Under the pieces are notes generated by a model. The model saw only the letters and a program-made list of their open reading frames with translations. It was not told where the DNA came from and searched no databases. A stretch of DNA of 64,000 bases from Janthinobacterium sp. 67 (lineage in GTDB: Bacteria > Pseudomonadota > Gammaproteobacteria > Burkholderiales > Burkholderiaceae_D), in contig NZ_PGES01000001.1 of the NCBI RefSeq assembly GCF_002797895.1, positions 1,674,001 through 1,738,000 of the forward strand, read 5' to 3'. Made by a program: the position numbers and the translations under genes. This document shows positions 1 through 64,000 of this stretch, piece after piece (the stretch's first letter is position 1; every line of letters starts with the position of its first letter).

Positions 1-1
1 C

Positions 2-685
2 CGCAGCCTGGGCGAGAACATCGCCGACGCCGTCTGCCTCGACGACAGCGTCATCCGCAAGGTATCGCAGCCGGTGGCCGACGGCGCCGCGCTGGCCGTA
101 TTGCGCGGCAACCTGTGTCCTGGCGGCGCCGTCATCAAGCCGTCGGCCGCGAATCCGAAATTCGCCAAGCACCGGGGCCGCGCCCTCGTGTTCGATTCGA
201 ACGCGGAAATGCTGGCGCAGATCCACGCGCCGGACCTGGACATCGATGAAAACACGGTGCTGATCCTGCGCAATGGCGGCCCCATCGGCGCGCCCGGCAT
301 GCCGGAATGGGGCAATCTGCCCGTGCCGAAAAAGCTGCTGCAGCAGGGCATACGCGACATGGTGCGCATCTCCGACGCGCGCATGAGCGGCACCCACTAC
401 GGCACCTGCGTGCTGCACGTGACGCCGGAAGCGGCCGTGGGCGGTCCGCTCGCTTTGGTGCGCAACGGCGACATGATCGAGCTGGACATCGCCGCGCGCA
501 GCCTGAACATGGACGTGACGGACGAGGAACTGGCGCGCCGCCGCGCCGAGTGGCAGGCGCCGGCGCAAAAATATGCGCGCGGCTACACCAAGCTGTACAT
601 GGAGCACGTGACGCAGGCCGACCAGGGCTGCGACCTCGACTTCTTGCTGGGCAACGCCGCCACGCCCGAGCCGCCGATCTTCTGA
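2..685 (+). CDS. IlvD/Edd-family dehydratase, C-terminal part (predicted 6-deoxy-6-sulfogluconate dehydratase)
   Basis: The gene enters from the left edge; 227 codons of the C-terminal part are present and end in TGA. Recognisable IlvD/Edd features are LRGNLCPGGAVIKPSA, the ALRNGGPIGAPGMPEW-like loop (here LRNGGPIGAPGMPEW) and the RISDARMSGTHYGTCVLHV block, which belong to the Fe-S sugar-acid dehydratases (sugar-acid branch rather than valine/isoleucine biosynthesis, judging by YARGYTKLYMEHV at the end). In this operon it most likely dehydrates 6-deoxy-6-sulfogluconate to 2-keto-3,6-dideoxy-6-sulfogluconate (KDSG). That substrate is inferred from the neighbouring sulfoquinovosidase; arabinonate or gluconate dehydratase would look the same in this fragment. 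The Fe-S cysteines of the N-terminal part lie outside the window. Confidence 0.85.
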   Translation, partial: RSLGENIADAVCLDDSVIRKVSQPVADGAALAVLRGNLCPGGAVIKPSAANPKFAKHRGRALVFDSNAEMLAQIHAPDLDIDENTVLILRNGGPIGAPGMPEWGNLPVPKKLLQQGIRDMVRISDARMSGTHYGTCVLHVTPEAAVGGPLALVRNGDMIELDIAARSLNMDVTDEELARRRAEWQAPAQKYARGYTKLYMEHVTQADQGCDLDFLLGNAATPEPPIF

Positions 686-726
686 CGCCGCCATCTTCCG
701 ACATATATAGAGAGCACAAAGTAATT

Positions 727-1539
727 ATGGATATCCTCGACAACCCCTTCCGCGCCTTGCTGGCGGACAAAGCAGTACCGCTGGGCAGCTGGCTGATGGC
801 CGGCACGCCCGTGACGGCCGAAGCCATGGGCTGCGCCGGTTTCGACTGGCTGGTGCTGGACATGGAACACGTGCCCATCGATTACCAGGATGCCTACCAG
901 ATCCTGCAGGCAGTGGGCGGCACACCGGCCTGCCCCGTCGTGCGCCTGGCCTGGAACGACCTGGTGCAGATCAAGCGCGCGCTCGACATCGGCGCGCAGA
1001 CCCTGATGTTCCCGTTCGTGGAAAGCGCGGCAGAAGCGCGCAGCGCCGTGGCCGCCACCCGCTATCCGCAGCCGGGCCAGGCTATTCCCGGCACGCGCGG
1101 TTTTGCCGCCATGCACCGCGCCAGCCGCTACGGCACCGTGCCCGACTACGCCACCCGCGCCAACGGCGCCGTCTTCTCGATTATCCAGCTGGAAACGCCT
1201 GCCGCCCTGGCGCAACTGGAAGAGATCGCCGCCGTCGATGGCGTCGACGCGCTGTTCGTCGGTCCCGGCGACCTGTCGGCGGCCATGGGCCATATCGGCA
1301 ATATCGGCCATCCCGACGTGCAGGCGGCGATTGCCGACGCGGCCCGCCGTGCCCGCGCCATCGGCAAACCCATCGGCATTGTCGGCCCTTCGCCGGAAAT
1401 GGTGCACACTTTCATTAGTTACGGCTATGACTACGTGGCCATCGCCTCGGACATGGGCATGATGATGCGCCAGGCCAATGCCTTTATCACGGCCCTGAAA
1501 CCGTCACTGGCGAAAGCCCTCGACACGGGCGCCTACTAA
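727..1539 (+). CDS. HpcH/HpaI-family aldolase (predicted KDSG aldolase)
   Basis: 270-residue class II (metal-dependent) pyruvate aldolase of the HpcH/HpaI family. The family active site is visible: base H48 in LDMEH (45-48), R73 in VRLAWND, metal ligands E156 (IIQLETP) and D182 (VGPGDLS), and the GTRGF loop (122-126) for the acid substrate. ATG 727 follows a GAGAGC-like ribosome site about 10 bases upstream; the frame is open further upstream but that part is a shadow of the dehydratase. It lies 41 bp after the dehydratase gene whose keto-acid product it would split. In the sulfo-ED scheme it cleaves KDSG to pyruvate and 3-sulfolactaldehyde (SLA). The family assignment is firm; the substrate is inferred from operon context. 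Confidence 0.85.
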   Translation: MDILDNPFRALLADKAVPLGSWLMAGTPVTAEAMGCAGFDWLVLDMEHVPIDYQDAYQILQAVGGTPACPVVRLAWNDLVQIKRALDIGAQTLMFPFVESAAEARSAVAATRYPQPGQAIPGTRGFAAMHRASRYGTVPDYATRANGAVFSIIQLETPAALAQLEEIAAVDGVDALFVGPGDLSAAMGHIGNIGHPDVQAAIADAARRARAIGKPIGIVGPSPEMVHTFISYGYDYVAIASDMGMMMRQANAFITALKPSLAKALDTGAY

Positions 1540-1603
1540 TCTATTTCTGTTGCAACGCACGTAGCGCGCTCAGACGCGTCATTCGCATCTTTTGGAGACA
1601 AGC

Positions 1604-2707
1604 ATGTCAGGTGTAAAACTGGAAAAGGTCGTCAAGAAGTACGACAACGGCGTCGAAGTCATTCATGGCATCGACCTGGAAATCAAGCAAGGCGAGTTCG
1701 TCGTCTTCGTGGGCCCTTCGGGCTGCGGCAAGTCCACCCTCATGCGCATGGTCGCGGGGCTCGAGTCCATCACGGGCGGCACCATCTCCATCGAAGGACA
1801 GGTCGTCAACGACCTGCCGCCGCGCGAGCGCGACATCGCCATGGTGTTCCAGGACTATGCGCTGTACCCGCACAAGTCCGTGTTCGACAACCTGGGCTTC
1901 GGCTTGAAGCTACGCAAGTTCCCGAAGGCGGAAATCGAACAGCGCGTGCGCGCCGCGGCCGCCATCCTGAAAATCGACCACTTGCTCGACCGCAAGCCGC
2001 GCGCCCTGTCCGGCGGCCAGCGCCAGCGCGTGGCCATGGGCCGCGCCATCGTGCGCCAGGCCAAGCTGTTCCTGTTCGATGAACCGCTGTCGAACCTGGA
2101 CGCCCTGCTGCGCTCGGAAATGCGCACGGAAATCAAGAAGCTGCACCAGCGCATCGGCGCCACGACGATTTACGTCACGCATGACCAGGTCGAGGCGATG
2201 ACCCTGGCCGAGCGCATCGTCGTGCTGTCCGGCGGCAACATCATGCAGGTCGGCACGCCGGACCAGATCTACAACGAACCCGTGTCGAAATTCGTCGCGG
2301 GCTTCACGGGCTCGCCGCCGATGAACTTCCTTGGCGCCAAGGTGGCGCGCAATGAAGCCGGCCAGTTTGATATCGTCCTGGGCAAGGCCCGCCTGGCCCT
2401 GCCGCTTGAGCGCCAGGCAGCCTGCGGCAAGCTCGACGGCCGCACCGTGGAATTCGGCATCCGCCCGGAAGACATCACCTTGGAAGCGGCCGGCAACGCC
2501 AGCGCCGCGCTGGCCGCCACCGTGGTCGTGGTCGAACCGCTGGGCGCGGAAACCCTGGTGATCTTCCAGTGCGAAGGCGGCGAACTGACGGCGCGCCTGC
2601 CACCCACGTTTGCACTGGCGCCAGGACAGCAAGTCACGGTACAGCTGGACATGGAGAAATTCCATCTGTTCGATCCGCAGGGCGGCGCGGTACTGCCATC
2701 CCGATAA
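1604..2707 (+). CDS. Sugar ABC transporter ATP-binding protein (UgpC/MsmK type)
   Basis: 367 residues. Walker A is GPSGCGKST (37-45), signature LSGGQ (135-139), Walker B LFLFDEP (D159, E160), H-loop in YVTHDQ, and a C-terminal OB/TOBE regulatory part from about residue 235, as usual for carbohydrate-uptake-1 ATPases. ATG 1604 is chosen over an in-frame TTG at 1592 because TTGGAGACAAGC gives a good ribosome site directly before it. It is followed 46 bp later by the binding protein and then two permeases, so the importer is complete. It energises uptake of the sulfosugar (SQ or its glyceryl glycoside) from the periplasm; substrate identity is inferred from the operon. Confidence 0.93.
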   Translation: MSGVKLEKVVKKYDNGVEVIHGIDLEIKQGEFVVFVGPSGCGKSTLMRMVAGLESITGGTISIEGQVVNDLPPRERDIAMVFQDYALYPHKSVFDNLGFGLKLRKFPKAEIEQRVRAAAAILKIDHLLDRKPRALSGGQRQRVAMGRAIVRQAKLFLFDEPLSNLDALLRSEMRTEIKKLHQRIGATTIYVTHDQVEAMTLAERIVVLSGGNIMQVGTPDQIYNEPVSKFVAGFTGSPPMNFLGAKVARNEAGQFDIVLGKARLALPLERQAACGKLDGRTVEFGIRPEDITLEAAGNASAALAATVVVVEPLGAETLVIFQCEGGELTARLPPTFALAPGQQVTVQLDMEKFHLFDPQGGAVLPSR

Positions 2708-2753
2708 GCCGCGCACAAGCGGCATTCCCATACCAAAACAGGAGACAAACATC

Positions 2754-4004
2754 ATGCGTATCAAATCCCTCGTCCTGGCGCTCGGCGCCACGTTCGTCCT
2801 TGCCACTGCGGCCCACGCGCAAACCGTCAAGGTCTTTGTCGGCGGCCAGGAGCGCCCCGAAGTCATGCGCGAACTGTTCGCCAAGTTCATGGCCGCCAAT
2901 CCCGGCGTCAAGATCGACCTGGAAACGGGCGGCGCCACGTCCGAGCTGCAGCAGAAATACCTGAACACGGTGCTGTCGGCCGGCGACTCGACCCTGGACG
3001 TGTTCCTGATCGACATCATCCGCCCGGCGCAATATGCCTCGGCAGGCTGGATCGAAAGCCTGGACAAATACCTGGGCGCCGACCGCGACAAGATCATGGG
3101 CCAGTACCTTCCCGCCTACAAGCAGGCGAATATGGTCGACAACAAGGTCGTCGCACTGCCCGCCTTTGCCGACGCCATGTTCCTCTATTACCGCAAGGAC
3201 TTGCTGGCCAAGTACAAGCTGGCGCCGCCGAAAACCTGGGATGAGCTGGCCACCGTGGCGCGCACCATCCAGGCCGGCGAAAAGAATCCGGAATTGCAAG
3301 GCATCAGCTTCCAGGGCAAGGCCATCGAAGGCGCCGTGTGCACCTTCCTGCTGCCGTACTGGAGCCAGGGCGGCGAGCTGGTCACCAATGGCAAGCTGAC
3401 CCTGGACAAGCCCAAGGCGGAAGCGGGCCTGGCCATGTGGAGCAAGCTGGTGCAGCAAGGCGTGGCCAAGAAAAACATCGCCGAAGTGGCCACCGACGAT
3501 ACGCGCAAGGAATTCCAGGCCGGCAACGTCTTGTTCGCCGTCAACTGGGGCTATGCCTGGAACCATTTCCAGGATGGCTCCGACAGCAGCGTGAAAGATA
3601 AAGTGGGCGTCGTCAGCCTGCCGGCCATGGCGGGCGGCAAGCCGGCCTCGTGCATCGGCGGCTGGCAGTGGGCCGTGTCTTCGTATTCGAAGAACAAGGA
3701 AGCGTCGGCCAAGCTGGTGCGTTGGCTGTCGAGTCCGGAAGTGTCGAAGCAGCTGGCCATCAAGGCCTCGAACCTGCCCGTCTACCCGTCCGTCTACCAG
3801 GACAAGGAAGTGCTGGCCGTCAATGGCTGGTTCGCCGATGCCCTGCCGGTGGTGCAAAGCGCCCGTTCGCGTCCTGTCACGCCGCGCTACAGCGAAGTGT
3901 CCGAAGCCGTGCGCGTCAACACGAATGCCGTGATGGCGGGCGTGAAAACGCCGGCGGCGGCCGTGGGCGAGATCGAAAACCGGGTCAAGCGCATCCTGCG
4001 CTAA
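2754..4004 (+). CDS. Extracellular solute-binding protein of the sulfosugar ABC importer
   Basis: 416 residues, family 1 solute-binding protein (MalE/UgpB-like). A clear Sec signal peptide (MRIKSLVLALGATFVLATAAHA) ends about residue 22-23 with an AxA site before QT. The mature part has the usual order: N-lobe start VKVFVGGQERPEVMRELF, the ligand-region sequence PAFADAMFLYYRKDLL, and the hinge/C-lobe segment CIGGWQWAVSSYSKN. ATG 2754 is preceded by CAGGAGACAAACATC. It delivers ligand to the two permeases downstream. The family also contains SmoF, the sulfoquinovosyl-glycerol binder of the Agrobacterium SMO pathway; whether this protein binds SQ or SQGro cannot be read from sequence by eye. Confidence 0.92.
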   Translation: MRIKSLVLALGATFVLATAAHAQTVKVFVGGQERPEVMRELFAKFMAANPGVKIDLETGGATSELQQKYLNTVLSAGDSTLDVFLIDIIRPAQYASAGWIESLDKYLGADRDKIMGQYLPAYKQANMVDNKVVALPAFADAMFLYYRKDLLAKYKLAPPKTWDELATVARTIQAGEKNPELQGISFQGKAIEGAVCTFLLPYWSQGGELVTNGKLTLDKPKAEAGLAMWSKLVQQGVAKKNIAEVATDDTRKEFQAGNVLFAVNWGYAWNHFQDGSDSSVKDKVGVVSLPAMAGGKPASCIGGWQWAVSSYSKNKEASAKLVRWLSSPEVSKQLAIKASNLPVYPSVYQDKEVLAVNGWFADALPVVQSARSRPVTPRYSEVSEAVRVNTNAVMAGVKTPAAAVGEIENRVKRILR

Positions 4005-4079
4005 CCGGCATGCGCCCGGCCGCCACGACGGCGGTCCGGGCGGCACACGCATACGCACACCGCAACAGACGAGGAAATC

Positions 4080-4994
4080 ATGAGGCAACGCACCCTGAAA
4101 AGCCGCATCACGGACCCCAGCGAAACGACGCTGGCCTGGGTCCTGCTGACGCCGGCGATTCTGTTTTTACTGCTGATCGTGGCCTACCCGGTCGGCAAAC
4201 TGATCTACAACAGCTTTTTCGACATCCGCCTGTCCGGCGGCAGCCTGCCCAGTTTCGTGGGCCTGGACAACTACAAGATGGCGCTGGAAGACAGCCTGTT
4301 CTGGAAGTCGCTGAAAAACACCATCATCATCACCGTCGTCACCGTGCCGGGCGCGCTGGTGGCGGGCCTGGGCCTGGCCATGCTGGCCAACATGCCGTTC
4401 AAATACCGCTGGCCCGTGCGCCTGGCGCTGCTGCTGCCGTGGGCACTGCCGCTCGCTTTCGTCGGCCTGATCTTCGCATGGTTCTTCCACAGCGAATACG
4501 GCCTGGTGAATGACATCATCCGCCGCATCGACCTGCTGATCCCCGGCCTGGGCTGGGAGCCGCAAATCTGGTTCAACTCGCCCGCGCTGACCATGGCCGC
4601 CATCTGCATCACGACCATCTGGAAAACCTCGTCGTTCATGGCGCTGATTTTGCTGGCCGGCCTGCAGACCATCCCCGCCTCGCTGTATGAAGCGGCCGAA
4701 GTGGACGGCGCCAGCAAGTGGAAGCAATTTACGGAAGTGACCCTGCCGCTGCTGGTGCCATCGATGCTGGTGGCGCTGATCTTCCGCACCCTGACGGCCA
4801 TCCAGTCCTTCGATATTCCGTACAACATGCCCGGCCCTGGCGATGAAACCAAGACCCTGGCCATGTACATCCAGTCCAATACGGTGGACTACCTTGATGT
4901 GGGCTACGGCTCGACCCTGGCCGTGTTCATGTTCCTGCTGTCGATGGCCACCACGTTCGTGTATCTGAAATATGTAAGAGGAGACAAAGAATGA
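4080..4994 (+). CDS. ABC sugar permease, MalF/UgpA type
   Basis: 304 residues with about six membrane segments; first one at TLAWVLLTPAILFLLLIVAYPVG (residues 18-40). The EAA loop that contacts the ATPase is SLYEAAEVDGASKWKQFTEVTLPLL. It pairs with the next permease, whose ATG overlaps this stop by 4 bp (ATGA), so the two are translationally coupled. A good AGGAAATC site precedes ATG 4080. Role: inner-membrane channel half for sulfosugar uptake. Confidence 0.92.
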   Translation: MRQRTLKSRITDPSETTLAWVLLTPAILFLLLIVAYPVGKLIYNSFFDIRLSGGSLPSFVGLDNYKMALEDSLFWKSLKNTIIITVVTVPGALVAGLGLAMLANMPFKYRWPVRLALLLPWALPLAFVGLIFAWFFHSEYGLVNDIIRRIDLLIPGLGWEPQIWFNSPALTMAAICITTIWKTSSFMALILLAGLQTIPASLYEAAEVDGASKWKQFTEVTLPLLVPSMLVALIFRTLTAIQSFDIPYNMPGPGDETKTLAMYIQSNTVDYLDVGYGSTLAVFMFLLSMATTFVYLKYVRGDKE

Positions 4995-5821
4995 GCGGCC
5001 TGTTTTCATCGAAGCGCCTGCGCTGGTTCGCCGCCGCGATCGTCATCCTCAACGGCGTCTTCCCCGCCCTGTGGATTCTTTTCACCTCGTTGAAAACCGA
5101 GAGCGAACTGACGCAAAAGCCGATCACCTACTGGCCGCACGAACCGACCATCGGCAATTTCATCTCCGCCTTCCAGGACCAGCCGCTGCTGACGTTCCTG
5201 ACCAACAGCCTGATCGTGGCCGGCCTGTCGACCCTGCTCAGCCTGTTCATCAGCGCGCTGGCCGCGTATGCGATCGCCCGTCTGCGCCTGCGTTTCCGCG
5301 GCCTGATCCTCACGGCCATCATCGGCGTGTCGATGTTCCCGCTGGTGACCCTGATGGTGCCGCTGTTCGAGATCATGCGCAGCCTGGGCTTGCTGAACTC
5401 CTACTGGGCGCTCGTGCTGCCGTACACGGTGCTGAACCTGCCGATTTGCACCCTGATGATGGTGAGCTTTTTCCAGGATATCCCGCGCGACATCGAGAAC
5501 GCGGCCATGCTCGACGGCTGCACCCGCATCAGCGCCCTGTGGCGCATCGTGCTGCCGCTGGCCGCGCCCGGCGTGGCGACGGCCGCCATCCTCGCCTTCG
5601 TCAATTCCTGGGACGAGTTCCTGCTGGCGCTGTCGATGAATTCGGCCGTGGCATACCGTACCCTGCCCGTCGGCATCCAGCTGTACCAGGGCGAGTTCGC
5701 CTTCCCGTGGCCGATCATTTCGGCGGCGCTGGTGGTGGCCATCGTGCCCATCGTCGTGCTGATCGTGATCTTCCAGGAAAAGGTCGTCAGCGGCCTGACC
5801 TCGGGCGGCTTGAAGGGCTGA
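4991..5821 (+). CDS. ABC sugar permease, MalG/UgpE type
   Basis: 276 residues, six predicted membrane segments, with the MalG-type N-terminus (LNGVFPALWILFTSLKTESEL) and EAA loop IPRDIENAAMLDGCTRISALWRIVLPL. Start overlaps the previous stop (ATGA at 4991-4994), and the ribosome site GAGGAGACAAAG lies in the end of the upstream gene. It completes the importer. The next gene (mutarotase) begins 8 bp after the stop, which ties transport and catabolism into one transcription unit. Confidence 0.92.
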   Translation: MSGLFSSKRLRWFAAAIVILNGVFPALWILFTSLKTESELTQKPITYWPHEPTIGNFISAFQDQPLLTFLTNSLIVAGLSTLLSLFISALAAYAIARLRLRFRGLILTAIIGVSMFPLVTLMVPLFEIMRSLGLLNSYWALVLPYTVLNLPICTLMMVSFFQDIPRDIENAAMLDGCTRISALWRIVLPLAAPGVATAAILAFVNSWDEFLLALSMNSAVAYRTLPVGIQLYQGEFAFPWPIISAALVVAIVPIVVLIVIFQEKVVSGLTSGGLKG

Positions 5822-5829
5822 GGTAAGAC

Positions 5830-6726
5830 ATGGACCATCAGTCTCCCTTCACCCTCGCGCACGGCGACTGCCGCGCCGACGTCCACCCGGCCACGGGTGG
5901 CGCGCTGGCGGCGCTCCGCTGGCGCGGGCGCGACATCCTGCGCGCCGCGCCGGCCAACGCCGGTGTGCGGCAGATGGCCTGCTATCCGCTGGCGCCGTAT
6001 TCCAACCGCATCGGCAACGCCATGCTGCAAGCCGATGGGCATACGCATGCGCTGCGCGCCAACTTCCCGCCCGAGCCGCACAGCATCCACGGCTTTGGCT
6101 GGCAGCGCGCCTGGCACGTGGCGGCGCGCACATCCGACAGCGCCGAACTGCTGCTCGTGCATGGCGGCGACGCGGACTGGCCATTTGCCTGCACGGTGCA
6201 GCAAACCGTGCTGCTCGACGATGCCGGCCTGCGCCTGACCTTATCGGTGCGCAATGACGACACGCGCGCCATGCCGGTAGGCCTGGGTTTCCACCCCTAT
6301 TTTCCGCTGGCCCCTGGCCTGCGCCTGCAGGCGCAGTGGGATGGCGTGTGGAGCATGGGCGCCGACCGCTTGCCGGCCGGCCTGGCACCCGTGGCGCAAG
6401 CGTCGCCATTCGCCACGCCGCAGCCGGTGGCCGGCTGGCAGGCGGACAACTGCTACAGCGGCTGGATGGGCCGCGCCAGCCTCGATTACGGTAATTACAG
6501 CGTGCAGCTGTCGGCCAGCGACAATTGCGGCCATTTGGTCTGCTTCGCGCCGAACGACGAGCGCGGCTTCATTGCGCTGGAACCCGTCACGCATGCGAAT
6601 AACGCGTTCGCGCTGGCCGCGCGCGGCGCGCAGGGCACGGGCATGCGCGTGCTGGCGCCCGGCGAAAGCCTGCACATCGCCATGCGCCTGGCCATGAAAG
6701 ACACTGCGGAGGCCCAGCATGCGTGA
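5830..6726 (+). CDS. Aldose 1-epimerase family protein (predicted sulfoquinovose mutarotase)
   Basis: 298 residues, GalM/YihR-like beta-sandwich epimerase. Active-site positions can be seen: R60 (YSNRIGN), H87 (HSIHGFGW), H155 (GFHPYF) and the base E251 (LEPVTHANN). The enzyme interconverts anomers of a free sugar. Sulfoquinovosidase releases alpha-SQ and the next dehydrogenase is likely to use the beta form, so a mutarotase is expected here; E. coli yihR and the P. putida SQ1 cluster carry an equivalent gene. It overlaps the following lactonase gene by 8 bp. Specificity for SQ is inferred from neighbours. Confidence 0.85.
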   Translation: MDHQSPFTLAHGDCRADVHPATGGALAALRWRGRDILRAAPANAGVRQMACYPLAPYSNRIGNAMLQADGHTHALRANFPPEPHSIHGFGWQRAWHVAARTSDSAELLLVHGGDADWPFACTVQQTVLLDDAGLRLTLSVRNDDTRAMPVGLGFHPYFPLAPGLRLQAQWDGVWSMGADRLPAGLAPVAQASPFATPQPVAGWQADNCYSGWMGRASLDYGNYSVQLSASDNCGHLVCFAPNDERGFIALEPVTHANNAFALAARGAQGTGMRVLAPGESLHIAMRLAMKDTAEAQHA

Positions 6727-7627
6727 ATGGCAAGCCGAACTCGTGCTTGATGCGCGCGCCCAGCTGGGCGAATGCCCGCTGTGGAGCGTGGCCGAGCAGT
6801 GTCTGTACTGGATCGACATCGCCGGACGCCGTTTGCACCGCTACGATCCGGCCACGAACCTCGACCGCGTCTGGTGGGTGCCGTGCGAGCCGGGCTGCAT
6901 CGCCCTGGCTGAAAAGGGCGGCCTGGTGGCGGCCCTGCGCGACGGTTTCTACCGCTTTTATCCGCAGGAAGGCTTGCTCGACAAGCTGGCCGATGCACCG
7001 TACGACAGTAGCGACATGCGTTTCAACGATGGCCGCTGCGACAGCGCCGGGCGTTTCTGGGCCGGCGCCATGTACGAGCCGCGCACGGCGGAACTGGCCG
7101 CCATGTTTTGCCTGGAACGGGGCGCCACGCGCCTGGGCTGGGGACCGCAACAAGGCTTCGGCGTCAAGGTCAGCAACGGCCTCGCGTTCGCGGCCGATGG
7201 AGCATCACTGTTCCAGTCCGACACGCCGAACCACGTGATCTACCGTTTCGCGTTTGACGCGGCCAGCGGCCAGGTGGGCGAGCGCCAGGTGTTCGCGCGC
7301 CTGACCCTCAAGGGCGAAGAAGCCGTGTATGGCGGCCGTCCCGATGGCGCGGCAATCGACGCCGAAGGCTGCTACTGGAGCGCGCAGTACGAAGGCGGCC
7401 GGGTGCTGCGCTTTTCGCCGCAGGGCGAAATCATCGGCATCGTGCGCGTGCCCGTCACGCGCCCCACCATGATCGCCTTTGGCTGCGCCGACCTGCGCAC
7501 CCTGTACATCACCAGCGCGCGCGAAGGCGCGGCGGACGACGAACTGGCGCGCCAGCCGCAGGCCGGCGGCCTCTTTGCCGTGCGCCTGGACGTGGCAGGC
7601 CGCGCCGAACCCCTTTACCGGGATTGA
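6719..7627 (+). CDS. SMP-30/gluconolactonase family lactonase (predicted 6-deoxy-6-sulfogluconolactonase)
   Basis: 302 residues, six-bladed beta-propeller lactonase of the SMP-30/regucalcin family. Metal ligands of the family are present: E18 (LGECPLW), N103 in RFNDGRCD, N153 in VSNGLAF and D209 in GGRPDGAAID; R101 fits the substrate-binding arginine. It would hydrolyse 6-deoxy-6-sulfogluconolactone, the product of SQ dehydrogenase, to the open sulfogluconate used by the dehydratase. The start lies inside the end of the mutarotase gene (8-bp overlap) with a GCGGAGG site at 6708-6714. A generic sugar lactonase of a non-sulfonated pathway would look alike; context decides. Confidence 0.87.
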   Translation: MREWQAELVLDARAQLGECPLWSVAEQCLYWIDIAGRRLHRYDPATNLDRVWWVPCEPGCIALAEKGGLVAALRDGFYRFYPQEGLLDKLADAPYDSSDMRFNDGRCDSAGRFWAGAMYEPRTAELAAMFCLERGATRLGWGPQQGFGVKVSNGLAFAADGASLFQSDTPNHVIYRFAFDAASGQVGERQVFARLTLKGEEAVYGGRPDGAAIDAEGCYWSAQYEGGRVLRFSPQGEIIGIVRVPVTRPTMIAFGCADLRTLYITSAREGAADDELARQPQAGGLFAVRLDVAGRAEPLYRD

Positions 7628-7655
7628 TACCCCACACAACCCTCCCGAGGACAGC

Positions 7656-8444
7656 ATGAACGCCAACATCACTCTCTACCCCAGCCTGCAGGGCCGCGTG
7701 GTCTTCGTCTCCGGCGGCGGCTCCGGCATCGGCGCCTCGCTGGTCGAACACTTCGCCCTGCAAGGCGCGCAAGTGGCTTTTTGCGATATCGACCGCGACG
7801 CCAGCGCCGCCCTGGCCGCGCGCCTGGCGCCCCTGTGCCGCCATGCGCCGCATTTCATCTACAGCGACATCCGCGACATCGCCGCCTACCAGGCCAGCCT
7901 GGCCGACGTCGAGGCGCGTTTCGGCGCCATCCGCGTGCTGCTCAATAACGCGGGCCGCGACGACCGCCACAGCCTGGCCGAACTGACGCCCGAGTACTGG
8001 GACAACTGCCTGGCCCTGAACCTCAAGCACCACGTGTTCGCCATCCAGCAGGTGGCGCCCGGCATGGCGGCAGCCGGCGGCGGCTCCATCATCAACCTCG
8101 GCTCCATTTCCTGGATGCGCGGGCGTCCCAACCTGGTCGGCTACACCACGTCCAAGGCCGGTATCGCGGGCCTGTCGCGCACCCTGGCGCGCGAACTGGG
8201 CGAACAGAATATCCGCGTCAACGCCATCGCCCCGGGCGCCATCGCCACGGACCGCCAGGCCGCGCTGTGGCGCGATCCGGAAGAAGACCGGCGTTTCATC
8301 GAACTGCAATGCCTGAAATACCGGCTCGACGCGGGCCACGTGGCGCGCACGGCCCTGTTCCTGGCGGCCGACGATTCGGACGGCATCACGGGCCAGAACA
8401 TCATCGTCGACGCCGGCCTCGCCCAAGTCTCTGTCGCGGGTTAA
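7656..8444 (+). CDS. SDR-family dehydrogenase (predicted NAD-dependent sulfoquinovose dehydrogenase)
   Basis: 262-residue classical short-chain dehydrogenase. The cofactor glycine motif GGGSGIG is at 20-26, acidic D44 after beta-2 (FCDID) favours NAD, NNAG at 97-100, and the catalytic set is S150, Y163 and K167 (YTTSK). ATG 7656 has CCGAGGACAGC before it. In the pathway it oxidises SQ at C1 to the lactone. The same family supplies fucose, arabinose and glucose 1-dehydrogenases, so only the operon assigns the substrate. Gap to the lactonase gene is 28 bp. Confidence 0.86.
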   Translation: MNANITLYPSLQGRVVFVSGGGSGIGASLVEHFALQGAQVAFCDIDRDASAALAARLAPLCRHAPHFIYSDIRDIAAYQASLADVEARFGAIRVLLNNAGRDDRHSLAELTPEYWDNCLALNLKHHVFAIQQVAPGMAAAGGGSIINLGSISWMRGRPNLVGYTTSKAGIAGLSRTLARELGEQNIRVNAIAPGAIATDRQAALWRDPEEDRRFIELQCLKYRLDAGHVARTALFLAADDSDGITGQNIIVDAGLAQVSVAG

Positions 8445-8474
8445 ACCGCATCCCCCCATCCAAGGAGAACCCTC

Positions 8475-9929
8475 ATGTTGAACCTGCAAGACGCAAGCCT
8501 GTTGAAACAGCAATGCCTGATCGATGGCGTCTGGTGCGATGCCGATGACGGCGCCACCATCGCCGTGACCAACCCGGCCACGGGTGCAGTGATCGCCACC
8601 GTGCCGCGCATGGGTGCGGCCGAGACGCGGCGCGCCATCGCCGCCTCGCACGTGGCCTTCCGGCTGTGGCGCAAGCAGACGGTGAAGGCGCGCGCCACAG
8701 TGCTGCGCACCTGGCATGCCTTGATTTTGCAGCACGCCGACGACCTGGCGCTGATCCTCACCAGCGAGCAAGGCAAGTCGCTGGCCGAAGCCAAGGGCGA
8801 GATCGTCTCGAACGCGGCCTACCTGGAATGGTTTGCCGAGGAAGGCAAGCGCGCGTATGGCGACGTGATCGCCCCGCCGTCGAACGACAAGCGCATCGTC
8901 GTCATCAAGCAGCCGATCGGCGTGTGCGCGGCCATCACGCCATGGAATTTCCCGAACGGCATGATCACGCGCAAGGCCGGCCCCGCCCTGGCGGCCGGCT
9001 GCGCCATGGTCCTGAAACCGGCGTCGCAAACGCCGCTGTCGGCCCTGGCCCTGGGCGAACTGGCGCTGCGCGCCGGCGTGCCGCCCGGCGTCTTCAATGT
9101 GGTGACGGGCGCGGCGCAAGCGATCGGCACGGAACTGTGCCACAACGACCTGGTGCGCAAGATCACGTTTACGGGATCGACGGAAGTGGGCGCCTGGCTG
9201 TCGCGCGAGGCGGCCGGCACCATCAAGAAGCTGTCGCTGGAACTGGGCGGCAACGCGCCCTTCATCGTCTTCGACGACGCCGACATCGACGCGGCCGTCG
9301 AAGGCGTGCTGATGTCGAAATACCGCAACAGCGGCCAGACCTGCGTGTGCGCCAACCGCATCTACGTGCAGGACAGCATCTACGACGACTTCGCCGCCCG
9401 CCTCGTGGCCAAGGTGGCCGAGCTGAAACTGGGCAATGGCCTGGACGCTGGCGTCACGCAAGGCCCGCTGATCGATGAAAACGCCGTGCGCAAGATCGAG
9501 CAGCACATCGCCGACGCGCTGGCCAAGGGCGGCAAGCTGGCCATCGGCGGCAAGCGCCACGCGCTGGGCGGCAGCTTCTTCGAGCCCAGCGTGGTGCTGG
9601 AAGCGAACAGCGACATGCTGGTGGCCACCGAGGAAACCTTCGCCCCGCTCGCTCCCCTGTTCCGCTTCGGCAGCGAAGACGAAGTCGTCGCCATGGCCAA
9701 CGCCACGCAGTTCGGCCTGGCCGGCTATTTCTACAGCCGCGACCTGGGCAGAGTCTGGCGCGTGGCCGAAGAACTGGAAGTGGGCATGGTCGGCATCAAC
9801 ACGGGCATGATCGCCAATGAAATGGCCCCATTCGGCGGCGTCAAGCATTCGGGCATGGGCCGCGAAGGCTCGCACTACGGCATGGACGACTTCCTCGATA
9901 TCAAATATTTGTGCATGGGAGGGATTTGA
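8475..9929 (+). CDS. NAD(P)-dependent aldehyde dehydrogenase (predicted 3-sulfolactaldehyde dehydrogenase)
   Basis: 484 residues, GabD-like (succinate-semialdehyde dehydrogenase subfamily). Catalytic residues: N158 in TPWNFP, general base E256 in LELGGN, nucleophile C290 in SGQTC; the cofactor segment GFTGSTEVG-like is FTGSTEVG (232-239). It would oxidise SLA, released by the aldolase, to 3-sulfolactate, as the SLA dehydrogenase of sulfo-ED organisms does. ATG 8475 follows CAAGGAGAACCCTC. 30 bp separate it from the dehydrogenase gene. The succinate-semialdehyde fold is suited to a small aldehyde with an anionic end, which fits SLA. Confidence 0.87.
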   Translation: MLNLQDASLLKQQCLIDGVWCDADDGATIAVTNPATGAVIATVPRMGAAETRRAIAASHVAFRLWRKQTVKARATVLRTWHALILQHADDLALILTSEQGKSLAEAKGEIVSNAAYLEWFAEEGKRAYGDVIAPPSNDKRIVVIKQPIGVCAAITPWNFPNGMITRKAGPALAAGCAMVLKPASQTPLSALALGELALRAGVPPGVFNVVTGAAQAIGTELCHNDLVRKITFTGSTEVGAWLSREAAGTIKKLSLELGGNAPFIVFDDADIDAAVEGVLMSKYRNSGQTCVCANRIYVQDSIYDDFAARLVAKVAELKLGNGLDAGVTQGPLIDENAVRKIEQHIADALAKGGKLAIGGKRHALGGSFFEPSVVLEANSDMLVATEETFAPLAPLFRFGSEDEVVAMANATQFGLAGYFYSRDLGRVWRVAEELEVGMVGINTGMIANEMAPFGGVKHSGMGREGSHYGMDDFLDIKYLCMGGI

Positions 9930-9993
9930 TTATTTAATTAGGCAAGGCAGGGATCAGCAACAATACACCTATAAAAACACAGGAGACAAGATC

Positions 9994-11394
9994 ATGCAAA
10001 CGACGTTACGCAAGACCACATTGGCCGCGGCCATCACGGGCGCCCTTTTCTCGGCATCATTTGTTAGCGCTAACGCGCGCGCCGACGAACTGAGCGACAT
10101 GAAAGCCATGCTGGCCCAGTTGCAGGACCGGGTGGCGCAGATGGAAGCGAAGGCTGCCCAGCCAGCGCCAGCAGCAGCGATGGCGGCCGCACCGGCATCA
10201 TCGGCGGCGGCCCCGATAAAACCCGTCACCGGCTTCAACTGGAAGCTGTACGGCCGTGGCGACATCGGCTACACGGTCTCGCGCGGCAAGGACGCCAGCG
10301 GGCGCCAGCTGACCAACCACCGCCTGAACCAGGGCGAGATGGCCAGCCGCCTGGGCCTGACGGGCGCCTGGGTCTTCAGCGATGAATACAAGGCCATCTT
10401 CGGCGTCGAGACGGGTCTGAACCTGTTCAACGGCAACGCGGGCGGCGGCACGCAAAACAACACCACCTCGTCCGTGCTGTTCAACCGCGGTTCCACCGTC
10501 GGCTTTGCGTCGACCACCTGGGGCTCGGTCGAAGGCGGCACCATGTACATGGCGCCGTTCTGGGTCTCGCTGGGCGCCGACCTGGCGTCGGCGCACAACT
10601 ACGGCGCCAACGATTTCAGCGCCCTGTTTTCGCTCACGCGCCCCGAATCGCTGGGCCGCTACCTGAAAGACCCCGTGACGGGCAACGCCAGCAAGACGAC
10701 TAGCCTGGCCGGCAACAACTCGGGCACGGCCCTGTTCTATGGCAACGCGCTGCGCTACCGCAGCCCCACCTGGAACAATATTTCGGCCGAGGTATCGTAT
10801 TCGGCTGGCCAGCAGGCGTCTTCCGCCACCGACCTGGAAAACGATGGCCGCAGCTGGGCCGCCAACGTGCTGTACAAGAAGGGCGACCTGTTCCTCGGCT
10901 ATGCGCACATGGATTACCAGCAGAGCAACGACATCAGCACGGCCGGCACGCCGAACTTCATCAAGCGCAACCAGGTCACGGACATCGTCGGCGCGCGCTA
11001 CAAGTGGAACGACTTTACCCTGGGCGGCTCCTACACGTCCTACCGCGTGTCGAACGCGGGCGGCTATGCGGCCGACGCCTTCGGCGTGTCGGGCGCATAT
11101 GACATCGGCAAGCACCGCATCGAAGGCAGCCTGGCGCACATCAGCTATGACGGCGCCAACGCCAAAGGCGCTTTCGGCACGAATACGGGCGATGGCGTGG
11201 GCAAGCCAAAGTCGACGGCCTACTCGCTGGGCTACCTGTACAACTTCCAGCCTACCCTGTCGTTCTATGCGTATGCCACGCGCATCGCCAACAACAGCCA
11301 CGCCAAGCTGGGCGTATTGCAGTTCCGGGGGGACAATAACTACTTCGGCTACAGCCCCGTCGAGCTGACCGCCGGCATGTTCCTCGTCTTTTAA
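9994..11394 (+). CDS. Gram-negative porin (predicted sulfosugar entry channel)
   Basis: 466 residues. Signal peptide to about residue 31 (TLAAAITGALFSASFVSANARA), then a short coiled-coil (LSDMKAMLAQLQDRVAQMEAKA), an Ala/Pro-rich linker of about 35 residues, and a 16-strand-type porin barrel beginning FNWKLYGRGDIGYTVSRG and ending in a C-terminal aromatic (MFLVF), as required for BAM insertion. The N-terminal coiled coil plus linker resembles porins that anchor to peptidoglycan or trimerise through this region. It sits inside the SQ operon between SLA dehydrogenase and sulfoquinovosidase, so it probably provides the outer-membrane route. ATG 9994 follows ACAGGAGACAAGATC. Confidence 0.85.
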   Translation: MQTTLRKTTLAAAITGALFSASFVSANARADELSDMKAMLAQLQDRVAQMEAKAAQPAPAAAMAAAPASSAAAPIKPVTGFNWKLYGRGDIGYTVSRGKDASGRQLTNHRLNQGEMASRLGLTGAWVFSDEYKAIFGVETGLNLFNGNAGGGTQNNTTSSVLFNRGSTVGFASTTWGSVEGGTMYMAPFWVSLGADLASAHNYGANDFSALFSLTRPESLGRYLKDPVTGNASKTTSLAGNNSGTALFYGNALRYRSPTWNNISAEVSYSAGQQASSATDLENDGRSWAANVLYKKGDLFLGYAHMDYQQSNDISTAGTPNFIKRNQVTDIVGARYKWNDFTLGGSYTSYRVSNAGGYAADAFGVSGAYDIGKHRIEGSLAHISYDGANAKGAFGTNTGDGVGKPKSTAYSLGYLYNFQPTLSFYAYATRIANNSHAKLGVLQFRGDNNYFGYSPVELTAGMFLVF

Positions 11395-11463
11395 TTAGTG
11401 CAGTAACCCCGGCCCGCCATGCGCCACCACGCGGGCGGCCGGTTTTCACAGGAGTTGATCGTC

Positions 11464-13485
11464 ATGCAGTACACACTACACCAGGAAAATGACAGCGTCG
11501 CCCTGCGCTGCGCCGGCCGCTTGCTGCTGCGCCACAGTCCCGCTGCGCCGTGCGTGTTCGTCGGCCAGGGCCGCGAAAGCATGGAAATGTACCGCGGTAA
11601 CTTCGAGATCGAGGATTACGTCGAGGAGCGCAATGCCCTGCGCGCGCTGGCCGTCACCGAGGACGATGGCGCCACCACCCTGCGCTTTGCGCGCCATGCG
11701 GGCGAGACACCGCAACTGGTGCTGGCCGTGCAGGCAACGCCGCATGGCGTGCACCTGGTGGTGCGCTATGCGGCGCCGGGCTGGAACCGCCTGTGGCTGC
11801 GCCTGCCGGCGGAACAGGATGAACATGTGTGGGGCTGCGGCGAGCAGATGTCGTACTTCGACCTGCGCGGGCGCCACTTCCCCCTGTGGACGTCGGAGCC
11901 GGGCGTGGGCCGCGACAAGTCGACGCATTTGACGTGGCAGGCGGACGTGACGTCCAAGTCGGGCGGCGACTACTATCACACGAATTATCCGCAACCGAGC
12001 TTCATCTCTTCGCAGCGTTACTGCCTGCATGCGGAAACGACGGCGTATGCGGACTTCGATTTCCGCCAGCCCGACTTCCACGAGCTGCAATTCTGGGCCA
12101 TGCCAGAGCGCCTGGAATTCATGCTGGCCGATACCTTCGCCGACCTGGTCGGCGTCGTCTCGCAGCGCTTCGGCCGCCAGCCGCAATTGCCTGCATGGCT
12201 GCAAAATGGCGCCATGCTGGGCCTGAAAGGCGGCGAGGAACATGCGCGCGCCATCCTCGCGCAGGCGCAGGAACACGGCTTGCCCGTCAGCGCCCTGTGG
12301 TGCGAAGACTGGGTGGGCTTGCGCCAGACCTCGTTCGGCAAACGCTTGTTCTGGGACTGGCGCTGGCAGCCGCAGCGCTATCCTGACCTGAAAAACTGGA
12401 TCGCCGACCTGGCCACGCAGGACATCCGCTTCCTCGGCTACGTCAATCCCTACCTGTGCAACGACGGCACCCTGTATCAGGAAGCGCTGCGGCAGGGCTT
12501 TCTGGCGACAAGCATGGATGGCGGCGCCTACCTGGTCGACTTCGGCGAATTCGATTGCGGCGTCGTCGACTTCACCAATCCGGCGGCCGCCTTGTGGTTC
12601 GAGGAACGCATCCTGCGCCAGGAAATGCTCGATTTCGGCCTGTCGGGCTGGATGGCCGATTTCGGCGAATACCTGCCGATCGACCTGCGCCTGCACAATG
12701 GCGCCGACGCGCGCCTGATGCACAACGCGTGGCCGACCCTGTGGGCCGAAGTCAATGCGCGCGCCATCGAGCGGGCCGGCAAGACGGGCGACGCCACCTT
12801 CTTCATGCGCGCCGGCTACACGGGCGTGCAGGCGCACTGCCCGCTGCTGTGGGCGGGCGACCAGTCCGTCGACTTCAGCCGCCACGACGGTTTGCAGACG
12901 GTGATCTGCGGCGCCCTGTCGTCCGGCCTCCTGGGCAATGCCTACCACCACAGCGATATCGGCGGCTATACGAGCTTGTTCAGCAACCTGCGCACGGCCG
13001 AACTGTTCCAGCGCTGGACGGAGATGGCCGTGTTCACGTCGATGATGCGCACGCACGAAGGCAACCGTCCCGACGAAAACTTCCAGTTCTACCAGGATGA
13101 AGAGGTGTTCCGCCACTTCGCCCGCATGACGCGGCTGCACGTGGCGCTGGCACCCACCATCCGCGCCCTGGCCGAAGAGGCCGTGGCGCGCGGCCTGCCG
13201 CTGCAGCGCCCGCTGTTCCTGCACTATGAACACGACCGCGCCACCTACGCCATCCAGGACCAGTACCTGTTCGGCCCCGACTTGCTGGTGGCGCCTGTGC
13301 ATGCGGCCGGTGCCGCGCGCTGGAGCGCCTACCTGCCGCAGGGCGACGCCTGGATCCACCTGTGGAGCGGCACGGTCTTCGACGGCGGCCAGCGCGTGGA
13401 AGTCGATGCGCCGCTGGGCCAGCCGCCCGTCTTCGTGCGGCGCGGTTGCGCGCAGCAGGACTTCTTCCTGTCGCTGGCGAAATGA
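11464..13485 (+). CDS. yihQ: Sulfoquinovosidase (GH31, YihQ-like)
   Basis: 673 residues, no signal peptide, so cytoplasmic. It matches the layout of E. coli YihQ (678 residues) from end to end: MYRGNF, GCGEQMSYFDLRGRHFPLWTSE, GVGR-K, GGDYY, FGEF, GWMADFGEYLP, FMRAG, WAGDQ, SDIGGYT, MMRTHEGNRP. The nucleophile is D399 and the acid/base D466. Sulfonate-binding positions, shifted 6-7 from YihQ numbering, are K255, E281, R294 (GKR), W297 and Y502. This is the KERWY motif known from Agrobacterium sulfoquinovosidase, replacing QQRWY of E. coli. It hydrolyses alpha-sulfoquinovosides such as SQ-glycerol to SQ. ATG 11464 follows CAGGAGTTGATCGTC. This gene fixes the pathway assignment of the whole operon. 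Confidence 0.94.
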   Translation: MQYTLHQENDSVALRCAGRLLLRHSPAAPCVFVGQGRESMEMYRGNFEIEDYVEERNALRALAVTEDDGATTLRFARHAGETPQLVLAVQATPHGVHLVVRYAAPGWNRLWLRLPAEQDEHVWGCGEQMSYFDLRGRHFPLWTSEPGVGRDKSTHLTWQADVTSKSGGDYYHTNYPQPSFISSQRYCLHAETTAYADFDFRQPDFHELQFWAMPERLEFMLADTFADLVGVVSQRFGRQPQLPAWLQNGAMLGLKGGEEHARAILAQAQEHGLPVSALWCEDWVGLRQTSFGKRLFWDWRWQPQRYPDLKNWIADLATQDIRFLGYVNPYLCNDGTLYQEALRQGFLATSMDGGAYLVDFGEFDCGVVDFTNPAAALWFEERILRQEMLDFGLSGWMADFGEYLPIDLRLHNGADARLMHNAWPTLWAEVNARAIERAGKTGDATFFMRAGYTGVQAHCPLLWAGDQSVDFSRHDGLQTVICGALSSGLLGNAYHHSDIGGYTSLFSNLRTAELFQRWTEMAVFTSMMRTHEGNRPDENFQFYQDEEVFRHFARMTRLHVALAPTIRALAEEAVARGLPLQRPLFLHYEHDRATYAIQDQYLFGPDLLVAPVHAAGAARWSAYLPQGDAWIHLWSGTVFDGGQRVEVDAPLGQPPVFVRRGCAQQDFFLSLAK

Positions 13486-13492
13486 GCGTGGC

Positions 13493-14254
13493 ATGAGCGT
13501 GGCGTCGCACCTGCTGTTCCTGGCCTGCGTGGCGCTGGCCAGCGTGGCGCAGAACCTGACGGGATTTGCCTTCGGCCTGATCCTGCTGGGCCTGACGGCC
13601 GTGCTGCACCTGGCCAGCCTGGGCGACGTGGCCAACGTCGTCAGCGTGCTGGTGCTGGTCAACGCCGCCATCACGTTTGGCCGCACGCGCCCGCGGCTGG
13701 CCTGGCCCGTGTTCGGCCCCTCGCTGGCCATCAGCCAGCTGGGCGTGGGCGCGGGCGTGGCCCTGCTGGGCTGGTTCAGCGCGCAGCAAGTGAGCCTGCT
13801 GCGCTTCCTGCTCGGCTGCGCCATCGTCGTCTGCGCCTTCATGCTGGTGCTGCGCGCCAGCGCGCGTGCGCGGCAGTCAAGCCTGCCCTCGTTTCTGTTC
13901 TTCAGCGGCGTATCCGGCGTGATGGGCGGCCTGTTCGCCAGCGCCGGCCCACCCATGGTGTACCACCTGTACCGCCAGCCATGGCCGGCCGACATGATCC
14001 GCCATTCGCTGATCGTGCTGTTCGCCGCGAATGCCGTGCTGCGCCTGGCCCTCGTGCTGGCGCACGGCCAGTTCAGCATGACGGCCTTCTGGCTGACCCT
14101 CGAGGCCTTGCCGCTGGTGATGGGCTTGACGTGGCTGGCGCGCCGCCACCCTTCGCGCCTGCCCATCGAACACGTGCGCCGCGCCGTCTTCGTGCTGCTG
14201 CTGATCGCCGGCCTGGCCCTCGTGCTGCCGCCCGTGCTGTCGCTGCTTGCCTGA
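13493..14254 (+). CDS. TauE/SafE-family exporter (predicted sulfolactate exporter)
   Basis: 253 residues, very hydrophobic, about eight membrane segments, with the two-fold repeat of the TauE/SafE (DUF81) family: first half LLFLACVALASVAQNLTGFAFGLILLG, second half FFSGVSGVMGGLFASAGPPMVYHLY. Members of this family export sulfite or C2/C3 sulfonates. It starts 7 bp after the sulfoquinovosidase stop. Bacteria using sulfo-ED excrete 3-sulfolactate, and a TauE-like gene occurs in their clusters, so export of sulfolactate is the best guess. No sulfolactate-degrading gene is seen nearby. An ATG at 13482 overlapping the previous stop is in another frame. Confidence 0.85.
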   Translation: MSVASHLLFLACVALASVAQNLTGFAFGLILLGLTAVLHLASLGDVANVVSVLVLVNAAITFGRTRPRLAWPVFGPSLAISQLGVGAGVALLGWFSAQQVSLLRFLLGCAIVVCAFMLVLRASARARQSSLPSFLFFSGVSGVMGGLFASAGPPMVYHLYRQPWPADMIRHSLIVLFAANAVLRLALVLAHGQFSMTAFWLTLEALPLVMGLTWLARRHPSRLPIEHVRRAVFVLLLIAGLALVLPPVLSLLA

Positions 14255-14297
14255 GACGGCACTTAATTTTCTTTTACTTTTACCAGACGAGTCTTCC

Positions 14298-15857
14298 ATG
14301 TCCGCTTCCCGCTTTTCCTCCCTGCCCGCCGACTGCGACCTGCTGGTCGTCGGCGGCGGCATCAATGGCGCCGGCATCGCGCGCGACGCGGCCGGCCGCG
14401 GCCTGCGCGTGGTGCTGTGCGAACAGCACGACCTGGCGCAGCACACCTCGTCCGCGTCCACCAAGCTGATACACGGCGGCCTGCGCTACCTCGAATACTA
14501 TGAATTCAAGCTGGTGCGCAAGGCGCTGCAGGAACGCGAAGTGCTGCTGCGCGCCGCGCCCCACATCATGTGGCCGATGCGCTTCGTCATGCCGCACGAC
14601 GCCGCTCAGCGCCCCGCCTGGATGATACGCGCGGGCCTGTTCCTGTATGACCACCTGGCCAAGCGGGCCTTTTTGCCCGCCTCGCAAGGCATCGCGCTGG
14701 ACACCCACGCGGCAGGCGCGCCGTTGAAAGCCGGCTACCGCAAGGGCTTCGTGTACTCCGACGGCTGGGTCGACGACGCCCGCCTGGTGGTGCTCAATGC
14801 GCTCGGCGCACAGGAACACGGCGCGCACATCCTCACGCGCACGGCCTGCGTCGATGCACGCCGCGATGGCGGCGCCTGGCAAGCCACCCTGCAAGCCGGG
14901 GATGGCCAGCGCCAGGTGCTGCGCGCGCGCGCCATCGTCAACGCGGCGGGACCGTGGACGGCGCAATTCGCGGGCGCGGCCGGCGGCGGCAAGACGCAGG
15001 GGCTGCGCCTGATCAAGGGCAGCCACATCATCGTGCCGCGCCTGTTCGAGCATCCGCACGCCTACATCTTCCAGAACCCGGACCAGCGCATCATCTTCGC
15101 CATCCCCTACCAGGACGACTTCACCCTGATCGGCACCACGGACGAGGAATACAAGGGAGAGGTCAGCCAGGTGAAGATCAGCCAGATGGAAATCGATTAC
15201 CTGTGCCAGGCCGCGAACCGCTATTTCAAGCGCGAGATTTCTCCCGCCGACGTCGTGTGGACGTATTCGGGCGTGCGCCCGCTGCTCGACGACAGCGCGC
15301 AGAACGCCTCGGCCGTCACGCGCGACTACCTGCTGGAGGTGGCGCGCGGCGATGTGGCGACGGGTGCGCCCCTGCTCAATATCTGGGGCGGCAAGATCAC
15401 CACCTACCGCAAGCTGGCCGAGGAAGCACTGGGCTTGCTGGCGCCCCTGCTGGACAATCGCGCCGCGGCGTGGACGGCCGAGGCGCCTCTGCCCGGCGGC
15501 GACCTGCGGCAGGAAAACCAACTGGTGGACAGCCATGATTTCGACGCCTTTCTCGGCCGCTTCCAGCGCGACCACGCCTGGCTGCCGCCCGCGCTGGCGC
15601 GCCGCTATGCGCGCGCCTACGGCAGCCGCGCCGCGCGCCTGCTGACGGGCGCCACCTCGATGGCCGACCTGGGCGCGCAGCTGGCGCCCGGCCTGTACGA
15701 GGCCGAAGCGTACTATCTGATCGAGGTGGAATGGGCCAGGAGCAGCGACGACATCCTGTGGCGGCGCAGCAAGCTGGGATTGCGCTGCACGCCGGCCGAC
15801 GTGGCGCGCCTGCAGCAGTGGCTGGCCGTCCATCTGGCGCAAGAGGTGGCGGCATGA
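14298..15857 (+). CDS. glpD: Aerobic glycerol-3-phosphate dehydrogenase
   Basis: 519 residues. FAD Rossmann motif [19 protein letters not shown] (residues 14-33), family signature [23 protein letters not shown]-binding C-terminal piece [17 protein letters not shown], and a C-terminal DAO_C-type helical domain. It oxidises glycerol 3-phosphate to dihydroxyacetone phosphate at the membrane and passes electrons to quinone. ATG 14298 is chosen; a TTG 51 bp upstream lacks a ribosome site. The gene follows the exporter by 43 bp and overlaps glpK by 4 bp (ATGA). Its place at the end of the SQ operon suggests it handles glycerol released from SQ-glycerol. Confidence 0.95.
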
Positions 15858-17344
15858 CCTATCTGCTGGCCTTCGACCAGGGCACCTCCAGTTCGCGCAG
15901 CATGGTCTTCGATGAATCAGGCGCCATCGTCGCCGTGGCGCAGCGCGAGTTCCGCCAGCTGTTCCCGCAGCCGGGCTGGATCGAGCATGATCCGATGGAA
16001 ATCTGGCACAGCCAGATCGAGACCTGCCGCGCAGTGCTGGCCAAGACGGGCCTGCGGGCCGATGCGCTCGGCGCGCTGGGCATCACCAACCAGCGCGAAA
16101 CGACCGTGGTGTGGGACCGCGCCACGGGCGAACCCGTCTACAACGCCATCGTCTGGCAAGACCGCCGAACGGAAGCGCTGTGCGAGGACTTGCGCGCGCG
16201 CGGCCTGGCCGGCGCCATCCATGCCAAGACGGGCCTGGTGCTCGACCCGTATTTTTCCGGCACCAAGCTGCGCTGGATACTCGACGCCGTGCCCGGCGCC
16301 CGCGCGCGGGCCATGCGCGGCGAACTGGCCTTCGGCACCATCGACACGTGGCTGGCGTGGAAGATGACGGGCGGACGCCTGCACGTGAGCGACGTCAGCA
16401 ACGCTTCGCGCACCATGCTGTGGAACCTGCATGAAGGCTGCTGGGATGCCCAGCTGCTCGATTGGCTGGGCATTCCCGCCAGCCTGCTGCCATCCGTCCA
16501 TCCATCGAGCCACGTGTATGGCGAAACGGATGCGGATGTACTGGGCAGCCCCGTCATCATCGGCGGCATCGCCGGCGACCAGCAGGCGGCGCTGTTCGGC
16601 CAGACCTGCTTCAAGCCGGGCATGGCCAAGAATACCTATGGCACGGGCTGCTTCTTGCTGCTCAATACGGGCGAGCAGTGCGCGCAATCGCAGCATGGAC
16701 TGATCAGCACGGCCGCCTGCCAGGTGGGCGCGCAGCCCACGTACGCGCTCGAGGGCAGCGTTTTCATCGGCGGCGCCGTGGTGCAATGGCTGCGCGATGG
16801 CCTCGGTGCCATCGGCCACGCGGGCGAAGCGGAAGGCCTGGCCGCCTCCGTGCCCGATTCCGGCGGCGTGGTCTTCGTGCCGTCGTTTACGGGACTCGGT
16901 GCGCCGTACTGGGTACCGTCGGCCAAGGGCGCCATCCTGGGCCTGAGCCGCGGCAGCACGGTGGGCCACATCGCCCGCGCCGCATTGGAAGCGATCGCCT
17001 TCCAGAGCGCCGCCCTGCTGGGCGCCATGACGCGCGACGCGCAAGCACCGATCACGGAACTGCGCGTGGACGGCGGCGCCTGCGCCAACAACCTGCTGCT
17101 GCAATTCCAGGCCGACTTGCTGGGCATCCCCGTCGTGCGCCCACAGGTGATCGAAACGACGGCGCTGGGCGCCGCCTACCTGGCCGGTCTGGCCATCGGC
17201 CTGTATCAAGGCACCGACGAACTGGCGTCGCACTGGCGCGCCGACCGAACGTTCTTGCCCACCATCGGGCGCGACCAGGCGGCCAGCCTGATGCAGCAGT
17301 GGGAGGTGGCCGTGCGGCGGTTTACGGGGAATGGAGAACACTGA
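15854..17344 (+). CDS. glpK: Glycerol kinase
   Basis: 496 residues, FGGY kinase. N-terminal phosphate loop [15 protein letters not shown] (residues 7-21), [30 protein letters not shown], catalytic-region [27 protein letters not shown] (catalytic Asp) and [14 protein letters not shown] are all present. It phosphorylates glycerol with ATP. Translation is coupled to glpD by an ATGA overlap. There is no glpF facilitator in the cluster, which fits glycerol being generated inside the cell rather than imported. The stop is followed by 11 bp before repeat element R1. Confidence 0.96.
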
Positions 17345-17355
17345 GAAACGTCGGG

Positions 17356-17456
17356 GCAAAAAAAAGCCCGCTGCGGGAGCGGGCTGAATCTAATTCCTGT
17401 GAGGAAGTAGAGGAGACAGGTGCATCTTGACGCATTGCGGCATATCATGCCAATCA
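17356..17456 (-). ncRNA. R1: copy 1 of a four-member intergenic element, candidate small RNA
   Basis: Read on the minus strand: a conserved segment ...ATGCACCTGTCTCCTCTA, a short stem CTACTTCC/GGAATTAG, then ATTC and a GC-rich terminator hairpin (AGCCCGCT/AGCGGGCT, 17365-17385) followed by eight T. The T-run is only on this strand, so it terminates leftward transcripts. The same arrangement occurs at R2, R3 and R4. It lies between the convergent ends of glpK and the hydrolase gene. The exact 5' end is not determinable; conservation extends to about 17456. Confidence 0.55.
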
Positions 17457-17513
17457 TGTGTTGTGATGAGCAAGATAAGCCCCATCAATATCTTGACGTG
17501 ATGCCCTGCTTGC

Positions 17514-18317
17514 CTACCTGACGCTGCCAGCCGCTTCCTCGATCAGCCTGGCCACTTGCGCTGGGTGCGAGCTCATCACCACGTGCGAGGCGCCGTCGAT
17601 CACGACGGTTTTCTTCGCATTGGCACGCTGGGCCATGAAGGCCAGCGCTTCTGCCGGAATATTCTTGTCTGCCTTGCCGTAGACAAACCAGGACGGGATA
17701 CCCTTCCAGGCTGGCGCAGGCGAGACTTCGTTCAGCGCAACATCGGTGATCGGACGCTGGCCGACCGCCATCAGGCGCGCCTTGGCCGCCGGCAAATCGG
17801 CGGCGAACTGGTCGTGGAACTTGGCCTGGTCGATAAACAGATCGTTGCTGCCGTCGGCCAGCGGCACGGGCTTGGCCAAGGCCGTACCCAAGGTGCCGCC
17901 CGGATATTTGCCGGACAGGCCAGCGGCCGTCTCGCCGGCATCGGGAGCAAAAGCCGCCACGTACACCAGCGCCTTGACGTTGCCGCCTGCCTGGGCAGCG
18001 GCGCTGATCACCGAACCGCCGTAGGAGTGCCCCACCAGCACGACCGCGCCAGGCACGCTGTTGACGACACGGGCCACGGAATCGGCGTCACTCTTGACGC
18101 TGCGCAGATGATTGGCCGCGCCGATGACGGTGTAGCCGTCTTTTTGCAGGATGGCGGCGACGCCATCCCAGCTCGATGCATCGGCAAACGCGCCATGGAC
18201 CAATACGATGGTGGGCTTGACGACGCCCGCCGCCGAAGCCGGGCTGGCAGGAACGACGCTGGCGAACAAAGTGCCCACGACGGCGGCGATGGACAATGGC
18301 TTGATGAATGAGTGCAT
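17514..18317 (-). CDS. Secreted alpha/beta-hydrolase
   Basis: 267 residues. Signal peptide MHSFIKPLSIAAVVGTLFAS... to about residue 29 (ASA). Hydrolase landmarks: oxyanion segment VLVHGAFADASSW, nucleophile elbow GHSYGG, late Asp in VYGKADKNIP and His in DGASHVVMSSHP. This is the periplasmic/extracellular esterase-like group close to salicylate-esterase/RsbQ-like hydrolases; the substrate is unknown. ATG 18317 follows GGGAATCATC. It is a monocistronic leftward gene flanked on both sides by copies of the R element. Confidence 0.85.
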   Translation of the reverse strand: MHSFIKPLSIAAVVGTLFASVVPASPASAAGVVKPTIVLVHGAFADASSWDGVAAILQKDGYTVIGAANHLRSVKSDADSVARVVNSVPGAVVLVGHSYGGSVISAAAQAGGNVKALVYVAAFAPDAGETAAGLSGKYPGGTLGTALAKPVPLADGSNDLFIDQAKFHDQFAADLPAAKARLMAVGQRPITDVALNEVSPAPAWKGIPSWFVYGKADKNIPAEALAFMAQRANAKKTVVIDGASHVVMSSHPAQVARLIEEAAGSVR

Positions 18318-18509
18318 GATGATTCCCGATATTGGAGAGTGGTGACAGGCTGCCCGCTTCTGCAGGCGTGTCGAAATACTAGCACTCAACAATGTCATTT
18401 TTGCAGCTTTGGCGGCAACCTGATCTTCTTGCAGGGGCAAGGCCTGGCCCGATGATCTGGCGGCGGGCCGCTGGTGTGGCCGGCGGTGGACAGCGGTGAT
18501 GGCGACGCG

Positions 18510-18650
18510 CAAAAAAAAAGCCCGCTGCGGGAGCGGGCTGAATCTATTTCCTTGGAGGAAGATAGAGGAGACAGGTGAATGATGCCGCGTTGCAGCATAT
18601 AAAACCACTTTATATTCGTGATGTCAGAAATACGCAGCAGTGATATTACG
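18510..18650 (-). ncRNA. R2: copy 2 of the intergenic element, candidate small RNA
   Basis: Minus strand: TTCACCTGTCTCCTCTATC, stem TTCC/GGAA flanked by CTAT/ATAG, then the same terminator hairpin (18519-18539) with nine T. Upstream conservation includes TATATGC and GTATTTCTGACATCA. It is the only copy lying between two genes of the same direction (aminotransferase upstream, hydrolase downstream), so here it could also act as the terminator of the aminotransferase gene. Confidence 0.55.
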
Positions 18651-18677
18651 GGCAACGGACAATTCCGTACGGCAACT

Positions 18678-19895
18678 TTATGCAGCCGCTTCCGCTTTCC
18701 CGTCGCCAGAACGCAACATATTCTTGATGCCCCGCAGCGCCTGCCGCACCCGCGCCTCGTTTTCGATCAGGGCGAAGCGCACGTATTCATCGCCATACTC
18801 TCCGAAACCGATGCCGGGCGACACGCTGACCTTGGCTTTTTGCAGCAGCAGCTTGGAAAATTCCAGCGAGCCCAGGTGGCGATACGCTTCCGGTATGTGC
18901 GCCCAGATATACATCGACGCCTTCGGTTTTTCCACCATCCAGCCCGCCTCATGCAAGCCTTTGACCAGCACGTCGCGGCGGCGCTGGTATTGGGCGCAGA
19001 TCTCCGTCACGCAGCTCTGGTCGCCTTCCAGCGCGGCGATGGCAGCCACTTGCACGGGCGTAAAACTGCCGTAGTCGTGGTAGCTCTTGATGCGCGCCAG
19101 GGCCGCCACCAGTTCCGCATTGCCGACCATGAAGCCGATGCGCCAGCCGGCCATGTTGTAGCTTTTCGACATGGTGAAGAACTCGACGGCCACGTCGCGC
19201 GCGCCCGGCACCTGCATGATGGACGGCGCCTTCCAGCCATCGAAGGTGATGTCGGCGTAGGCGAGGTCATGCACCACCAGAATATTGTGCTGTTTCGCCA
19301 GCGCGACGACTCTTTCAAAAAATTCCAGCTCCACGCATTGCGCCGTCGGGTTGGACGGGAAGCCCAGCACCATCATCTTCGGTTTCGGGTAGCTTTCGCG
19401 GATGGCCCGTTCCAGTTCGGCAAAGAAATCCACGCCCGGCCCCATGCGCACGGAGCGGATATCGGCGCCCGCGATGACGGCGCCCCAGATATGGATCGGG
19501 TAGCTGGGGTTCGGCACCAGCACCGTGTCGCCACGGTCCAGCGTCGCCAGCATCAAGTGGGCCAGGCCCTCTTTCGAGCCGATGGTAACGATGGCTTCGC
19601 TGTCCGGGTCGATGTCGACCTCGTAGCGCTTCTTGTACCAGTGCGCAATGGCGCGGCGCAAGCGGGGAATGCCTTTTGACGCGGAATAGCCGTGCGTGTC
19701 GGGGCGTTTCACCGTCTCGACCAGCTTGTCCACGATGTGGGACGGCGTGGCGCCGTCGGGATTGCCCATCGACATGTCGATGATGTCCTCGCCACGGCGG
19801 CGCGCGGCCATCTTGAGTTCGGCGGTGATATTGAAAACGTAGGGGGGAAGACGATTGATGCGCGAAAAGCTGCGCGGAGCTTGGCTGTCGGTCAT
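18678..19895 (-). CDS. alaC: AlaC-like class I/II aminotransferase (glutamate-pyruvate type)
   Basis: 405 residues, PLP fold type I. Start [23 protein letters not shown] is typical of AlaC/Yfd[13 protein letters not shown] binds substrate, SNPTAQCVE contains the family NPTG-like Asn, [14 protein letters not shown] the PLP Asp/Tyr, and [16 protein letters not shown] the Schiff-base Lys. It most likely makes alanine from pyruvate and glutamate. The frame is open far upstream but this ATG is the family's normal start. The gene is leftward and monocistronic, ending 28 bp before the conserved part of R2. Confidence 0.9.
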
Positions 19896-20202
19896 GGTAT
19901 CTCTATACGTAAGCGCCCGGATCCGTCCGAGCGACGTTGGCACAATGCGTGCGCCTGCAGCGATACTAACCCGAGCTTGCGGAAACTGGCAAGGCCGATT
20001 TGGACACGCTACAATACGCGCTGATCGAAAATGAGCGCACCGGTTGGTAACCCGGTAAGTGCCCGGCACAGTCCGGCATGCTCCCGCCCACGCGGACCCG
20101 CGGCGCTGACCCTTGGCTGTACCACCAGCCGGGGAGGTGTACTGGTTCGTGCATTTTCCCGCCGCGCCATCCCTCCCCTGCTTTGATGAGGAATGAAGAC
20201 GG
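19896..20202. promoter_or_regulatory. Intergenic region with structured leader of the pentapeptide gene
   Basis: 307 bp between divergent genes. On the plus strand a TACAAT (20010-20015) could be a -10 box; the following ~180 nt to ATG 20203 contain three successive perfect small inverted repeats: ACCGG/CCGGT (20039-20056), CGCGG/CCGCG (20091-20102) and GGCTG/CAGCC (20115-20130, extendable by G-U pairs). No known riboswitch family was recognised. Nothing gene-like was seen. Confidence 0.35.
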
Positions 20203-20886
20203 ATGGCAACACACGACACCGCAGTAACCGGCATGACCCTGGACCGCGCCGGCATCGAGCAGCAACTGGCGCAATCGGCGCGCCACTTCATCGATTGCGC
20301 GTTCGACGGCGAAGACTTGTCGCGCCTCGACTTGCAGGGCTGTACCTTCGAGCGCTGCACCTTTGCCGACACCAACTTGTTCGCCAGCAAACTGGCACGC
20401 AGCACCTGGCGCCGCTGCCGCGCGGGCAGCGCCGATTTCGAATCCGTCGATGCCGTCGACGCCAGCTTCGAAGGCTGCGACCTGAACAACACGAAATGGC
20501 GGCGTTCCAAGCTGGCCTCGGCCACCTACCGCGGCTGCAAGCTGACGGGCGCGTCTTTCGAGGAAGCGGCCCACCTGGGTCTCACCTTCGAAGACAGCCT
20601 GCTGGTGGGCGCCGACCTGCGGGGATTCTCGTTCCGCAAGGCGACCTTGAAACAGCTGGATTTTTCCGACGCCTACCTGGCCGGCTGCGATTTCCGCGAC
20701 GCCGTCTTCGAAGGGGGCAGCCTGCGCAACGCCACCATCAAACTGGCGAAGTTCCAGGGCGCGGACTTGCGCGGCGCCGATATCGACGGTTTCAAATTGA
20801 ACGAAGCGGCACTGCTGAAAGGCGCCGTCATCACGCATGCGCAGGCGGCGAACTTCATGCGGGCGCTGGACCTGGTGGTGATTTAA
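20203..20886 (+). CDS. Pentapeptide-repeat protein
   Basis: 227 residues built of A(D/N)LXX-like five-residue repeats from about residue 30 on: [20 protein letters not shown], then [52 protein letters not shown]. Such proteins fold as a right-handed quadrilateral beta-helix. Size and single-domain layout match Qnr/McbG-like proteins that protect DNA gyrase, but most chromosomal members have no known role. It has a GAGGAATGAAGACGG ribosome site and the structured leader described upstream. No catalytic domain is fused. Confidence 0.85.
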
Positions 20887-20896
20887 GAAAACGCAG

Positions 20897-21034
20897 GCAA
20901 AAAAAAGCCCGCTACGGAAGCGGGCTGAATCTATTTCCTTGGAGGAGATAGAGGAGACAAGTGCATCTTGCGGCATCGCGGCATATCACGCCACTTTATC
21001 TTCATGATGATAGAAATACTCATCAGTGATAATG
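20897..21034 (-). ncRNA. R3: copy 3 of the intergenic element, candidate small RNA
   Basis: Minus strand: GATGCACTTGTCTCCTCTA then TCTCCTCCAAGG, giving two CTCCTC anti-Shine-Dalgarno segments, followed by GAAATAGATTC and the terminator hairpin (20906-20926) with eight T. Upstream on that strand lie GTGGCGTGATATGCC and GTATTTCTATCATCA, shared with other copies. It sits between the convergent ends of the pentapeptide gene and the MFS gene. CTTGTCTCCT in this copy is an exact complement of the porin ribosome site at 9981-9990. Confidence 0.55.
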
Positions 21035-21050
21035 AGGCGCCATCAGGGTT

Positions 21051-22265
21051 TCAAGCCGTGCGGCGCGCGGCTTGCGGTAAAAATTCTCCCATCCACACCA
21101 GCACGGCCAGTCCGGGGAATGCCATACCGGTCAGCAAGGTTGCTTGCCAGCCGTAGCTCGCGTACACCCAGGCGCCAATGGCCGAGCCGGCCGCGCCGCC
21201 GGCAAAGAACAGGGCGAAATACAGGCCGTTCAAGCGGCCCCGCACTTCCGCGCCCAGGCTGAAGATGGCGCGCTGGCCCAGCACCAGGTTCGCGGCCACG
21301 CCCATGTCGAGCACGATGGAAGCGACCACCAGCAATCCCAGCGCCACGTGTTTCGATTCCGGCGCAAACATCGGCAAGGCAAAGGCGACGATGCCCAGCG
21401 CCAGTGCAACGGCCGTGGCCGGCAAGGTGTGGCCCGCATCGGCCAGGCGGCCGGCGATGGGCGACGCGACGGCGCCGGCCATGCCCACCAGGGCAAAGAT
21501 GGCGATGCCCGTTTGCGACAGGCCGAACGCGGGGCTGGACAAGACCAGCGGCGTGACGGTCCAGAACAGGCTGAAGGCGCCAAACAGGCCCGCATGATAG
21601 GCGGCGCGGCGGCGCAGCACGGGCGTGCCCAGCAACAGATGCCACAGCGAGGCCATCAGGGCCGAATATTTCATGCTCGACACGGGCTGGCGCACGGGCA
21701 AGGCACGGCGCAGGACCAGCGCCAGCAGCACCATCAGCACGGCGGCGCCGCCAAACACCACGTGCCAGCTTGCATGGGCCGCCACCAGCGACGCCACGGG
21801 GCGGGCCAGCATGATGCCCAGCAACAAGCCGCTGACCACCTTGCCCACCGTCTGGCCCCGCGTCGCTTCCTGCGACAGGTGGGCGGCAAACGGCACGATC
21901 ACTTGCGCCGCCACGGAACCGAGGCCGATGGCCAGCGCGGCGGCCAGGAACACGATCGCGCCCGTCGAGAGCGCCGCCGCCACGAGGGCCGTGGCCGTCA
22001 CCAGCAAGGCCGTGACGATCAGGCGGCGGTTTTCCAGCAGGTCGCCCAGGGGCACGACAAACAGCAGGCCCAGGGTATAGCCGACTTGCGTCAAGGTGAC
22101 GATCAGCCCGGCCGCCTTGGCCGACAGGCCCGTCGAGGCGCTGATGGGCCCGACGAGGGTTTGCGCGTAATACAGATTGGCCACGATGAGGCCGGAAGCG
22201 ATGGCCAGCAGCAGCACCATGGCGGGTGAAATATCGTGGGAAGTAATAGATGAGGCCTTGTTCAT
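21051..22265 (-). CDS. MFS transporter (drug/arabinose efflux type)
   Basis: 404 residues with about 12 membrane segments. N-terminal LLLAIASGLIVANLYYAQTLVGPI and GYTLGLLFVVPLGDLLENRRLIV (the cytoplasmic loop 2-3 motif) mark the YgaY/AraJ-like efflux group. ATG 22265 follows CGAGGAAACAAC. It is divergent from a LysR regulator that is 106 bp away, the usual arrangement for a regulator controlling an efflux pump. Substrate unknown. Confidence 0.88.
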   Translation of the reverse strand: MNKASSITSHDISPAMVLLLAIASGLIVANLYYAQTLVGPISASTGLSAKAAGLIVTLTQVGYTLGLLFVVPLGDLLENRRLIVTALLVTATALVAAALSTGAIVFLAAALAIGLGSVAAQVIVPFAAHLSQEATRGQTVGKVVSGLLLGIMLARPVASLVAAHASWHVVFGGAAVLMVLLALVLRRALPVRQPVSSMKYSALMASLWHLLLGTPVLRRRAAYHAGLFGAFSLFWTVTPLVLSSPAFGLSQTGIAIFALVGMAGAVASPIAGRLADAGHTLPATAVALALGIVAFALPMFAPESKHVALGLLVVASIVLDMGVAANLVLGQRAIFSLGAEVRGRLNGLYFALFFAGGAAGSAIGAWVYASYGWQATLLTGMAFPGLAVLVWMGEFLPQAARRTA

Positions 22266-22339
22266 GTTGTTTCCTCGGTTCGGTAGGGATGTGGCCATTC
22301 TAGACAAAGCCGTGGCAAAGATAATTAGGGCATAATCCA

Positions 22340-22358
22340 CTTATACTTTTCACATAAG
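22340..22358. promoter_or_regulatory. Candidate LysR operator between divergent MFS and LysR genes
   Basis: CTTAT-N9-ATAAG is a perfect interrupted dyad of the T-N11-A type recognised by LysR proteins. It lies 13 bp before the LysR start codon and 75 bp before the MFS start, so it could serve both autoregulation and control of the efflux gene. Confidence 0.45.
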
Positions 22359-22371
22359 ATGAACAATCAAG

Positions 22372-23298
22372 ATGGACAAGATCAAGGCCATGCAAACCTT
22401 CGTGCGCATCGTCGAAGCCAACAGTTTTTCCAAGGCGGCCGAGACCTTGAATTTGCCGCGCGCCGCGCTGACGGCCACCCTGCAAAAGCTGGAAGCCTAC
22501 CTGGGCACCCAACTGCTGCAGCGTACGACGCGCCGCCTGTCGCTGACGCCGGAAGGGGCCGAATACTTTAGCCATTGCATCGATATCCTGAAAGCCGTCG
22601 ATACGGCGGAACTGGCCTTTCGCGGCCCCGACGCGAAAAAACCGCGCGGCTTGTTGCGCATCAACCTGCCCAGCACGGTGGGCCGGCGCCTCGTCATTCC
22701 CCATATCGCGCAATTCCACGCCGCCTGGCCTGACGTGCAACTGCAGCTGAGCCTGACGGATCGCCTGGTCGACCTGACGCAGGAAGGCATCGATTGCGCC
22801 TTGCGCGTGGGCACTTTGCAAGATTCCGCCTTCATCGGCAAGCAGGTCGGCCTGATGCGCTTCGTCACGTGCGCCGCGCCCGCCTACCTGGCGCGGCACG
22901 GCACGCCGCACGCCCTGGCCGACCTGGCCGCACACCAGGGCATCATGCATTACTCGGGACGCACGGGACGCGCCTTCGACTGGGATTTTCAGGAAGGCAA
23001 AGAGGTCGTGCGCGTGCAGATGGCCGGGCCCATCGCCGTCAACGACGCGGACGCCAGCGTCGATTGCGCACTACAAGGGCTGGGGCTGGCGCAGGCGGCC
23101 ATGTACCAGGTGCGCCAGCACCTCGACAGCGGCGCGCTGGTGGCCGTGCTGCCCGACTGCTCGCCGACGCCGATGCCGATGTCGCTGCTGACGCCGCAAG
23201 GCCGCCTGGCCACGCCCAAGCTGCAGGCGTTTGCCGGCTGGATCACGGCCCTGCTGGCGGCCCACCCCGACGTGCAACCGCCCGCGCATAAAATCTGA
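22372..23298 (+). CDS. LysR-family transcriptional regulator
   Basis: 308 residues. N-terminal winged HTH (MDKIKAMQTFVRIVEANSFSKAAETLNLPRAALTATLQKLEAYLGTQLLQRTTRRLSLT in residues 1-59), long linker helix, and a substrate-binding domain from about residue 90 (GLLRINLPSTVGRRLVIPHI), close to the DsdC/PecT-like group of single-domain-effector regulators. It is transcribed away from the MFS gene and probably controls it. The repeat R4 starts 1-2 bp after its stop. Confidence 0.93.
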   Translation: MDKIKAMQTFVRIVEANSFSKAAETLNLPRAALTATLQKLEAYLGTQLLQRTTRRLSLTPEGAEYFSHCIDILKAVDTAELAFRGPDAKKPRGLLRINLPSTVGRRLVIPHIAQFHAAWPDVQLQLSLTDRLVDLTQEGIDCALRVGTLQDSAFIGKQVGLMRFVTCAAPAYLARHGTPHALADLAAHQGIMHYSGRTGRAFDWDFQEGKEVVRVQMAGPIAVNDADASVDCALQGLGLAQAAMYQVRQHLDSGALVAVLPDCSPTPMPMSLLTPQGRLATPKLQAFAGWITALLAAHPDVQPPAHKI

Positions 23299-23299
23299 G

Positions 23300-23437
23300 G
23301 CAAAAAAAAGCCCGCTACGGGAGCGGGCTGAATCTATTTTCTTGGAGGAGAATAGAGGAGACAGATGAAGTATGCTGCATCGCGGCATATCAATCCAATT
23401 GATTGTTGGAATGATAGAAATACGCGAAACGAATAAC
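23300..23437 (-). ncRNA. R4: copy 4 of the intergenic element, candidate small RNA
   Basis: Minus strand: TTCATCTGTCTCCTCTATTC, TCCTCCAAG, AAAATAGATTC, then the terminator hairpin (23309-23329) with eight T. The small stem here changes on both arms relative to R2/R3 (CTATT.../...AATAG), which is compatible with pairing being kept. It lies between the convergent ends of the LysR gene and prc. Upstream GTATTTCTATCATTCC and TGATATGCCGC are shared with the other copies. Confidence 0.55.
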
Positions 23438-23463
23438 TACTGTTTACCCCAAAGCAAAAGCTG

Positions 23464-23488
23464 GGGTCAGACCCGACGGGTCTGACCC
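23464..23488. terminator. Long GC hairpin between LysR and prc
   Basis: GGGTCAGACCC-GAC-GGGTCTGACCC is a perfect 11-bp inverted repeat with a 3-nt loop, 8 bp beyond the prc stop. There is no T-run on either side, so it is either a transcript-stabilising 3' hairpin for prc or a REP-like palindrome. Confidence 0.5.
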
Positions 23489-23495
23489 GTATTCA

Positions 23496-25766
23496 TTACT
23501 TCGCCGTCGCCGCCACCGGCGTCGCCTTGGCATCCGCGCCATATGGCAAGACCTTGGAAGCCATGCGCGTATCGGCCTTGATCAGCGCCACTTCATCGGC
23601 CAGGATGCGCGCCGCTTCGTTCAGCAGCACGTCCTTGGCGCTCTTGGCGGCCGTCTCGGCATCGAGCTCGGCGCTCAGGGCCCGCTCGTCGCCCTGCAAG
23701 CCGTCGTCGGTGCGCAAGGCGCCCTTCACGGCGGCGATCTGCTTGGCCGTCTTGCTGGCCGCTTTCGCCCCCTTCAGCACGTCCTTCGGATCGGGAATCA
23801 CCACCAGGTCGTCGGCAGGATTCGAAATCTGCGCGATCAGGCGTTTTTCACGGGCCTTGGCGCGCGCTTCCTGGGCATCGCGCTCCTTGCGGCGCACGGT
23901 TTCATTGAGCGAAATCTGGTTTTCCTTGCGCTGCTTGACGACGAGGGCGATGTCATCGAGCAAGTACTGGAAATCCTTGTCCTTGGCCACGCGCGCTTCA
24001 TGCTTCTTGTCCAGCAGCGGCACGATATCCTTCAGGTCGCCCGTCGGCATATACGATGCCGGCTTGATGGCCACCCATGGCAAGGCATTGTCATAGCTCG
24101 ATTCGCCGAAGTTTTCCGTGTCCGACATGGCTGGCAGCTTGATGTCGGGGGTGACGCCGCGCAACTGCGTGGTGCCGCCATTGATGCGGAAGAACTGGGC
24201 GATGGTCATTTTCAGCTCGCCGAAGCGGGCTTTCTCGCTGCCGCCGAAACGGTCGAGATTGAACAGGGTTTGTACCGTGCCCTTGCCGAAGCTGCCTTCG
24301 CCGATGATGACGCCACGGCCGTAATCCTGCACGGCGGCGGCGAAAATTTCGGAAGCGGAAGCGGAACCGCGGTTGATCAGCACGCCCATCGGGCCATCCC
24401 AGGCCAGGCCCGTATTGGTATCGCTTTCCACGTCGACCTTGCCTTCGGCATTGCGCTGCATCACGACAGGGCCCTTGTCGATGAACAGGCCCGTCAGTTC
24501 GACGGCTTCGTTCAGCGAACCGCCGCCATTGTTGCGCAAGTCGATCAGGACGTTGTCGACCTTGTCCTTCTTCAACTCGGCCAGCAAACGGCTGACGTCG
24601 CGCGTGGCGCTTTTGAAGTCTTTGTCGCCGCGGCGGCGCGCTTCGAAGTCCTGGTAGAAGGTCGGCAGGGCAATGACGCCGATGCGGCGCTTGACGCCGT
24701 TGTCGCGCACTTCGATGATCGATTTCTTCGCCGCCTGCTCTTCCATGCTGATTTTCTTGCGCACCAGCGGCAAGACGACGTGCTTGGCGTCCGGGCCGGC
24801 GTCGGCCGGCAGGATGTCGAGGCGCACGACGGAGTCCTTGGCGCCGCGGATCAATTGGACCACGTCGTCGATGCGCATGCCCAGCACTTCGGTGATGGGG
24901 CCGCTTTCGCCCTGCCCCACGCCGACGATGCGGTCGCCTACTTTCAGCTTGCCCGACAGGCCGGCCGGGCTGCCCGGCACGACTTCGCGCACCACCGTGT
25001 ATTCGTCGCGCGTCTGCAGCACGGCGCCGATGCCTTCGAGCGACAGCCGCATGGCGATGTCGAAGTTATCCGACGCGCGCGGGCCCAGGTAATTGGTATG
25101 CGGCTCGATCGACATGGCGTAGGCGTTCATGAAGATCTGGAACACGTCTTCGCTGTTGAGCTTGCGCGCACGGGTCGTGTAGCTTTCGTAGCGCTTGTCC
25201 AGCGTTTCGCGGATGGCCTTGTCTTCCTTGCCCGCCAGTTTCAGGCGCAGCCAGTCATTCTTGACGCGCTTGCGCCACAGGTCGCGCACTTCCTCGTCAT
25301 TCTTCGGCCAGGCGGCCTTTTCGCGGTCGATCTGGTAGCTCTCGTCGGCCGTGAAGTCGAACTTGGTTTTCAGCAATTCACGGGCATACGCCATGCGCTC
25401 GTCGAAACGCTGCTGGTACAGATTGTAGATGGCAAACGGCGCCGTCAGGTCTTCATTGACGATGGCGTCGTCGAGCTTGGTGCGCAGCGGGGCGAAACGG
25501 TCGATGTCGGCCTGCACGAAAAACAGTTTTTCCGCGTCCAGGGATTTGAAATAGCGGTCGAAGATTTTCTCCGACATGGCGTCGTCGAGCGGCATGGCCT
25601 TGTAATGGACGCGCGTCAATACGCGCGATGCCCACAAGGCGGCCTGCGTTTGCTGGGCCAGTGGCTTCATGGGTAGCGGAGGAGCGGCGCTCTTGTCCGT
25701 CTGGGCTGCGCCAGCGTGGGCTGACAGGGCAAGCACCAGGGTGACCAGCATCATTTGCTTCTTCAT
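23496..25766 (-). CDS. prc: Carboxy-terminal processing (tail-specific) protease
   Basis: 756 residues, periplasmic S41 serine protease. Signal peptide MKKQMMLVTLVLALSAHAGA; N-terminal helical domain (LWASRVLTRVHYKAMPLDDAMSEKIFDRYFKSLD), PDZ domain about 240-330 (SLEGIGAVL... VVPGSPAGLSG-LKVGDRIVGVG), S41 core with nucleophile S470 (NRGSASASEIFAA) and K495 (FGKGTVQ), then a charged C-terminal domain (DUF3340-like). The Ser-Lys spacing of 25 equals that of E. coli Prc (S452/K477). It degrades or trims envelope proteins with nonpolar C-termini, including penicillin-binding protein and murein hydrolase clients in E. coli. Monocistronic. Confidence 0.95.
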   Translation of the reverse strand: MKKQMMLVTLVLALSAHAGAAQTDKSAAPPLPMKPLAQQTQAALWASRVLTRVHYKAMPLDDAMSEKIFDRYFKSLDAEKLFFVQADIDRFAPLRTKLDDAIVNEDLTAPFAIYNLYQQRFDERMAYARELLKTKFDFTADESYQIDREKAAWPKNDEEVRDLWRKRVKNDWLRLKLAGKEDKAIRETLDKRYESYTTRARKLNSEDVFQIFMNAYAMSIEPHTNYLGPRASDNFDIAMRLSLEGIGAVLQTRDEYTVVREVVPGSPAGLSGKLKVGDRIVGVGQGESGPITEVLGMRIDDVVQLIRGAKDSVVRLDILPADAGPDAKHVVLPLVRKKISMEEQAAKKSIIEVRDNGVKRRIGVIALPTFYQDFEARRRGDKDFKSATRDVSRLLAELKKDKVDNVLIDLRNNGGGSLNEAVELTGLFIDKGPVVMQRNAEGKVDVESDTNTGLAWDGPMGVLINRGSASASEIFAAAVQDYGRGVIIGEGSFGKGTVQTLFNLDRFGGSEKARFGELKMTIAQFFRINGGTTQLRGVTPDIKLPAMSDTENFGESSYDNALPWVAIKPASYMPTGDLKDIVPLLDKKHEARVAKDKDFQYLLDDIALVVKQRKENQISLNETVRRKERDAQEARAKAREKRLIAQISNPADDLVVIPDPKDVLKGAKAASKTAKQIAAVKGALRTDDGLQGDERALSAELDAETAAKSAKDVLLNEAARILADEVALIKADTRMASKVLPYGADAKATPVAATAK

Positions 25767-26250
25767 CGGCTTCTCCGAAAATTAGTTGAATCAATTCCAG
25801 GCGGCGCAACATTCATGCGCCAGCCAGCAAGACAGTAAGGGGAATACACGACTGGTCTGCATATTATTCTACAGGATACGGCCTGGCAGTCTCCCAAGGA
25901 ATATCAGTTTCTTCCCGGAAGCTTAAACGCGGATTAAGGACGATGCCTCATTCATTACAAAGTGAAACATTCGTGACAAAAATTGCATCGCCCATCAGCG
26001 GCGAAGAGCAAAAATCTTCATTGAAATCAAAAAAGTCAATGAGTCGCTTTTGCGATCCTTGATATGGATGATGTTTTTGCGCGAAATATTGATTCCTGCG
26101 GGAAACACTTAGTAACAAAAGGCAAGCAACATGCTATCATCGCGCCCTGAAATCCAGCTTGCCCGTGCGCGGCTCCCACAGCCGGCGCGCCTCCGTTTCA
26201 ACAGTATTCCCCACCAGATCCCCTCCCCGCGTGTCATGTCATGACCAGGA
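25767..26250. promoter_or_regulatory. 484-bp region between divergent prc and chemoreceptor genes
   Basis: No gene seen. It is AT-richer than its surroundings. On the minus strand TAGAAT/TAATAT (around 25862-25871) could be the -10 of prc; on the plus strand TGCTATCAT (26133-26141) fits an extended -10 for the chemoreceptor gene, with a long leader. Both promoters are weak guesses. Confidence 0.3.
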
Positions 26251-28257
26251 ATGGCCGAGCTGATTACCCTTTGCCAGACTCAAACTATGCCTACAATTTC
26301 GTTCTCCCCCCGCCACTGGAGTGTCGGCGGCAAGATTACCGTGTTCACCTTTGCCCTCGTCAGCCTGATCCTCGCCAGCCTGACGACCTTGATCAGCATC
26401 CGCACCTCGACCGCCCTGGAACAGCGCGCCGAAGCGGCCGTCACCAGCGAGCTCAATAGCGTCATGACGACCACGCAAGTATTCCATACGGCCATGGTCA
26501 ACGAGGCGGCCAGCTTCGCGCGCCTGTTCGCGGCCGAATTTCCCGGCCCGTTCACGGTCGACACGGGCGCCATGGTGGCCGTCGCCGGCAAAGCCACGCC
26601 CGCGCTGGCCAACGGCGGCAAAGTGCTCAACCTCGACACGGCCCTGGTCGACCGCTACACGGCCCAGACGGGCGTGATCGCCACCATTTTTGCCGCCAAT
26701 GGCGATGAATTCGTGCGCATCAGCACTTCGCTGAAAAAGCAAGATGGCGAACGGGCCATCGGCACCCAGCTCGACCACAACCACCCCAGCTATGCACCGC
26801 TGCGCGCGGGCCAGCGCTTTGTCGGCATGGCCACCTTGTTCGGCAAGCAATACATCACCCAGTACGACCCCGTGCGCGACGCGGGCGGCAAGGTGGTGGG
26901 CGTGCTGTTCATCGGCCTCGATATCAGCCAGAATCTGGCCATGCTGAAAGAGAAGATTCGCCAGGTCAAGATCGGCCAGACGGGCTACATCTATATCGTC
27001 GACACGGCTCCCGGCGCCAACTACGGCCACCTGGTGCTGCACCCGAACAGCGAAGGCAAGAGCGCGCTCGAGTTCAAGGCCAGCGACGGGCGATTGTTCA
27101 TCCAGGACATGCTGGCGCAAAAAGACGGCGCCATGCGCTACACGTGGACGGCGCCCGGCGAAACGGCTGCCAGCGCGCGCGAAAAGCAGCTGTATTACCG
27201 TCAATTCAAGGATTGGCAATGGATCATCGCGGGCGGCACGTTCACGGACGAGATCACGGCGGAAGCGCGCCAGTTGCGCAACCAGTTGGCCGCTTCCGGC
27301 TTCATCGCCCTGCTCGTCTTCGCCCTGCTGCTGTACTGGCTCGTGCGCACCCTCGTGTCGCGCCCGCTGGCCGCCGCCGAAACGGCCGCCGCGCAGATCG
27401 CCGCCGGCGACCTGACGGTGCACCTCGATACGACCAGCCTGGATGAAATCGGCCGCCTGCTGCGCGCCATGAACCGCATCAGCGACAACCTGTCGCAAGT
27501 GGTCGGCAACGTGCGCGGCAGCGCCGGGCAAATCGCCACGGCGTCCGGTGAAATCGCCAGCGGCAATCTGGATCTGTCGAGCCGCACGGAACAGCAAGCC
27601 AGTTCGCTGGAAGAAACGGCCGCCTCGATGGAGGAGCTGAGCTCCACCGTGCGCCAGAACGTCGATCACGCGCAGCAGGCAAGCCGGCTGGCGCACGACT
27701 CGTCCAGCCTGGCCGCGACAGGCGGCGCGGCCGTGGCCCAGGTGGCCAGCACCATGGATGCCATCCGCAGCTCCTCAAGCAAGATCGCCGACATCATCGG
27801 CGTCATTGACGGCATCGCCTTCCAGACGAATATCCTGGCCTTGAACGCGGCCGTGGAAGCGGCCAGGGCCGGCGAGCAGGGACGCGGCTTTGCCGTCGTC
27901 GCCACCGAGGTGCGCACCCTCGCGCAGCGCTCGACGGCGGCGGCGAAAGACATCAAGGACCTGATCCAGGCGTCCGCCAGCACAGTCGACCTGGGCCACG
28001 CCCAGGTGAGCCAGGCCAGCGCCACCATGGATACCGTGGTGGCCAGCGTGCGGCAAGTGAGCACCATCATGGCCGAGATCGCGCAGGCGAGCGAAGAGCA
28101 GCGCAGCGGCATCGAGCAAGTCAACCAGGCCATCGCCCAGATGGATCAGGTAACCCAGCAGAACGCGGCCCTCGTCGAAGAAGCGGCCGCGGCCGCCGAC
28201 GCCTTGCAGGAGCAGGCGCAGGAGCTGAACCAGGTGGTGAGCGTGTTCAAGCTGTAA
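26251..28257 (+). CDS. Methyl-accepting chemotaxis protein with Cache sensor
   Basis: 668 residues. Membrane segment 1 at about 30-50 ([19 protein letters not shown]), a large periplasmic double-Cache-type domain (Cache_3-Cache_2 style; [21 protein letters not shown]... [20 protein letters not shown]), membrane segment 2 about 349-367 ([19 protein letters not shown]), HAMP, and a signalling hairpin with the CheA/CheW tip [33 protein letters not shown]. It ends VSVFKL with no CheR-docking pentapeptide. Ligand unknown. Starts at 26251 and 26287 (MPTISFS) are both possible; neither has a clear ribosome site. Confidence 0.9.
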
Positions 28258-28306
28258 AAGCGGGGCCGGTGCTAAGATGGCGCATACCACCTTGCCAGGA
28301 GACGCA

Positions 28307-28579
28307 ATGCACGACGACTATGTTTTGATTGCCCGGCTGATGATCCCCACGGATGCGCACGTCATCCGCGGCTGCCTGGCGGCGGCCGGCATCGACGTGC
28401 TGCTGACGGACGACCAGCACATGCAGGCCGACATGCTGCTGGCGGCCGCCATCGGCGGCGCCCGCGTGATGGTGCGCGAGCACGACGTGGCGCGCGCCAA
28501 TGACATCCTGGCCGCCTTCGAACGGGGCGACCTGACCTTGTCGGATGATGCCGATGTGGGCGCGCCCGTCGCCGATTAA
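28307..28579 (+). CDS. DUF2007-like small signal-transducing protein
   Basis: 90 residues: YVLIARLMIPTDAHVIRGCLAAAGIDVLLTDDQ... GGARVMVREHDVARANDILAAFE. This is the ferredoxin-like DUF2007 pattern (an entity that moves between source and residue position: two-stranded lead, helix AHVIRGCLAAAGI, strand, V/MVREHDVARANDIL helix). Function unknown. ATG 28307 is chosen over an ATG 30 bp upstream because CAGGAGACGCA precedes it. It converges on tdk with 1 bp between stops. Confidence 0.65.
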   Translation: MHDDYVLIARLMIPTDAHVIRGCLAAAGIDVLLTDDQHMQADMLLAAAIGGARVMVREHDVARANDILAAFERGDLTLSDDADVGAPVAD

Positions 28580-28580
28580 T

Positions 28581-29129
28581 TTACGAGTAGAAACAGCGCC
28601 CGCACGCCTGGCGGTAGGCTTCATTGCCGCCTATGCTGATCTGCTCGCCTTCCTTGATGCGGCGGCCCTGCTCATCCACGCGGATGTTCATCGTGGCTTT
28701 CTTGCCGCAAGTACAAATATTCTTCAACTCCTCGATATCGTCGGCCAGCGCCAGCAGGTAGGCCGAGCCGGGGAACGGTTCGCCCTTGAAATCCGTGCGC
28801 AAGCCGTAGCAGATGACGGGCACGCCCTTCACTTGCGCCAGCTGGTGCAGCTGCTGCACCTGGGCCGTGCTGAGAAATTGCGCCTCGTCCACCAGCAAAC
28901 AGGCCACCTGGGGAATATCGTCGAGGAAATTCGTGTCGGCGTGGAAGATGTCGACCTGGCGCTGCGGGCCCAGGCGCGAGGTGACCCGGCCCACGCCGTA
29001 GCGGCTGTCGATGGCGGCCGTGTACAGGCGCACCTGCTGGCCCTGCTCTTCATAATTGTGCGCGACCTGCAACAAGGCCGTCGACTTGCCCGCGTTCATC
29101 GCGGAATACCGGAAATAAAGTTTTGCCAC
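28581..29129 (-). CDS. tdk: Thymidine kinase (type II)
   Basis: 182 residues. P-loop SAMNAGKST (9-17), LLVDEAQFLS, lid/thymidine loop with YGLRTDFKGEPFPGS, and the structural zinc cysteines CTCGKK and CGRCFYS. It phosphorylates thymidine to dTMP in the salvage pathway. Length and motifs match the bacterial type II enzyme. Monocistronic, convergent with the DUF2007-like gene. Confidence 0.97.
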   Translation of the reverse strand: MAKLYFRYSAMNAGKSTALLQVAHNYEEQGQQVRLYTAAIDSRYGVGRVTSRLGPQRQVDIFHADTNFLDDIPQVACLLVDEAQFLSTAQVQQLHQLAQVKGVPVICYGLRTDFKGEPFPGSAYLLALADDIEELKNICTCGKKATMNIRVDEQGRRIKEGEQISIGGNEAYRQACGRCFYS

Positions 29130-29423
29130 TGCCGCCTGCCCTGTCTGTCTGATTATTCTGGATACTGTTTAGCACCTTTTCGAGGCGTGATTATAAATCG
29201 CAATGGCGCGCTTGCGGCAGCTTAATAGTCGCGCCATTGGCGCGGCAAGCGGGCAAAAAACGGCGCATACTCGTATCGCGAACCTTGCCGCCGATATGCG
29301 AAGCGCGCATATGCAAGCATATAAACATTCGTTCGCCGCACTCGTCCACCCGCCTACACTGCGCGGCACGGAAGGCGGCTCGGGACACAATCCGGAGCCG
29401 TTGTTTCTCTGACAGGAGCCACC

Positions 29424-30815
29424 ATGAATGATCGAATGCCATCCCCATCCCAGCCGCCAGCGCTATACAAGCTGATCGGCAATACCCCGCTGGTCGAAGT
29501 GACCAGGCTCGACACGGGCCTGTGCCAGCTGTTCCTGAAACTGGAATCGCAAAATCCCGGCGGTTCCATCAAGGACCGCATCGGCCTGTCCATCATCGAG
29601 GCGGCCGAAGCGGACGGCCGCCTGCAGCCGGGCGGCACCATCGTCGAGGCGACGGCCGGCAATACGGGCATCGGCCTGGCCCTGGTCGGCCGCATCAAGG
29701 GCTATCGCGTGATTCTCGTCGTGCCCGACAAGATGTCGACGGAAAAAGTGCTGCACCTGAAAGCCCTGGGCGCCGAAGTGCACACCACACGCTCGGACGT
29801 GGGCAAGGGCCATCCCGAGTACTACCAGGACTACGCGGCGCGCCTGGCGCGCGAACTGCCGGGCGCCTTCTTCGCCGACCAGTTCAACAATCCCGCCAAT
29901 CCATTGGCCCACGAAACGACGACGGCGCCCGAAATCTGGGAGCAAAGCGGCCATGACGTGGACGCCATCGTCGTCGGCGTCGGCTCGTCCGGCACCCTGA
30001 CGGGACTGACCCGCTACTTTCGCAAGGCGCAGCCGAAGCTCGAATTCGTGCTGGCCGACCCGCAAGGCTCCATCCTCACCGAATACATCGACACGGGCAA
30101 AGTAGCCGACACGAGCGGCTCATGGGCCGTGGAAGGCATCGGCGAAGATTTCATCCCGGCTATCGCCGACATGGACAGCGTCACCAAGGCCTACACCATC
30201 ACGGACCAAGAAAGTTTTGATTCCGCGCGCGCCCTTCTGCGCGCCGAAGGCATCCTCGGCGGGTCTTCCACCGGTACCCTGCTGGCCGCCGCCCTCAAAT
30301 ACTGCCGCGAGCAGACGACGCCGAAGCGCGTCGTCACGTTTGTCTGCGACACGGGCACGCGCTACCTGTCGAAGGTCTACAACGATGGCTGGATGCGCGA
30401 CCAGGGCCTGTTGCAGCGGGCCGTGTCCGGCGACTTGCGCGACCTGATCGGGCGCCGCTACGACGAAGGCGACGTCGTCAGCGTGGCGCCGGGCGACACC
30501 CTGCTCACGGCCTTCAACCGCATGCGCGCCAGCGACCTGGCGCAGCTGCCCGTCATCGATGGCGGCCAACTGGTCGGCATCATCGACGAATCGGACTTGC
30601 TGCTGCACGTCTCGGGCGACGCCGCGCATTTCGCCTCGCTGGTGGGCGCCACCATGACGACGCAGATCGAAACGCTGGCGCCTTCGAGCGGCTTGCCCGC
30701 CCTGCGCGCCACCCTGGACCGGGGCTTGACGGCCGTCGTTGCCGACGACGCCGCCTTCTATGGCCTGATCACCCGCTTCGACCTTCTCAACCACTTACGC
30801 AGGACACTATCTTGA
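29424..30815 (+). CDS. cbs: Cystathionine beta-synthase
   Basis: 463 residues. PLP domain: YKLIGNTPLVEVTRL, Schiff-base K50 in GGSIKDR, phosphate loop ATAGNTGIGLA, GVGSSGTLTGLTRYF; then a C-terminal pair of CBS domains (about 345-460; VVSVAPGDTLLTAFNRMRASDLAQLPVID and GLITRFDLLNHLRR). It condenses homocysteine with serine to cystathionine. The CBS domains suggest allosteric control by an adenosyl ligand. ATG 29424 follows ACAGGAGCCACC. The next gene overlaps by 4 bp, giving the complete reverse transsulfuration pair. Confidence 0.94.
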   Translation: MNDRMPSPSQPPALYKLIGNTPLVEVTRLDTGLCQLFLKLESQNPGGSIKDRIGLSIIEAAEADGRLQPGGTIVEATAGNTGIGLALVGRIKGYRVILVVPDKMSTEKVLHLKALGAEVHTTRSDVGKGHPEYYQDYAARLARELPGAFFADQFNNPANPLAHETTTAPEIWEQSGHDVDAIVVGVGSSGTLTGLTRYFRKAQPKLEFVLADPQGSILTEYIDTGKVADTSGSWAVEGIGEDFIPAIADMDSVTKAYTITDQESFDSARALLRAEGILGGSSTGTLLAAALKYCREQTTPKRVVTFVCDTGTRYLSKVYNDGWMRDQGLLQRAVSGDLRDLIGRRYDEGDVVSVAPGDTLLTAFNRMRASDLAQLPVIDGGQLVGIIDESDLLLHVSGDAAHFASLVGATMTTQIETLAPSSGLPALRATLDRGLTAVVADDAAFYGLITRFDLLNHLRRTLS

Positions 30816-31993
30816 GCCAGGAAACCACCCGCAAGAGCCGCCTCGCCACGCGCGTCATCCACGCCGGCCAGTCGCCCGACCCGTCGACGGGCGCCATCAT
30901 GCCGCCCATTTACGCCACCTCCACCTTCGTGCAGGACAGCCCCGGCGTGCACAAGGGCCTGGACTACGGCCGCTCGCACAATCCCACGCGCTGGGCGCTC
31001 GAGCGCTGCGTGGCCGACCTGGAAGGCGGCGGCGCGGCGTTCGCGTTCGCCTCGGGCCTGGCCGCCATTTCGTCCGTGCTGGAATTGCTGGACGCGGGCA
31101 GCCATATCGTCGCCGGCGACGATATGTACGGCGGCACCTACCGTTTGTTCGAACGGGTGCGCCGGCGCTCGGCCGGTCACGAATTCACGTATGTCGACCT
31201 GACGAATCCAGAAAACCTGCTGGCCGCGCTGCGCCCGGAAACAAAGATGGTGTGGGTGGAAACGCCCACCAACCCGATGCTGAAACTGGCCGACTTGCGG
31301 GCGATTGCCGACATCTGCCGCGCGCGGGGCATCATCGCCGTGGCCGACAATACTTTCGCCAGTCCGCTCGTGCAGCGCCCGCTGGAACATGGCTTCGATA
31401 TCGTCGTGCATTCGACCACCAAGTATTTGAACGGCCACTCGGACATCATCGGCGGCATCGCCATCGTCGGCGCGGAAGAACGCCAGGCGGAATGGCGCGA
31501 GCAACTGGGCTTTTTGCAAAACTCGGTGGGCGCAATTGCCGGCCCGTTCGACAGCTTTTTGGCGCTGCGCGGCGTGAAAACCCTGGCCATCCGCATGCAG
31601 CGCCATTGCGAAAGCGCGCTGGCCCTGGCGCAATGGCTGGAACAGCAGCAGGAAGTGAAAAAAGTCTTCTATCCGGGGCTGGCTTCGCATCCGCAGCACG
31701 CGCTGGCGCAGCGCCAGATGGACGGTTTCGGCGGCATCATCTCGATCGACCTCGATACGGACCTGGCCGGCGCGCGACGCTTCCTCGAGCGCTGCGAAGT
31801 ATTCGCCCTGGCCGAAAGCCTGGGCGGCGTGGAAAGCCTGATCGAGCACCCTGCCCTGATGACGCATGCCAGCATCCCTGCCGAACAGCGGGCCAAACTG
31901 GGCATCGGCGATGGCTTGATCCGGCTGTCGGTGGGGATCGAGGATATCGAGGATTTGCGCCACGATCTGCGCACGGCGCTCGATGCGATTTGA
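30812..31993 (+). CDS. Cystathionine gamma-lyase / Cys-Met metabolism PLP enzyme
   Basis: 393 residues, Cys/Met metabolism fold type I PLP enzyme. YGRSHNPTRWALE (PLP-phosphate contact), AFASGLAAISS, VADNTFASPLVQRPLEHG and Schiff-base K204 in HSTTKYLNGHSD. With the upstream cystathionine beta-synthase (4-bp overlap) it most likely acts as a gamma-lyase, splitting cystathionine to cysteine, 2-oxobutyrate and ammonia. A beta-lyase or gamma-synthase would share these motifs. Confidence 0.9.
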   Translation: MSQETTRKSRLATRVIHAGQSPDPSTGAIMPPIYATSTFVQDSPGVHKGLDYGRSHNPTRWALERCVADLEGGGAAFAFASGLAAISSVLELLDAGSHIVAGDDMYGGTYRLFERVRRRSAGHEFTYVDLTNPENLLAALRPETKMVWVETPTNPMLKLADLRAIADICRARGIIAVADNTFASPLVQRPLEHGFDIVVHSTTKYLNGHSDIIGGIAIVGAEERQAEWREQLGFLQNSVGAIAGPFDSFLALRGVKTLAIRMQRHCESALALAQWLEQQQEVKKVFYPGLASHPQHALAQRQMDGFGGIISIDLDTDLAGARRFLERCEVFALAESLGGVESLIEHPALMTHASIPAEQRAKLGIGDGLIRLSVGIEDIEDLRHDLRTALDAI

Positions 31994-32003
31994 GTGGGGG
32001 ATT

Positions 32004-32094
32004 GTCGGATTACGCTGCGCTAATGCGACCTACTGCTACGAACTTGATGCGTTTTAATGCGGTGCTTGTCGGATTACGCTGCGCTAATCCGACC
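32004..32094. repeat. Two copies of a GTCGGATTACGC palindromic intergenic repeat
   Basis: GTCGGATTACGCTGCGCTAA-TGCGACC occurs at 32004-32030 and again (with TCCGACC) at 32068-32094, separated by 37 bp. The second is an imperfect palindrome GGTCGGATTA/TAATCCGACC around GCGC. A diverged third copy lies on the far side of the IS110 element. Confidence 0.7.
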
Positions 32095-32175
32095 TTGTAT
32101 TATTCCCTTCATGCCGTTCGTGATATTGCGAACGGTATCGACCGCTGTCAAAATCTTGGTAGGCATATCAAGACC

Positions 32176-33290
<1,115 letters not shown>

Positions 33291-33305
33291 CGGGGATAAC
33301 AGTAT

Positions 33306-33358
33306 CTACATGCAACATGTAGTGTAGGTCGGATTAGCCCGCAAGGGCGTAATCCGAC
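33306..33358. repeat. Hairpin and third GTCGGATTA-type repeat at the IS right flank
   Basis: CTACATG-CAA-CATGTAG (33306-33322) is a perfect 7-bp stem-loop, followed by GGTCGGATTAGCCCGCAAGGGCGTAATCCGAC (33327-33358), an inverted repeat GTCGGATTA.GCCC/GGGCGTAATCCGAC. It is related to the two repeats left of the IS. Confidence 0.6.
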
Positions 33359-33370
33359 GCACCACCAACA

Positions 33371-35578
33371 TCACTCCCCCGGCCGGTACCTGCGCTCCAG
33401 GTGCCTGCTTACGTCCTCGGGATAGAACAACACCTCCTTGAACTCGCCGCGCGCATACATGGCCGCCTGATCCTTGAAGTGGGGCGATGTCGGGTCGCCG
33501 CTCTGGCCACCGGCGAGGATGCTTTTCGCCCTGACGCGCGGGCCGAATTCCACGGCCGCGACAAAGCTGTTGCCACGCTCGCCGTAAATCCTGCGCGTGG
33601 TACTCTTGCTGCTCTGTCCATACGCGGCCAGCGCGCCCCAGTTGCCTGACGCGTAAGGCACCGGCAAACTGGCTTGCGCATCGTCGAAGGGCTGGACCAC
33701 GTCACCCGTCAGGCGCTGGAAGCGGTTGATTTCGCCCCACGGCGTTTGCCAGTTGCCGAAATCGCGTTGCAATTTGTCCGCCGCCGTCGCCAGGGCAGCC
33801 AGCCGCTGGGCCGCCGTGACCTTCTCGGTCGCCAGAAAATCGACCACGGGCACGCCCTGCTCGCGCGCCTGCTTGCCCGCCAGTTCGGCCAGTTCCTGGC
33901 CCCAGAATACGGCCAGCGAAGTGGCGGTGGACGTCAGCGCATAGCGCCAGTCCCAGGCACGCAGCAGAGCCACCTTGTCGGCCAGCGCCAGCTTTTGCGC
34001 ATCGCCCTCAGGCAGCGCATCGTATGCCGCGAACAGCGGCGGCAGCAAGGATTCGAAAGCAGTCAGTTCGCTGTCGTAGGAAGCGGCGATCAGGCTGTCG
34101 AGCGTGAAATCCTTCTTGTTCTGGAAAACCTTGACGGCATGCAGGCCGCGCGCGTTTTCCCCATACACGGACATGTAGGCCGGATAGTCCTGCTGGCGCG
34201 GGCTGTTGGCGCCGGCCGCCGAATACGGCCAATTGTTCGTGTTCTGTATCCAGCCATTTTTCGGATTGAACAGGGTGATGGTCTGCGCCACCGTGTGCAG
34301 CCCTTTCCATTCCGTGGCCGGGTCGCTGCCGTCGACGGGCTGCTTCCAGTTGAAGCGCGGGTCGCGCACGGGGATGAAATTGCCGTGAAAATAGGCGATA
34401 TTGCCATCCGCATCCGCGTACACGGTATTGTTCGAGGAATTCGTGCGCAGTTCCATGGTCTGGTAGAACGCCGCGTAATCGCGCGCCTTGGTGCGCGCAT
34501 ACGACTGCGTGAGCGCCTCCAACGGTTCGTTCATCAGGCGCACGGCCACCCAGCGTCCATCCTGCGCGCGCACGATGGGGCCGTGGTGGCTGTAGTAGAC
34601 GGTGATGGTTTTCGAGCCCATGCCGCCGTTCGCCAGTTTATATGGCAAGGTGATCGGCACGGCTTTCAAGGGACGCAGGCCGCCGTCATAGCGGTAGAAC
34701 CATGCGCCATCCTTGTCGACGATGCTTTCCAGGTATTCGTCGATGACGTCGCCGCCGCCCGAGGTATGCATCCAGCCAAGGCGTTCGTTGAAACCCTGGT
34801 AGACGAAGAACTGGCCCCAGGTGACGGCGCCATATGCATTCAGGCCTTCGCCGCTGGTGACCTGCACTTCGGGACGGAAGTAGAACGAGGTGTGCGGGTT
34901 GATCATCAAGAGCGCATGGCCATTTTTCGTGATCGCGGGCGCGATGGCGAAGCCGTTCGAGCCGCTCGGCTCAGGCTCCAAGCCAGTTTCCACGCTGGCG
35001 AGCGCCACGGTGGCGGGCCTGGCCTGCTGGCCGTAAAACGCTTCGAGCTGCGCCAGGTTGACCGATTCGATATCGCCGCCGATGCTGCCCTCGCTGAAGC
35101 TCAAGGCCATCCACGGCTCGAAATGCGTGATCAACCTGGGTTTGACGTGCGGATGCGTGGCCAGGTAAAAATTCAGGCCGTCGGCGAACGCATCCATCAA
35201 CTTGCGCAGCCACAGCGGGCTGGCGCGGTACTGCGCCTGCAGCTCAAGCGGATCGATGAAAAGCTTCATGCGCAAGTCGCGGTACAGCTCCCGTTCGCCC
35301 TCCACTTCCGCCAGCCGCCCCATGGCGTTGATGTAATTGAGTTCCACGCGGGGGAAATCGTCCTCGGCCTGCGCATACATCAGGCCAAAGACGGCATCCG
35401 CATCCGTCTTGCCCGTCACATGGGGCACGCCCCAGGTGTCGCGCGCGATGCTGACATGGGCGGCCTGCGCCTGCCAGCGGGCCATGTCCGCGACAGAAAC
35501 GGCGGGCGCCGCCAGCACGGGAGGAGCGGCGACGGCGCCGCAGGCGATGGCGGCAAACAAGGCACGGCGAGCTGGCAT
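33371..35578 (-). CDS. Penicillin acylase family Ntn-hydrolase
   Basis: 735 residues. Signal peptide RALFAAIACGAVAAPPVLA; alpha-chain start HVSIARDTWGVPHVTGKTDADAVFGLMYAQAEDDFPR is the family hallmark; autocleavage would place Ser207 of PSGSNGFAI at the beta-chain N-terminus, with LLMINPHTSF and NNTVYADADGNIAYFHGNFIPVR following. The family covers penicillin G acylase, acyl-homoserine-lactone acylases and aculeacin acylases; the actual amide substrate is unknown. Periplasmic location is expected. The next leftward-reading gene upstream (ParB-like) ends 16 bp before, so they may share a transcript. Confidence 0.88.
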   Translation of the reverse strand: MPARRALFAAIACGAVAAPPVLAAPAVSVADMARWQAQAAHVSIARDTWGVPHVTGKTDADAVFGLMYAQAEDDFPRVELNYINAMGRLAEVEGERELYRDLRMKLFIDPLELQAQYRASPLWLRKLMDAFADGLNFYLATHPHVKPRLITHFEPWMALSFSEGSIGGDIESVNLAQLEAFYGQQARPATVALASVETGLEPEPSGSNGFAIAPAITKNGHALLMINPHTSFYFRPEVQVTSGEGLNAYGAVTWGQFFVYQGFNERLGWMHTSGGGDVIDEYLESIVDKDGAWFYRYDGGLRPLKAVPITLPYKLANGGMGSKTITVYYSHHGPIVRAQDGRWVAVRLMNEPLEALTQSYARTKARDYAAFYQTMELRTNSSNNTVYADADGNIAYFHGNFIPVRDPRFNWKQPVDGSDPATEWKGLHTVAQTITLFNPKNGWIQNTNNWPYSAAGANSPRQQDYPAYMSVYGENARGLHAVKVFQNKKDFTLDSLIAASYDSELTAFESLLPPLFAAYDALPEGDAQKLALADKVALLRAWDWRYALTSTATSLAVFWGQELAELAGKQAREQGVPVVDFLATEKVTAAQRLAALATAADKLQRDFGNWQTPWGEINRFQRLTGDVVQPFDDAQASLPVPYASGNWGALAAYGQSSKSTTRRIYGERGNSFVAAVEFGPRVRAKSILAGGQSGDPTSPHFKDQAAMYARGEFKEVLFYPEDVSRHLERRYRPGE

Positions 35579-35593
35579 GCACTACTCCTATAA

Positions 35594-36433
35594 TCAGGAT
35601 GCGTCGATGAGGGTGGCTATCCGCTGGTTGAGTTCCACATTTTCCGCCTGCAGCTGCGCCACCTTCTGTTTCAGGCTGGCGATCTCGCCGCGCAGGCGCT
35701 CCGCTTCGGACGGCGCCTGGGCTGCATTCTCGGCCCACGGCTCGTTGCCCGTTTCCGGCGTGTCCTGCGACACGTGGGGCGCTTTCGGCTCGCGCGGCGT
35801 GCGCGTGGCGGCGCGCTGTTCGCGGATTTCCTTGGCCGCCTGGCGCAGCAATTTCTTGCCACCGGCGACGGCCGCCACCTGCTCTTCCGGCGGCAGGGAC
35901 GCCACGGTGGCCGCCGCGTTGATGGAGATCGTGCCCGAACGGACGGCTTCCACCAGTTCCGGCGACGCGGCCTTCTGGATTTTCTCGATCTGGCTGATCT
36001 GGTTGCTGCTCAGGCGGGCCGCCTTGGCCACTTCTTCGCGCGTGCTCATGGGGGGCTTGGGCGCGTTTTCGCCTTCGGGCGCATCGGCCGCGCTGACGGG
36101 TGCCGGGCTGCGCGCGGCGACGATTTCCTTCTTGCGCAAGGCCAGCACGCCGCGCTGGAAGTCCGACACGCTGCGGCGCGCCAAATGATTGTCGATCATC
36201 CACAGCATGACGTCGTCGAGCGAGCTAAAGCTGGTGTTCTGGATGGTCTTGAATTCGATGCCGTGCTGGCGGCAGATGGCGTAGCGGTTATGCCCGTCGA
36301 TCAGCACGTCGTTCCACAGCACCAGCGCATCGCGGCAGCCTTCGGCCAGCAAGCTGCGCTCGAGCGCCGCGTACTCGCTGGCGGTGAGCGGGTCGATATA
36401 CGACTGCAGCACCTGATTGATAGTGATATTCAT
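35594..36433 (-). CDS. ParB-like nuclease-domain protein
   Basis: 279 residues. N-terminal ParB/Srx-like domain (IDPLTASEYAALERSLLAEGCRDALVLW-NDVLIDGHNRYAICRQHGIEFKT), a middle helical region with HTH character (MSTREEVAKAARLSSNQISQIEKIQKAA), and a C-terminal leucine-heptad coiled coil (AERLRGEIASLKQKVAQLQAENVELNQRIATL). There is no ParA partner, so it is probably a stand-alone DNA-binding regulator rather than a partition protein. ATG 36433 follows GAGGACAACC; an in-frame TTG 12 bp upstream is less likely. Confidence 0.75.
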   Translation of the reverse strand: MNITINQVLQSYIDPLTASEYAALERSLLAEGCRDALVLWNDVLIDGHNRYAICRQHGIEFKTIQNTSFSSLDDVMLWMIDNHLARRSVSDFQRGVLALRKKEIVAARSPAPVSAADAPEGENAPKPPMSTREEVAKAARLSSNQISQIEKIQKAASPELVEAVRSGTISINAAATVASLPPEEQVAAVAGGKKLLRQAAKEIREQRAATRTPREPKAPHVSQDTPETGNEPWAENAAQAPSEAERLRGEIASLKQKVAQLQAENVELNQRIATLIDAS

Positions 36434-36545
36434 GGTTGTCCTCAATATTGCGGCGCGATGGTCCGCGCCGGCACGAATGCTACACCATCCGCCATGCCTG
36501 GCCGGGTAAAATCACGGCGGCACAGCTCATACAAAAATACGGAAC

Positions 36546-36992
36546 ATGAAAAGAAAGTACGCCACCGCGATCATTTTTGGCGTTGCCGCCATCGGCTTCA
36601 CCTGGGTCAGCCCCTACATCGCCATGTACCGCATCAGCATCGCGGCGAAATCCGTGCGCCTGGAAAACCTGGCGCAGCAGGCGGACCTGCCCGCCGTGCG
36701 GGCCAGCGTGGCGCGCCAGCTGCGGGCGGCCGGCGAGACGGCCAATGAAGACGATTTCAAGGAAATGCTCGACACCATCGTCTCGCCCCCCGGCATCACG
36801 ACATTGATCATGCACGGCAAGCAGGGAGCGGACGGCAAGCGCCACGACTTCGGCATGGCGTACCGTTCGTGGAATGAGGTGGTGCTGCGACGTAGCGGCG
36901 CCGGCCCCGCCGCCAGCCAGTTCCTGCTGCGCCGCCACGGCATCTGGGACTGGAAACTGACGGACATTACCTTGCCGCCAGAATTACTCTGA
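36546..36992 (+). CDS. DUF2939-like small exported or membrane-anchored protein, copy 1
   Basis: 148 residues. N-terminal uncleaved-type signal or anchor KYATAIIFGVAAIGFTWVSPYIAMYRI, then ISIAAKSVRLENLAQQADLPAVRASVARQLRA, and a C-terminal beta part ending GIWDWKLTDITLPPELL. The pattern SPYxxxxxIxxAxxxxDxxxLxxxxDxPxxRxxxxxQL is that of DUF2939. It is paralogous to the next gene (same order of elements, WKLT-I/V-LP at the end). Function unknown. Confidence 0.7.
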   Translation: MKRKYATAIIFGVAAIGFTWVSPYIAMYRISIAAKSVRLENLAQQADLPAVRASVARQLRAAGETANEDDFKEMLDTIVSPPGITTLIMHGKQGADGKRHDFGMAYRSWNEVVLRRSGAGPAASQFLLRRHGIWDWKLTDITLPPELL

Positions 36993-37107
36993 GAAAACTT
37001 GATCCAAAACAACACTTACCTAAACCGCTATATTGATTTTGAGAAATATTATGTAGAATGCCAACACTTCAGGCGCACGGGTTCGCCAGGGATCCGAGAG
37101 ATCGCAG

Positions 37108-37620
37108 ATGAAAAGAATGATGCTTCTCGCTGTAGCGGTACTGGTCGCGCTGGCCGGCGTCTTCTATGGCAGCCCGTATGTCACCATGAACAAGATCCGT
37201 GCGGCAACCATGGAGGAAGATACGCAGGCGCTGGCCGAGCAGATCGACCTGCCGCAGCTGCGCGGCAGCCTGGGGCAGCAACTGCATGCCCTGTTCTCGG
37301 CGCCGGAAGTGGCCGACGACATCAATCCCGACGTCATCGATCCCCTGCTCGACACCATGCTGATGCCCGAAGGCATCGTCGCCTTGATGAAGCTCAATGA
37401 CCGCTATGAAAAACCGCTCGCCAAGGTCAGCGACATCAGCGGCCGCCAACGCAACACCAAGCCCGACTACAAACTGCGCTACACCTCCTGGAACAGTGTC
37501 GTCGTGCAGCGCGCCCACAGCAAAAGCCACATCGGCGAACTGACCCTGACGCGCGACGGCCTGTGGAGCTGGAAACTCACGTCGGTGGCGCTGCCGAAGA
37601 ATCTGCTGGCCGACGCGTAA
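37108..37620 (+). CDS. DUF2939-like small exported or membrane-anchored protein, copy 2
   Basis: 170 residues. Anchor MMLLAVAVLVALAGVFYGSPYVTMNKI, then RAATMEEDTQALAEQIDLPQLRGSLGQQL and the end GLWSWKLTSVALPKNLL, matching copy 1 position by position with a 22-residue longer middle. GATCCGAGAGATCGCAG precedes ATG 37108. Function unknown; duplication in tandem with 115 bp between copies. Confidence 0.72.
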   Translation: MKRMMLLAVAVLVALAGVFYGSPYVTMNKIRAATMEEDTQALAEQIDLPQLRGSLGQQLHALFSAPEVADDINPDVIDPLLDTMLMPEGIVALMKLNDRYEKPLAKVSDISGRQRNTKPDYKLRYTSWNSVVVQRAHSKSHIGELTLTRDGLWSWKLTSVALPKNLLADA

Positions 37621-37671
37621 AACGGCCGCGCACTGCTATCATCTGCCCACCCACATTCCTTTGGAGGCAGC

Positions 37672-37884
37672 ATGACTGACCTGGTACACCACGCACTCGC
37701 CCACGCGGCCAAACCGGCCACCACACCCTGGGTCGTCACCCTGGTCAGCGGTGAAAAGCTGACGGGACCCATCACCGCGCTGGCTGACGGCTGTTACGCC
37801 ATCGGCCTGGGACAAATCAAGTATTTTTCCAGCGACAAGGTCGCCAGCCTGAATGTATCGGGCGCGGGCGCGTTCCCCATCTGA
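37672..37884 (+). CDS. Small protein with possible Sm/SH3-like barrel
   Basis: 70 residues: PWVVTLVSGEKLTGPITALADGCYAIGLGQIKYFSSDKVASLNV. The alternating strand pattern (VTLVSGEKLTG turn, then two more strands ending in a V.SL.V strand) resembles Sm-like or KOW-type small barrels, but no family was recognised. Good ribosome site TTTGGAGGCAGC. Its stop overlaps the next start (TGATG). Confidence 0.5.
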   Translation: MTDLVHHALAHAAKPATTPWVVTLVSGEKLTGPITALADGCYAIGLGQIKYFSSDKVASLNVSGAGAFPI

Positions 37885-38273
37885 TGACGGGATCGAGAAG
37901 GCCGGACGCCACGGATCTGGCGGCGCAGCTGCAGGCGCTGGAAGCGGCGCTGCAAAGCCAGGCCGTGCGCGCCGACAGCGCCAGGCTGGCGGCACTGCTG
38001 GCCGACGAGTTCGTCGAATTCGGCAGCTCGGGCACGCTCTGGACGCGCGCGGCCACCCTGGCGGGCTTGCCGGCGGAAGACTTTTGCCCGCGCAGCATCA
38101 GCGATTTCCAGGCCCGCTTGCTGGCACACGATGTTGCCTTCGTTACCTACCGTTCGCAACGGCACGCCATGGGCGTCCTGCCCGCCAGCGCCAGCTTGCG
38201 CAGTTCGCTGTGGACGTGGCGCGACGGCCGCTGGCAGATGACCTTTCACCAAGGTACGCCGATACCCGCTTGA
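37884..38273 (+). CDS. DUF4440/SnoaL-like protein
   Basis: 129 residues of the NTF2-like cone fold: helix LAAQLQALEAALQSQAVRADSARLAALLADEFVEFGSSGTLWTRAATLAGL, then strands DFQARLLAHDVAFVTYRS and SSLWTWRDGRWQMTFHQGTPI. The end (W-R-DG-W-M-FHQGTP) is the usual DUF4440 signature. Role unknown. Translationally coupled to the small protein before it. Confidence 0.75.
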   Translation: MTGSRRPDATDLAAQLQALEAALQSQAVRADSARLAALLADEFVEFGSSGTLWTRAATLAGLPAEDFCPRSISDFQARLLAHDVAFVTYRSQRHAMGVLPASASLRSSLWTWRDGRWQMTFHQGTPIPA

Positions 38274-38536
38274 ACAAGTATTCCATGTCAAAAAGTTGTT
38301 TTTTGGCACGCAAAATTTGATTGATCTACTGAATTTTTTGTGCAACAATGAATTTAATAAATAAAACAAATAAATCATTGAAATTGGTTTTTAAGTAAAA
38401 CGATCCTCACACCACGAATCCGTGTTTTGGATAGAGAAGCACTGCGCAGGGAACGACAGGCTACCAGGCAAGCGCCTGCCACCCGCCCCGCGCAAGCCCC
38501 CTTTCTAATCGTCACACGTATTTTGGGAGAGACATC
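38274..38536. other. AT-rich 263-bp spacer before the chemoreceptor gene
   Basis: No gene seen. It contains strongly AT-rich DNA (about 38285-38400), which probably includes the chemoreceptor promoter, but no confident -35/-10 pair could be assigned. GGGAGAGACATC directly before ATG 38537 is the ribosome site. Confidence 0.4.
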
Positions 38537-40267
38537 ATGGATAAATTCACCGTACGCACCCAGCTCACTCTGGCTTTCGGCCTGCTGGTCTTTTTCCTCA
38601 TCGGCATCTCGACCCTGTCCGTGCGGAGTTTTTCCACCTTCAACACGGGCTTTGACCAGTATGTCAACGGCATCACGGCCCGCGCCAACACGGCGCACCG
38701 CGTACGTGATGCGATCGACATGCGTGCCGTGGCGGCCAGGAACCTGGTGCTCGTGACCAAGCCGGAAGACCTGGAAATCGAACGCAAGCAGGTCTTGCAG
38801 GCGCATGCCGACGTCGTCAAGAACATGCAGCAGCTGCTGCAGCTGGCCCAGCAGCCAGGGGTGTCGGACGACGTGCGCGCCATCATCAACAAGATCGACG
38901 GCATCGAAAAGCGCTATGCTCCCGTGGCGCTGGGCATCGTGGACCTGGCGCTGCAAAAGAAAAACGAACAGGCCATCGTCAAGATGAACGAGGAATGCCG
39001 TCCGCTGCTGGCCGCCCTCGTCGCCGCCAGCAATGAATATTTCGCCCTGACGGACCAGCGTTCCGCCGTCATCTTGCAGGAAGACAACGAACGCTACATT
39101 CTCAACAGAAATATCCTCATCGGCGCCAGCTTGCTGTCCATCGTCCTGGCGGGCCTGGCCGGCTGGCTCATCACGCGCAGCCTGCTCAAGGCGCTGGGCG
39201 CCGAACCGAAGCAGCTGTGCGACGCCGTCAGCCTGCTTGCCGCCGGCGACCTGACAGGCAAACTCAGCGTTGCACAGAACGATAACCTCAGCGTGCTGTC
39301 GGCCCTGCAGCGCATGCAGGAGTCGCTGACCACGGTCGTGTCGTCCGTGCGCCAGGATTCCGACACGGTTTCCCTGGCCGCCGAGGAAATTTCCACCGGC
39401 AATAACGACCTGTCGCTGCGCACGGAACAGCAAGCCAGTTCACTGGAAGAAACCGCTTCCTCGATGGAAGAACTGACCAGCACCGTGCGCAAGAATGCGG
39501 AAAATGCCCGCGAAGCCAATGTGCTGGCCACAACGGCATCGGACGTCGCCAGCAAGGGCGGCGCCGTGGTGGGACAAGTGATGGGCACCATGGAGCTGAT
39601 CAGCGAATCGTCGCGCAAGATCGTCGACATCATCAGCGTCATCGACGGCATCGCCTTCCAGACCAATATCCTGGCCCTGAATGCGGCCGTGGAAGCGGCG
39701 CGTGCCGGCGAACAGGGCCGCGGCTTCGCCGTCGTGGCCACCGAGGTGCGCGGCCTGGCCCAGCGCAGCGCCAGCGCGGCCAAGGAAATCAAGGCGCTGA
39801 TCGACGATTCCGTGAGCCGCGTCGATGCCGGTTCCCGGCTGGCGGCGCAGGCGGGCACGACGATGTCCGAGGTGGTCGCCAGCGTCGCCCGCGTCAGCAA
39901 CATCATCGCTGAAATCACGGTGGCCAGCCAGGAACAGTCGGCCGGCATCGAGCAGATCAATCAGGCCGTGACGCAGATGGACAGCGTCACGCAACAAAAC
40001 GCATCGCTGGTGGAAGAAGCGGCGGCCGCGGCCGAATCCTTGCGCGACCAGGCCAGCCACCTGGTGCAAACCGTGAGCATCTTCAAGACGCACGACAGCC
40101 ACGTGGCGGCGTCCGCGCCAGTATCAGCGCCAGCACGTGCCAGCCACAAGCCGCTGCGCCTGGTACCGGCGCCGGCCAGCAGCAGCGTCAAGCGCCAGCC
40201 CGCACCGGCAAAACACCGTTCCGTACAAGCGGAAGCCGTGACGGCCGGCGACTGGGAAGAGTTTTAA
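38537..40267 (+). CDS. Methyl-accepting chemotaxis protein, 4HB sensor, with CheR-docking-like tail
   Basis: 576 residues. Membrane segment 1 ([20 protein letters not shown]), periplasmic four-helix-bundle domain with the [20 protein letters not shown] signature, membrane segment 2 ([21 protein letters not shown], about 197-217), HAMP, and the signalling hairpin with [44 protein letters not shown]. After a Pro/Ala/Lys-rich linker it ends GDWEEF, which fits the xWxxF pentapeptide that binds CheR/CheB in Tar and Tsr (NWETF). Ligand unknown. Confidence 0.94.
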
Positions 40268-40702
40268 TTGAGCAAACCGGGCATGCGGCCACATGCCTGG
40301 CGTCACTTGCACGGGGAGATAGCCGCCGGCGGCGCCTCCCCTGTCGCGCGGCAACAACACGCCCCTCCCCCAAAAAAATCCGCGGCAGCTGTTGTATTTC
40401 CAGTGCCCTGGCACGGGCAGCACCGCAAAAACCATCGCTCTTCTTGCGCTCCCGCAGGAAACCCCATCGCCATAGCCGCCCGTTTTTGCGCCCGCACAAG
40501 CCTGCCGGCACTCCACTATGCACCCGCCAGATATTGACGACAAATACGATTTTTTTTGTGCATTCAGTCGAAACGGATATGAATAGTCGCCGCTGGAAAA
40601 TGGCATGAATACCAAAACTTTCCGTGCTAGCATGATTTTTCGTTCAGCTGGCCAGCGCCAGCTTGCATGCCCCCAATAACCTCGACCGACAGGAGCCGTT
40701 TC
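40268..40702. promoter_or_regulatory. 435-bp region upstream of the TonB-dependent receptor
   Basis: No gene seen. TGCTAGCAT (40625-40633) fits an extended -10 about 70 bp before the start codon. A complementary pair GCGGCAACAAC / GTTGT-type near 40348-40395 is too imperfect to call. No Fur box was recognised. Confidence 0.3.
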
Positions 40703-42991
40703 ATGATGACACCGCATGCCAGCACAGTACGCCACACCCTGATTGCCCTGGCAATCGCTGCCGCCTTTCCTCTGCAGGCAATGGCGCAGGACAGCGTCCC
40801 GGCGCCAGTGGCCGACGCGCCTGCCGCTCCGGCGGCACAGGCCGGTCCTGGCCAGCTGGAAACGGTGATCGTGACGGCGCAGCGGCGCGCGGAAAACATC
40901 AAGGACGTGCCGATGTCCATCGCCACCCTGAAGGGCGACAAGCTCGACACCCTGACGGCCGGCGGCGCCGACATCCGCTTCCTCAACAGCCGCTCGCCCA
41001 GCGTCTCCGTCGAGTCCGATTATGGCCGCACCTTCCCCCGCTTCTACATTCGCGGCCTGGGCAATACCGACTTCGACCTGAACGCCTCGCAGCCGGTGGG
41101 CCTGGTGATGGATGACGTGGTGCAGGAAAACGCCATGCTCAAGGGTTTTCCCGTGTTTGACGTCGACCAGGTCGAGGTGCTGCGCGGGCCGCAAGGCACC
41201 TTGTTCGGCCGCAACTCGCCGGCCGGCGTGATCAAGTTCGATTCCGCCAAGCCCGTCTTCAAGACGGAAGGCTACCTGAGCGGCGGCTTCGGCAAGGATG
41301 GCATGAAGAATCTGGAAGGCGCCTTCAACGTGCCCGTCAGCGACACCGTGGCCCTGCGTTTTTCCGGCCAGACCCAGCGCCGCGACGACCGCGTGCACAA
41401 CCCGCGCCCCACCGGCACGCGCGACTTCGAAGGCTATGAAGACAGCGCCGCCCGCCTGCAGGTATTGGTCAAGCCCACGCGCGACTTCACTGCCCTGTTC
41501 AACGTGCACGCGCGCAACCTCGACGGCACGGCCACCTTGTTCCGCGCCAATATTCTCAAGCAGGGGACCAACGACCTGGTCGACGGTTTTGATTACGATA
41601 ACTATCCGACCGACGGCATCAACCGCCAGCACCTGAAAACCAAGGGCGGCAGCATGCGCCTGAAATGGGACCTGCCCGGCGTCACCCTGCATTCGATCAC
41701 CGGCTACGAAAAACTCGATTTCTTCAGCCGCGCCGACGTCGACGGCGGCTATGGCGCCGTGTACGCGCCGCCGATGGGCCCAGGCTACATCCCCTTCGTC
41801 GTGGAAACGGCCGACGTGATCCCCAACCACAAGCAGATTTCGCAGGAATTCCGCGCCGAATCGTCTGCCCGCGGCCCGCTGCAATGGATAGCCGGCCTGT
41901 TCTACTTCAAGGAAGATATCCAGATCGACAGCATCAGCTTTGACAGCCTGGCGCCCGGCAATCCGCAAAACAGCGCCTACGCCACGCAAAACCAGAGCTC
42001 GAAGTCGTACGCGGCCTTCGGCTCGCTCAACTACACGGTCTCGGACGCCCTGAAACTGCGCGCCGGCCTGCGCTACACGAGCGACAAGAAGGATTTCTCG
42101 GCCAAGCGCGTGGAAGCGACCACGGCCGGCCCCTTCGACCTGCACGACACTTCGCACAACGTCAGCTGGGATTTGAGCGGCACCTATGTGCTCACGCCGG
42201 CAACGAACGCCTATGCGCGCATCGCCACCGGCTACCGCGCGCCGTCGATGCAGGGCCGCCTGAACGGCCTGGCCGACCGCCCTTCGTTTGCGGGCGCGGA
42301 AAAAGCCCTGTCCGTCGAGGCCGGCATCAAGCAAGACCTGTTCGACAAGCGCGCGCGCCTGAGCCTGGCCGTCTTCCAGTACCGGGTCAAGGACAAGCAA
42401 CTGACGGCTGGCAGCGGCGCGGTCAACATGAACCAGCTGATCAACGCCGACAAGGCCACGGGCCGTGGCGTGGAACTTGACTTCCAGGCCAACCTCAGCG
42501 ATTCGCTCAGCATGACCCTGGGCGGCAGCTACAACCACACGGAAATCCAGGACAAGAAGCTGTTCGTGCAAAGCTGCGGCAACGCGCAAAACAACCCGGC
42601 CAGCGGCTGCACCGTCACCGATCCGCTGGGCCCGTTCAAGGGCACGGCCTACATCGACGGCAACCCGCTGCCGCGCGCGCCGGAATGGCAAACCAACTTC
42701 ACCCTGAAGTACAGCATTCCCCTGGCCAACGGCGAGTTCTACGCCTACACGGACTGGGCGTATCGCACCAGCTACAATTTCTTCCTGTATGAAGCGAAGG
42801 AATACAAGGCCAAGGAACTGCTCGAAGGCGGCTTGCGCGTCGGCTACAAATGGGACAAATACGAAGTCTCCGCATACGGGCGCAACATCACCAACCAGAT
42901 CCAGTCGCTGGGCGCGATCGATTTCGACAACCTGACGGGCATCGTCAACGAACCGCGCACGTATGGGGTGCAGTTCAAGGCGACGTTTTGA
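40703..42991 (+). CDS. TonB-dependent receptor
   Basis: 762 residues. Signal peptide ending AMA (about residue 31), TonB-box-like ETVIVTAQRR, plug domain (IKDVPMSIATLKGDKL... VDQVEVLRGPQGTLFGRNSPAGVIKF) and a 22-strand-type barrel ending in Phe (GVQFKATF). The plug signature and barrel match the wide FecA/CirA-like group common in organisms taking up carbohydrates or aromatics as well as siderophores; no ligand can be named. ATG 40703 follows ACAGGAGCCGTTTC. No adjacent partner gene. Confidence 0.93.
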   Translation: MMTPHASTVRHTLIALAIAAAFPLQAMAQDSVPAPVADAPAAPAAQAGPGQLETVIVTAQRRAENIKDVPMSIATLKGDKLDTLTAGGADIRFLNSRSPSVSVESDYGRTFPRFYIRGLGNTDFDLNASQPVGLVMDDVVQENAMLKGFPVFDVDQVEVLRGPQGTLFGRNSPAGVIKFDSAKPVFKTEGYLSGGFGKDGMKNLEGAFNVPVSDTVALRFSGQTQRRDDRVHNPRPTGTRDFEGYEDSAARLQVLVKPTRDFTALFNVHARNLDGTATLFRANILKQGTNDLVDGFDYDNYPTDGINRQHLKTKGGSMRLKWDLPGVTLHSITGYEKLDFFSRADVDGGYGAVYAPPMGPGYIPFVVETADVIPNHKQISQEFRAESSARGPLQWIAGLFYFKEDIQIDSISFDSLAPGNPQNSAYATQNQSSKSYAAFGSLNYTVSDALKLRAGLRYTSDKKDFSAKRVEATTAGPFDLHDTSHNVSWDLSGTYVLTPATNAYARIATGYRAPSMQGRLNGLADRPSFAGAEKALSVEAGIKQDLFDKRARLSLAVFQYRVKDKQLTAGSGAVNMNQLINADKATGRGVELDFQANLSDSLSMTLGGSYNHTEIQDKKLFVQSCGNAQNNPASGCTVTDPLGPFKGTAYIDGNPLPRAPEWQTNFTLKYSIPLANGEFYAYTDWAYRTSYNFFLYEAKEYKAKELLEGGLRVGYKWDKYEVSAYGRNITNQIQSLGAIDFDNLTGIVNEPRTYGVQFKATF

Positions 42992-43073
42992 TGGCGGGTA
43001 GATAAACCGGACAGCGTGGCTCAGGCACAAGATGGCGTATTGAGCATCACCTGTGCTAGAATCTCGCCGCGCT

Positions 43074-43160
43074 GCCCGGATGGTGAAACTGGTAGACACT
43101 GGAGACTTAAAATCTCCCGCCTGTAAGGGCGTGCCGGTTCGATTCCGGCTCCGGGCACCA
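43074..43160 (+). tRNA. tRNA-Leu (UAA)
   Basis: 87 nt including encoded CCA. Acceptor GCCCGGA (43074-43080) pairs with TCCGGGC (43150-43156); anticodon stem GGAGA/TCTCC around loop CTTAAAA gives anticodon TAA (43108-43110); long variable arm (CGCCTGTAAGGGCG) marks a class II leucine tRNA; T-loop GGTTCGATTCC. An extended -10 (TGCTAGAAT, 43054-43062) precedes it. Its 3' end is the integration site of the element to the right. Confidence 0.97.
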
Positions 43161-43191
43161 AGAACTCAGCCGTAAAAATCCAAGAACGTCC

Positions 43192-43227
43192 AAAAACCCG
43201 CCTTCGTCATAGGAGAGCGGGTTTTTT
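43192..43227 (+). terminator. Terminator after tRNA-Leu (island side)
   Basis: AAAAACCCGC / GCGGGTTTTT (43192-43201, 43217-43226) with a 15-nt loop and T-run; works in both directions. It lies 31 bp after the tRNA. Confidence 0.75.
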
Positions 43228-43333
43228 GTTGTCCATGTTTGTCCATCGGCGTACATTCAAAGCGATGAATTTTGTTGGTACTTTTTGCTGGATTTGGGAT
43301 TTTCTCTAAAAAAATACCATCAGGGAGTGCGCC

Positions 43334-44542
43334 ATGCCACTGTCCGATCTGCTTATCCGCCATGCCGTCTACAAGGGCACGCCCAGCGGCGACAAGTATC
43401 CCGACCTGTACGGCATGTACCTGCTGGTCACCCGTACGGGCAAGTACTGGCGCATGAATTACCGCCATGCAGGCAAGCAAAAAACGCTGGCGTTCGGCGT
43501 CTACCCCCGCGTGAGCCTGGCCCAGGCGCGGCGCAAGGCCGAAGACGCGCGCAAGGCGCTGGCCGAAGGAATCGATCCGAACGGCGTCAAGCGCGCGCAG
43601 AAGGCCGAGCAGCGCAGCGCCGCCCTGAACACCTTCGACAAGCTGGCGCGCCAGTGGCTGCTCACCATCCAGCGCAACGGCAGCGCCAGTACGCAAAAGA
43701 AAGTCGGCAACTGGCTCGAAGGCGACGTCATCCCCTACCTGGGCAAGATGCCGCTCAACACCATCCGCCCGCGCGACGTGCTGCGCGTGGTGCAGCGCGT
43801 CGAGGCGCGCGGCGCGATCGATTCGGCGCACCGCATCAAGCAGCTGTGCGGCCAGGTGCTGCGCTTCGGCGTGGCGATGGACCTCGTCGAGCGCGACGTC
43901 ACGGCGGACCTGAAAGGCGCATTGACGCCGGTGCCAAGAACGCACTACCCGGCACTGACGGAACCGGGCGATGTCGCGCCGCTGCTGCGCGCCATCGACG
44001 GCTACCAGGGCCACGCCACGGCGGTGGCGGCGCTGAAACTGGCGCCCATGCTGTTCGTGCGTCCCGGCGAACTGCGCGCCGCCGAATGGAGCGAAATCAA
44101 TCTCGATGCCGCCGAGTGGCGCATCCCGGCCAGGAAAATGAAAATGCAGCTCGAACACCTGGTGCCGCTGCCGACACAGGCCGTGGCGATCCTGCGCGCG
44201 CTGCAGCCAGTCACCGGCGAAGGCCGCTATGTGTTTCCCGGCCTGCGCAGCGGCCAGCGCTGCATGAGCGAAAACACCATAAATGCGGCGCTGCGTTCCC
44301 TGGGCTATGCCAAGGAAGTCATGACCGGCCACGGTTTCCGCGCCATGGCCCGCACCATCCTCGACGAAGTGCTGCAAGAGCGCGTGGACCTGATCGAGCA
44401 CCAGCTGGCGCACAGCGTCATCGACCCGAACGGGCGCGCCTACAACCGCACGGCGCACCTGCCTGCGCGCCGCGCCATGATGCAGCGCTGGGCCGACTAT
44501 CTCGACGCCCTGCGCGACGGCGTCGCCACGCCTCCAGCCTGA
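43334..44542 (+). CDS. Tyrosine-type integrase (P4-like)
   Basis: 402 residues. N-terminal DUF4102 arm-binding domain (LSDLLIRHAVYKGTPSGDKYPDLYGMYLLVTRTGKYWRMNYRHAGKQKTLAFGVYPRVSLAQAR), core-binding SAM-like domain (TFDKLARQWLL...), catalytic domain with R248 (RPGELRAAEW), K268 region, H333 and R336 (GHGFRAMAR), H360 and nucleophile Y370 (GRAYNRT). Directed away from tRNA-Leu and 174 bp from it, the typical place for an integrase acting on a tRNA 3' end. ATG 43334 follows a weak CAGGGAGTGCGCC. Confidence 0.95.
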   Translation: MPLSDLLIRHAVYKGTPSGDKYPDLYGMYLLVTRTGKYWRMNYRHAGKQKTLAFGVYPRVSLAQARRKAEDARKALAEGIDPNGVKRAQKAEQRSAALNTFDKLARQWLLTIQRNGSASTQKKVGNWLEGDVIPYLGKMPLNTIRPRDVLRVVQRVEARGAIDSAHRIKQLCGQVLRFGVAMDLVERDVTADLKGALTPVPRTHYPALTEPGDVAPLLRAIDGYQGHATAVAALKLAPMLFVRPGELRAAEWSEINLDAAEWRIPARKMKMQLEHLVPLPTQAVAILRALQPVTGEGRYVFPGLRSGQRCMSENTINAALRSLGYAKEVMTGHGFRAMARTILDEVLQERVDLIEHQLAHSVIDPNGRAYNRTAHLPARRAMMQRWADYLDALRDGVATPPA

Positions 44543-44861
44543 CGGCGACGCCCGCCTGGAGAAAGAAAACCAGCGGCGGCGCTGGCCGGAACAGGTGCCG
44601 CGCCACGCGCGCATGTCGTCGCCGCGCCACGATAGGCGACACGGCGTGCGTCCACCCACATCCGCCGTCGTCCTGTTTCGCGACAGCGCCCGCGCTGTTT
44701 GATATCGCGTAAGAAAAGCGGCTGGCCCGCGGCTACATTCAAAGGCGGGGAGCCGCGGGCGCGTGGGCTGGCGAGGAGCAAGCCATGTTTTCGCTTCGCT
44801 CAAACCGGCTTGCCCTGCGGGGCCATCCTCGCTGCGCTCGCCCACCACGCCAGGAGCATCG
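44543..44861. other. Noncoding region before mobC, candidate oriT
   Basis: 319 bp without a convincing gene. It holds a perfect 10-bp inverted repeat GCCCGCGGCT (44725-44734) / AGCCGCGGGC (44751-44760) with a 16-nt loop, followed by GCGTGGGCTGG. Mobilization origins usually lie just upstream of mobC/mobA and contain such a repeat next to the nick site. No nick consensus was recognised with confidence. Confidence 0.35.
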
Positions 44862-45254
44862 ATGCACGCCGAGACCACGCCACGCAAGCGACAAGGCGGC
44901 CGCCCGAAGGGCGACCCGGCCGCCGTGCGCGGCGCCACCATCGGCGTGCGCGTCTCGGCCGCCGAACATGCGGCGCTGCTGGAACGCGCCGCCCGCATGC
45001 AGATGCGTCCCGCGCAATGGCTGCGCGCCGCAGCGCTGGCGCGCGTCTTGCCCCCGCCACCCGTCGCCGCCATCAACCGCGAACACTACGTGGAACTGGC
45101 CCGCCTGGCGTCCAACCTGAATCAGTTGACCCATCTCGCCAACGAGGGTGGCCGCGTCGCCGTGAACGACGCCCTGCTGCAGCGGCTGATCGCGGAAACG
45201 CGCCGCCTGCGACTGGCACTCTTGGGCGTGAAGGAGCAGGACGATGATCGCTAA
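44862..45254 (+). CDS. mobC: MobC-like relaxosome accessory protein
   Basis: 130 residues. Basic N-terminus (TTPRKRQGGRPKGD), ribbon-helix-helix-like part (IGVRVSAAEHAALLERAARMQMRPAQWLRAAAL) and the MobC signature NREHYVELARLASNLNQLTHLAN. It binds near oriT and helps the relaxase. ATG 44862 follows CCAGGAGCATCG and is preferred to an in-frame ATG 99 bp upstream. It overlaps the relaxase start by 11 bp. Confidence 0.82.
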   Translation: MHAETTPRKRQGGRPKGDPAAVRGATIGVRVSAAEHAALLERAARMQMRPAQWLRAAALARVLPPPPVAAINREHYVELARLASNLNQLTHLANEGGRVAVNDALLQRLIAETRRLRLALLGVKEQDDDR

Positions 45255-47082
45255 GGCCATCAAGGGACGCGGCTTTCGCGGCGTGCTGGCGTATGACCTG
45301 GGCAAGGAGCAGGCGCGCGTGATCGACAGCAACATGACCGGCCGCACGCCGCGCGAACTGGCGCAGGAATTCGGCGCCGTGCGCAAGCTGCGCCCAGGCT
45401 TGGGCAAGGCGGTGCTGCACGTGTCGCTGTCGGCCGCGCCGGGAGAGCAGCTGTCCGACGCACAGTGGACGCAGATCGCGGGCCGCTATCTGGCGGGCAT
45501 GGGCCTGGACGACAACCAGTACCTGCTGACGCGCCATGCCGACACCCGGCATGAACACGTGCACCTGCTGGTCAACCGCGTGCGCTGCGATGGCGGCGTG
45601 GCCAGCGACAGCCACGACTACCGGCGCCAGGAAATCATCATGCGCGCGGTCGAACGCGACTTCGGCCTGCAGCAGCTGCGCCCCTCCGTCGAGGCGCCGC
45701 GCCGCGCGGCGAGCCGGGGCGAAATCGAGGCAGGCCTGCGCACCGGCGTCGCCTCGACGCGGCAGCGCCTGCAGCAGCTGTGCGACGCCGCCATCACCGG
45801 CTGCGCCAGTTTTACCGCTTTCATGCAGCGCCTGGCGGCGGCGGGCGTGGCGCTGGTGCCTGTAACGCAGCGCAATGACAGCACCCTGGCGGGCCTGTCC
45901 TACCGCCTCGATGGCGTGCTGATGAAGGGCAGCGACCTGGGACGCGGATACAGTCCCATGGGATTGGCGAAACGAGGAGTCCACTATGACAAAGAGCGAG
46001 ACCTTGCGGCAGTTGGCCACTGCCGAGAACACGGCGCAGCTGGACGCGCTGGCGTGCAAAATGGCGCAGCTGCACCAGGCGAAGCTGGCCAGCGCCGAGG
46101 AACTGGCGGCGCTTCTGGAGCCGCTAGCGCAGGCGATGGCGGCACTGACGGACGAGACGCGCCAGACGATGCAGCAGCTGGGCCTCGACGGCACGCGCCA
46201 GGGGGAACAGTTCCGGCGCCAGATCGAGACGGCGACGAGCGCCTGGCGCAGCGCGGAGCAAGCGGCACGCGAGAGCGTCCAGGCAATCGACTGCAGCAGC
46301 CGTACGCTGTCGCAGCGCCAGTACCTGCTGGCCGCGCTGGTGGGCATGATGACGGGGCTGCTCGCCAGCGCATTGTGGCTCTGTCTGGCACCTGCCCCCA
46401 GGCTGCAGAACGTGCTGGACGCGCAGCAGCTGGCCGCGCTGATCCGGCCCGCGACCGCAGCCTGGAAGCCGTGCGCGGGCAAATGACGGCACTGGGCTGC
46501 GCGCAGTTCATCGTCAGGCTGGTGCAGGCAAGGGACGGCAAGCAAGAGACGCGGCAGTGGAGCGGGCTGGAACTGCTGCGCAGCCTGGCCTGGCTCAAGC
46601 GCATGAATGCGCGCGGCTACGACGTCACCCTGCGGCCGGCAGGCCAGCATGGCCTGGTGTTGCTCGACGGCCTGCAACAAGACGACTTGCAGCGCCTGGA
46701 CGCGCGCGGCTGGCACAGCGCCGCCGTGGTGGAAGTGCAGCATGGCCGCTTCCAGGCCTGGATCAAACTGTCCGTGCACCCAGTCGCCGACGCCTTGCGC
46801 GGCCAGGCGGCATCCCGCCTGGCATCCGACCTTTGCCGCAGTGGCAGCGCCATCACGGTTGCCGAATGTGGCGCGCTGGCCGGATTGACCTGCCACGCAT
46901 CGGCCATGGCCGAAGGGCAAGCGGCACGCTATGCGCTGCTGCACGCATCGAGTGGAGCAGTGGCAGCCGCCGCAGCAACCGGCCTGGAGCGCATGGCGCA
47001 CCCGCCTGACCCGTCGCCACCGCCCAGACTGGCCATGCCGCAGGGCGCCGTCCGGAAGCGCTCAGGCGGACGCGCCAGATAA
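45244..47082 (+). CDS. mobA: Relaxase (MobA type) fused to a RepB-like primase domain
   Basis: 612 residues. N-terminal relaxase domain: candidate catalytic Y17 in GVLAYDLG and the metal motif HADTRHEHVHLLVNRV (H98, H105, H107). Residues about 248-414 are a Gly/Ala/Arg-rich stretch with no domain look, because here the DNA codes a second protein in another frame. Residues about 415-560 resemble the RepB/MobA primase module of IncQ plasmids (KRMNARGYDVTLRPAGQHGLVLLDGL... SAAVVEVQHGRFQAWIKLSVHP). The layout relaxase-primase with an overprinted gene is that of RSF1010 mobA/repB. It nicks oriT for transfer. Confidence 0.82.
   Translation: MIAKAIKGRGFRGVLAYDLGKEQARVIDSNMTGRTPRELAQEFGAVRKLRPGLGKAVLHVSLSAAPGEQLSDAQWTQIAGRYLAGMGLDDNQYLLTRHADTRHEHVHLLVNRVRCDGGVASDSHDYRRQEIIMRAVERDFGLQQLRPSVEAPRRAASRGEIEAGLRTGVASTRQRLQQLCDAAITGCASFTAFMQRLAAAGVALVPVTQRNDSTLAGLSYRLDGVLMKGSDLGRGYSPMGLAKRGVHYDKERDLAAVGHCREHGAAGRAGVQNGAAAPGEAGQRRGTGGASGAASAGDGGTDGRDAPDDAAAGPRRHAPGGTVPAPDRDGDERLAQRGASGTRERPGNRLQQPYAVAAPVPAGRAGGHDDGAARQRIVALSGTCPQAAERAGRAAAGRADPARDRSLEAVRGQMTALGCAQFIVRLVQARDGKQETRQWSGLELLRSLAWLKRMNARGYDVTLRPAGQHGLVLLDGLQQDDLQRLDARGWHSAAVVEVQHGRFQAWIKLSVHPVADALRGQAASRLASDLCRSGSAITVAECGALAGLTCHASAMAEGQAARYALLHASSGAVAAAAATGLERMAHPPDPSPPPRLAMPQGAVRKRSGGRAR
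45986..46486 (+). CDS. mobB: Overprinted MobB-like membrane protein inside mobA
   Basis: 166 residues in a different frame, wholly inside the relaxase gene. Its sequence looks natural: coiled-coil-forming helices (TLRQLATAENTAQLDALACKMAQLHQAKLASAEELAALL, MAALTDETRQTMQQLGLDGTR), then one membrane segment (YLLAALVGMMTGLLASALWLCLA, about 110-132). A ribosome site CGAGGAGTCCACT precedes ATG 45986. In the same stretch the relaxase frame is low-complexity. IncQ mobB occupies the same nested position in mobA and is a membrane protein that stabilises the relaxosome. Confidence 0.72.
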   Translation: MTKSETLRQLATAENTAQLDALACKMAQLHQAKLASAEELAALLEPLAQAMAALTDETRQTMQQLGLDGTRQGEQFRRQIETATSAWRSAEQAARESVQAIDCSSRTLSQRQYLLAALVGMMTGLLASALWLCLAPAPRLQNVLDAQQLAALIRPATAAWKPCAGK

Positions 47083-47295
47083 CCGGCATACCGGTGCTGG
47101 CGGCCTGGGCAGCGGCGTTCCCGCTTGCATTTCGACATGGCGGCGACTGTCTGGCGCGTGGGGAATCATTTGCACGGGCGTAATAATACGTGTAGTTTTC
47201 CGTTTGACAATTTGCTATTCTCGGGGGGGGCGGCTATCGGCTGCGGATTCAACCGGTCAACGACGGCAACCGGCCAGCAGCAGACATTGACGCAT

Positions 47296-47733
47296 ATGTG
47301 CTTAAAGGGATATGACGTGGGTAATTTGAATGAAGGTGCCAAGGAAGCACGCAGTGAGATCAAACGCTTCCAGGAATACATCAATGCGCCGAGTTTGGTG
47401 CCAGACCAATGCTACCGCATGGCTAGTCCGACTTATGGGTTAGTGTGCTATGTGAACCAAGTTACGGCTCTATTCTTGAGCAAGAACTACTCCGTGATTC
47501 CAATCTTTCTGAAGAGGTCATACGATGCGCTTTTGGCAGTCACTCATGCTCGAGTAAGTGAGCCATACCGGAATCTGGTCATCCATTATCTTAGCCACGT
47601 TGCTCATTTTCTGGTTGATTACTCTTGCCTAGACCAAGATACGGCGAGCAATATTGAATTTATCCCACCGGCACTGCTTGAGCTTTCGCCTAGTTCGTTA
47701 CCTGCAGACTTGTACGTAGCAAATGAGTTCTGA
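47296..47733 (+). CDS. Hypothetical protein, island cargo 1
   Basis: 145 residues from ATG 47296 (an ATG 171 bp upstream extends the frame through a repeat-like segment and is less likely). Mostly alpha-helical: NEGAKEARSEIKRFQEYI, YGLVCYVNQVTALFLSKNYSVIPIFLKRSYDALLAVTHAR, YRNLVIHYLSHVAHFLVDYSCLD. No family recognised. GC content is visibly lower than in the mobilization genes, suggesting foreign origin. No good ribosome site. Confidence 0.5.
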   Translation: MCLKGYDVGNLNEGAKEARSEIKRFQEYINAPSLVPDQCYRMASPTYGLVCYVNQVTALFLSKNYSVIPIFLKRSYDALLAVTHARVSEPYRNLVIHYLSHVAHFLVDYSCLDQDTASNIEFIPPALLELSPSSLPADLYVANEF

Positions 47734-47845
47734 ACGGAATTACTTGCATGATTATTATTGAAGTGCCGTTTTCGGCCAGTTGCAGACAGTGGTTAGCTGA
47801 CCCGAGCACCTAGCCACGGAGACCGAAACCCTGCAAGGAGCATAA

Positions 47846-48523
47846 GTGGATTTCGCGGAACTAGCTTTTAGAAGAATTGATGATCGGCAGCTAAAAGCTG
47901 ACGCCTATGTTGATTGGGCAAATGAGTTGCTTGAAGGAGGTCGTGACGTCCCCAGCATTTGGGAGTTGGCGGCCTACCGCTGGGATGCCTATATTGATCC
48001 TGATCAAGTTGAACGGTTATTTCTGTCATGCGTAGGCGACCTGGGGCTCGAATTGCAGAGTGAATGGTACGTCGCTCTTTGCGCATATTCAAGCAGCTTA
48101 TGCGAGCGAATGTTGCGTGGTATTACGCAACCGTGGGACTGCTTGATTGAAATGCTGACTCTCGCAGACGATCACAATGAACCGTATATTCATTGGATTT
48201 GGATAGACCTTTCACGTGACCTTGAGCCGATAGAAAGAAGAAGATCAGATTACATTTGCTTCAATGGCACATTGGACCTTAAGAAATCCGATGACTGCAT
48301 ACGCATGGTCGCGCAGCAGTTCATCGCCCTTTGCACGTTACCTCTTTCCGAGAAATTCCCATGGGTTTGGCTATGTCAGGAATGCGGTGCGGTTGGCGAG
48401 GAGAGTACCTTTACCGAGGCAAAGGCTTGTTTGTGTACAAAGTGTGGAACTACCTTTGCGATGAAAAACATGCGTTTCTTCGAGCATCGAGATGAACTTG
48501 TTAGGCGCTGCGCGGCGAAGTGA
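47846..48523 (+). CDS. Hypothetical protein with C-terminal zinc ribbon, island cargo 2
   Basis: 225 residues, GTG start with AAGGAGCATAA before it. The N-terminal ~165 residues are helical (ELAFRRIDDRQLKADAYVDWANELL, DPDQVERLFLSCVGDLGLELQSEWYVALC) with no family recognised; the C-terminus has a CxxC...CxxC zinc ribbon (WLCQECGAVGEES and CLCTKCGTTFAMKN). The first part resembles DUF2247-like proteins in length and pattern (GRDVPSIWELA), which occur near toxin-immunity loci, but this is weak. AT-richer than the core genome. Confidence 0.55.
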   Translation: MDFAELAFRRIDDRQLKADAYVDWANELLEGGRDVPSIWELAAYRWDAYIDPDQVERLFLSCVGDLGLELQSEWYVALCAYSSSLCERMLRGITQPWDCLIEMLTLADDHNEPYIHWIWIDLSRDLEPIERRRSDYICFNGTLDLKKSDDCIRMVAQQFIALCTLPLSEKFPWVWLCQECGAVGEESTFTEAKACLCTKCGTTFAMKNMRFFEHRDELVRRCAAK

Positions 48524-48786
48524 ACTGGGACCACGGCTGGCGCGACCATGTTATCAATGGCCAACCCGATGTCAGCTACGCGGCGGATGCTTAGTGAACG
48601 AGTACAATCGGCCAGCAGCGGCCATTCGAAGCAGCGTGACAATGTGTGAGATTTTCTGATTGGCAATCCGCTATGCTCTGGTGCCGCTACCGGCCAGAAG
48701 CAGACGCTCAAAGTAGCGTGGACGAATCTTGGCTGAGCGGTTCCCAGCACCTCTCCCACGCCGCTTAAAACTCTTAATGTTTGAAT

Positions 48787-49344
48787 ATGATCCTTCGTTT
48801 AATAGTGTTGCTCATTACCTTCGCCGTTCACACTTGTTCGACCGCCGCGAGTGATCAGCAGTCGGCGCCCGCTCGTATCGGGCAGGTCGTCATTGATATG
48901 CCGATGGGGCTTAATGGGCCAGATCGTACCTCCCCCAATCCCTCGTCTGAACTGCACGTCTACTTTTCGCAGAAAGGTATACCGCCGACTCTCCTCCAGC
49001 TAACGAGAGTCGTTACTCCAGAAGCGCGTCCCGATCTAACTGAGAAGGTCAGGTATGAAGTTGCGACGCATTTCCTAAAAGGCTTACTGCACACGTTTAG
49101 CACGAACGTACAAGGCTGGCAGGTTTCGTCTATTGAGCGGGTGAAGGTCGGAGTGAATTCGATGGCAAGGGCCAAGTGGTCGGGCAGCTACCATGGAATT
49201 CCGACCCAAGGAGAAATGTACCTCCTCGTACTCGGCAAAGAAGGATACTGTTTTCATACCTTCGGCCAATCCAATGTTCAGAACGATACTTTGAAGTCAT
49301 CAGTTAAGGCGATCAACGAACTCCGCATCGACAACGGAAAGTGA
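48787..49344 (+). CDS. Secreted hypothetical protein, island cargo 3
   Basis: 185 residues. Signal peptide MILRLIVLLITFAVHTCSTAAS, then a PsbP/DUF1795-like beta sheet pattern (VVIDMPMGLNGPDR..., SELHVYFSQKG, LLQLTRVVTPE, MARAKWSGSYHGIPTQGEMYLLVLGKEGYCFHTFGQ). Function unknown. ATG 48787 is used; TTG 48781 is a near alternative. No clear ribosome site. Confidence 0.55.
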   Translation: MILRLIVLLITFAVHTCSTAASDQQSAPARIGQVVIDMPMGLNGPDRTSPNPSSELHVYFSQKGIPPTLLQLTRVVTPEARPDLTEKVRYEVATHFLKGLLHTFSTNVQGWQVSSIERVKVGVNSMARAKWSGSYHGIPTQGEMYLLVLGKEGYCFHTFGQSNVQNDTLKSSVKAINELRIDNGK

Positions 49345-49651
49345 GCGCGGCAACTTCCGCTTTGGGGCGTAAGCGGACACCGCAATACAGAAGCAGCCAC
49401 CTCAAAAAATCGCAGTAGTTTCGGCCATGCTTTTCAAGAAGGTATTCCCTCACTGCTGATGCTTGCAGGAACGAAAATACAAAGTCAAAAAAACTTCAAC
49501 GCGAGTACTAGCATTTGACGTTTTTTGTACTAGACTATTTGTCTGAAGTCACCAGCAACCGCTCCAGGTGGAATGGTAACGAAGAACTTTTTCTCCAATG
49601 ATGGTATTTATGATGGTATTTTTGGATATTGGCTGAGTTAACAGAGCGGTT
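49345..49651. other. Noncoding right end of the island
   Basis: 307 bp without a gene. Contains a short tandem repeat (TGATGGTATTTA then TGATGGTATTTTT near 49600-49625), possibly an integrase arm-type site next to the right attachment core, and a fragment TTCGGCCATGCTT related to the cargo-flanking motif. Confidence 0.35.
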
Positions 49652-49668
49652 TTCGATTCCGGCTCCGG
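49652..49668. repeat. Right attachment core (attR) of the tRNA-Leu element
   Basis: TTCGATTCCGGCTCCGG, identical over 17 bp to tRNA-Leu 43138-43154; the following GCACCA lacks one G relative to the tRNA. It marks the right end of the integrated element. Confidence 0.85.
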
Positions 49669-49700
49669 CACCAGCGCACAGGATTCAGAAACATCAAAAA

Positions 49701-49733
49701 GCCATTAACTCCCAAGGGGTTAGTGGCTTTTTT
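49701..49733. terminator. Displaced tRNA-Leu terminator
   Basis: AAAAAGCCATTAACTCCC / GGGGTTAGTGGCTTTTTT forms a hairpin flanked by A- and T-runs, 28 bp after attR. It is at the position where the terminator of an uninterrupted tRNA-Leu gene would be. Confidence 0.7.
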
Positions 49734-49803
49734 ACGTCTCGCCACTCCCCTGATCCAGATTAAACCCGACAAAAACCGGTAGCGATTACGCCAAATTTAC
49801 GTC

Positions 49804-50001
49804 ATGATTACGCCTCAACAAGCGGTAGATATGGCATCGCGCTGGGCGCGCCCGACCTCTAGCTTATCTTTTGCCGACGAGGGTAACGTGATGGCTAATA
49901 GCATCGCCTCGCTTTCATTCGAATACCGCTTCAAGCTCCATCTGATCGTCACCGATGACGCGGGCGACGCCGGCGCCGTCATGGTGGCCCTGGCCGCTTG
50001 A
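49804..50001 (+). CDS. Short hypothetical protein
   Basis: 65 residues (MITPQQAVDMASRWARPTSS... FEYRFKLHLIVTDDAGDAGAVMVALAA). The amphipathic second half looks like protein, but there is no clear ribosome site and no family was recognised. Could be a remnant. Confidence 0.3.
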   Translation: MITPQQAVDMASRWARPTSSLSFADEGNVMANSIASLSFEYRFKLHLIVTDDAGDAGAVMVALAA

Positions 50002-50050
50002 GAAAGTCCACCAGTGCAATTTGGTAAAAAAATTTCCAGGGGACGAAAAT

Positions 50051-50212
50051 ATGGATAAGAAGAAAAGTCCTAAAGAATTATATAAAAATATTCTCACAAA
50101 AAATCTAGGGCAACGTCTCGATGAAATGTCCAATTCCGAGAGAATAATATATTGGGGTTTTGTAATAAGTGGAATTATTACAATGATTCTCCTTGTGATT
50201 TTTTTAGGGTGA
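50051..50212 (+). CDS. Small membrane protein
   Basis: 53 residues: a charged N-terminal half (DKKKSPKELYKNILTKNLGQRLDEMSNSERI) and one C-terminal membrane segment (IIYWGFVISGIITMILLVIFLG). CAGGGGACGAAAAT is a fair ribosome site. Strongly AT-rich compared with its surroundings, suggesting transfer. Function unknown. Confidence 0.5.
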   Translation: MDKKKSPKELYKNILTKNLGQRLDEMSNSERIIYWGFVISGIITMILLVIFLG

Positions 50213-50537
50213 GAATGTTTTTCTAAAATTTTAGCTGATCCGTCTGGGCACCATCGCCGAGGTCGGCGAGGCCAAGGCGCGCGCCTGCACCTGACCGGTA
50301 AGCAGCATCCACTCATCCCTCTTCCATTTCCAACACGTTCGGCACGTCCGCCACTCCCGCTTTACCGCGACCTCCACCCCGATCAATTCCCTCCCCCACT
50401 GGCATTTTTACAACACTCCCCATCAGCCCGCTGGCTCCCCCACGGTTCCCTGCTGATATAATACTTACAATCAAGTAACATTCCGAAATGTGCGCCTTCA
50501 GGCTCCCGCAACCGTCTGTGTACTGCTAGCCCAGCCC
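50213..50537. other. Intergenic region with a possible phage-gene remnant
   Basis: 325 bp without a full gene. It has a 19-codon fragment at 50235-50294 and a polypyrimidine-rich stretch (50305-50450). TATAATAC at 50455-50462 could be the -10 of the large kinase gene. Confidence 0.35.
50235..50294 (+). pseudogene. Possible remnant of phage baseplate assembly protein V
   Basis: The open stretch reads LIRLGTIAEVGEAKARACT then stop. It resembles the conserved N-terminal segment of phage baseplate assembly protein V (pattern LIRLGTIAEVD...ARVR). Only 19 codons remain, so this is tentative. Confidence 0.3.
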
Positions 50538-53500
50538 ATGCGCTCCCTTTTCGATCACGAGATCATCAAACAGCTGCACAGCGGTGCCCGCTCACGGGTT
50601 TATCGCGCCAGGGCTGCGGATGGCGCCGCGCTGATCGTCAAGAAGCCCAATCAGCCCTTCCCCTCCTTTCAGCAACTGGCGCAATTCAAGCGCGAGTATG
50701 CGATCGCGCGCCACTGCCGTCATCCTGGCGTGGCGCATCCGCTGGCGCTGCAGCTGCACGGCGGGTGCTGGACGATGGTCCTCGAAGATACCGGCGGCCA
50801 GGCGCTCGGCCAGGTGTTGCGCGCGCAGGTGGCGGCGCGCAGGACGCCGTCGCAGCCCGCACTGGCGCTGGATGACTTTTTCGACATCGCCCTGCAACTG
50901 TGCGCGGCGCTGGAAGAGGTCCATCGTCAGGGCGTGATCCACAAGGACATCAATCCCTCGAACCTGGTGTGGAATGGCGAGCGGCGCCTGCTGCAGCTGA
51001 TCGATTTCGGCATCGCCTGCGAACTGCCCTACGAAAGCCAGGGCATCGTCAATCTGCAGACGCTGGAAGGCACGCTGCGCTACATGGCGCCGGAACAGAC
51101 GGGACGCATGAACCGGCGGGTCGATTGGCGCGCCGATTTCTATGCGCTGGGCGCCACCTTCTACGAACTGCTGGCCGGCCAGGCGCCATTCGAGACGGAC
51201 GACGAGATGGAACTCGTGCACTGCCACATTGCGCGCAGTCCCGACTGGTCGCACCCGGCGCTGGAAAATTTGCCTGGCCAGTTGCTGCCGATCATCCAGC
51301 GGCTGCTGGAAAAAAATGCCGATCAGCGCTACCAGAGCTTGCAAGGCTTGCGCAGCGACCTCGAAGCCTGCCGCGCGCAACAGCCGGCGCAGGCGCTCAA
51401 GCTGTCCGACCACAACGGCCGCTTCCTCGTGCCGCAAACGCTGCATGGGCGCGAGGATGCCATCGCCGAGCTGCTGGCGGCGTTTGAGCGCAGCGCCGCG
51501 GGCAGGTGCGAGATGCTGCTGGTGGCCGGCCATTCGGGCATCGGCAAGTCCGCCGTCGTCAACGAAGTGCAAAAGCCCATCATCGCGCGGCGCGGCTGTT
51601 TCCTGTCCGGGAAATTTGACCAGCTCCAGCGCGACGTGCCGTATGCTTCGCTGATCCAGGCCTTCCAGGGGCTGGTGCGCCAGCTGCTCGGCCAGCCCGA
51701 GGAAACGCTGCGCCAGTGGTCCGCCAAACTGCATGCGGCGCTGGGCAGCGGCATCGGCATGCTGGTCGAGCTGATTCCCCAACTGGCGTTGATCGTCGGC
51801 CCCACCGACCCGATGCCTGCGTCGGCGCCGGCACAGGCCCAGCTACGCCTGGACCGCCTCTTCCCCCGCTTCGTCGAGGTATTCGCCTGCGCCGGGCATC
51901 CGCTGGTGCTGTTCCTCGACGACCTGCAATGGGCCGATGCGGCTACCTTGCGGATGATCGAACTGCTGATGGTCTCCTGCGACAAGAGCTGCCTGCTGTT
52001 CATCGGCGCCTACCGCGACAATGAAGTGAGCGCCGCGCATCCGCTCATCGCCTTGCGCGACAAGCTGCTTGCCCGTGACGTGCGCCTGTCCACGCTGTTG
52101 CTGGGCGCGCTGACCGAGCCGCAGGTCGCGCAAATGGTCTCGGCCACCGTGCGCGTGGCGCCCCCCGACTGCGCGCCGCTGACCAGCATTTGCTACCGCA
52201 AGACGGCCGGCAATCCGTTTTTCCTCAACCAGTTTCTCGCTTCGCTCAATGAGACGGGCCAGCTGCGCTACCGGGCCGCCGGCGATTGCTGGGACTGGGA
52301 CCTGCCCGCGATAGAGCAGGCCGGATATACCGACAACGTGGTCGAGGTGCTGCTGGAGAAAATCCGCCGCCTGCCCACGGTGACGCAGCACCTGCTGCAA
52401 CTGGCCGCCTCGTGCGGCAACCGCTTCGCGCTCGACACGCTCGCGCTGGCAGTGGGCCGCGCGCCCCGGAAAACGCAGCAAGACCTGTGGCCGGCGCTTA
52501 GTGCAGGATTGATCCAGCCGCTCGACGAACGCTATAAGTACCTCGATGGCGACACCGATGCCGCCAACAGCGGCGTCAGTTACCGCTTCCTGCACGACCG
52601 GGTGCAGCAGGCCGCCTACCTGGTCGCCGGCGACGCTGCGCGCGCGGCCAACCATCTCCTCATCGGCCGCTTGCTGCTGCGGCATGCGGCGCCGGAACGT
52701 ATCGACGAAACGCTGTTCGAGACCGTCGAACAGCTCAATGCGGGCCGCGCGCTGATCAATGATGCGGACGAGCGCGTACAGCTGGCGGCGCTCAATCTGC
52801 AGGCCGGCGTCAAGGCACGGCGGTCCGCCGCGTTCCAGTCCACCCTCGAGCACATGCGCACAGGTCTCGACCTGCTGCCTGCGCCGGCATGGGGCGCCCA
52901 CGCCGGCCTCTGGCTCGACCTGCAGCTGGGCGCGGCCGAAGCGGCCTACCTGTGCGGCCAGTTCGATGCCGCCGAAGCGATCTACCCACTGGTGCGCGCC
53001 CGCCCCCTGACGCCGCTGCAGCATGCGCGCTGCATTGCCATCCAGGCGCACCAGTATCAGTTACAGGGCCGCCTACTCGACGCCATCGCCGTGCAGCGCG
53101 ACGGCCTGGCGCTGCTGCAGATCGACATTCCGCACGACGTGGCGCAGATGAAGGCGCGCTTCGCCGATATCCTCGCCGACATCGGGCGGCAGCCTGGCGC
53201 GCAGGCGCCCGACACCTTGCTGGCGGCCGATGAGATGTGCGAGCCGGACGCGGTGGCCGCGATGCAGATGATGCAGGGCCTGTGGATGGCCAGCTACTAC
53301 GCCGGCCAGCAGGATCTCAGCGCGCTGATGGTAGTGTCGATGACGCGGCTGTCCATACAGCGGGGGAACAGCGATTTCAGCGCCGTCGCCTATGTCGGCT
53401 ACGCGATGATGGTGGCGCTGTACAGCGGCGACATCGCGCGCGGCTACAAATTCGGCGCAATGGCGATGGCGCTGGCCAGGCGCCGTGCCAACCTGCAGAC

Positions 53501-55580
53501 GCGCACGCTCACGGGCCTGATGTTCGGCGCGCTCAGCAACCACTGGACGCAGCCGCTGCGCAGCTCCGACGCGCTGTACGAAGAGGCGTTTGGCTGGGCG
53601 CTGGAAATCGCCGATTTCGTGCAGGTCGGCGTGGTGGCGGCCGTGCGCGCCACCGACCGGCTCATCCTCGGCGACTACCTGCCGCACCTGATGCACGACA
53701 TCGAGCACGACCTGGCGCTGATGCGCGCCAACGGGCAGCAGGCGATGGCCGATTGCTGCGTCGCCGCCGCGATCCAGCCGATCAAATGCCTGATGGGCCT
53801 CCTGCCCCGCCACGACAGCTACGACGATGCCACCTTCAGCGAGGCGCGCTTCCTCGATCAGTATGGCGGCTCGCACCTGTACCGCGCCTACTTCCTGCAG
53901 GGGAAGATACGCAACGCCTACCTGTTCGACGGCGCCGACGCCGAGCTGCTGGCCGGCCAGCTCGGCAACGTCACCCAGATCATGCGCGGCCAGGCCAAGG
54001 TTGCCGAGTGCAGCTTCTACGCCGCGCTGATCCTGATCCGCGCCTTGCGGCGCAATCCTGCGCGCCCCGATGCTGGCGGCATGCTCACCGTGATCGGTAC
54101 GCTGCAGGAAAACCTCACTGAATGGGCCAGGCACGGCTCGGACAATAGCGCTGCCAAACATCTGCTGGTGCTGGCCGAGATGGCACGCTACCGGGAAGAG
54201 CTGCAGCTGGCCACGCGTCATTACCAGCAGGCGATCGACGCGGCCGGCCTGGCCGGCTACGTCAACATGCAGGCGCTGGGCAATGAACTGTGCGGCGAAT
54301 GCTGGCTCGACCAGGGACATGCGCGCGTGGCCGGCGTCTTCATCAGGGACGCCATCGCGCATTACGATCAGTGGGGCGCGCAGGGCAAGGTGGCGCAACT
54401 GCGGGCGCGCCACGGCGCGCTGCTGTCAAGGGTCGACGGCCGCGGCACGCAGCCGCAGCCTGGCCCCCATACGCAAGGCAGTTCCGCGCTCGATCTGGTG
54501 TCGCTGCTGAAAGCGTCGCAGATCCTGTCGAACGAAGTGGGCCTGCGCAATGTGCTGACGCGCCTAATTGCCATCGTGTGTGAAAACGCCGGCGCGCAGG
54601 TGGCGCGCCTGCTGCTGCTATCCGAAGGCAGCTATCAGCTCGAGGCCAATATCGATGGTGATGCCGTCACCGTCCTGCAATCACGCCAGCTTGACCTGAA
54701 CGCCTCCAGCGACCCGCAGTTTCCGCTATCGCTGCTGCGCTACGTCGTGCGCACCGGCGCCGAGGTGATCGAGGATTGCATCACGGGCGCCTCGCGCTTT
54801 GCCGCCGACCCGTACGTGCAGCTGCAGCGGCCGCGCGCCGTCATGTGCCTGCCGATCCGGCATGGCGGCCAGATCGGCGGCATCCTGTACTTCGAGAACC
54901 GGCTGGCCGAAGCGTCGTTCACGGAAGAACGCGTCGCGTTCCTGCGCATGCTCGGTGCGCAGGCGATGATTTCGATCTCCAGCGCCAGGCTGCACGACAG
55001 TCTCGAACGGCGCGTTGCCGAACGCACGGAACAGCTGGAAGACGCCAACCGCAAGCTGGCGACCCTGTCCATCACCGACGGCCTGACGGGCCTGGCGAAC
55101 CGGCGCCATTTCGACGACGTGCTGCGCGCCGAATGTGCGCGTGCCACGCGCGTCGGCCAGCCGCTTGCCGTCGTCATGCTCGATGTCGACTATTTCAAGC
55201 GTTTCAATGACCGTCACGGCCACCAGGCCGGCGACGCATGCCTGATCCGGGTCGCGCAGGCGCTGGCGGCCGGCATGCGGCGCGCGGGCGACCTGACGGC
55301 GCGCTACGGCGGCGAAGAGTTTTCGATCGTGCTGCCGAACACCGGGGCGGATGAAGCGCGCCAGATCGGCGAAGCGCTGCGGCGCGCCATCGAAGAGCTG
55401 GGCATCGCGCACGTGAGCGCGGATGCGCTGCAGGTGACGATCAGCGTCGGCATCGCGGTCCAGTCGGCACCGGGCGCCGCCGATCCGGACACCCTGCTGC
55501 GCCTGGCCGATGCCGCGCTGTACCACGCCAAGGATGCGGGACGCAATTGCGTCGAGCTCAGGGTGCTGCCGCCCGGCTGA
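50538..55580 (+). CDS. Ser/Thr kinase - AAA ATPase - GAF - GGDEF multidomain signalling protein
   Basis: 1680 residues. Kinase domain about 1-275 with HKDINPSN (D137, N142) and DFG D156; AAA/orc-type ATPase from about 300, Walker A GHSGIGKS (331-338) and Walker B LVLFLDDLQWAD; a long TPR-like helical region about 700-1290; a GAF domain about 1335-1490; a coiled linker; and a C-terminal diguanylate cyclase with GGEEF (1591-1595) and an intact RxxD inhibitory site (RAGD five residues before). The kinase-ATPase-helical-GAF core is that of PknK/cyanobacterial-type proteins, here ending in a cyclase instead of a histidine kinase. ATG 50538 preferred to GTG 50490. Monocistronic. Confidence 0.92.
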   Translation: MRSLFDHEIIKQLHSGARSRVYRARAADGAALIVKKPNQPFPSFQQLAQFKREYAIARHCRHPGVAHPLALQLHGGCWTMVLEDTGGQALGQVLRAQVAARRTPSQPALALDDFFDIALQLCAALEEVHRQGVIHKDINPSNLVWNGERRLLQLIDFGIACELPYESQGIVNLQTLEGTLRYMAPEQTGRMNRRVDWRADFYALGATFYELLAGQAPFETDDEMELVHCHIARSPDWSHPALENLPGQLLPIIQRLLEKNADQRYQSLQGLRSDLEACRAQQPAQALKLSDHNGRFLVPQTLHGREDAIAELLAAFERSAAGRCEMLLVAGHSGIGKSAVVNEVQKPIIARRGCFLSGKFDQLQRDVPYASLIQAFQGLVRQLLGQPEETLRQWSAKLHAALGSGIGMLVELIPQLALIVGPTDPMPASAPAQAQLRLDRLFPRFVEVFACAGHPLVLFLDDLQWADAATLRMIELLMVSCDKSCLLFIGAYRDNEVSAAHPLIALRDKLLARDVRLSTLLLGALTEPQVAQMVSATVRVAPPDCAPLTSICYRKTAGNPFFLNQFLASLNETGQLRYRAAGDCWDWDLPAIEQAGYTDNVVEVLLEKIRRLPTVTQHLLQLAASCGNRFALDTLALAVGRAPRKTQQDLWPALSAGLIQPLDERYKYLDGDTDAANSGVSYRFLHDRVQQAAYLVAGDAARAANHLLIGRLLLRHAAPERIDETLFETVEQLNAGRALINDADERVQLAALNLQAGVKARRSAAFQSTLEHMRTGLDLLPAPAWGAHAGLWLDLQLGAAEAAYLCGQFDAAEAIYPLVRARPLTPLQHARCIAIQAHQYQLQGRLLDAIAVQRDGLALLQIDIPHDVAQMKARFADILADIGRQPGAQAPDTLLAADEMCEPDAVAAMQMMQGLWMASYYAGQQDLSALMVVSMTRLSIQRGNSDFSAVAYVGYAMMVALYSGDIARGYKFGAMAMALARRRANLQTRTLTGLMFGALSNHWTQPLRSSDALYEEAFGWALEIADFVQVGVVAAVRATDRLILGDYLPHLMHDIEHDLALMRANGQQAMADCCVAAAIQPIKCLMGLLPRHDSYDDATFSEARFLDQYGGSHLYRAYFLQGKIRNAYLFDGADAELLAGQLGNVTQIMRGQAKVAECSFYAALILIRALRRNPARPDAGGMLTVIGTLQENLTEWARHGSDNSAAKHLLVLAEMARYREELQLATRHYQQAIDAAGLAGYVNMQALGNELCGECWLDQGHARVAGVFIRDAIAHYDQWGAQGKVAQLRARHGALLSRVDGRGTQPQPGPHTQGSSALDLVSLLKASQILSNEVGLRNVLTRLIAIVCENAGAQVARLLLLSEGSYQLEANIDGDAVTVLQSRQLDLNASSDPQFPLSLLRYVVRTGAEVIEDCITGASRFAADPYVQLQRPRAVMCLPIRHGGQIGGILYFENRLAEASFTEERVAFLRMLGAQAMISISSARLHDSLERRVAERTEQLEDANRKLATLSITDGLTGLANRRHFDDVLRAECARATRVGQPLAVVMLDVDYFKRFNDRHGHQAGDACLIRVAQALAAGMRRAGDLTARYGGEEFSIVLPNTGADEARQIGEALRRAIEELGIAHVSADALQVTISVGIAVQSAPGAADPDTLLRLADAALYHAKDAGRNCVELRVLPPG

Positions 55581-55605
55581 CCGGCATGCGGCGCCAGGCT
55601 GCGTT

Positions 55606-57105
55606 TCAATCGCTGCCATGGCTGTTCTCGCGCGCCTGCTCCTGCGCCTTTTCCTGCGACGCCAAGCCATTGAAGAACAGATTGAGCAGCACGGCAACGA
55701 TGGCGGCCAACAGGATGCCGCTGTGCAGCAACGGCGACAGCACTTTCGGCATGTGCTGCGCGTACTGTTCCGCCACCAGCGGCAGCATGCCGAAACCGAT
55801 AGCCAGGGCCACGATGAACAGGTTGTTGCGGTTGCTCTTGTAGTCGACGCCGGCCAGGATGCGGATGCCGGTGGCGGCCACCATGCCGAACATCACCAGC
55901 CCTGCCCCGCCCAGCACGAACGCCGGCACGGCTTCGGCCGTTTGCGCAATCTTCGGGATCATGCCCATGACGAGCAGGATGATGCCGGCCGCCACGCAGA
56001 CCCAGCGGCTGCGCACGCCCGTCACGCCCACCAGGCCCACGTTTTGCGAAAACGAGGTGTAAGGGAAGGTATTGAAGATGCCGCCGATCAAGGTGCCCAG
56101 GCCATCGACACGCAAGCCGCGGCTGATGTCGGCCTGCCCGACGCGCTTGCCCGTCATGTCGCCCAAGGCCAAAAACATGCCGAGCGACTCGATCATGACG
56201 ACGATCATCACGAGACTCATGGTGACGATGGCAACCAGGTCGAAAGTCGGCATGCCGAACTGGAACGGCGTGACGATGGCAAAAGCCTTGGCGCCGGCCA
56301 CCTTGGCGAAATCGGCCTTGCCCAGCGCAAACGACAGCGCTGTACCGGCGATGATGCCGATCAATACGGCGATATTCGACAGGAAACCGCGGCCATACTT
56401 GGCCACCAGCAAGATAACGGCCAGCACGAAGACGGCGATACCCATGTTGTCCAGCGCGCCGTAACCGGGGTTGGCGATCATGGGCACGGGACCGGCCGGC
56501 GCGGGCAAGCCGGCCGCCGTGGCGGCAGCGGCCATCTTGACAAAGGCGGGATCGGCGATCTGCGCCATGGCGGGCGGCCCGCCCATGGCCCAGTTCACCC
56601 CCACGCGCATCAGCGACACGCCGATCACGGCGATGATGCTGCCCGTGACGACGGGCGGAAACAGGGCCAGCAATCGGCTGATGAAGGGCGCGATCAGCAT
56701 CGAGACGACGCCGGCACCGATCACGGCGCCAAAGATGCCCGTGATGCCCAGGGCCGGATTGTTCGCCATGGCCAGCATGGGACTGACGGCGGCAAAGGTG
56801 ACGCCCATCATGACGGGCAGGCGGATGCCGAAATGCTTGCCTATGCCCAGGGACTGGATCAGGGTCACGAGGCCGCAGCAGAACAGGTCGGCACTGATCA
56901 GCGCCGCCACCTGCTCGGGCGGCAGCTTGAGGGCGCGCCCCACGATCAACGGTACGGCAATGGCGCCCGCGTACATGACGAGCACGTGCTGCAAGCCCAA
57001 GGTAAACAGCTTGCCGGCCGGCAGGATTTCATCGACGGGGGACGGCGCGGCAGGCGCGCTGCCGGGAGTGCTGCGGTGGATGGATTTCAAGCGGGAAGAG
57101 GCCAT
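55606..57105 (-). CDS. NCS2 nucleobase (xanthine/uric acid) permease
   Basis: 499 residues, about 14 membrane segments. The xanthine/urate branch of NCS2: LFTLGLQHVLVMYAGAIAVPLIVG, DLFCCGLVTLIQSLGIGKHFGIRLPVMMGVTF, the motif GLVGVTGVRSRWV and GTLIGGIFNTFPYTSFSQN. It imports purines with protons. The stop lies 25 bp from the convergent kinase gene. Monocistronic; 274 bp upstream (57106-57379) carry no gene. Confidence 0.93.
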   Translation of the reverse strand: MASSRLKSIHRSTPGSAPAAPSPVDEILPAGKLFTLGLQHVLVMYAGAIAVPLIVGRALKLPPEQVAALISADLFCCGLVTLIQSLGIGKHFGIRLPVMMGVTFAAVSPMLAMANNPALGITGIFGAVIGAGVVSMLIAPFISRLLALFPPVVTGSIIAVIGVSLMRVGVNWAMGGPPAMAQIADPAFVKMAAAATAAGLPAPAGPVPMIANPGYGALDNMGIAVFVLAVILLVAKYGRGFLSNIAVLIGIIAGTALSFALGKADFAKVAGAKAFAIVTPFQFGMPTFDLVAIVTMSLVMIVVMIESLGMFLALGDMTGKRVGQADISRGLRVDGLGTLIGGIFNTFPYTSFSQNVGLVGVTGVRSRWVCVAAGIILLVMGMIPKIAQTAEAVPAFVLGGAGLVMFGMVAATGIRILAGVDYKSNRNNLFIVALAIGFGMLPLVAEQYAQHMPKVLSPLLHSGILLAAIVAVLLNLFFNGLASQEKAQEQARENSHGSD

Positions 57106-57379
57106 TTACGCTCCAGTTCCTGGGTGACCGCGCCCCGGATGGACGCGGATGAAAGGGAAAAGCAAGAGAGAAACGGGACGACGGGAACACACTGGCGACC
57201 GATGATGCATGCGAAGCTCCTGGGATGGGACGACCAAGGTAGCCATGCACGCTTCGTGCCAGGTGGATTGTATACAGTTTGTGGTGACAAACCAGCACGA
57301 GGCGCATGGTACCCTCCCCCTTCGCACCGATTTCAGGCGCGCCGCCATGCGCATGCACTAAAAGAGGACGCCAGCGCCG

Positions 57380-57808
57380 TCAGCGTCGCGTCCGCACCTC
57401 CTTGACGGCAGCGGCCGCATCTGCCGCCAGTTCACCGATATCCTTGTCGCGGCGCCGGTCGAACCAGCGCACGCTGGCACTCACCAGCCACCACGCCGGC
57501 AAGCCGACGAGCGCCATCAGCGGTGCGGCGATGAACAGGAAGCCCGTGGCCGGATCACAGCCATACAGCGCCGCCACCGTTTGCGCGCTGTCAAACAAGC
57601 CGGGCCACCACGCCAGCACCACCGACACCAGGACGGGACCGGCAAACGTTGCGATGATGATGCTGGAGCAAATACGGATAAGCGCTTCCTTGCAGTTGCG
57701 TGGCCACATGACCATGAAGCTGAGCAAGGTGGCAAAGAAGGCGGCCAGCAAGGGGACGCCCAGCAGCTTGATCCAGGCAGCCCCTGCGGCGGTGATATCG
57801 ATATGCAT
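57380..57808 (-). CDS. Small membrane protein, phage-like
   Basis: 142 residues with three to four membrane segments (LLGVPLLAAFFATLLSFMVM, SIIIATFAGPVLVSVVLAWWPGLF, GFLFIAAPLMALVGLPAWWLVSAS) and a charged C-terminus (RWFDRRRDKDIGELAADAAAAVKEV). Layout and the segment WPRNCKEALIRICSSIIIATFAGP resemble phage membrane proteins near lysis genes, but no family was certain. Same strand as the wHTH gene upstream (55 bp apart). Confidence 0.5.
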   Translation of the reverse strand: MHIDITAAGAAWIKLLGVPLLAAFFATLLSFMVMWPRNCKEALIRICSSIIIATFAGPVLVSVVLAWWPGLFDSAQTVAALYGCDPATGFLFIAAPLMALVGLPAWWLVSASVRWFDRRRDKDIGELAADAAAAVKEVRTRR

Positions 57809-57863
57809 GATGTGCTTTCAGTTGCGGCAAAAAAGCTGCGCTTGGCAGCTTGCTTGCTGTCAT

Positions 57864-58298
57864 TCATTTGAGAAATGGCTTGCTGCCCTGCTCTTGCGCC
57901 GGGCCAAACAGCGCCGCCACCAGCGGATCGCGGCTGGCCGTGCCGCGCACCCAACTGGCCGTGCGGCGCACTTGCGGCGGCAGCTCGGCCCAGCCATCGA
58001 CGTCGTCGTCCCGCTCGCCCAGCGCATACAGGGCGGGCCGCTGGCGACCCGGCTCGGTGCAATGGCGCTGCGCCAGATGGATCTGCCCCATGCCGCACAT
58101 GTGGCGCAAATAGCGGCTCATGGTGCCCGCATCGAGTCCCAGCAAGGCGGACAACTGCGCCGCGCTGGCCTGGCCCTGCTCGCCGATGTACTGCGCGATG
58201 CGGGCGATGTGCAGCTGCGACTTCTTGCCGCGTCCCTGTAACTGGCGCCCCTGCCGCGGCGCCGCCCTGCTTGCAACCAACTGACTACCGTTCAACAT
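57864..58298 (-). CDS. Winged-helix DNA-binding protein, phage-like
   Basis: 144 residues. Central wHTH: SQLHIARIAQYIGEQGQASAAQLSALLGLDAGTMSRYLRHMCGMGQIHLAQR; basic N-terminus. Similar small regulators occur next to S24 repressors in phages and phage-derived islands. ATG 58298 follows ACGGGAGGGCAG; the frame upstream of it runs into the operator region. Divergent from the S24 repressor. Confidence 0.6.
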   Translation of the reverse strand: MLNGSQLVASRAAPRQGRQLQGRGKKSQLHIARIAQYIGEQGQASAAQLSALLGLDAGTMSRYLRHMCGMGQIHLAQRHCTEPGRQRPALYALGERDDDVDGWAELPPQVRRTASWVRGTASRDPLVAALFGPAQEQGSKPFLK

Positions 58299-58368
58299 CT
58301 GCCTGCCCTCCCGTAGCGTCGCCAGCCGGCAGACGCTGTAGTGCGTTTGCGACAGGCAACAAGTAGAC

Positions 58369-58424
58369 TTTATCAATCGCTAATGTTAAAGTCAAGCATT
58401 TGGTAATTTATCAAACGGTAAATT
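58369..58424. promoter_or_regulatory. Candidate operators of the S24 repressor
   Basis: Between the divergent genes lie TTTATC-AATC-GCTAA (58369-58383) and TTTATC-AAAC-GGTAAA (58407-58422). They share the form TTTATC-N4-GNTAAA. The exact form TTTATC-GAAT-GATAAA recurs in the hairpin after the repressor gene. They fit binding sites for a dimeric HTH repressor. Confidence 0.45.
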
Positions 58425-58447
58425 TCGGGTTTAATGTGGAGATGAAT

Positions 58448-59161
58448 ATGTATCAATACAGACGCGACCGCCTGCTGGCCCTGATCCGCGAGCACTACGA
58501 CAACACGCGCAAGAAGATTTCCGACGTCAGCGGCTGGAGCGAGGCGCGCATCTCGCAAATCCTCTCGCCCACCTACCGCGAGGGACGCGCGTTCAGCGAA
58601 AAGATCGCGCGCAAGCTGGAATCGGACCTGCAGCTCGATAGCATGTATTTCGACCAGGGCGCGGCGCCCGACCAGGCGGCCATGGCCGCGCGCGCGCTGG
58701 CCGGCGCGCAGCCCGTGGTGGTGGAAGATGGCGAGGATGAGCGTTTTTACCCGATCCGCAAGGTCAAATTGCGGCTGTCGGCGGGCATCACGGGCTTTGC
58801 CATCGAACCGGAAACGCACGACGGCAGCACCATCAGCGTGCCGCGCAGCTGGGTCGAGCGCAATGGCTACCACCCTGAAAAACTGGTGGCGATCAAGGTC
58901 AAGGGCGAGAGCATGGAGCCGGCGCTGTACGAGGACGACGTGGTGATCATCAATACGGCCGACAACCGGCCGGCCGACGGCATCGTGTTTGCCATCAATT
59001 ACGAAGGCGAGCCGGTGGTCAAGCGCATGGCGCGCGACATCGGCGAATGGTGGCTGACGTCGGACAACCCCGACCAGCGCAAATACCACCGCAAGCTGTG
59101 CCGCGGCAATGACTGCCTGATCGTGGGCCGGGTCGTGCGCAAGGAAAGCGACCGCATTTGA
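58448..59161 (+). CDS. LexA/CI-like S24-family repressor
   Basis: 237 residues. N-terminal HTH (KKISDVSGWSEARISQILSPTYREGRAFSEKIARKLE), linker with a possible Ala85-Gly86 autocleavage site (ALAGAQ), and a C-terminal S24 peptidase domain with S155 (KGESMEPAL) and K192 (PVVKRM). It would repress the divergent wHTH gene and itself, and be released by RecA-stimulated self-cleavage after DNA damage. GTGGAG before ATG 58448 makes this the better start than ATG 58442. A phage-type regulator stranded without a full prophage. Confidence 0.88.
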   Translation: MYQYRRDRLLALIREHYDNTRKKISDVSGWSEARISQILSPTYREGRAFSEKIARKLESDLQLDSMYFDQGAAPDQAAMAARALAGAQPVVVEDGEDERFYPIRKVKLRLSAGITGFAIEPETHDGSTISVPRSWVERNGYHPEKLVAIKVKGESMEPALYEDDVVIINTADNRPADGIVFAINYEGEPVVKRMARDIGEWWLTSDNPDQRKYHRKLCRGNDCLIVGRVVRKESDRI

Positions 59162-59194
59162 GGGCGAAGTTTATCGAATGATAAACTTCGCCCT
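59161..59194. terminator. Perfect 15-bp hairpin after the S24 repressor gene
   Basis: AGGGCGAAGTTTATC-GAAT-GATAAACTTCGCCCT: 15-bp arms, 4-nt loop, starting on the last base of the stop codon. No long T-run. It also contains the exact dyad TTTATC-N4-GATAAA, like the operator candidates upstream. It ends 12 bp before the stop of the convergent prpE. Confidence 0.7.
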
Positions 59195-59205
59195 CAGCAT
59201 GGCGC

Positions 59206-61092
59206 TTATGCCAGCGCTGCCTGGATCTGCTGCAGCGATGCCGGGTCGTCCATCGACGTCAGGTCGCCCGGGCTGCGCCCTTCGCAGATGGCCTGGATCG
59301 AGCGTCGCAGCAGCTTGCCCGAGCGCGTCTTCGGCAGCTGCGCCACGAACAGCACGCGCGCGGGCCGCGCCACGGCGCCCAGCTGGCGGTCGACCACGGC
59401 CATCACTTCGCGTTCCAGCGCCGCTTTCGCTTCCACGCTGTCGTATCCCTGCGGGTCCTTCAGGATCACGAAAGCCATCGCCACTTGGCCTTTGAGCTTG
59501 TCTTCCACGCCCACCACGGCCACTTCCGACACGTTCGGATGGCTGGTGATGCTTTCCTCGATTTCGCGCGTGCCCAGGCGGTGGCCGGCCACGTTGATGA
59601 CGTCGTCCGTGCGGCCCAGAATAAAATAATAGCCGTCCGCGTCGCGCACGCCCCAGTCGAACGTGGAATACACTTGCCGCTCGCCGAAGGTGGACCAGTA
59701 GGTGTCGACGAAGCGCGCATCGTCGCCGTACACCGTCTGCATGCAGCCCGGCGGCAGCGGACCTTCCAGCACCAGCACGCCCTTTTCGTTGGCGCCGCAC
59801 TCCTCGCCCGTCGCCTCGTTGAGCAGCCTGACCTGGTAGCCGTACATGGCCAGGCCGGGGCTGCCCAGGCGCGTCGGCGTGTCGGCCACGCCTTTCGCCA
59901 CCGAGAGGATGGGCCAGCCAGTCTCCGTCTGCCAGTAGTTGTCGATGATGTCCACTTTCAGTTCGTCGGCGATCCATTGCGACGTGGTTTCATCGAGCGG
60001 CTCGCCCGCCAGGTACAGCGCTTTCAATGACGACAGGTCGTATTTGCGCATCAGTTCCACCGGATGCTTGCGCAGCACGCGGATGGCCGTCGGCGCCGAG
60101 AACATGCGCGTGACCTTGTATTTTTCAACGATGCTCCACCAGATGCCCGCATCGGGACAGATGGGCAAGCCTTCGTACAGGATGGTGGCCATGCCGGCGA
60201 TCAGCGGGCCGTACACGATGTAGGAATGACCCACCACCCACCCGATGTCCGAGGTGGCAAAGAAGGTTTCACCGGGCTTGGCGCAGAAGTTGTACTGCAT
60301 TGACGACGCCAGCGCCACCGCATAGCCGCCCACGTCGCGCTGCACGCCCTTCGGTTTTCCCGTCGTGCCCGAGGTGTACAGCACGTACGATGGTTCGTTC
60401 GATTCGAGCCAGGTGACGGGCACCCGCGCGTCCAGGTGCCGCTCGCGCAGGGCCGCGTAATCGACGTCGCGGCCTGGCGTCAGTTCCATCGGCACCAGAT
60501 GGCGATCGACCAGCAGCACTTGCCGCGGCTTGTGCGCGGCGATGCGGATGGCTTCGTCGAGCAGCGGCTTGTAGGCGATTGCCTTGCCATTGCGCGAACC
60601 GGCATCGGCGGAAAACACCAGCTTGGGCTGCGCATCGTCGATCCGGCTGGCCAGGCTGTTGGCGGCAAAGCCGCCAAAGACGACGGAGTGCACGGCGCCG
60701 ATACGCGCGCAAGCGAGCATGGCGAACGCCGCCTCGGCGATCATCGGCATGTAGATCAGTACACGGTCACCCTTGACCACGCCCAGCGACAGCAAGATGG
60801 CGGCGCAGCGTTCCACTTCGCGCTGCAGCTCGCGAAAACTGTAGGTGCGCTCCGTATTCGTTTCCGTGGAAATGGCGATCAGCGCGGCGGCATCGCCCTG
60901 GCTGTCCACCCAGCGGTCGACGGCGTTGTGGCACAAATTGGTGGTGCCGCCGACGAACCATTTGGCGAACGGCGGGCGCGAATAATCGAGCACTTGCGAA
61001 AACGGGGTGTTCCAGTCGATCTTTTCCGCTTCCTCGCGCCAGAAAGCATCGGGCGTATCGATCGAGCGTTGATAAAAACTTGCGAAATTCAT
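59206..61092 (-). CDS. prpE: Propionyl-CoA synthetase-type acyl-CoA ligase
   Basis: 628 residues, the same length as E. coli PrpE. N-terminal FYQRSIDTPDAFWREEAEKIDW, AMP-binding P-loop YTSGTTGKPKGV, GEPLDETTSQWI, the YWQTETGWPI motif and the C-terminal lid with catalytic Lys in LPKTRSGKLLRRSIQ. It activates propionate (or acetate) to the CoA ester. ATG 61092 follows GGAGGAGAC directly; an ATG 27 bp upstream is less well placed. No prpBCD neighbours, so it is a stand-alone copy; 45 bp separate it from the upstream gene on the same strand. Confidence 0.93.
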   Translation of the reverse strand: MNFASFYQRSIDTPDAFWREEAEKIDWNTPFSQVLDYSRPPFAKWFVGGTTNLCHNAVDRWVDSQGDAAALIAISTETNTERTYSFRELQREVERCAAILLSLGVVKGDRVLIYMPMIAEAAFAMLACARIGAVHSVVFGGFAANSLASRIDDAQPKLVFSADAGSRNGKAIAYKPLLDEAIRIAAHKPRQVLLVDRHLVPMELTPGRDVDYAALRERHLDARVPVTWLESNEPSYVLYTSGTTGKPKGVQRDVGGYAVALASSMQYNFCAKPGETFFATSDIGWVVGHSYIVYGPLIAGMATILYEGLPICPDAGIWWSIVEKYKVTRMFSAPTAIRVLRKHPVELMRKYDLSSLKALYLAGEPLDETTSQWIADELKVDIIDNYWQTETGWPILSVAKGVADTPTRLGSPGLAMYGYQVRLLNEATGEECGANEKGVLVLEGPLPPGCMQTVYGDDARFVDTYWSTFGERQVYSTFDWGVRDADGYYFILGRTDDVINVAGHRLGTREIEESITSHPNVSEVAVVGVEDKLKGQVAMAFVILKDPQGYDSVEAKAALEREVMAVVDRQLGAVARPARVLFVAQLPKTRSGKLLRRSIQAICEGRSPGDLTSMDDPASLQQIQAALA

Positions 61093-61137
61093 GTCTCCTC
61101 CGGTAGTGTAGTTTTCCATGCTTTTTTACTTATCTGT

Positions 61138-62364
61138 TCATCTGCGTCCCCCGCCCTGGCCATGCTGTTCAGCCAGCAGCTGCCGGGAAAACAAGGCCGG
61201 CTGCGCCGCCGCGCAACTGCCGCGCTCTTGCGCGATCCGTTCGCGGTTTTGCGCCAGGCTGGCGCCATCGAGCGACATGCCGAACTGCCCGTCGTCCGGC
61301 GCACTGTCCTGTGGCGACATCACGCGCCGCAGCACGATGTCGCCCAGCGCCTTCTTGAAATGCCCCGCTTCCCAGTACCAGCGGGTGGCAGTGCCCCGCT
61401 CATTGGCGGCGGGTATCGGCTCGCAGTTGTACGGCCCATACCCGCTGAAATCAGTCAGGGAAATGCGTGCGTCCGGGTATCGCGCCCTGACCGCGCCAAT
61501 TTCCTGCACCAGCTGTGCTTTCCATTCCTCGAACAAGGGCCACAGCCCCGCAGCCTCGAACATGGCCAGCATTTGCGCGTGATACGGATAGATCACCAGC
61601 TTGACATCGGCCTGCGTGGCCGCCATCGCCAGCAGACAATTACGCAGCAATTGAAAGTCTGCGGTGGCAAGGCCGCGCGTCGATTTGCGGCGCAAGTTGG
61701 CGGCGCTTTCCTGCGCCCGTTGCGCAAACATCTTGTGGTAGCCGTCGCGGCGCGCATGGCCGCCATAGTCAAGCAAGGGATTGAAGCCGTCGGCCGACAT
61801 GGTCGCCGCTTCGCCATCATGCTGGATGCGCAGCGTGTGCACGGCATCCTTGACTGACGCCAGCGAGAAAAGCGCATCGAAGCGCCAGAACGCATGGCCA
61901 TGCGCAGGCGCAGCGGTGGCTGGCGCCGGGCGTGCAACTGGCGCGACGGCGGGATTGAGAAAATCGATGAATTCCATGCCCACGATGACCGTACGTGGCC
62001 GGACGCCTGCCTGGCGCAATTGCGCAAACTGGCTGGCGGACGTGGCCAGGCCCGTGCCGGGTATCGCCAGGTTGTAGCCGGCGCCCAGCGCCGCCAAGGC
62101 GCTGGCGCGCGGATCGAAGCCGATCTCGGCGCGCGAATTGCCGAGGATGATGAAGCGCGGCTGCCTGCGCAGCGCATGCTCCTGCTTGATCTGGTTCTGG
62201 TAGCGGCTCAAGCCCGGCTTGACGGCATTGAAGTTGTCGCGCCGGACGACGCCGTACAAGCCATACGGATCGACGACGAAGACGAAGGCGCCCAGCAGCA
62301 CGGCACCGGCCGCCAGCAGCAGCGCCAGGATGGCCAGATAGGATTTGAAAGGAGATGCCGTCAT
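61138..62364 (-). CDS. AlgJ/AlgX-like SGNH protein of a polysaccharide O-acetylation pair
   Basis: 408 residues. One N-terminal membrane segment (YLAILALLLAAGAVLLGAFVFVVDPYGLY), then a periplasmic domain with an SGNH-like nucleophile motif FIILGNSRAEIGFDP (75-86) and IVGMEFIDFLN. It follows the MBOAT gene by 14 bp on the same strand. In alginate-type systems MBOAT proteins pass acetyl groups to such SGNH partners. No polysaccharide synthase is visible in the window, so the acceptor is unknown. Confidence 0.7.
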   Translation of the reverse strand: MTASPFKSYLAILALLLAAGAVLLGAFVFVVDPYGLYGVVRRDNFNAVKPGLSRYQNQIKQEHALRRQPRFIILGNSRAEIGFDPRASALAALGAGYNLAIPGTGLATSASQFAQLRQAGVRPRTVIVGMEFIDFLNPAVAPVARPAPATAAPAHGHAFWRFDALFSLASVKDAVHTLRIQHDGEAATMSADGFNPLLDYGGHARRDGYHKMFAQRAQESAANLRRKSTRGLATADFQLLRNCLLAMAATQADVKLVIYPYHAQMLAMFEAAGLWPLFEEWKAQLVQEIGAVRARYPDARISLTDFSGYGPYNCEPIPAANERGTATRWYWEAGHFKKALGDIVLRRVMSPQDSAPDDGQFGMSLDGASLAQNRERIAQERGSCAAAQPALFSRQLLAEQHGQGGGRR

Positions 62365-62378
62365 GATGTGCCCTCCCC

Positions 62379-63905
62379 CTAGAATTGAAAATACAGGAAT
62401 TCGGCGGGACGGTTCAGGGCCAGCATGCTTGCCAGCGCCAGCACGGCGATGGCCGCCGCCCACCCAGGCGAGGCGCGCCAGGCAAGCATGCGTTCCCCTC
62501 CCTCCTGAAAATCCAGCGCGGGATCGAAATGGCGCATGATCTGCTGCGTATTCGGCAAGGCAAAGGTAATCAGCGCAGCCACCGCTATCCACGTCCAGCT
62601 TTCAATGAATGCCGTGCCGCCGCCCAGGTAATAAGCCATGCCCATGGCGCCCAGCATGGGTTGGAGCGGCAGCAGATGGGGCGCCAGCACATCGGGCAAG
62701 GCCAGGCCAAAGCCGCCTGCCATGCCTTTGATGATCGTCAGGGCGGTCGCCAGGTCGGGCGCGCGAAAGAAGACCCAGGCAAGGCAGACGGCAGTGAAAG
62801 TGAGGATCGTCGCCAGGATGTTCACCACCCGCGTATCGGACGGCAAATGCCACTGCCGCGCGACAGCGCTCCAGCCCTTGTGGATGGCCAGGTAGGCGCC
62901 ATGCAGCGCGCCCCAGACGATGAAATTCCACCCGGCGCCATGCCACAGGCCGCCCAGCACCATGGTGATCATCAGGTTCAGGTAGCGCCGCAGCGGGCCG
63001 CAGCGCTTGCCGCCCAGCGGGATATACAAGTAATCGCGCAGAAAGCGCGACAGGGTCATGTGCCAGCGGCGCCAGAATTGCGCGATATTGCGCGATTTAT
63101 AGGGTGAATCGAAGTTCAAGGGCAGCCGCACGCCAAACAACCGGGACAAGCCGATGGCCATGTCGGAATAGCCGGAAAAATCGAAGTACAGCTGGAACGC
63201 ATACGCGAGCACGCCAGCCCAGGCGACCAGCAACGATGGCGCGACGGGATCACTGAACAAGGGCGCCGCATAGGCGCCGATATTATCGGCAACCAGCACC
63301 TTCTTGGCCAGGCCGATGAAAAAAATCGTGCTGCCGATGGCGATATTGCTGGCAGACAGGCGGAAGGTACGCCGGTCGACAAATTGCGGCATCATTTCCT
63401 TGTGATGCAAGACGGGGCCGGCGATCAGATGGGGGAAATAGGTGACGAACAGCAGATAGTGGACGAAGCGGCTTTCCTGCACCTTGCCCTTGCAGGTGTC
63501 GACCAGGAAGGCGATCTGGGTAAAAGTAAAAAAGGAAATGCCGATGGGCAGAATCACGTGCAGGGCGGGCATGGGCCGCTCCAGCAATTGCGCCAGGCTG
63601 GCAAGGAAAAATCCCGCGTATTTATAGTAGGCGAGCAAGCCGAGGTTGGCGGCAATGGCGGCAGCCAGTATCGATTTCTTGCGCGCCGGGGGACTGGCTG
63701 CCAGCCAGGCCGCGCAGCCGTAGTTGAAGACGACGGAACCCAGCAACAGCGGCAGGTAGCGGTAATCCCAGTAAGCGTAGAAGAACAGCGAAGCCGCCGC
63801 CAGCCAGGCGGCAGCCCATAATTGCTTGCGCCGGCCGAGGATGAAAAAACCGGCCACCGTGACGGGCAGATAGGCAAACAGGAAGATCCATGAGTTGAAT
63901 AGCAT
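62379..63905 (-). CDS. MBOAT-family membrane O-acyltransferase (AlgI-like)
   Basis: 508 residues, about 11-12 membrane segments. AlgI landmarks: LFFYAYWDYRYLPLLLGSVVFNY, ILPIGISFFTFTQIAFLVD, FPHLIAGPVLHHKEMMPQF, FDFSGYSDMAIGLSRLFGVRLPLNF, RRWHMTLSRFLRDYLYIPLGG (H282) and the catalytic LGGLWHGAGWNFIVWGALHG (H322, H335). It moves acetyl groups across the membrane for O-acetylation of a surface or extracellular polysaccharide. First gene of a leftward pair with the SGNH protein. Confidence 0.92.
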   Translation of the reverse strand: MLFNSWIFLFAYLPVTVAGFFILGRRKQLWAAAWLAAASLFFYAYWDYRYLPLLLGSVVFNYGCAAWLAASPPARKKSILAAAIAANLGLLAYYKYAGFFLASLAQLLERPMPALHVILPIGISFFTFTQIAFLVDTCKGKVQESRFVHYLLFVTYFPHLIAGPVLHHKEMMPQFVDRRTFRLSASNIAIGSTIFFIGLAKKVLVADNIGAYAAPLFSDPVAPSLLVAWAGVLAYAFQLYFDFSGYSDMAIGLSRLFGVRLPLNFDSPYKSRNIAQFWRRWHMTLSRFLRDYLYIPLGGKRCGPLRRYLNLMITMVLGGLWHGAGWNFIVWGALHGAYLAIHKGWSAVARQWHLPSDTRVVNILATILTFTAVCLAWVFFRAPDLATALTIIKGMAGGFGLALPDVLAPHLLPLQPMLGAMGMAYYLGGGTAFIESWTWIAVAALITFALPNTQQIMRHFDPALDFQEGGERMLAWRASPGWAAAIAVLALASMLALNRPAEFLYFQF

Positions 63906-64000
63906 CGCTTTACCTGTCGGGAAGATGGGAGGTCGCCAGGGCCACGCCTTGGCGCCCCGCCATTTTCCTTGTCGCTCCGTTTCGTTGCTAGCAGAAATAT

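Follow-up and report, generated by a model that had tools for sequence, protein, structure and literature searches.

Background

Which compound is degraded by a long gene run of Janthinobacterium sp. 67, what have the two glycerol genes at its end to do with it, and how is it controlled? A sequence-only reading had proposed a sulfo-Entner-Doudoroff (sulfo-ED) operon for sulfoquinovose (SQ), the sulfur-containing sugar found in the membranes of plants and algae. SQ is among nature's most abundant organosulfur compounds (PMC12890257; this and the other papers are cited here from extracts of their text). Some of the genes for SQ readily receive wrong names that point to arabinose or succinate semialdehyde. 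We think that the complete explanation put forward below, a sulfo-ED operon for sulfoquinovosyl glycerol (SQGro) with glycerol salvage and control by a GntR-like LacI protein, is very probable as a whole. Operons of this sulfo-ED kind are already known, and it is the layout of the control that is the newer part.

The operon and its proposed route

The window (the whole stretch analysed, 64,000 nt) carries 15 genes that follow one another on the forward strand with gaps of -8 to 75 bases, as the sequence-only reading had described, and the families that it named were found with NCBIfam and Pfam (Table 1, in gene order); the 14 genes contained wholly within the window have no inner stop codon. 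The beginning of the locus has to be moved, since base 2, where that reading placed it, is a mere window edge that cuts the dehydratase gene: its start codon, TTG at L003:8949, precedes the window by 1,051 bases, and the operon spans approximately -1051 to 17344 in window coordinates. The final two genes, for GlpD and GlpK, did not figure in the earlier list, and the divergent LacI-type regulator gene lies outside the window.

Table 1. Features of the operon and of its control region, with predicted functions (window positions, or L003 positions where so prefixed)
Feature	Position	Strand	Basis or remark
LacI/GntR-like regulator, divergent	L003:7587-8621	-	NCBIfam
Promoter-like TTGACA-18-TATATT	L003:8813-8842		upstream of dehydratase, outside window
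Candidate operator O1 TGTTAGCGCTAACA	L003:8858-8871		upstream of dehydratase, outside window
6-deoxy-6-sulfogluconate dehydratase, 3' part (whole protein 578 aa)	1..685	+	PF00920 + PF24877
KDSG aldolase (HpcH/HpaI)	727..1539	+	PF03328; 49-64% to aldolases of dehydratase-carrying SQase loci
ABC importer ATPase, SmoE/UgpC-like	1604..2707	+	NCBIfam; homologues in SQase loci
SQGro-binding protein, SmoF-like	2754..4004	+	SmoF 508 bits vs 213 for next structure
ABC permease 1	4080..4994	+	family match; SQase-locus homologues
ABC permease 2	4991..5821	+	family match; SQase-locus homologues
SQ mutarotase (aldose-1-epimerase family)	5830..6726	+	PF01263; homologues in sulfo-ED loci
Sulfogluconolactonase (SMP-30)	6719..7627	+	PF08450; homologues in SQase loci
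SQ dehydrogenase (SDR)	7656..8444	+	PpSQDH top match, 281 bits; 10/10 residues
Sulfolactaldehyde dehydrogenase, GabD-like	8475..9929	+	RlGabD 720 bits vs E. coli GabD 701
Porin	9994..11394	+	PF13609
Candidate operator O2 TGTTAGCGCTAACG	10062..10075	.	within porin signal-peptide code, codons 24-27
Sulfoquinovosidase (SQase), GH31 YihQ type	11464..13485	+	solved relatives; kept residues
TauE-type sulfonate (sulfolactate?) exporter	13493..14254	+	PF01925; putative substrate
Second glycerol-3-phosphate dehydrogenase GlpD	14298..15857	+	NF008899, 790 bits (cut-off 360); 66% to canonical copy
Second glycerol kinase GlpK	15854..17344	+	TIGR01311 above cut-off; 59% to canonical copy

In the route that we propose, SQGro would cross the porin, be bound by the SmoF-like protein and be taken in by the ABC transporter, and the GH31 enzyme would then split it into SQ and glycerol. 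The mutarotase would interconvert the SQ anomers, the SDR would convert SQ to a lactone whose ring the lactonase would open, the dehydratase and the aldolase would yield pyruvate and sulfolactaldehyde, and the GabD-like enzyme would turn the latter into sulfolactate, to be exported by the TauE-type protein. The glycerol released would be consumed on the spot by the operon-encoded GlpK and GlpD. The operon would in this way make use of the glycerol part of SQGro as well as of its sugar.

Which sugar?

That the operon encodes a sulfo-ED pathway is, judging from its sequence, very likely. The earlier proposal is supported by the closest solved relatives, which are the Agrobacterium sulfoquinovosidase for the GH31 protein, the Pseudomonas putida SQ dehydrogenase (PpSQDH) for the SDR, the Rhizobium sulfolactaldehyde dehydrogenase and SmoF; an SMP-30 lactonase and an HpcH/HpaI aldolase are both present, and comparison of homologues shows the operon's gene set to be shared by many SQase loci. 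In the SDR all ten compared PpSQDH residues are kept, Arg152 and Arg154 included; the sulfonate-binding Arg152 is also found in 40/40 SDRs adjoining sulfoquinovosidases, whereas three related SDRs (two paralogues of the same genome and 4lvu) have Leu, Met and Leu at this position. Alignment of the GH31 protein with 5aed matches Asp405/Asp472, Arg301, Trp304 and Tyr508 (YihQ numbers) by identical residues, the two Asp being catalytic and the other three sulfonate-binding in YihQ. These are observations of gene content, family placement and diagnostic residues, from which we infer every substrate named here, and likewise growth on SQ with sulfolactate as the product released.

The automatic names tell another story for some of the genes, as the sequence-only reading had warned: above the NCBIfam cut-offs, the GH31 protein is called an alpha-glucosidase, the aldehyde dehydrogenase an SSADH (TIGR01780) and the dehydratase an L-arabinonate dehydratase. 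The aldehyde dehydrogenase scores higher with RlGabD than with E. coli GabD by a margin too small for the score alone to tell sulfolactaldehyde from succinate semialdehyde. No sulfo-specific NCBIfam model was reached by the SDR or the aldolase. Taken literally, the names would mean that a plain aldose (L-arabinose, L-fucose or the like) is degraded by an ED-type route, and the dehydratase model is what speaks for this. The sulfonate-binding residues of the YihQ-type GH31 protein, the SmoF-like binding protein and Arg152 of the SDR all argue against it, as do further dehydratase and SDR copies at other places of the genome, among them two pairs of close neighbours. The earlier reading had itself asked whether the SDR and the dehydratase cluster with arabinose/fucose enzymes; both fall instead on the sulfoquinovosidase-linked side of a well-supported split, the dehydratase being separated from the R. 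leguminosarum L-arabinonate dehydratase and from its own paralogues, and it is 64-74% identical to the dehydratases of SQase loci and at most 54% to those paralogues. For the dehydratase this is the result of a tree rebuilt with the rows L096 and L097 (very long paralogues) omitted; the first tree, which included them, gave no single clean branch, the SQase-linked rows needing two changes and not one. On the residues and the trees we reject the plain-aldose reading, to which we leave very little probability.

Even less probable, and likewise rejected, is that the substrate is sulfofucose (the C4 epimer of SQ), for although the sulfofucolytic pathway described for Paracoccus wurundjeri (in the text available of PMC12421959) has the same SDR, lactonase and aldolase families and an ABC importer, its dehydratase is of PF13378/PF02746 whereas that of Janthinobacterium is of PF00920, the type used for SQ, which excludes the sulfofucose type, and the operon's GH31 protein is a YihQ-type sulfoquinovosidase.

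Probable control at O1

The regulator matches GntR best (NF052440), with 300 bits and thus below the equivalog cut-off of 400. Of 40 Janthinobacterium genomes, the ten that carry the operon, and no others, contain the palindrome TGTTAGCGCTAAC(A/G), which stands in two places in each: at the promoter (O1) and, 11.2 kb downstream, in the code for the porin signal peptide (O2). Both share with GntR sites the operator core AGCGCT, which is present in GntR footprints as far as the extract of PMC12195362 describes them. The conservation of both candidate operators and their exclusiveness across the genome are observed, and repression and inducer we infer: the divergent GntR-like LacI protein would repress from O1, directly after the predicted promoter, and on sequence grounds we consider it highly likely that it acts there. 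Sulfogluconate would be the most likely compound to release it, by analogy with gluconate and 6-phosphogluconate, which release the GntR of Pseudomonas; the chances of this are in our opinion about even, and if it is so, a gluconate-type switch has been reused for a sulfonated sugar. The GntR of Pseudomonas aeruginosa and P. plecoglossicida, in the portions consulted of PMC5902321 and PMC12195362, has in common with the present system the AGCGCT core and repression of its own gene, and differs from it in that the Janthinobacterium protein scores below the GntR cut-off, would control sulfo-ED genes and has its second site far away in coding sequence. The palindrome provides a regulatory handle, marking the operon-bearing ones among the 40 Janthinobacterium genomes exactly.

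A second operator in the porin gene?

The same repressor probably acts from O2 too, inside the porin gene; the sequence leads us to favour a functional operator here, with less assurance than for O1. The opposing view is that the palindrome is a by-product of the porin coding sequence and that O1 works alone. In its favour, 106 of 265 amino-acid-invariant codon columns of the porin (Met and Trp excluded) are codon-invariant anyway, and the per-residue rates (3/10, 19/29, 9/35 and 11/21) multiply to about 0.03. Moreover, AGCCAGCGCTGG(T/C)T in the dehydratase gene, encoding Ser-Gln-Arg-Trp, recurs in many loci and resembles coding bias, and no sigma-70-type promoter was found near the porin or anywhere from 600 to 17700, where shuffled sequences gave 2.3 on average. 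(Terminator-like sites in the same range show no excess, 15 vs 12.3.) Against it, O2 differs from O1 at just one of 14 positions, and a search allowing up to one mismatch finds no third site of this kind in the genome; among the 40 genomes the pattern is confined to the ten with the operon; and its rare codons, GTT (0.6% of Val codons) and GCT (2% of Ala codons, both counted in 12 operon stretches), are kept in all ten while porin residues 17-23 and 28-29 vary. Finally, the Pandoraea locus L016, which has the closest regulator, carries near-copies ahead of two separate units. We therefore think a by-product the less plausible view, though one that deserves some weight. Should O2 be a conserved operator within a signal-peptide code, the same bases would be under both DNA and protein constraint.

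AGCGCT palindromes in other genera

The AGCGCT core recurs in other genera. Around the start of lacI, 20 of the 29 other loci examined have palindromes with this core (one arm mismatch allowed, a choice partly guided by an earlier count of perfect palindromes), compared with 31 of 580 random windows, and perfect CG-centred palindromes of at least 12 bases stand upstream of lacI in 9 of the 29, all of them AGCGCT-cored; the loci are mutually related, so these counts are not independent, and L016 is among the 20 only through a site in dehydratase coding sequence. The other nine LacI-bearing loci have no such palindrome in the tested stretch: three (L038, L048, L051) have sites ahead of the dehydratase instead, L049 has one 286 bases ahead of the SQase, four (L020, L023, L056, L145) have them solely as palindromes within coding sequence, and L021 has no AGCGCT site at all. 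The Janthinobacterium palindrome itself, at up to one mismatch, gives two sites in 81 loci of other genera, both in L016, and four control palindromes give none in the same loci. In a more general scheme, the sulfo-ED operons of Proteobacteria would be controlled by a GntR-like LacI repressor of a distinct type, with an AGCGCT operator as its site and sulfogluconate as its signal. In Janthinobacterium, a second working copy of the operator, in the porin gene, would allow this repressor either to loop the operon or to give the genes for outer-membrane entry, SQase, exporter and glycerol use a gate of their own. We offer it tentatively, as somewhat more likely to fail than to hold in full.

The glycerol genes

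A second glpD-glpK pair terminates the operon in nine of the ten operon-bearing Janthinobacterium genomes, and we think it likely that it serves to salvage the glycerol derived from SQGro. One could object that these genes are mere hitch-hikers that serve the ordinary use of glycerol, unrelated to SQGro, given that it is missing from the tenth operon (L118) and that the genome has a canonical full glycerol cluster elsewhere, with transporter genes. However, the pair forms the last two genes of the same run and has no glycerol uptake gene beside it, as we propose because the glycerol is freed in place. Of 80 SQase loci, 9 have GlpK (at least 45% identity) near the SQase and 10 have GlpD there. 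A glycerol kinase is also included in the sulfo-SFT cluster of Eubacterium rectale, and its proposed use, in the passages seen of PMC11968277, is likewise the glycerol of SQGro; pathway and phylum are different there, and in Janthinobacterium GlpK is accompanied by GlpD and the two close a sulfo-ED operon. The hitch-hiker is thus in our view rather improbable, and salvage is the reading that we retain.

Comparison with known systems

The sulfo-ED system of P. putida SQ1 (extracts of PMC12133307 and PMC12890257) has the enzyme set in common, the operon's SDR being closest to PpSQDH, whereas in Janthinobacterium one unbroken run also includes glpD-glpK and the genes for an ABC importer, a porin and an exporter. 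In L017, a relative from Pseudomonas, there are several AGCGCT sites and no ABC importer or glp match within its flanks. Agrobacterium is the source of the solved structures closest to the GH31 and binding proteins (PDB 5ohs/5ohy, and SmoF, 7nbz) and uses, according to the excerpts of PMC13372026 and PMC9594981, the sulfo-SMO pathway, unlike the sulfo-ED operon of Janthinobacterium. Rhizobium leguminosarum SRDI565 is also a sulfo-ED organism (PMC12890257, in part), its gene set being judged here from Rhizobium loci such as L022. The latter shares the SmoEFGH-like importer, dehydratase, aldolase, lactonase, SQDH, SQase, TauE, SLADH and LacI; mutarotase, porin, GlpD and GlpK were not matched in the stretch compared. 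Herbaspirillum and Janthinobacterium belong to the same bacterial family. Two family-mates, L144 and L145, have a different gene order and no full importer or glp match, and TCGCAGCGCTGCGA occurs in L144. For the mutarotase there is a precedent in the sulfo-ED operon of Herbaspirillum seropedicae AU14040, whose mutarotase has demonstrated activity on SQ (PMC5902678, from the part available).

The operon and its enzymes

The window spans bases 1,674,001-1,738,000 of a 6.19-Mb contig, in a genome of 6.45 Mb. The operon at its left edge consists of 15 genes on one strand, from a dehydratase to a glycerol kinase, with intergenic gaps of -8 to 75 bases and no inner stop in the 14 genes wholly inside the window. 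The sequence-only reading had placed it at 2..17344; the 15 same-strand genes and the end (the kinase stop, at 17344) stand, and the start has to be moved, since the dehydratase begins with a TTG at L003:8949 (L003 is the stretch upstream of the window), that is at window position -1051, so that the window edge falls inside this gene.

We hold with high confidence that these genes encode a sulfo-Entner-Doudoroff (sulfo-ED) pathway for sulfoquinovose (SQ), a new example of an already known pathway type, of which a Herbaspirillum operon has been published (PMC5902678). What sets the locus apart from known sulfo-ED operons is its pair of glycerol genes and its proposed two-operator layout.

The best structure match of the GH31 protein is the Agrobacterium sulfoquinovosidase (957 bits), and E. 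coli YihQ scores 738 bits; two GH31 entries with unspecific names fall between them (8r56, 854; 6pnr, 793) and all remaining entries reach at most 150 bits. Aligned with YihQ, the protein shares both aspartates of catalysis as well as the Arg, Trp and Tyr that bind the sulfonate. For the binding protein the top structure is SmoF with 508 bits, ahead of a runner-up with 213.

The predicted SQ dehydrogenase (SDR) finds P. putida SQ dehydrogenase (PpSQDH) as its best structure match (281 bits), followed by 4lvu (249) and 7wwx (244), whose records do not state substrates. Among the eleven PpSQDH residues named in PMC12133307, 10/10 aligned ones are conserved, Gln260 lying beyond the alignment. The sulfonate-binding Arg152 is present in 40/40 SDRs (at least 45% identity) adjoining sulfoquinovosidases (SQases), with Arg154 in 35 and Arg101 in 39 of the 40; its position holds Leu, Met and Leu in two own-genome SDR paralogues and 4lvu.

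An arabinose or fucose assignment is disfavoured by the phylogenies, which place the operon copies with SQase-linked sequences. The SDR tree splits 42 SQ-pathway rows from 3 others (support 100/97, with long branches flagged by the program), and the dehydratase tree splits 37 SQase-linked rows from 4 others (100/100); in an earlier dehydratase tree, built with two paralogue rows of very great length, the SQase-linked sequences did not fall on one branch. Outside the operon, the genome holds dehydratase paralogues of 54, 50, 39% identity and weaker, and SDR paralogues of 50 and 46%; two of each sit close together. All these paralogues presumably serve plain sugars. A sulfofucose pathway, whose dehydratase belongs to PF13378/PF02746 (PMC12421959), is very unlikely given the PF00920 dehydratase of the operon.

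The aldehyde dehydrogenase scores 720 bits against RlGabD and 701 against E. coli GabD, values that do not separate it from succinate-semialdehyde dehydrogenase, so that the RlGabD arginines proposed to bind sulfonate (PMC10599462) are of no help here. Automatic naming would mislead, as had been foreseen: NCBIfam gives, each above a cut-off, L-arabinonate dehydratase, alpha-glucosidase (GH31) and succinate-semialdehyde dehydrogenase.

Distribution and the glycerol genes

Such an SQase occurs in 12 of the 392 genomes examined in the bacterial family (2/44 genera) and in 10/40 Janthinobacterium genomes. Janthinobacterium sp. LB2P70 has a protein with 97% identity to the GH31 enzyme of the operon. 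A literature search pairing sulfoquinovose with this genus listed a single paper (PMC8674285). Gene order is identical in all ten Janthinobacterium operons, and glpD-glpK form the end of nine; in the tenth (L118, genome G009), the TauE gene is followed by a convergent aminotransferase gene, and the pair may have been lost there or have joined the other operons late.

More widely, the best 80 of at least 581 SQase loci in the genome collection were kept, and their gene content was determined by tblastn with flanks limited to 10 kb, which truncates long operons and loci at contig ends. Several Rhizobium-type loci among these 80 (e.g. L022) have importer and enzymes as in Janthinobacterium. GlpK (at least 45% identity) is found in 9 of the 80 (L013, L030, L031, L032, L045, L048, L057, L066, L080) and GlpD, at the same threshold, in 10 (L013, L048, L051, L057, L067, L068, L070, L071, L078, L080), weaker matches in L045 and L082 being left out. 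By arithmetic, a given gene of a 5-Mb genome would fall into a stretch of 22 kb in about 0.4% of cases; measured against this estimate both are enriched, in loci that are related to one another. L013 is itself Janthinobacterium, and in L048, L051, L057, L068 and L080 glp genes are encoded on the opposite strand or at a distance of several kb. L045 comes from a bin assigned to Opitutae (Verrucomicrobiota); there an SQase of 67% identity is directly followed by a GlpK of about 57%, without sulfo-ED genes, which would reflect horizontal transfer or mis-binning.

A second glpK (59% identical) and glpD (66%) lie elsewhere in the Janthinobacterium sp. 67 genome (locus L012), clustered with ABC-transporter genes and with a DeoR-type regulator gene adjoining glpD on the opposite strand. 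No transport gene adjoins the operon pair, which fits glycerol freed inside the cell. Glycerol salvage is not a new idea, since a glycerol kinase has been described in the SQ cluster of E. rectale (PMC11968277); among the papers listed for sulfoquinovose together with either glycerol enzyme, none concerned sulfo-ED, judging by title and the start of the abstract.

Candidate operators

Predicted regulatory features of the SQ operon (L003:10001 is window base 1)
Feature	Position	Strand	Setting
LacI-type regulator	L003:7587-8621	minus	upstream of operon, divergent
Promoter-like TTGACA-18-TATATT (11/12 matches)		plus	upstream of dehydratase
O1, palindrome TGTTAGCGCTAACA	15 bases past promoter-like site		upstream of dehydratase
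O2, TGTTAGCGCTAACG	window 10062-10075		inside porin signal-peptide code

O1, which a minus-strand promoter-like site overlaps, and O2 are 11,204 bases apart and are the only sites in the whole genome with at most one mismatch to the palindrome; by arithmetic, chance alone would give about one such site per 6.4 Mb, though not one inside this operon. The pattern TGTTAGCGCTAACR occurs, at two places each, in the same 10 of 40 Janthinobacterium genomes that carry the operon, and is absent from all 30 others. Porin codons 24-27 (GTT AGC GCT AAC) are identical in 10/10, whereas residues 17-23 and 28-29 vary, and GTT and GCT make up 0.6% of Val and 2% of Ala codons in 12 stretches of the operon. Since 106/265 comparable porin codon columns are invariant in any case, codon conservation alone is weak evidence (about 0.03); the case for O2 comes from its restriction to operon genomes and its match to O1, and with moderate confidence we regard O2 as a functional operator. 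In L116 (genome G004, which also contains L013) the porin frame is shortened to 387 aa, where the other genomes have 463-472, and O2 is retained.

Across genera we compared 81 other loci, namely 79 of the best 80 (of at least 581) SQase loci and two from bacterial-family mates (L144, L145). A LacI relative (at least 34% identity) is present in 29, the closest (49%) in Pandoraea L016. An AGCGCT palindrome (at most one arm mismatch) lies within 470 bases around the lacI start in 20/29 loci, against 31/580 random windows from the same loci, and the next commonest of the 16 CG-centred cores in 4/29; L016 enters the 20 through a coding site only; in this locus TGTTAGCGGTAACA stands between the lacI and dehydratase genes, and TGTTAGCGCTACCA precedes the lactonase gene. 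Among the nine loci without a palindrome near lacI, a site precedes the dehydratase in L038, L048 and L051 and the SQase in L049. The arms differ with lineage: they read TAAT..ATTA in several loci of Rhizobium, Bradyrhizobium and Elstera, are of a TCG type in many others, and read TGTT..AACA in Janthinobacterium.

Sites of the TCGTAGCGCTACGA type occur in pairs, with spacings of 26 to 210 bases, before the dehydratase and elsewhere in L048, L051 (Halomonadaceae) and L017 (Pseudomonas), an arrangement that suggests cooperative or looped repression. A AGCCAGCGCTGG(T/C)T palindrome, coding Ser-Gln-Arg-Trp, recurs near the dehydratase gene start in many loci (e.g. L014:12870, L022:5783) and is probably codon bias, though its AGCGCT core is that of the operators.

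The regulator has Pseudomonas GntR as its best NCBIfam match, below the GntR cut-off, and its nearest own-genome paralogue is 30% identical. GntR, a repressor of the LacI family, leaves its sites in response to gluconate and 6-phosphogluconate, and these sites share the AGCGCT core (PMC12195362, PMC5902321). Because sulfogluconate, a pathway intermediate, resembles 6-phosphogluconate, we propose with low to moderate confidence that it may be the inducer, which would release the LacI-type repressor. Among the papers listed for sulfoquinovose with LacI, repressor, operator or palindrome, none concerns sulfo-ED regulation, judging by title.

Other sulfonate genes

The genome also carries two genes for sulfoacetaldehyde acetyltransferase (Xsc), at G000:C1:6165276-6167018 (L147) and 6175172-6176914 (L146). 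Their scores of 1092 and 1093 bits are far above the cut-off of 676, so that the organism probably also degrades C2 sulfonates such as taurine.
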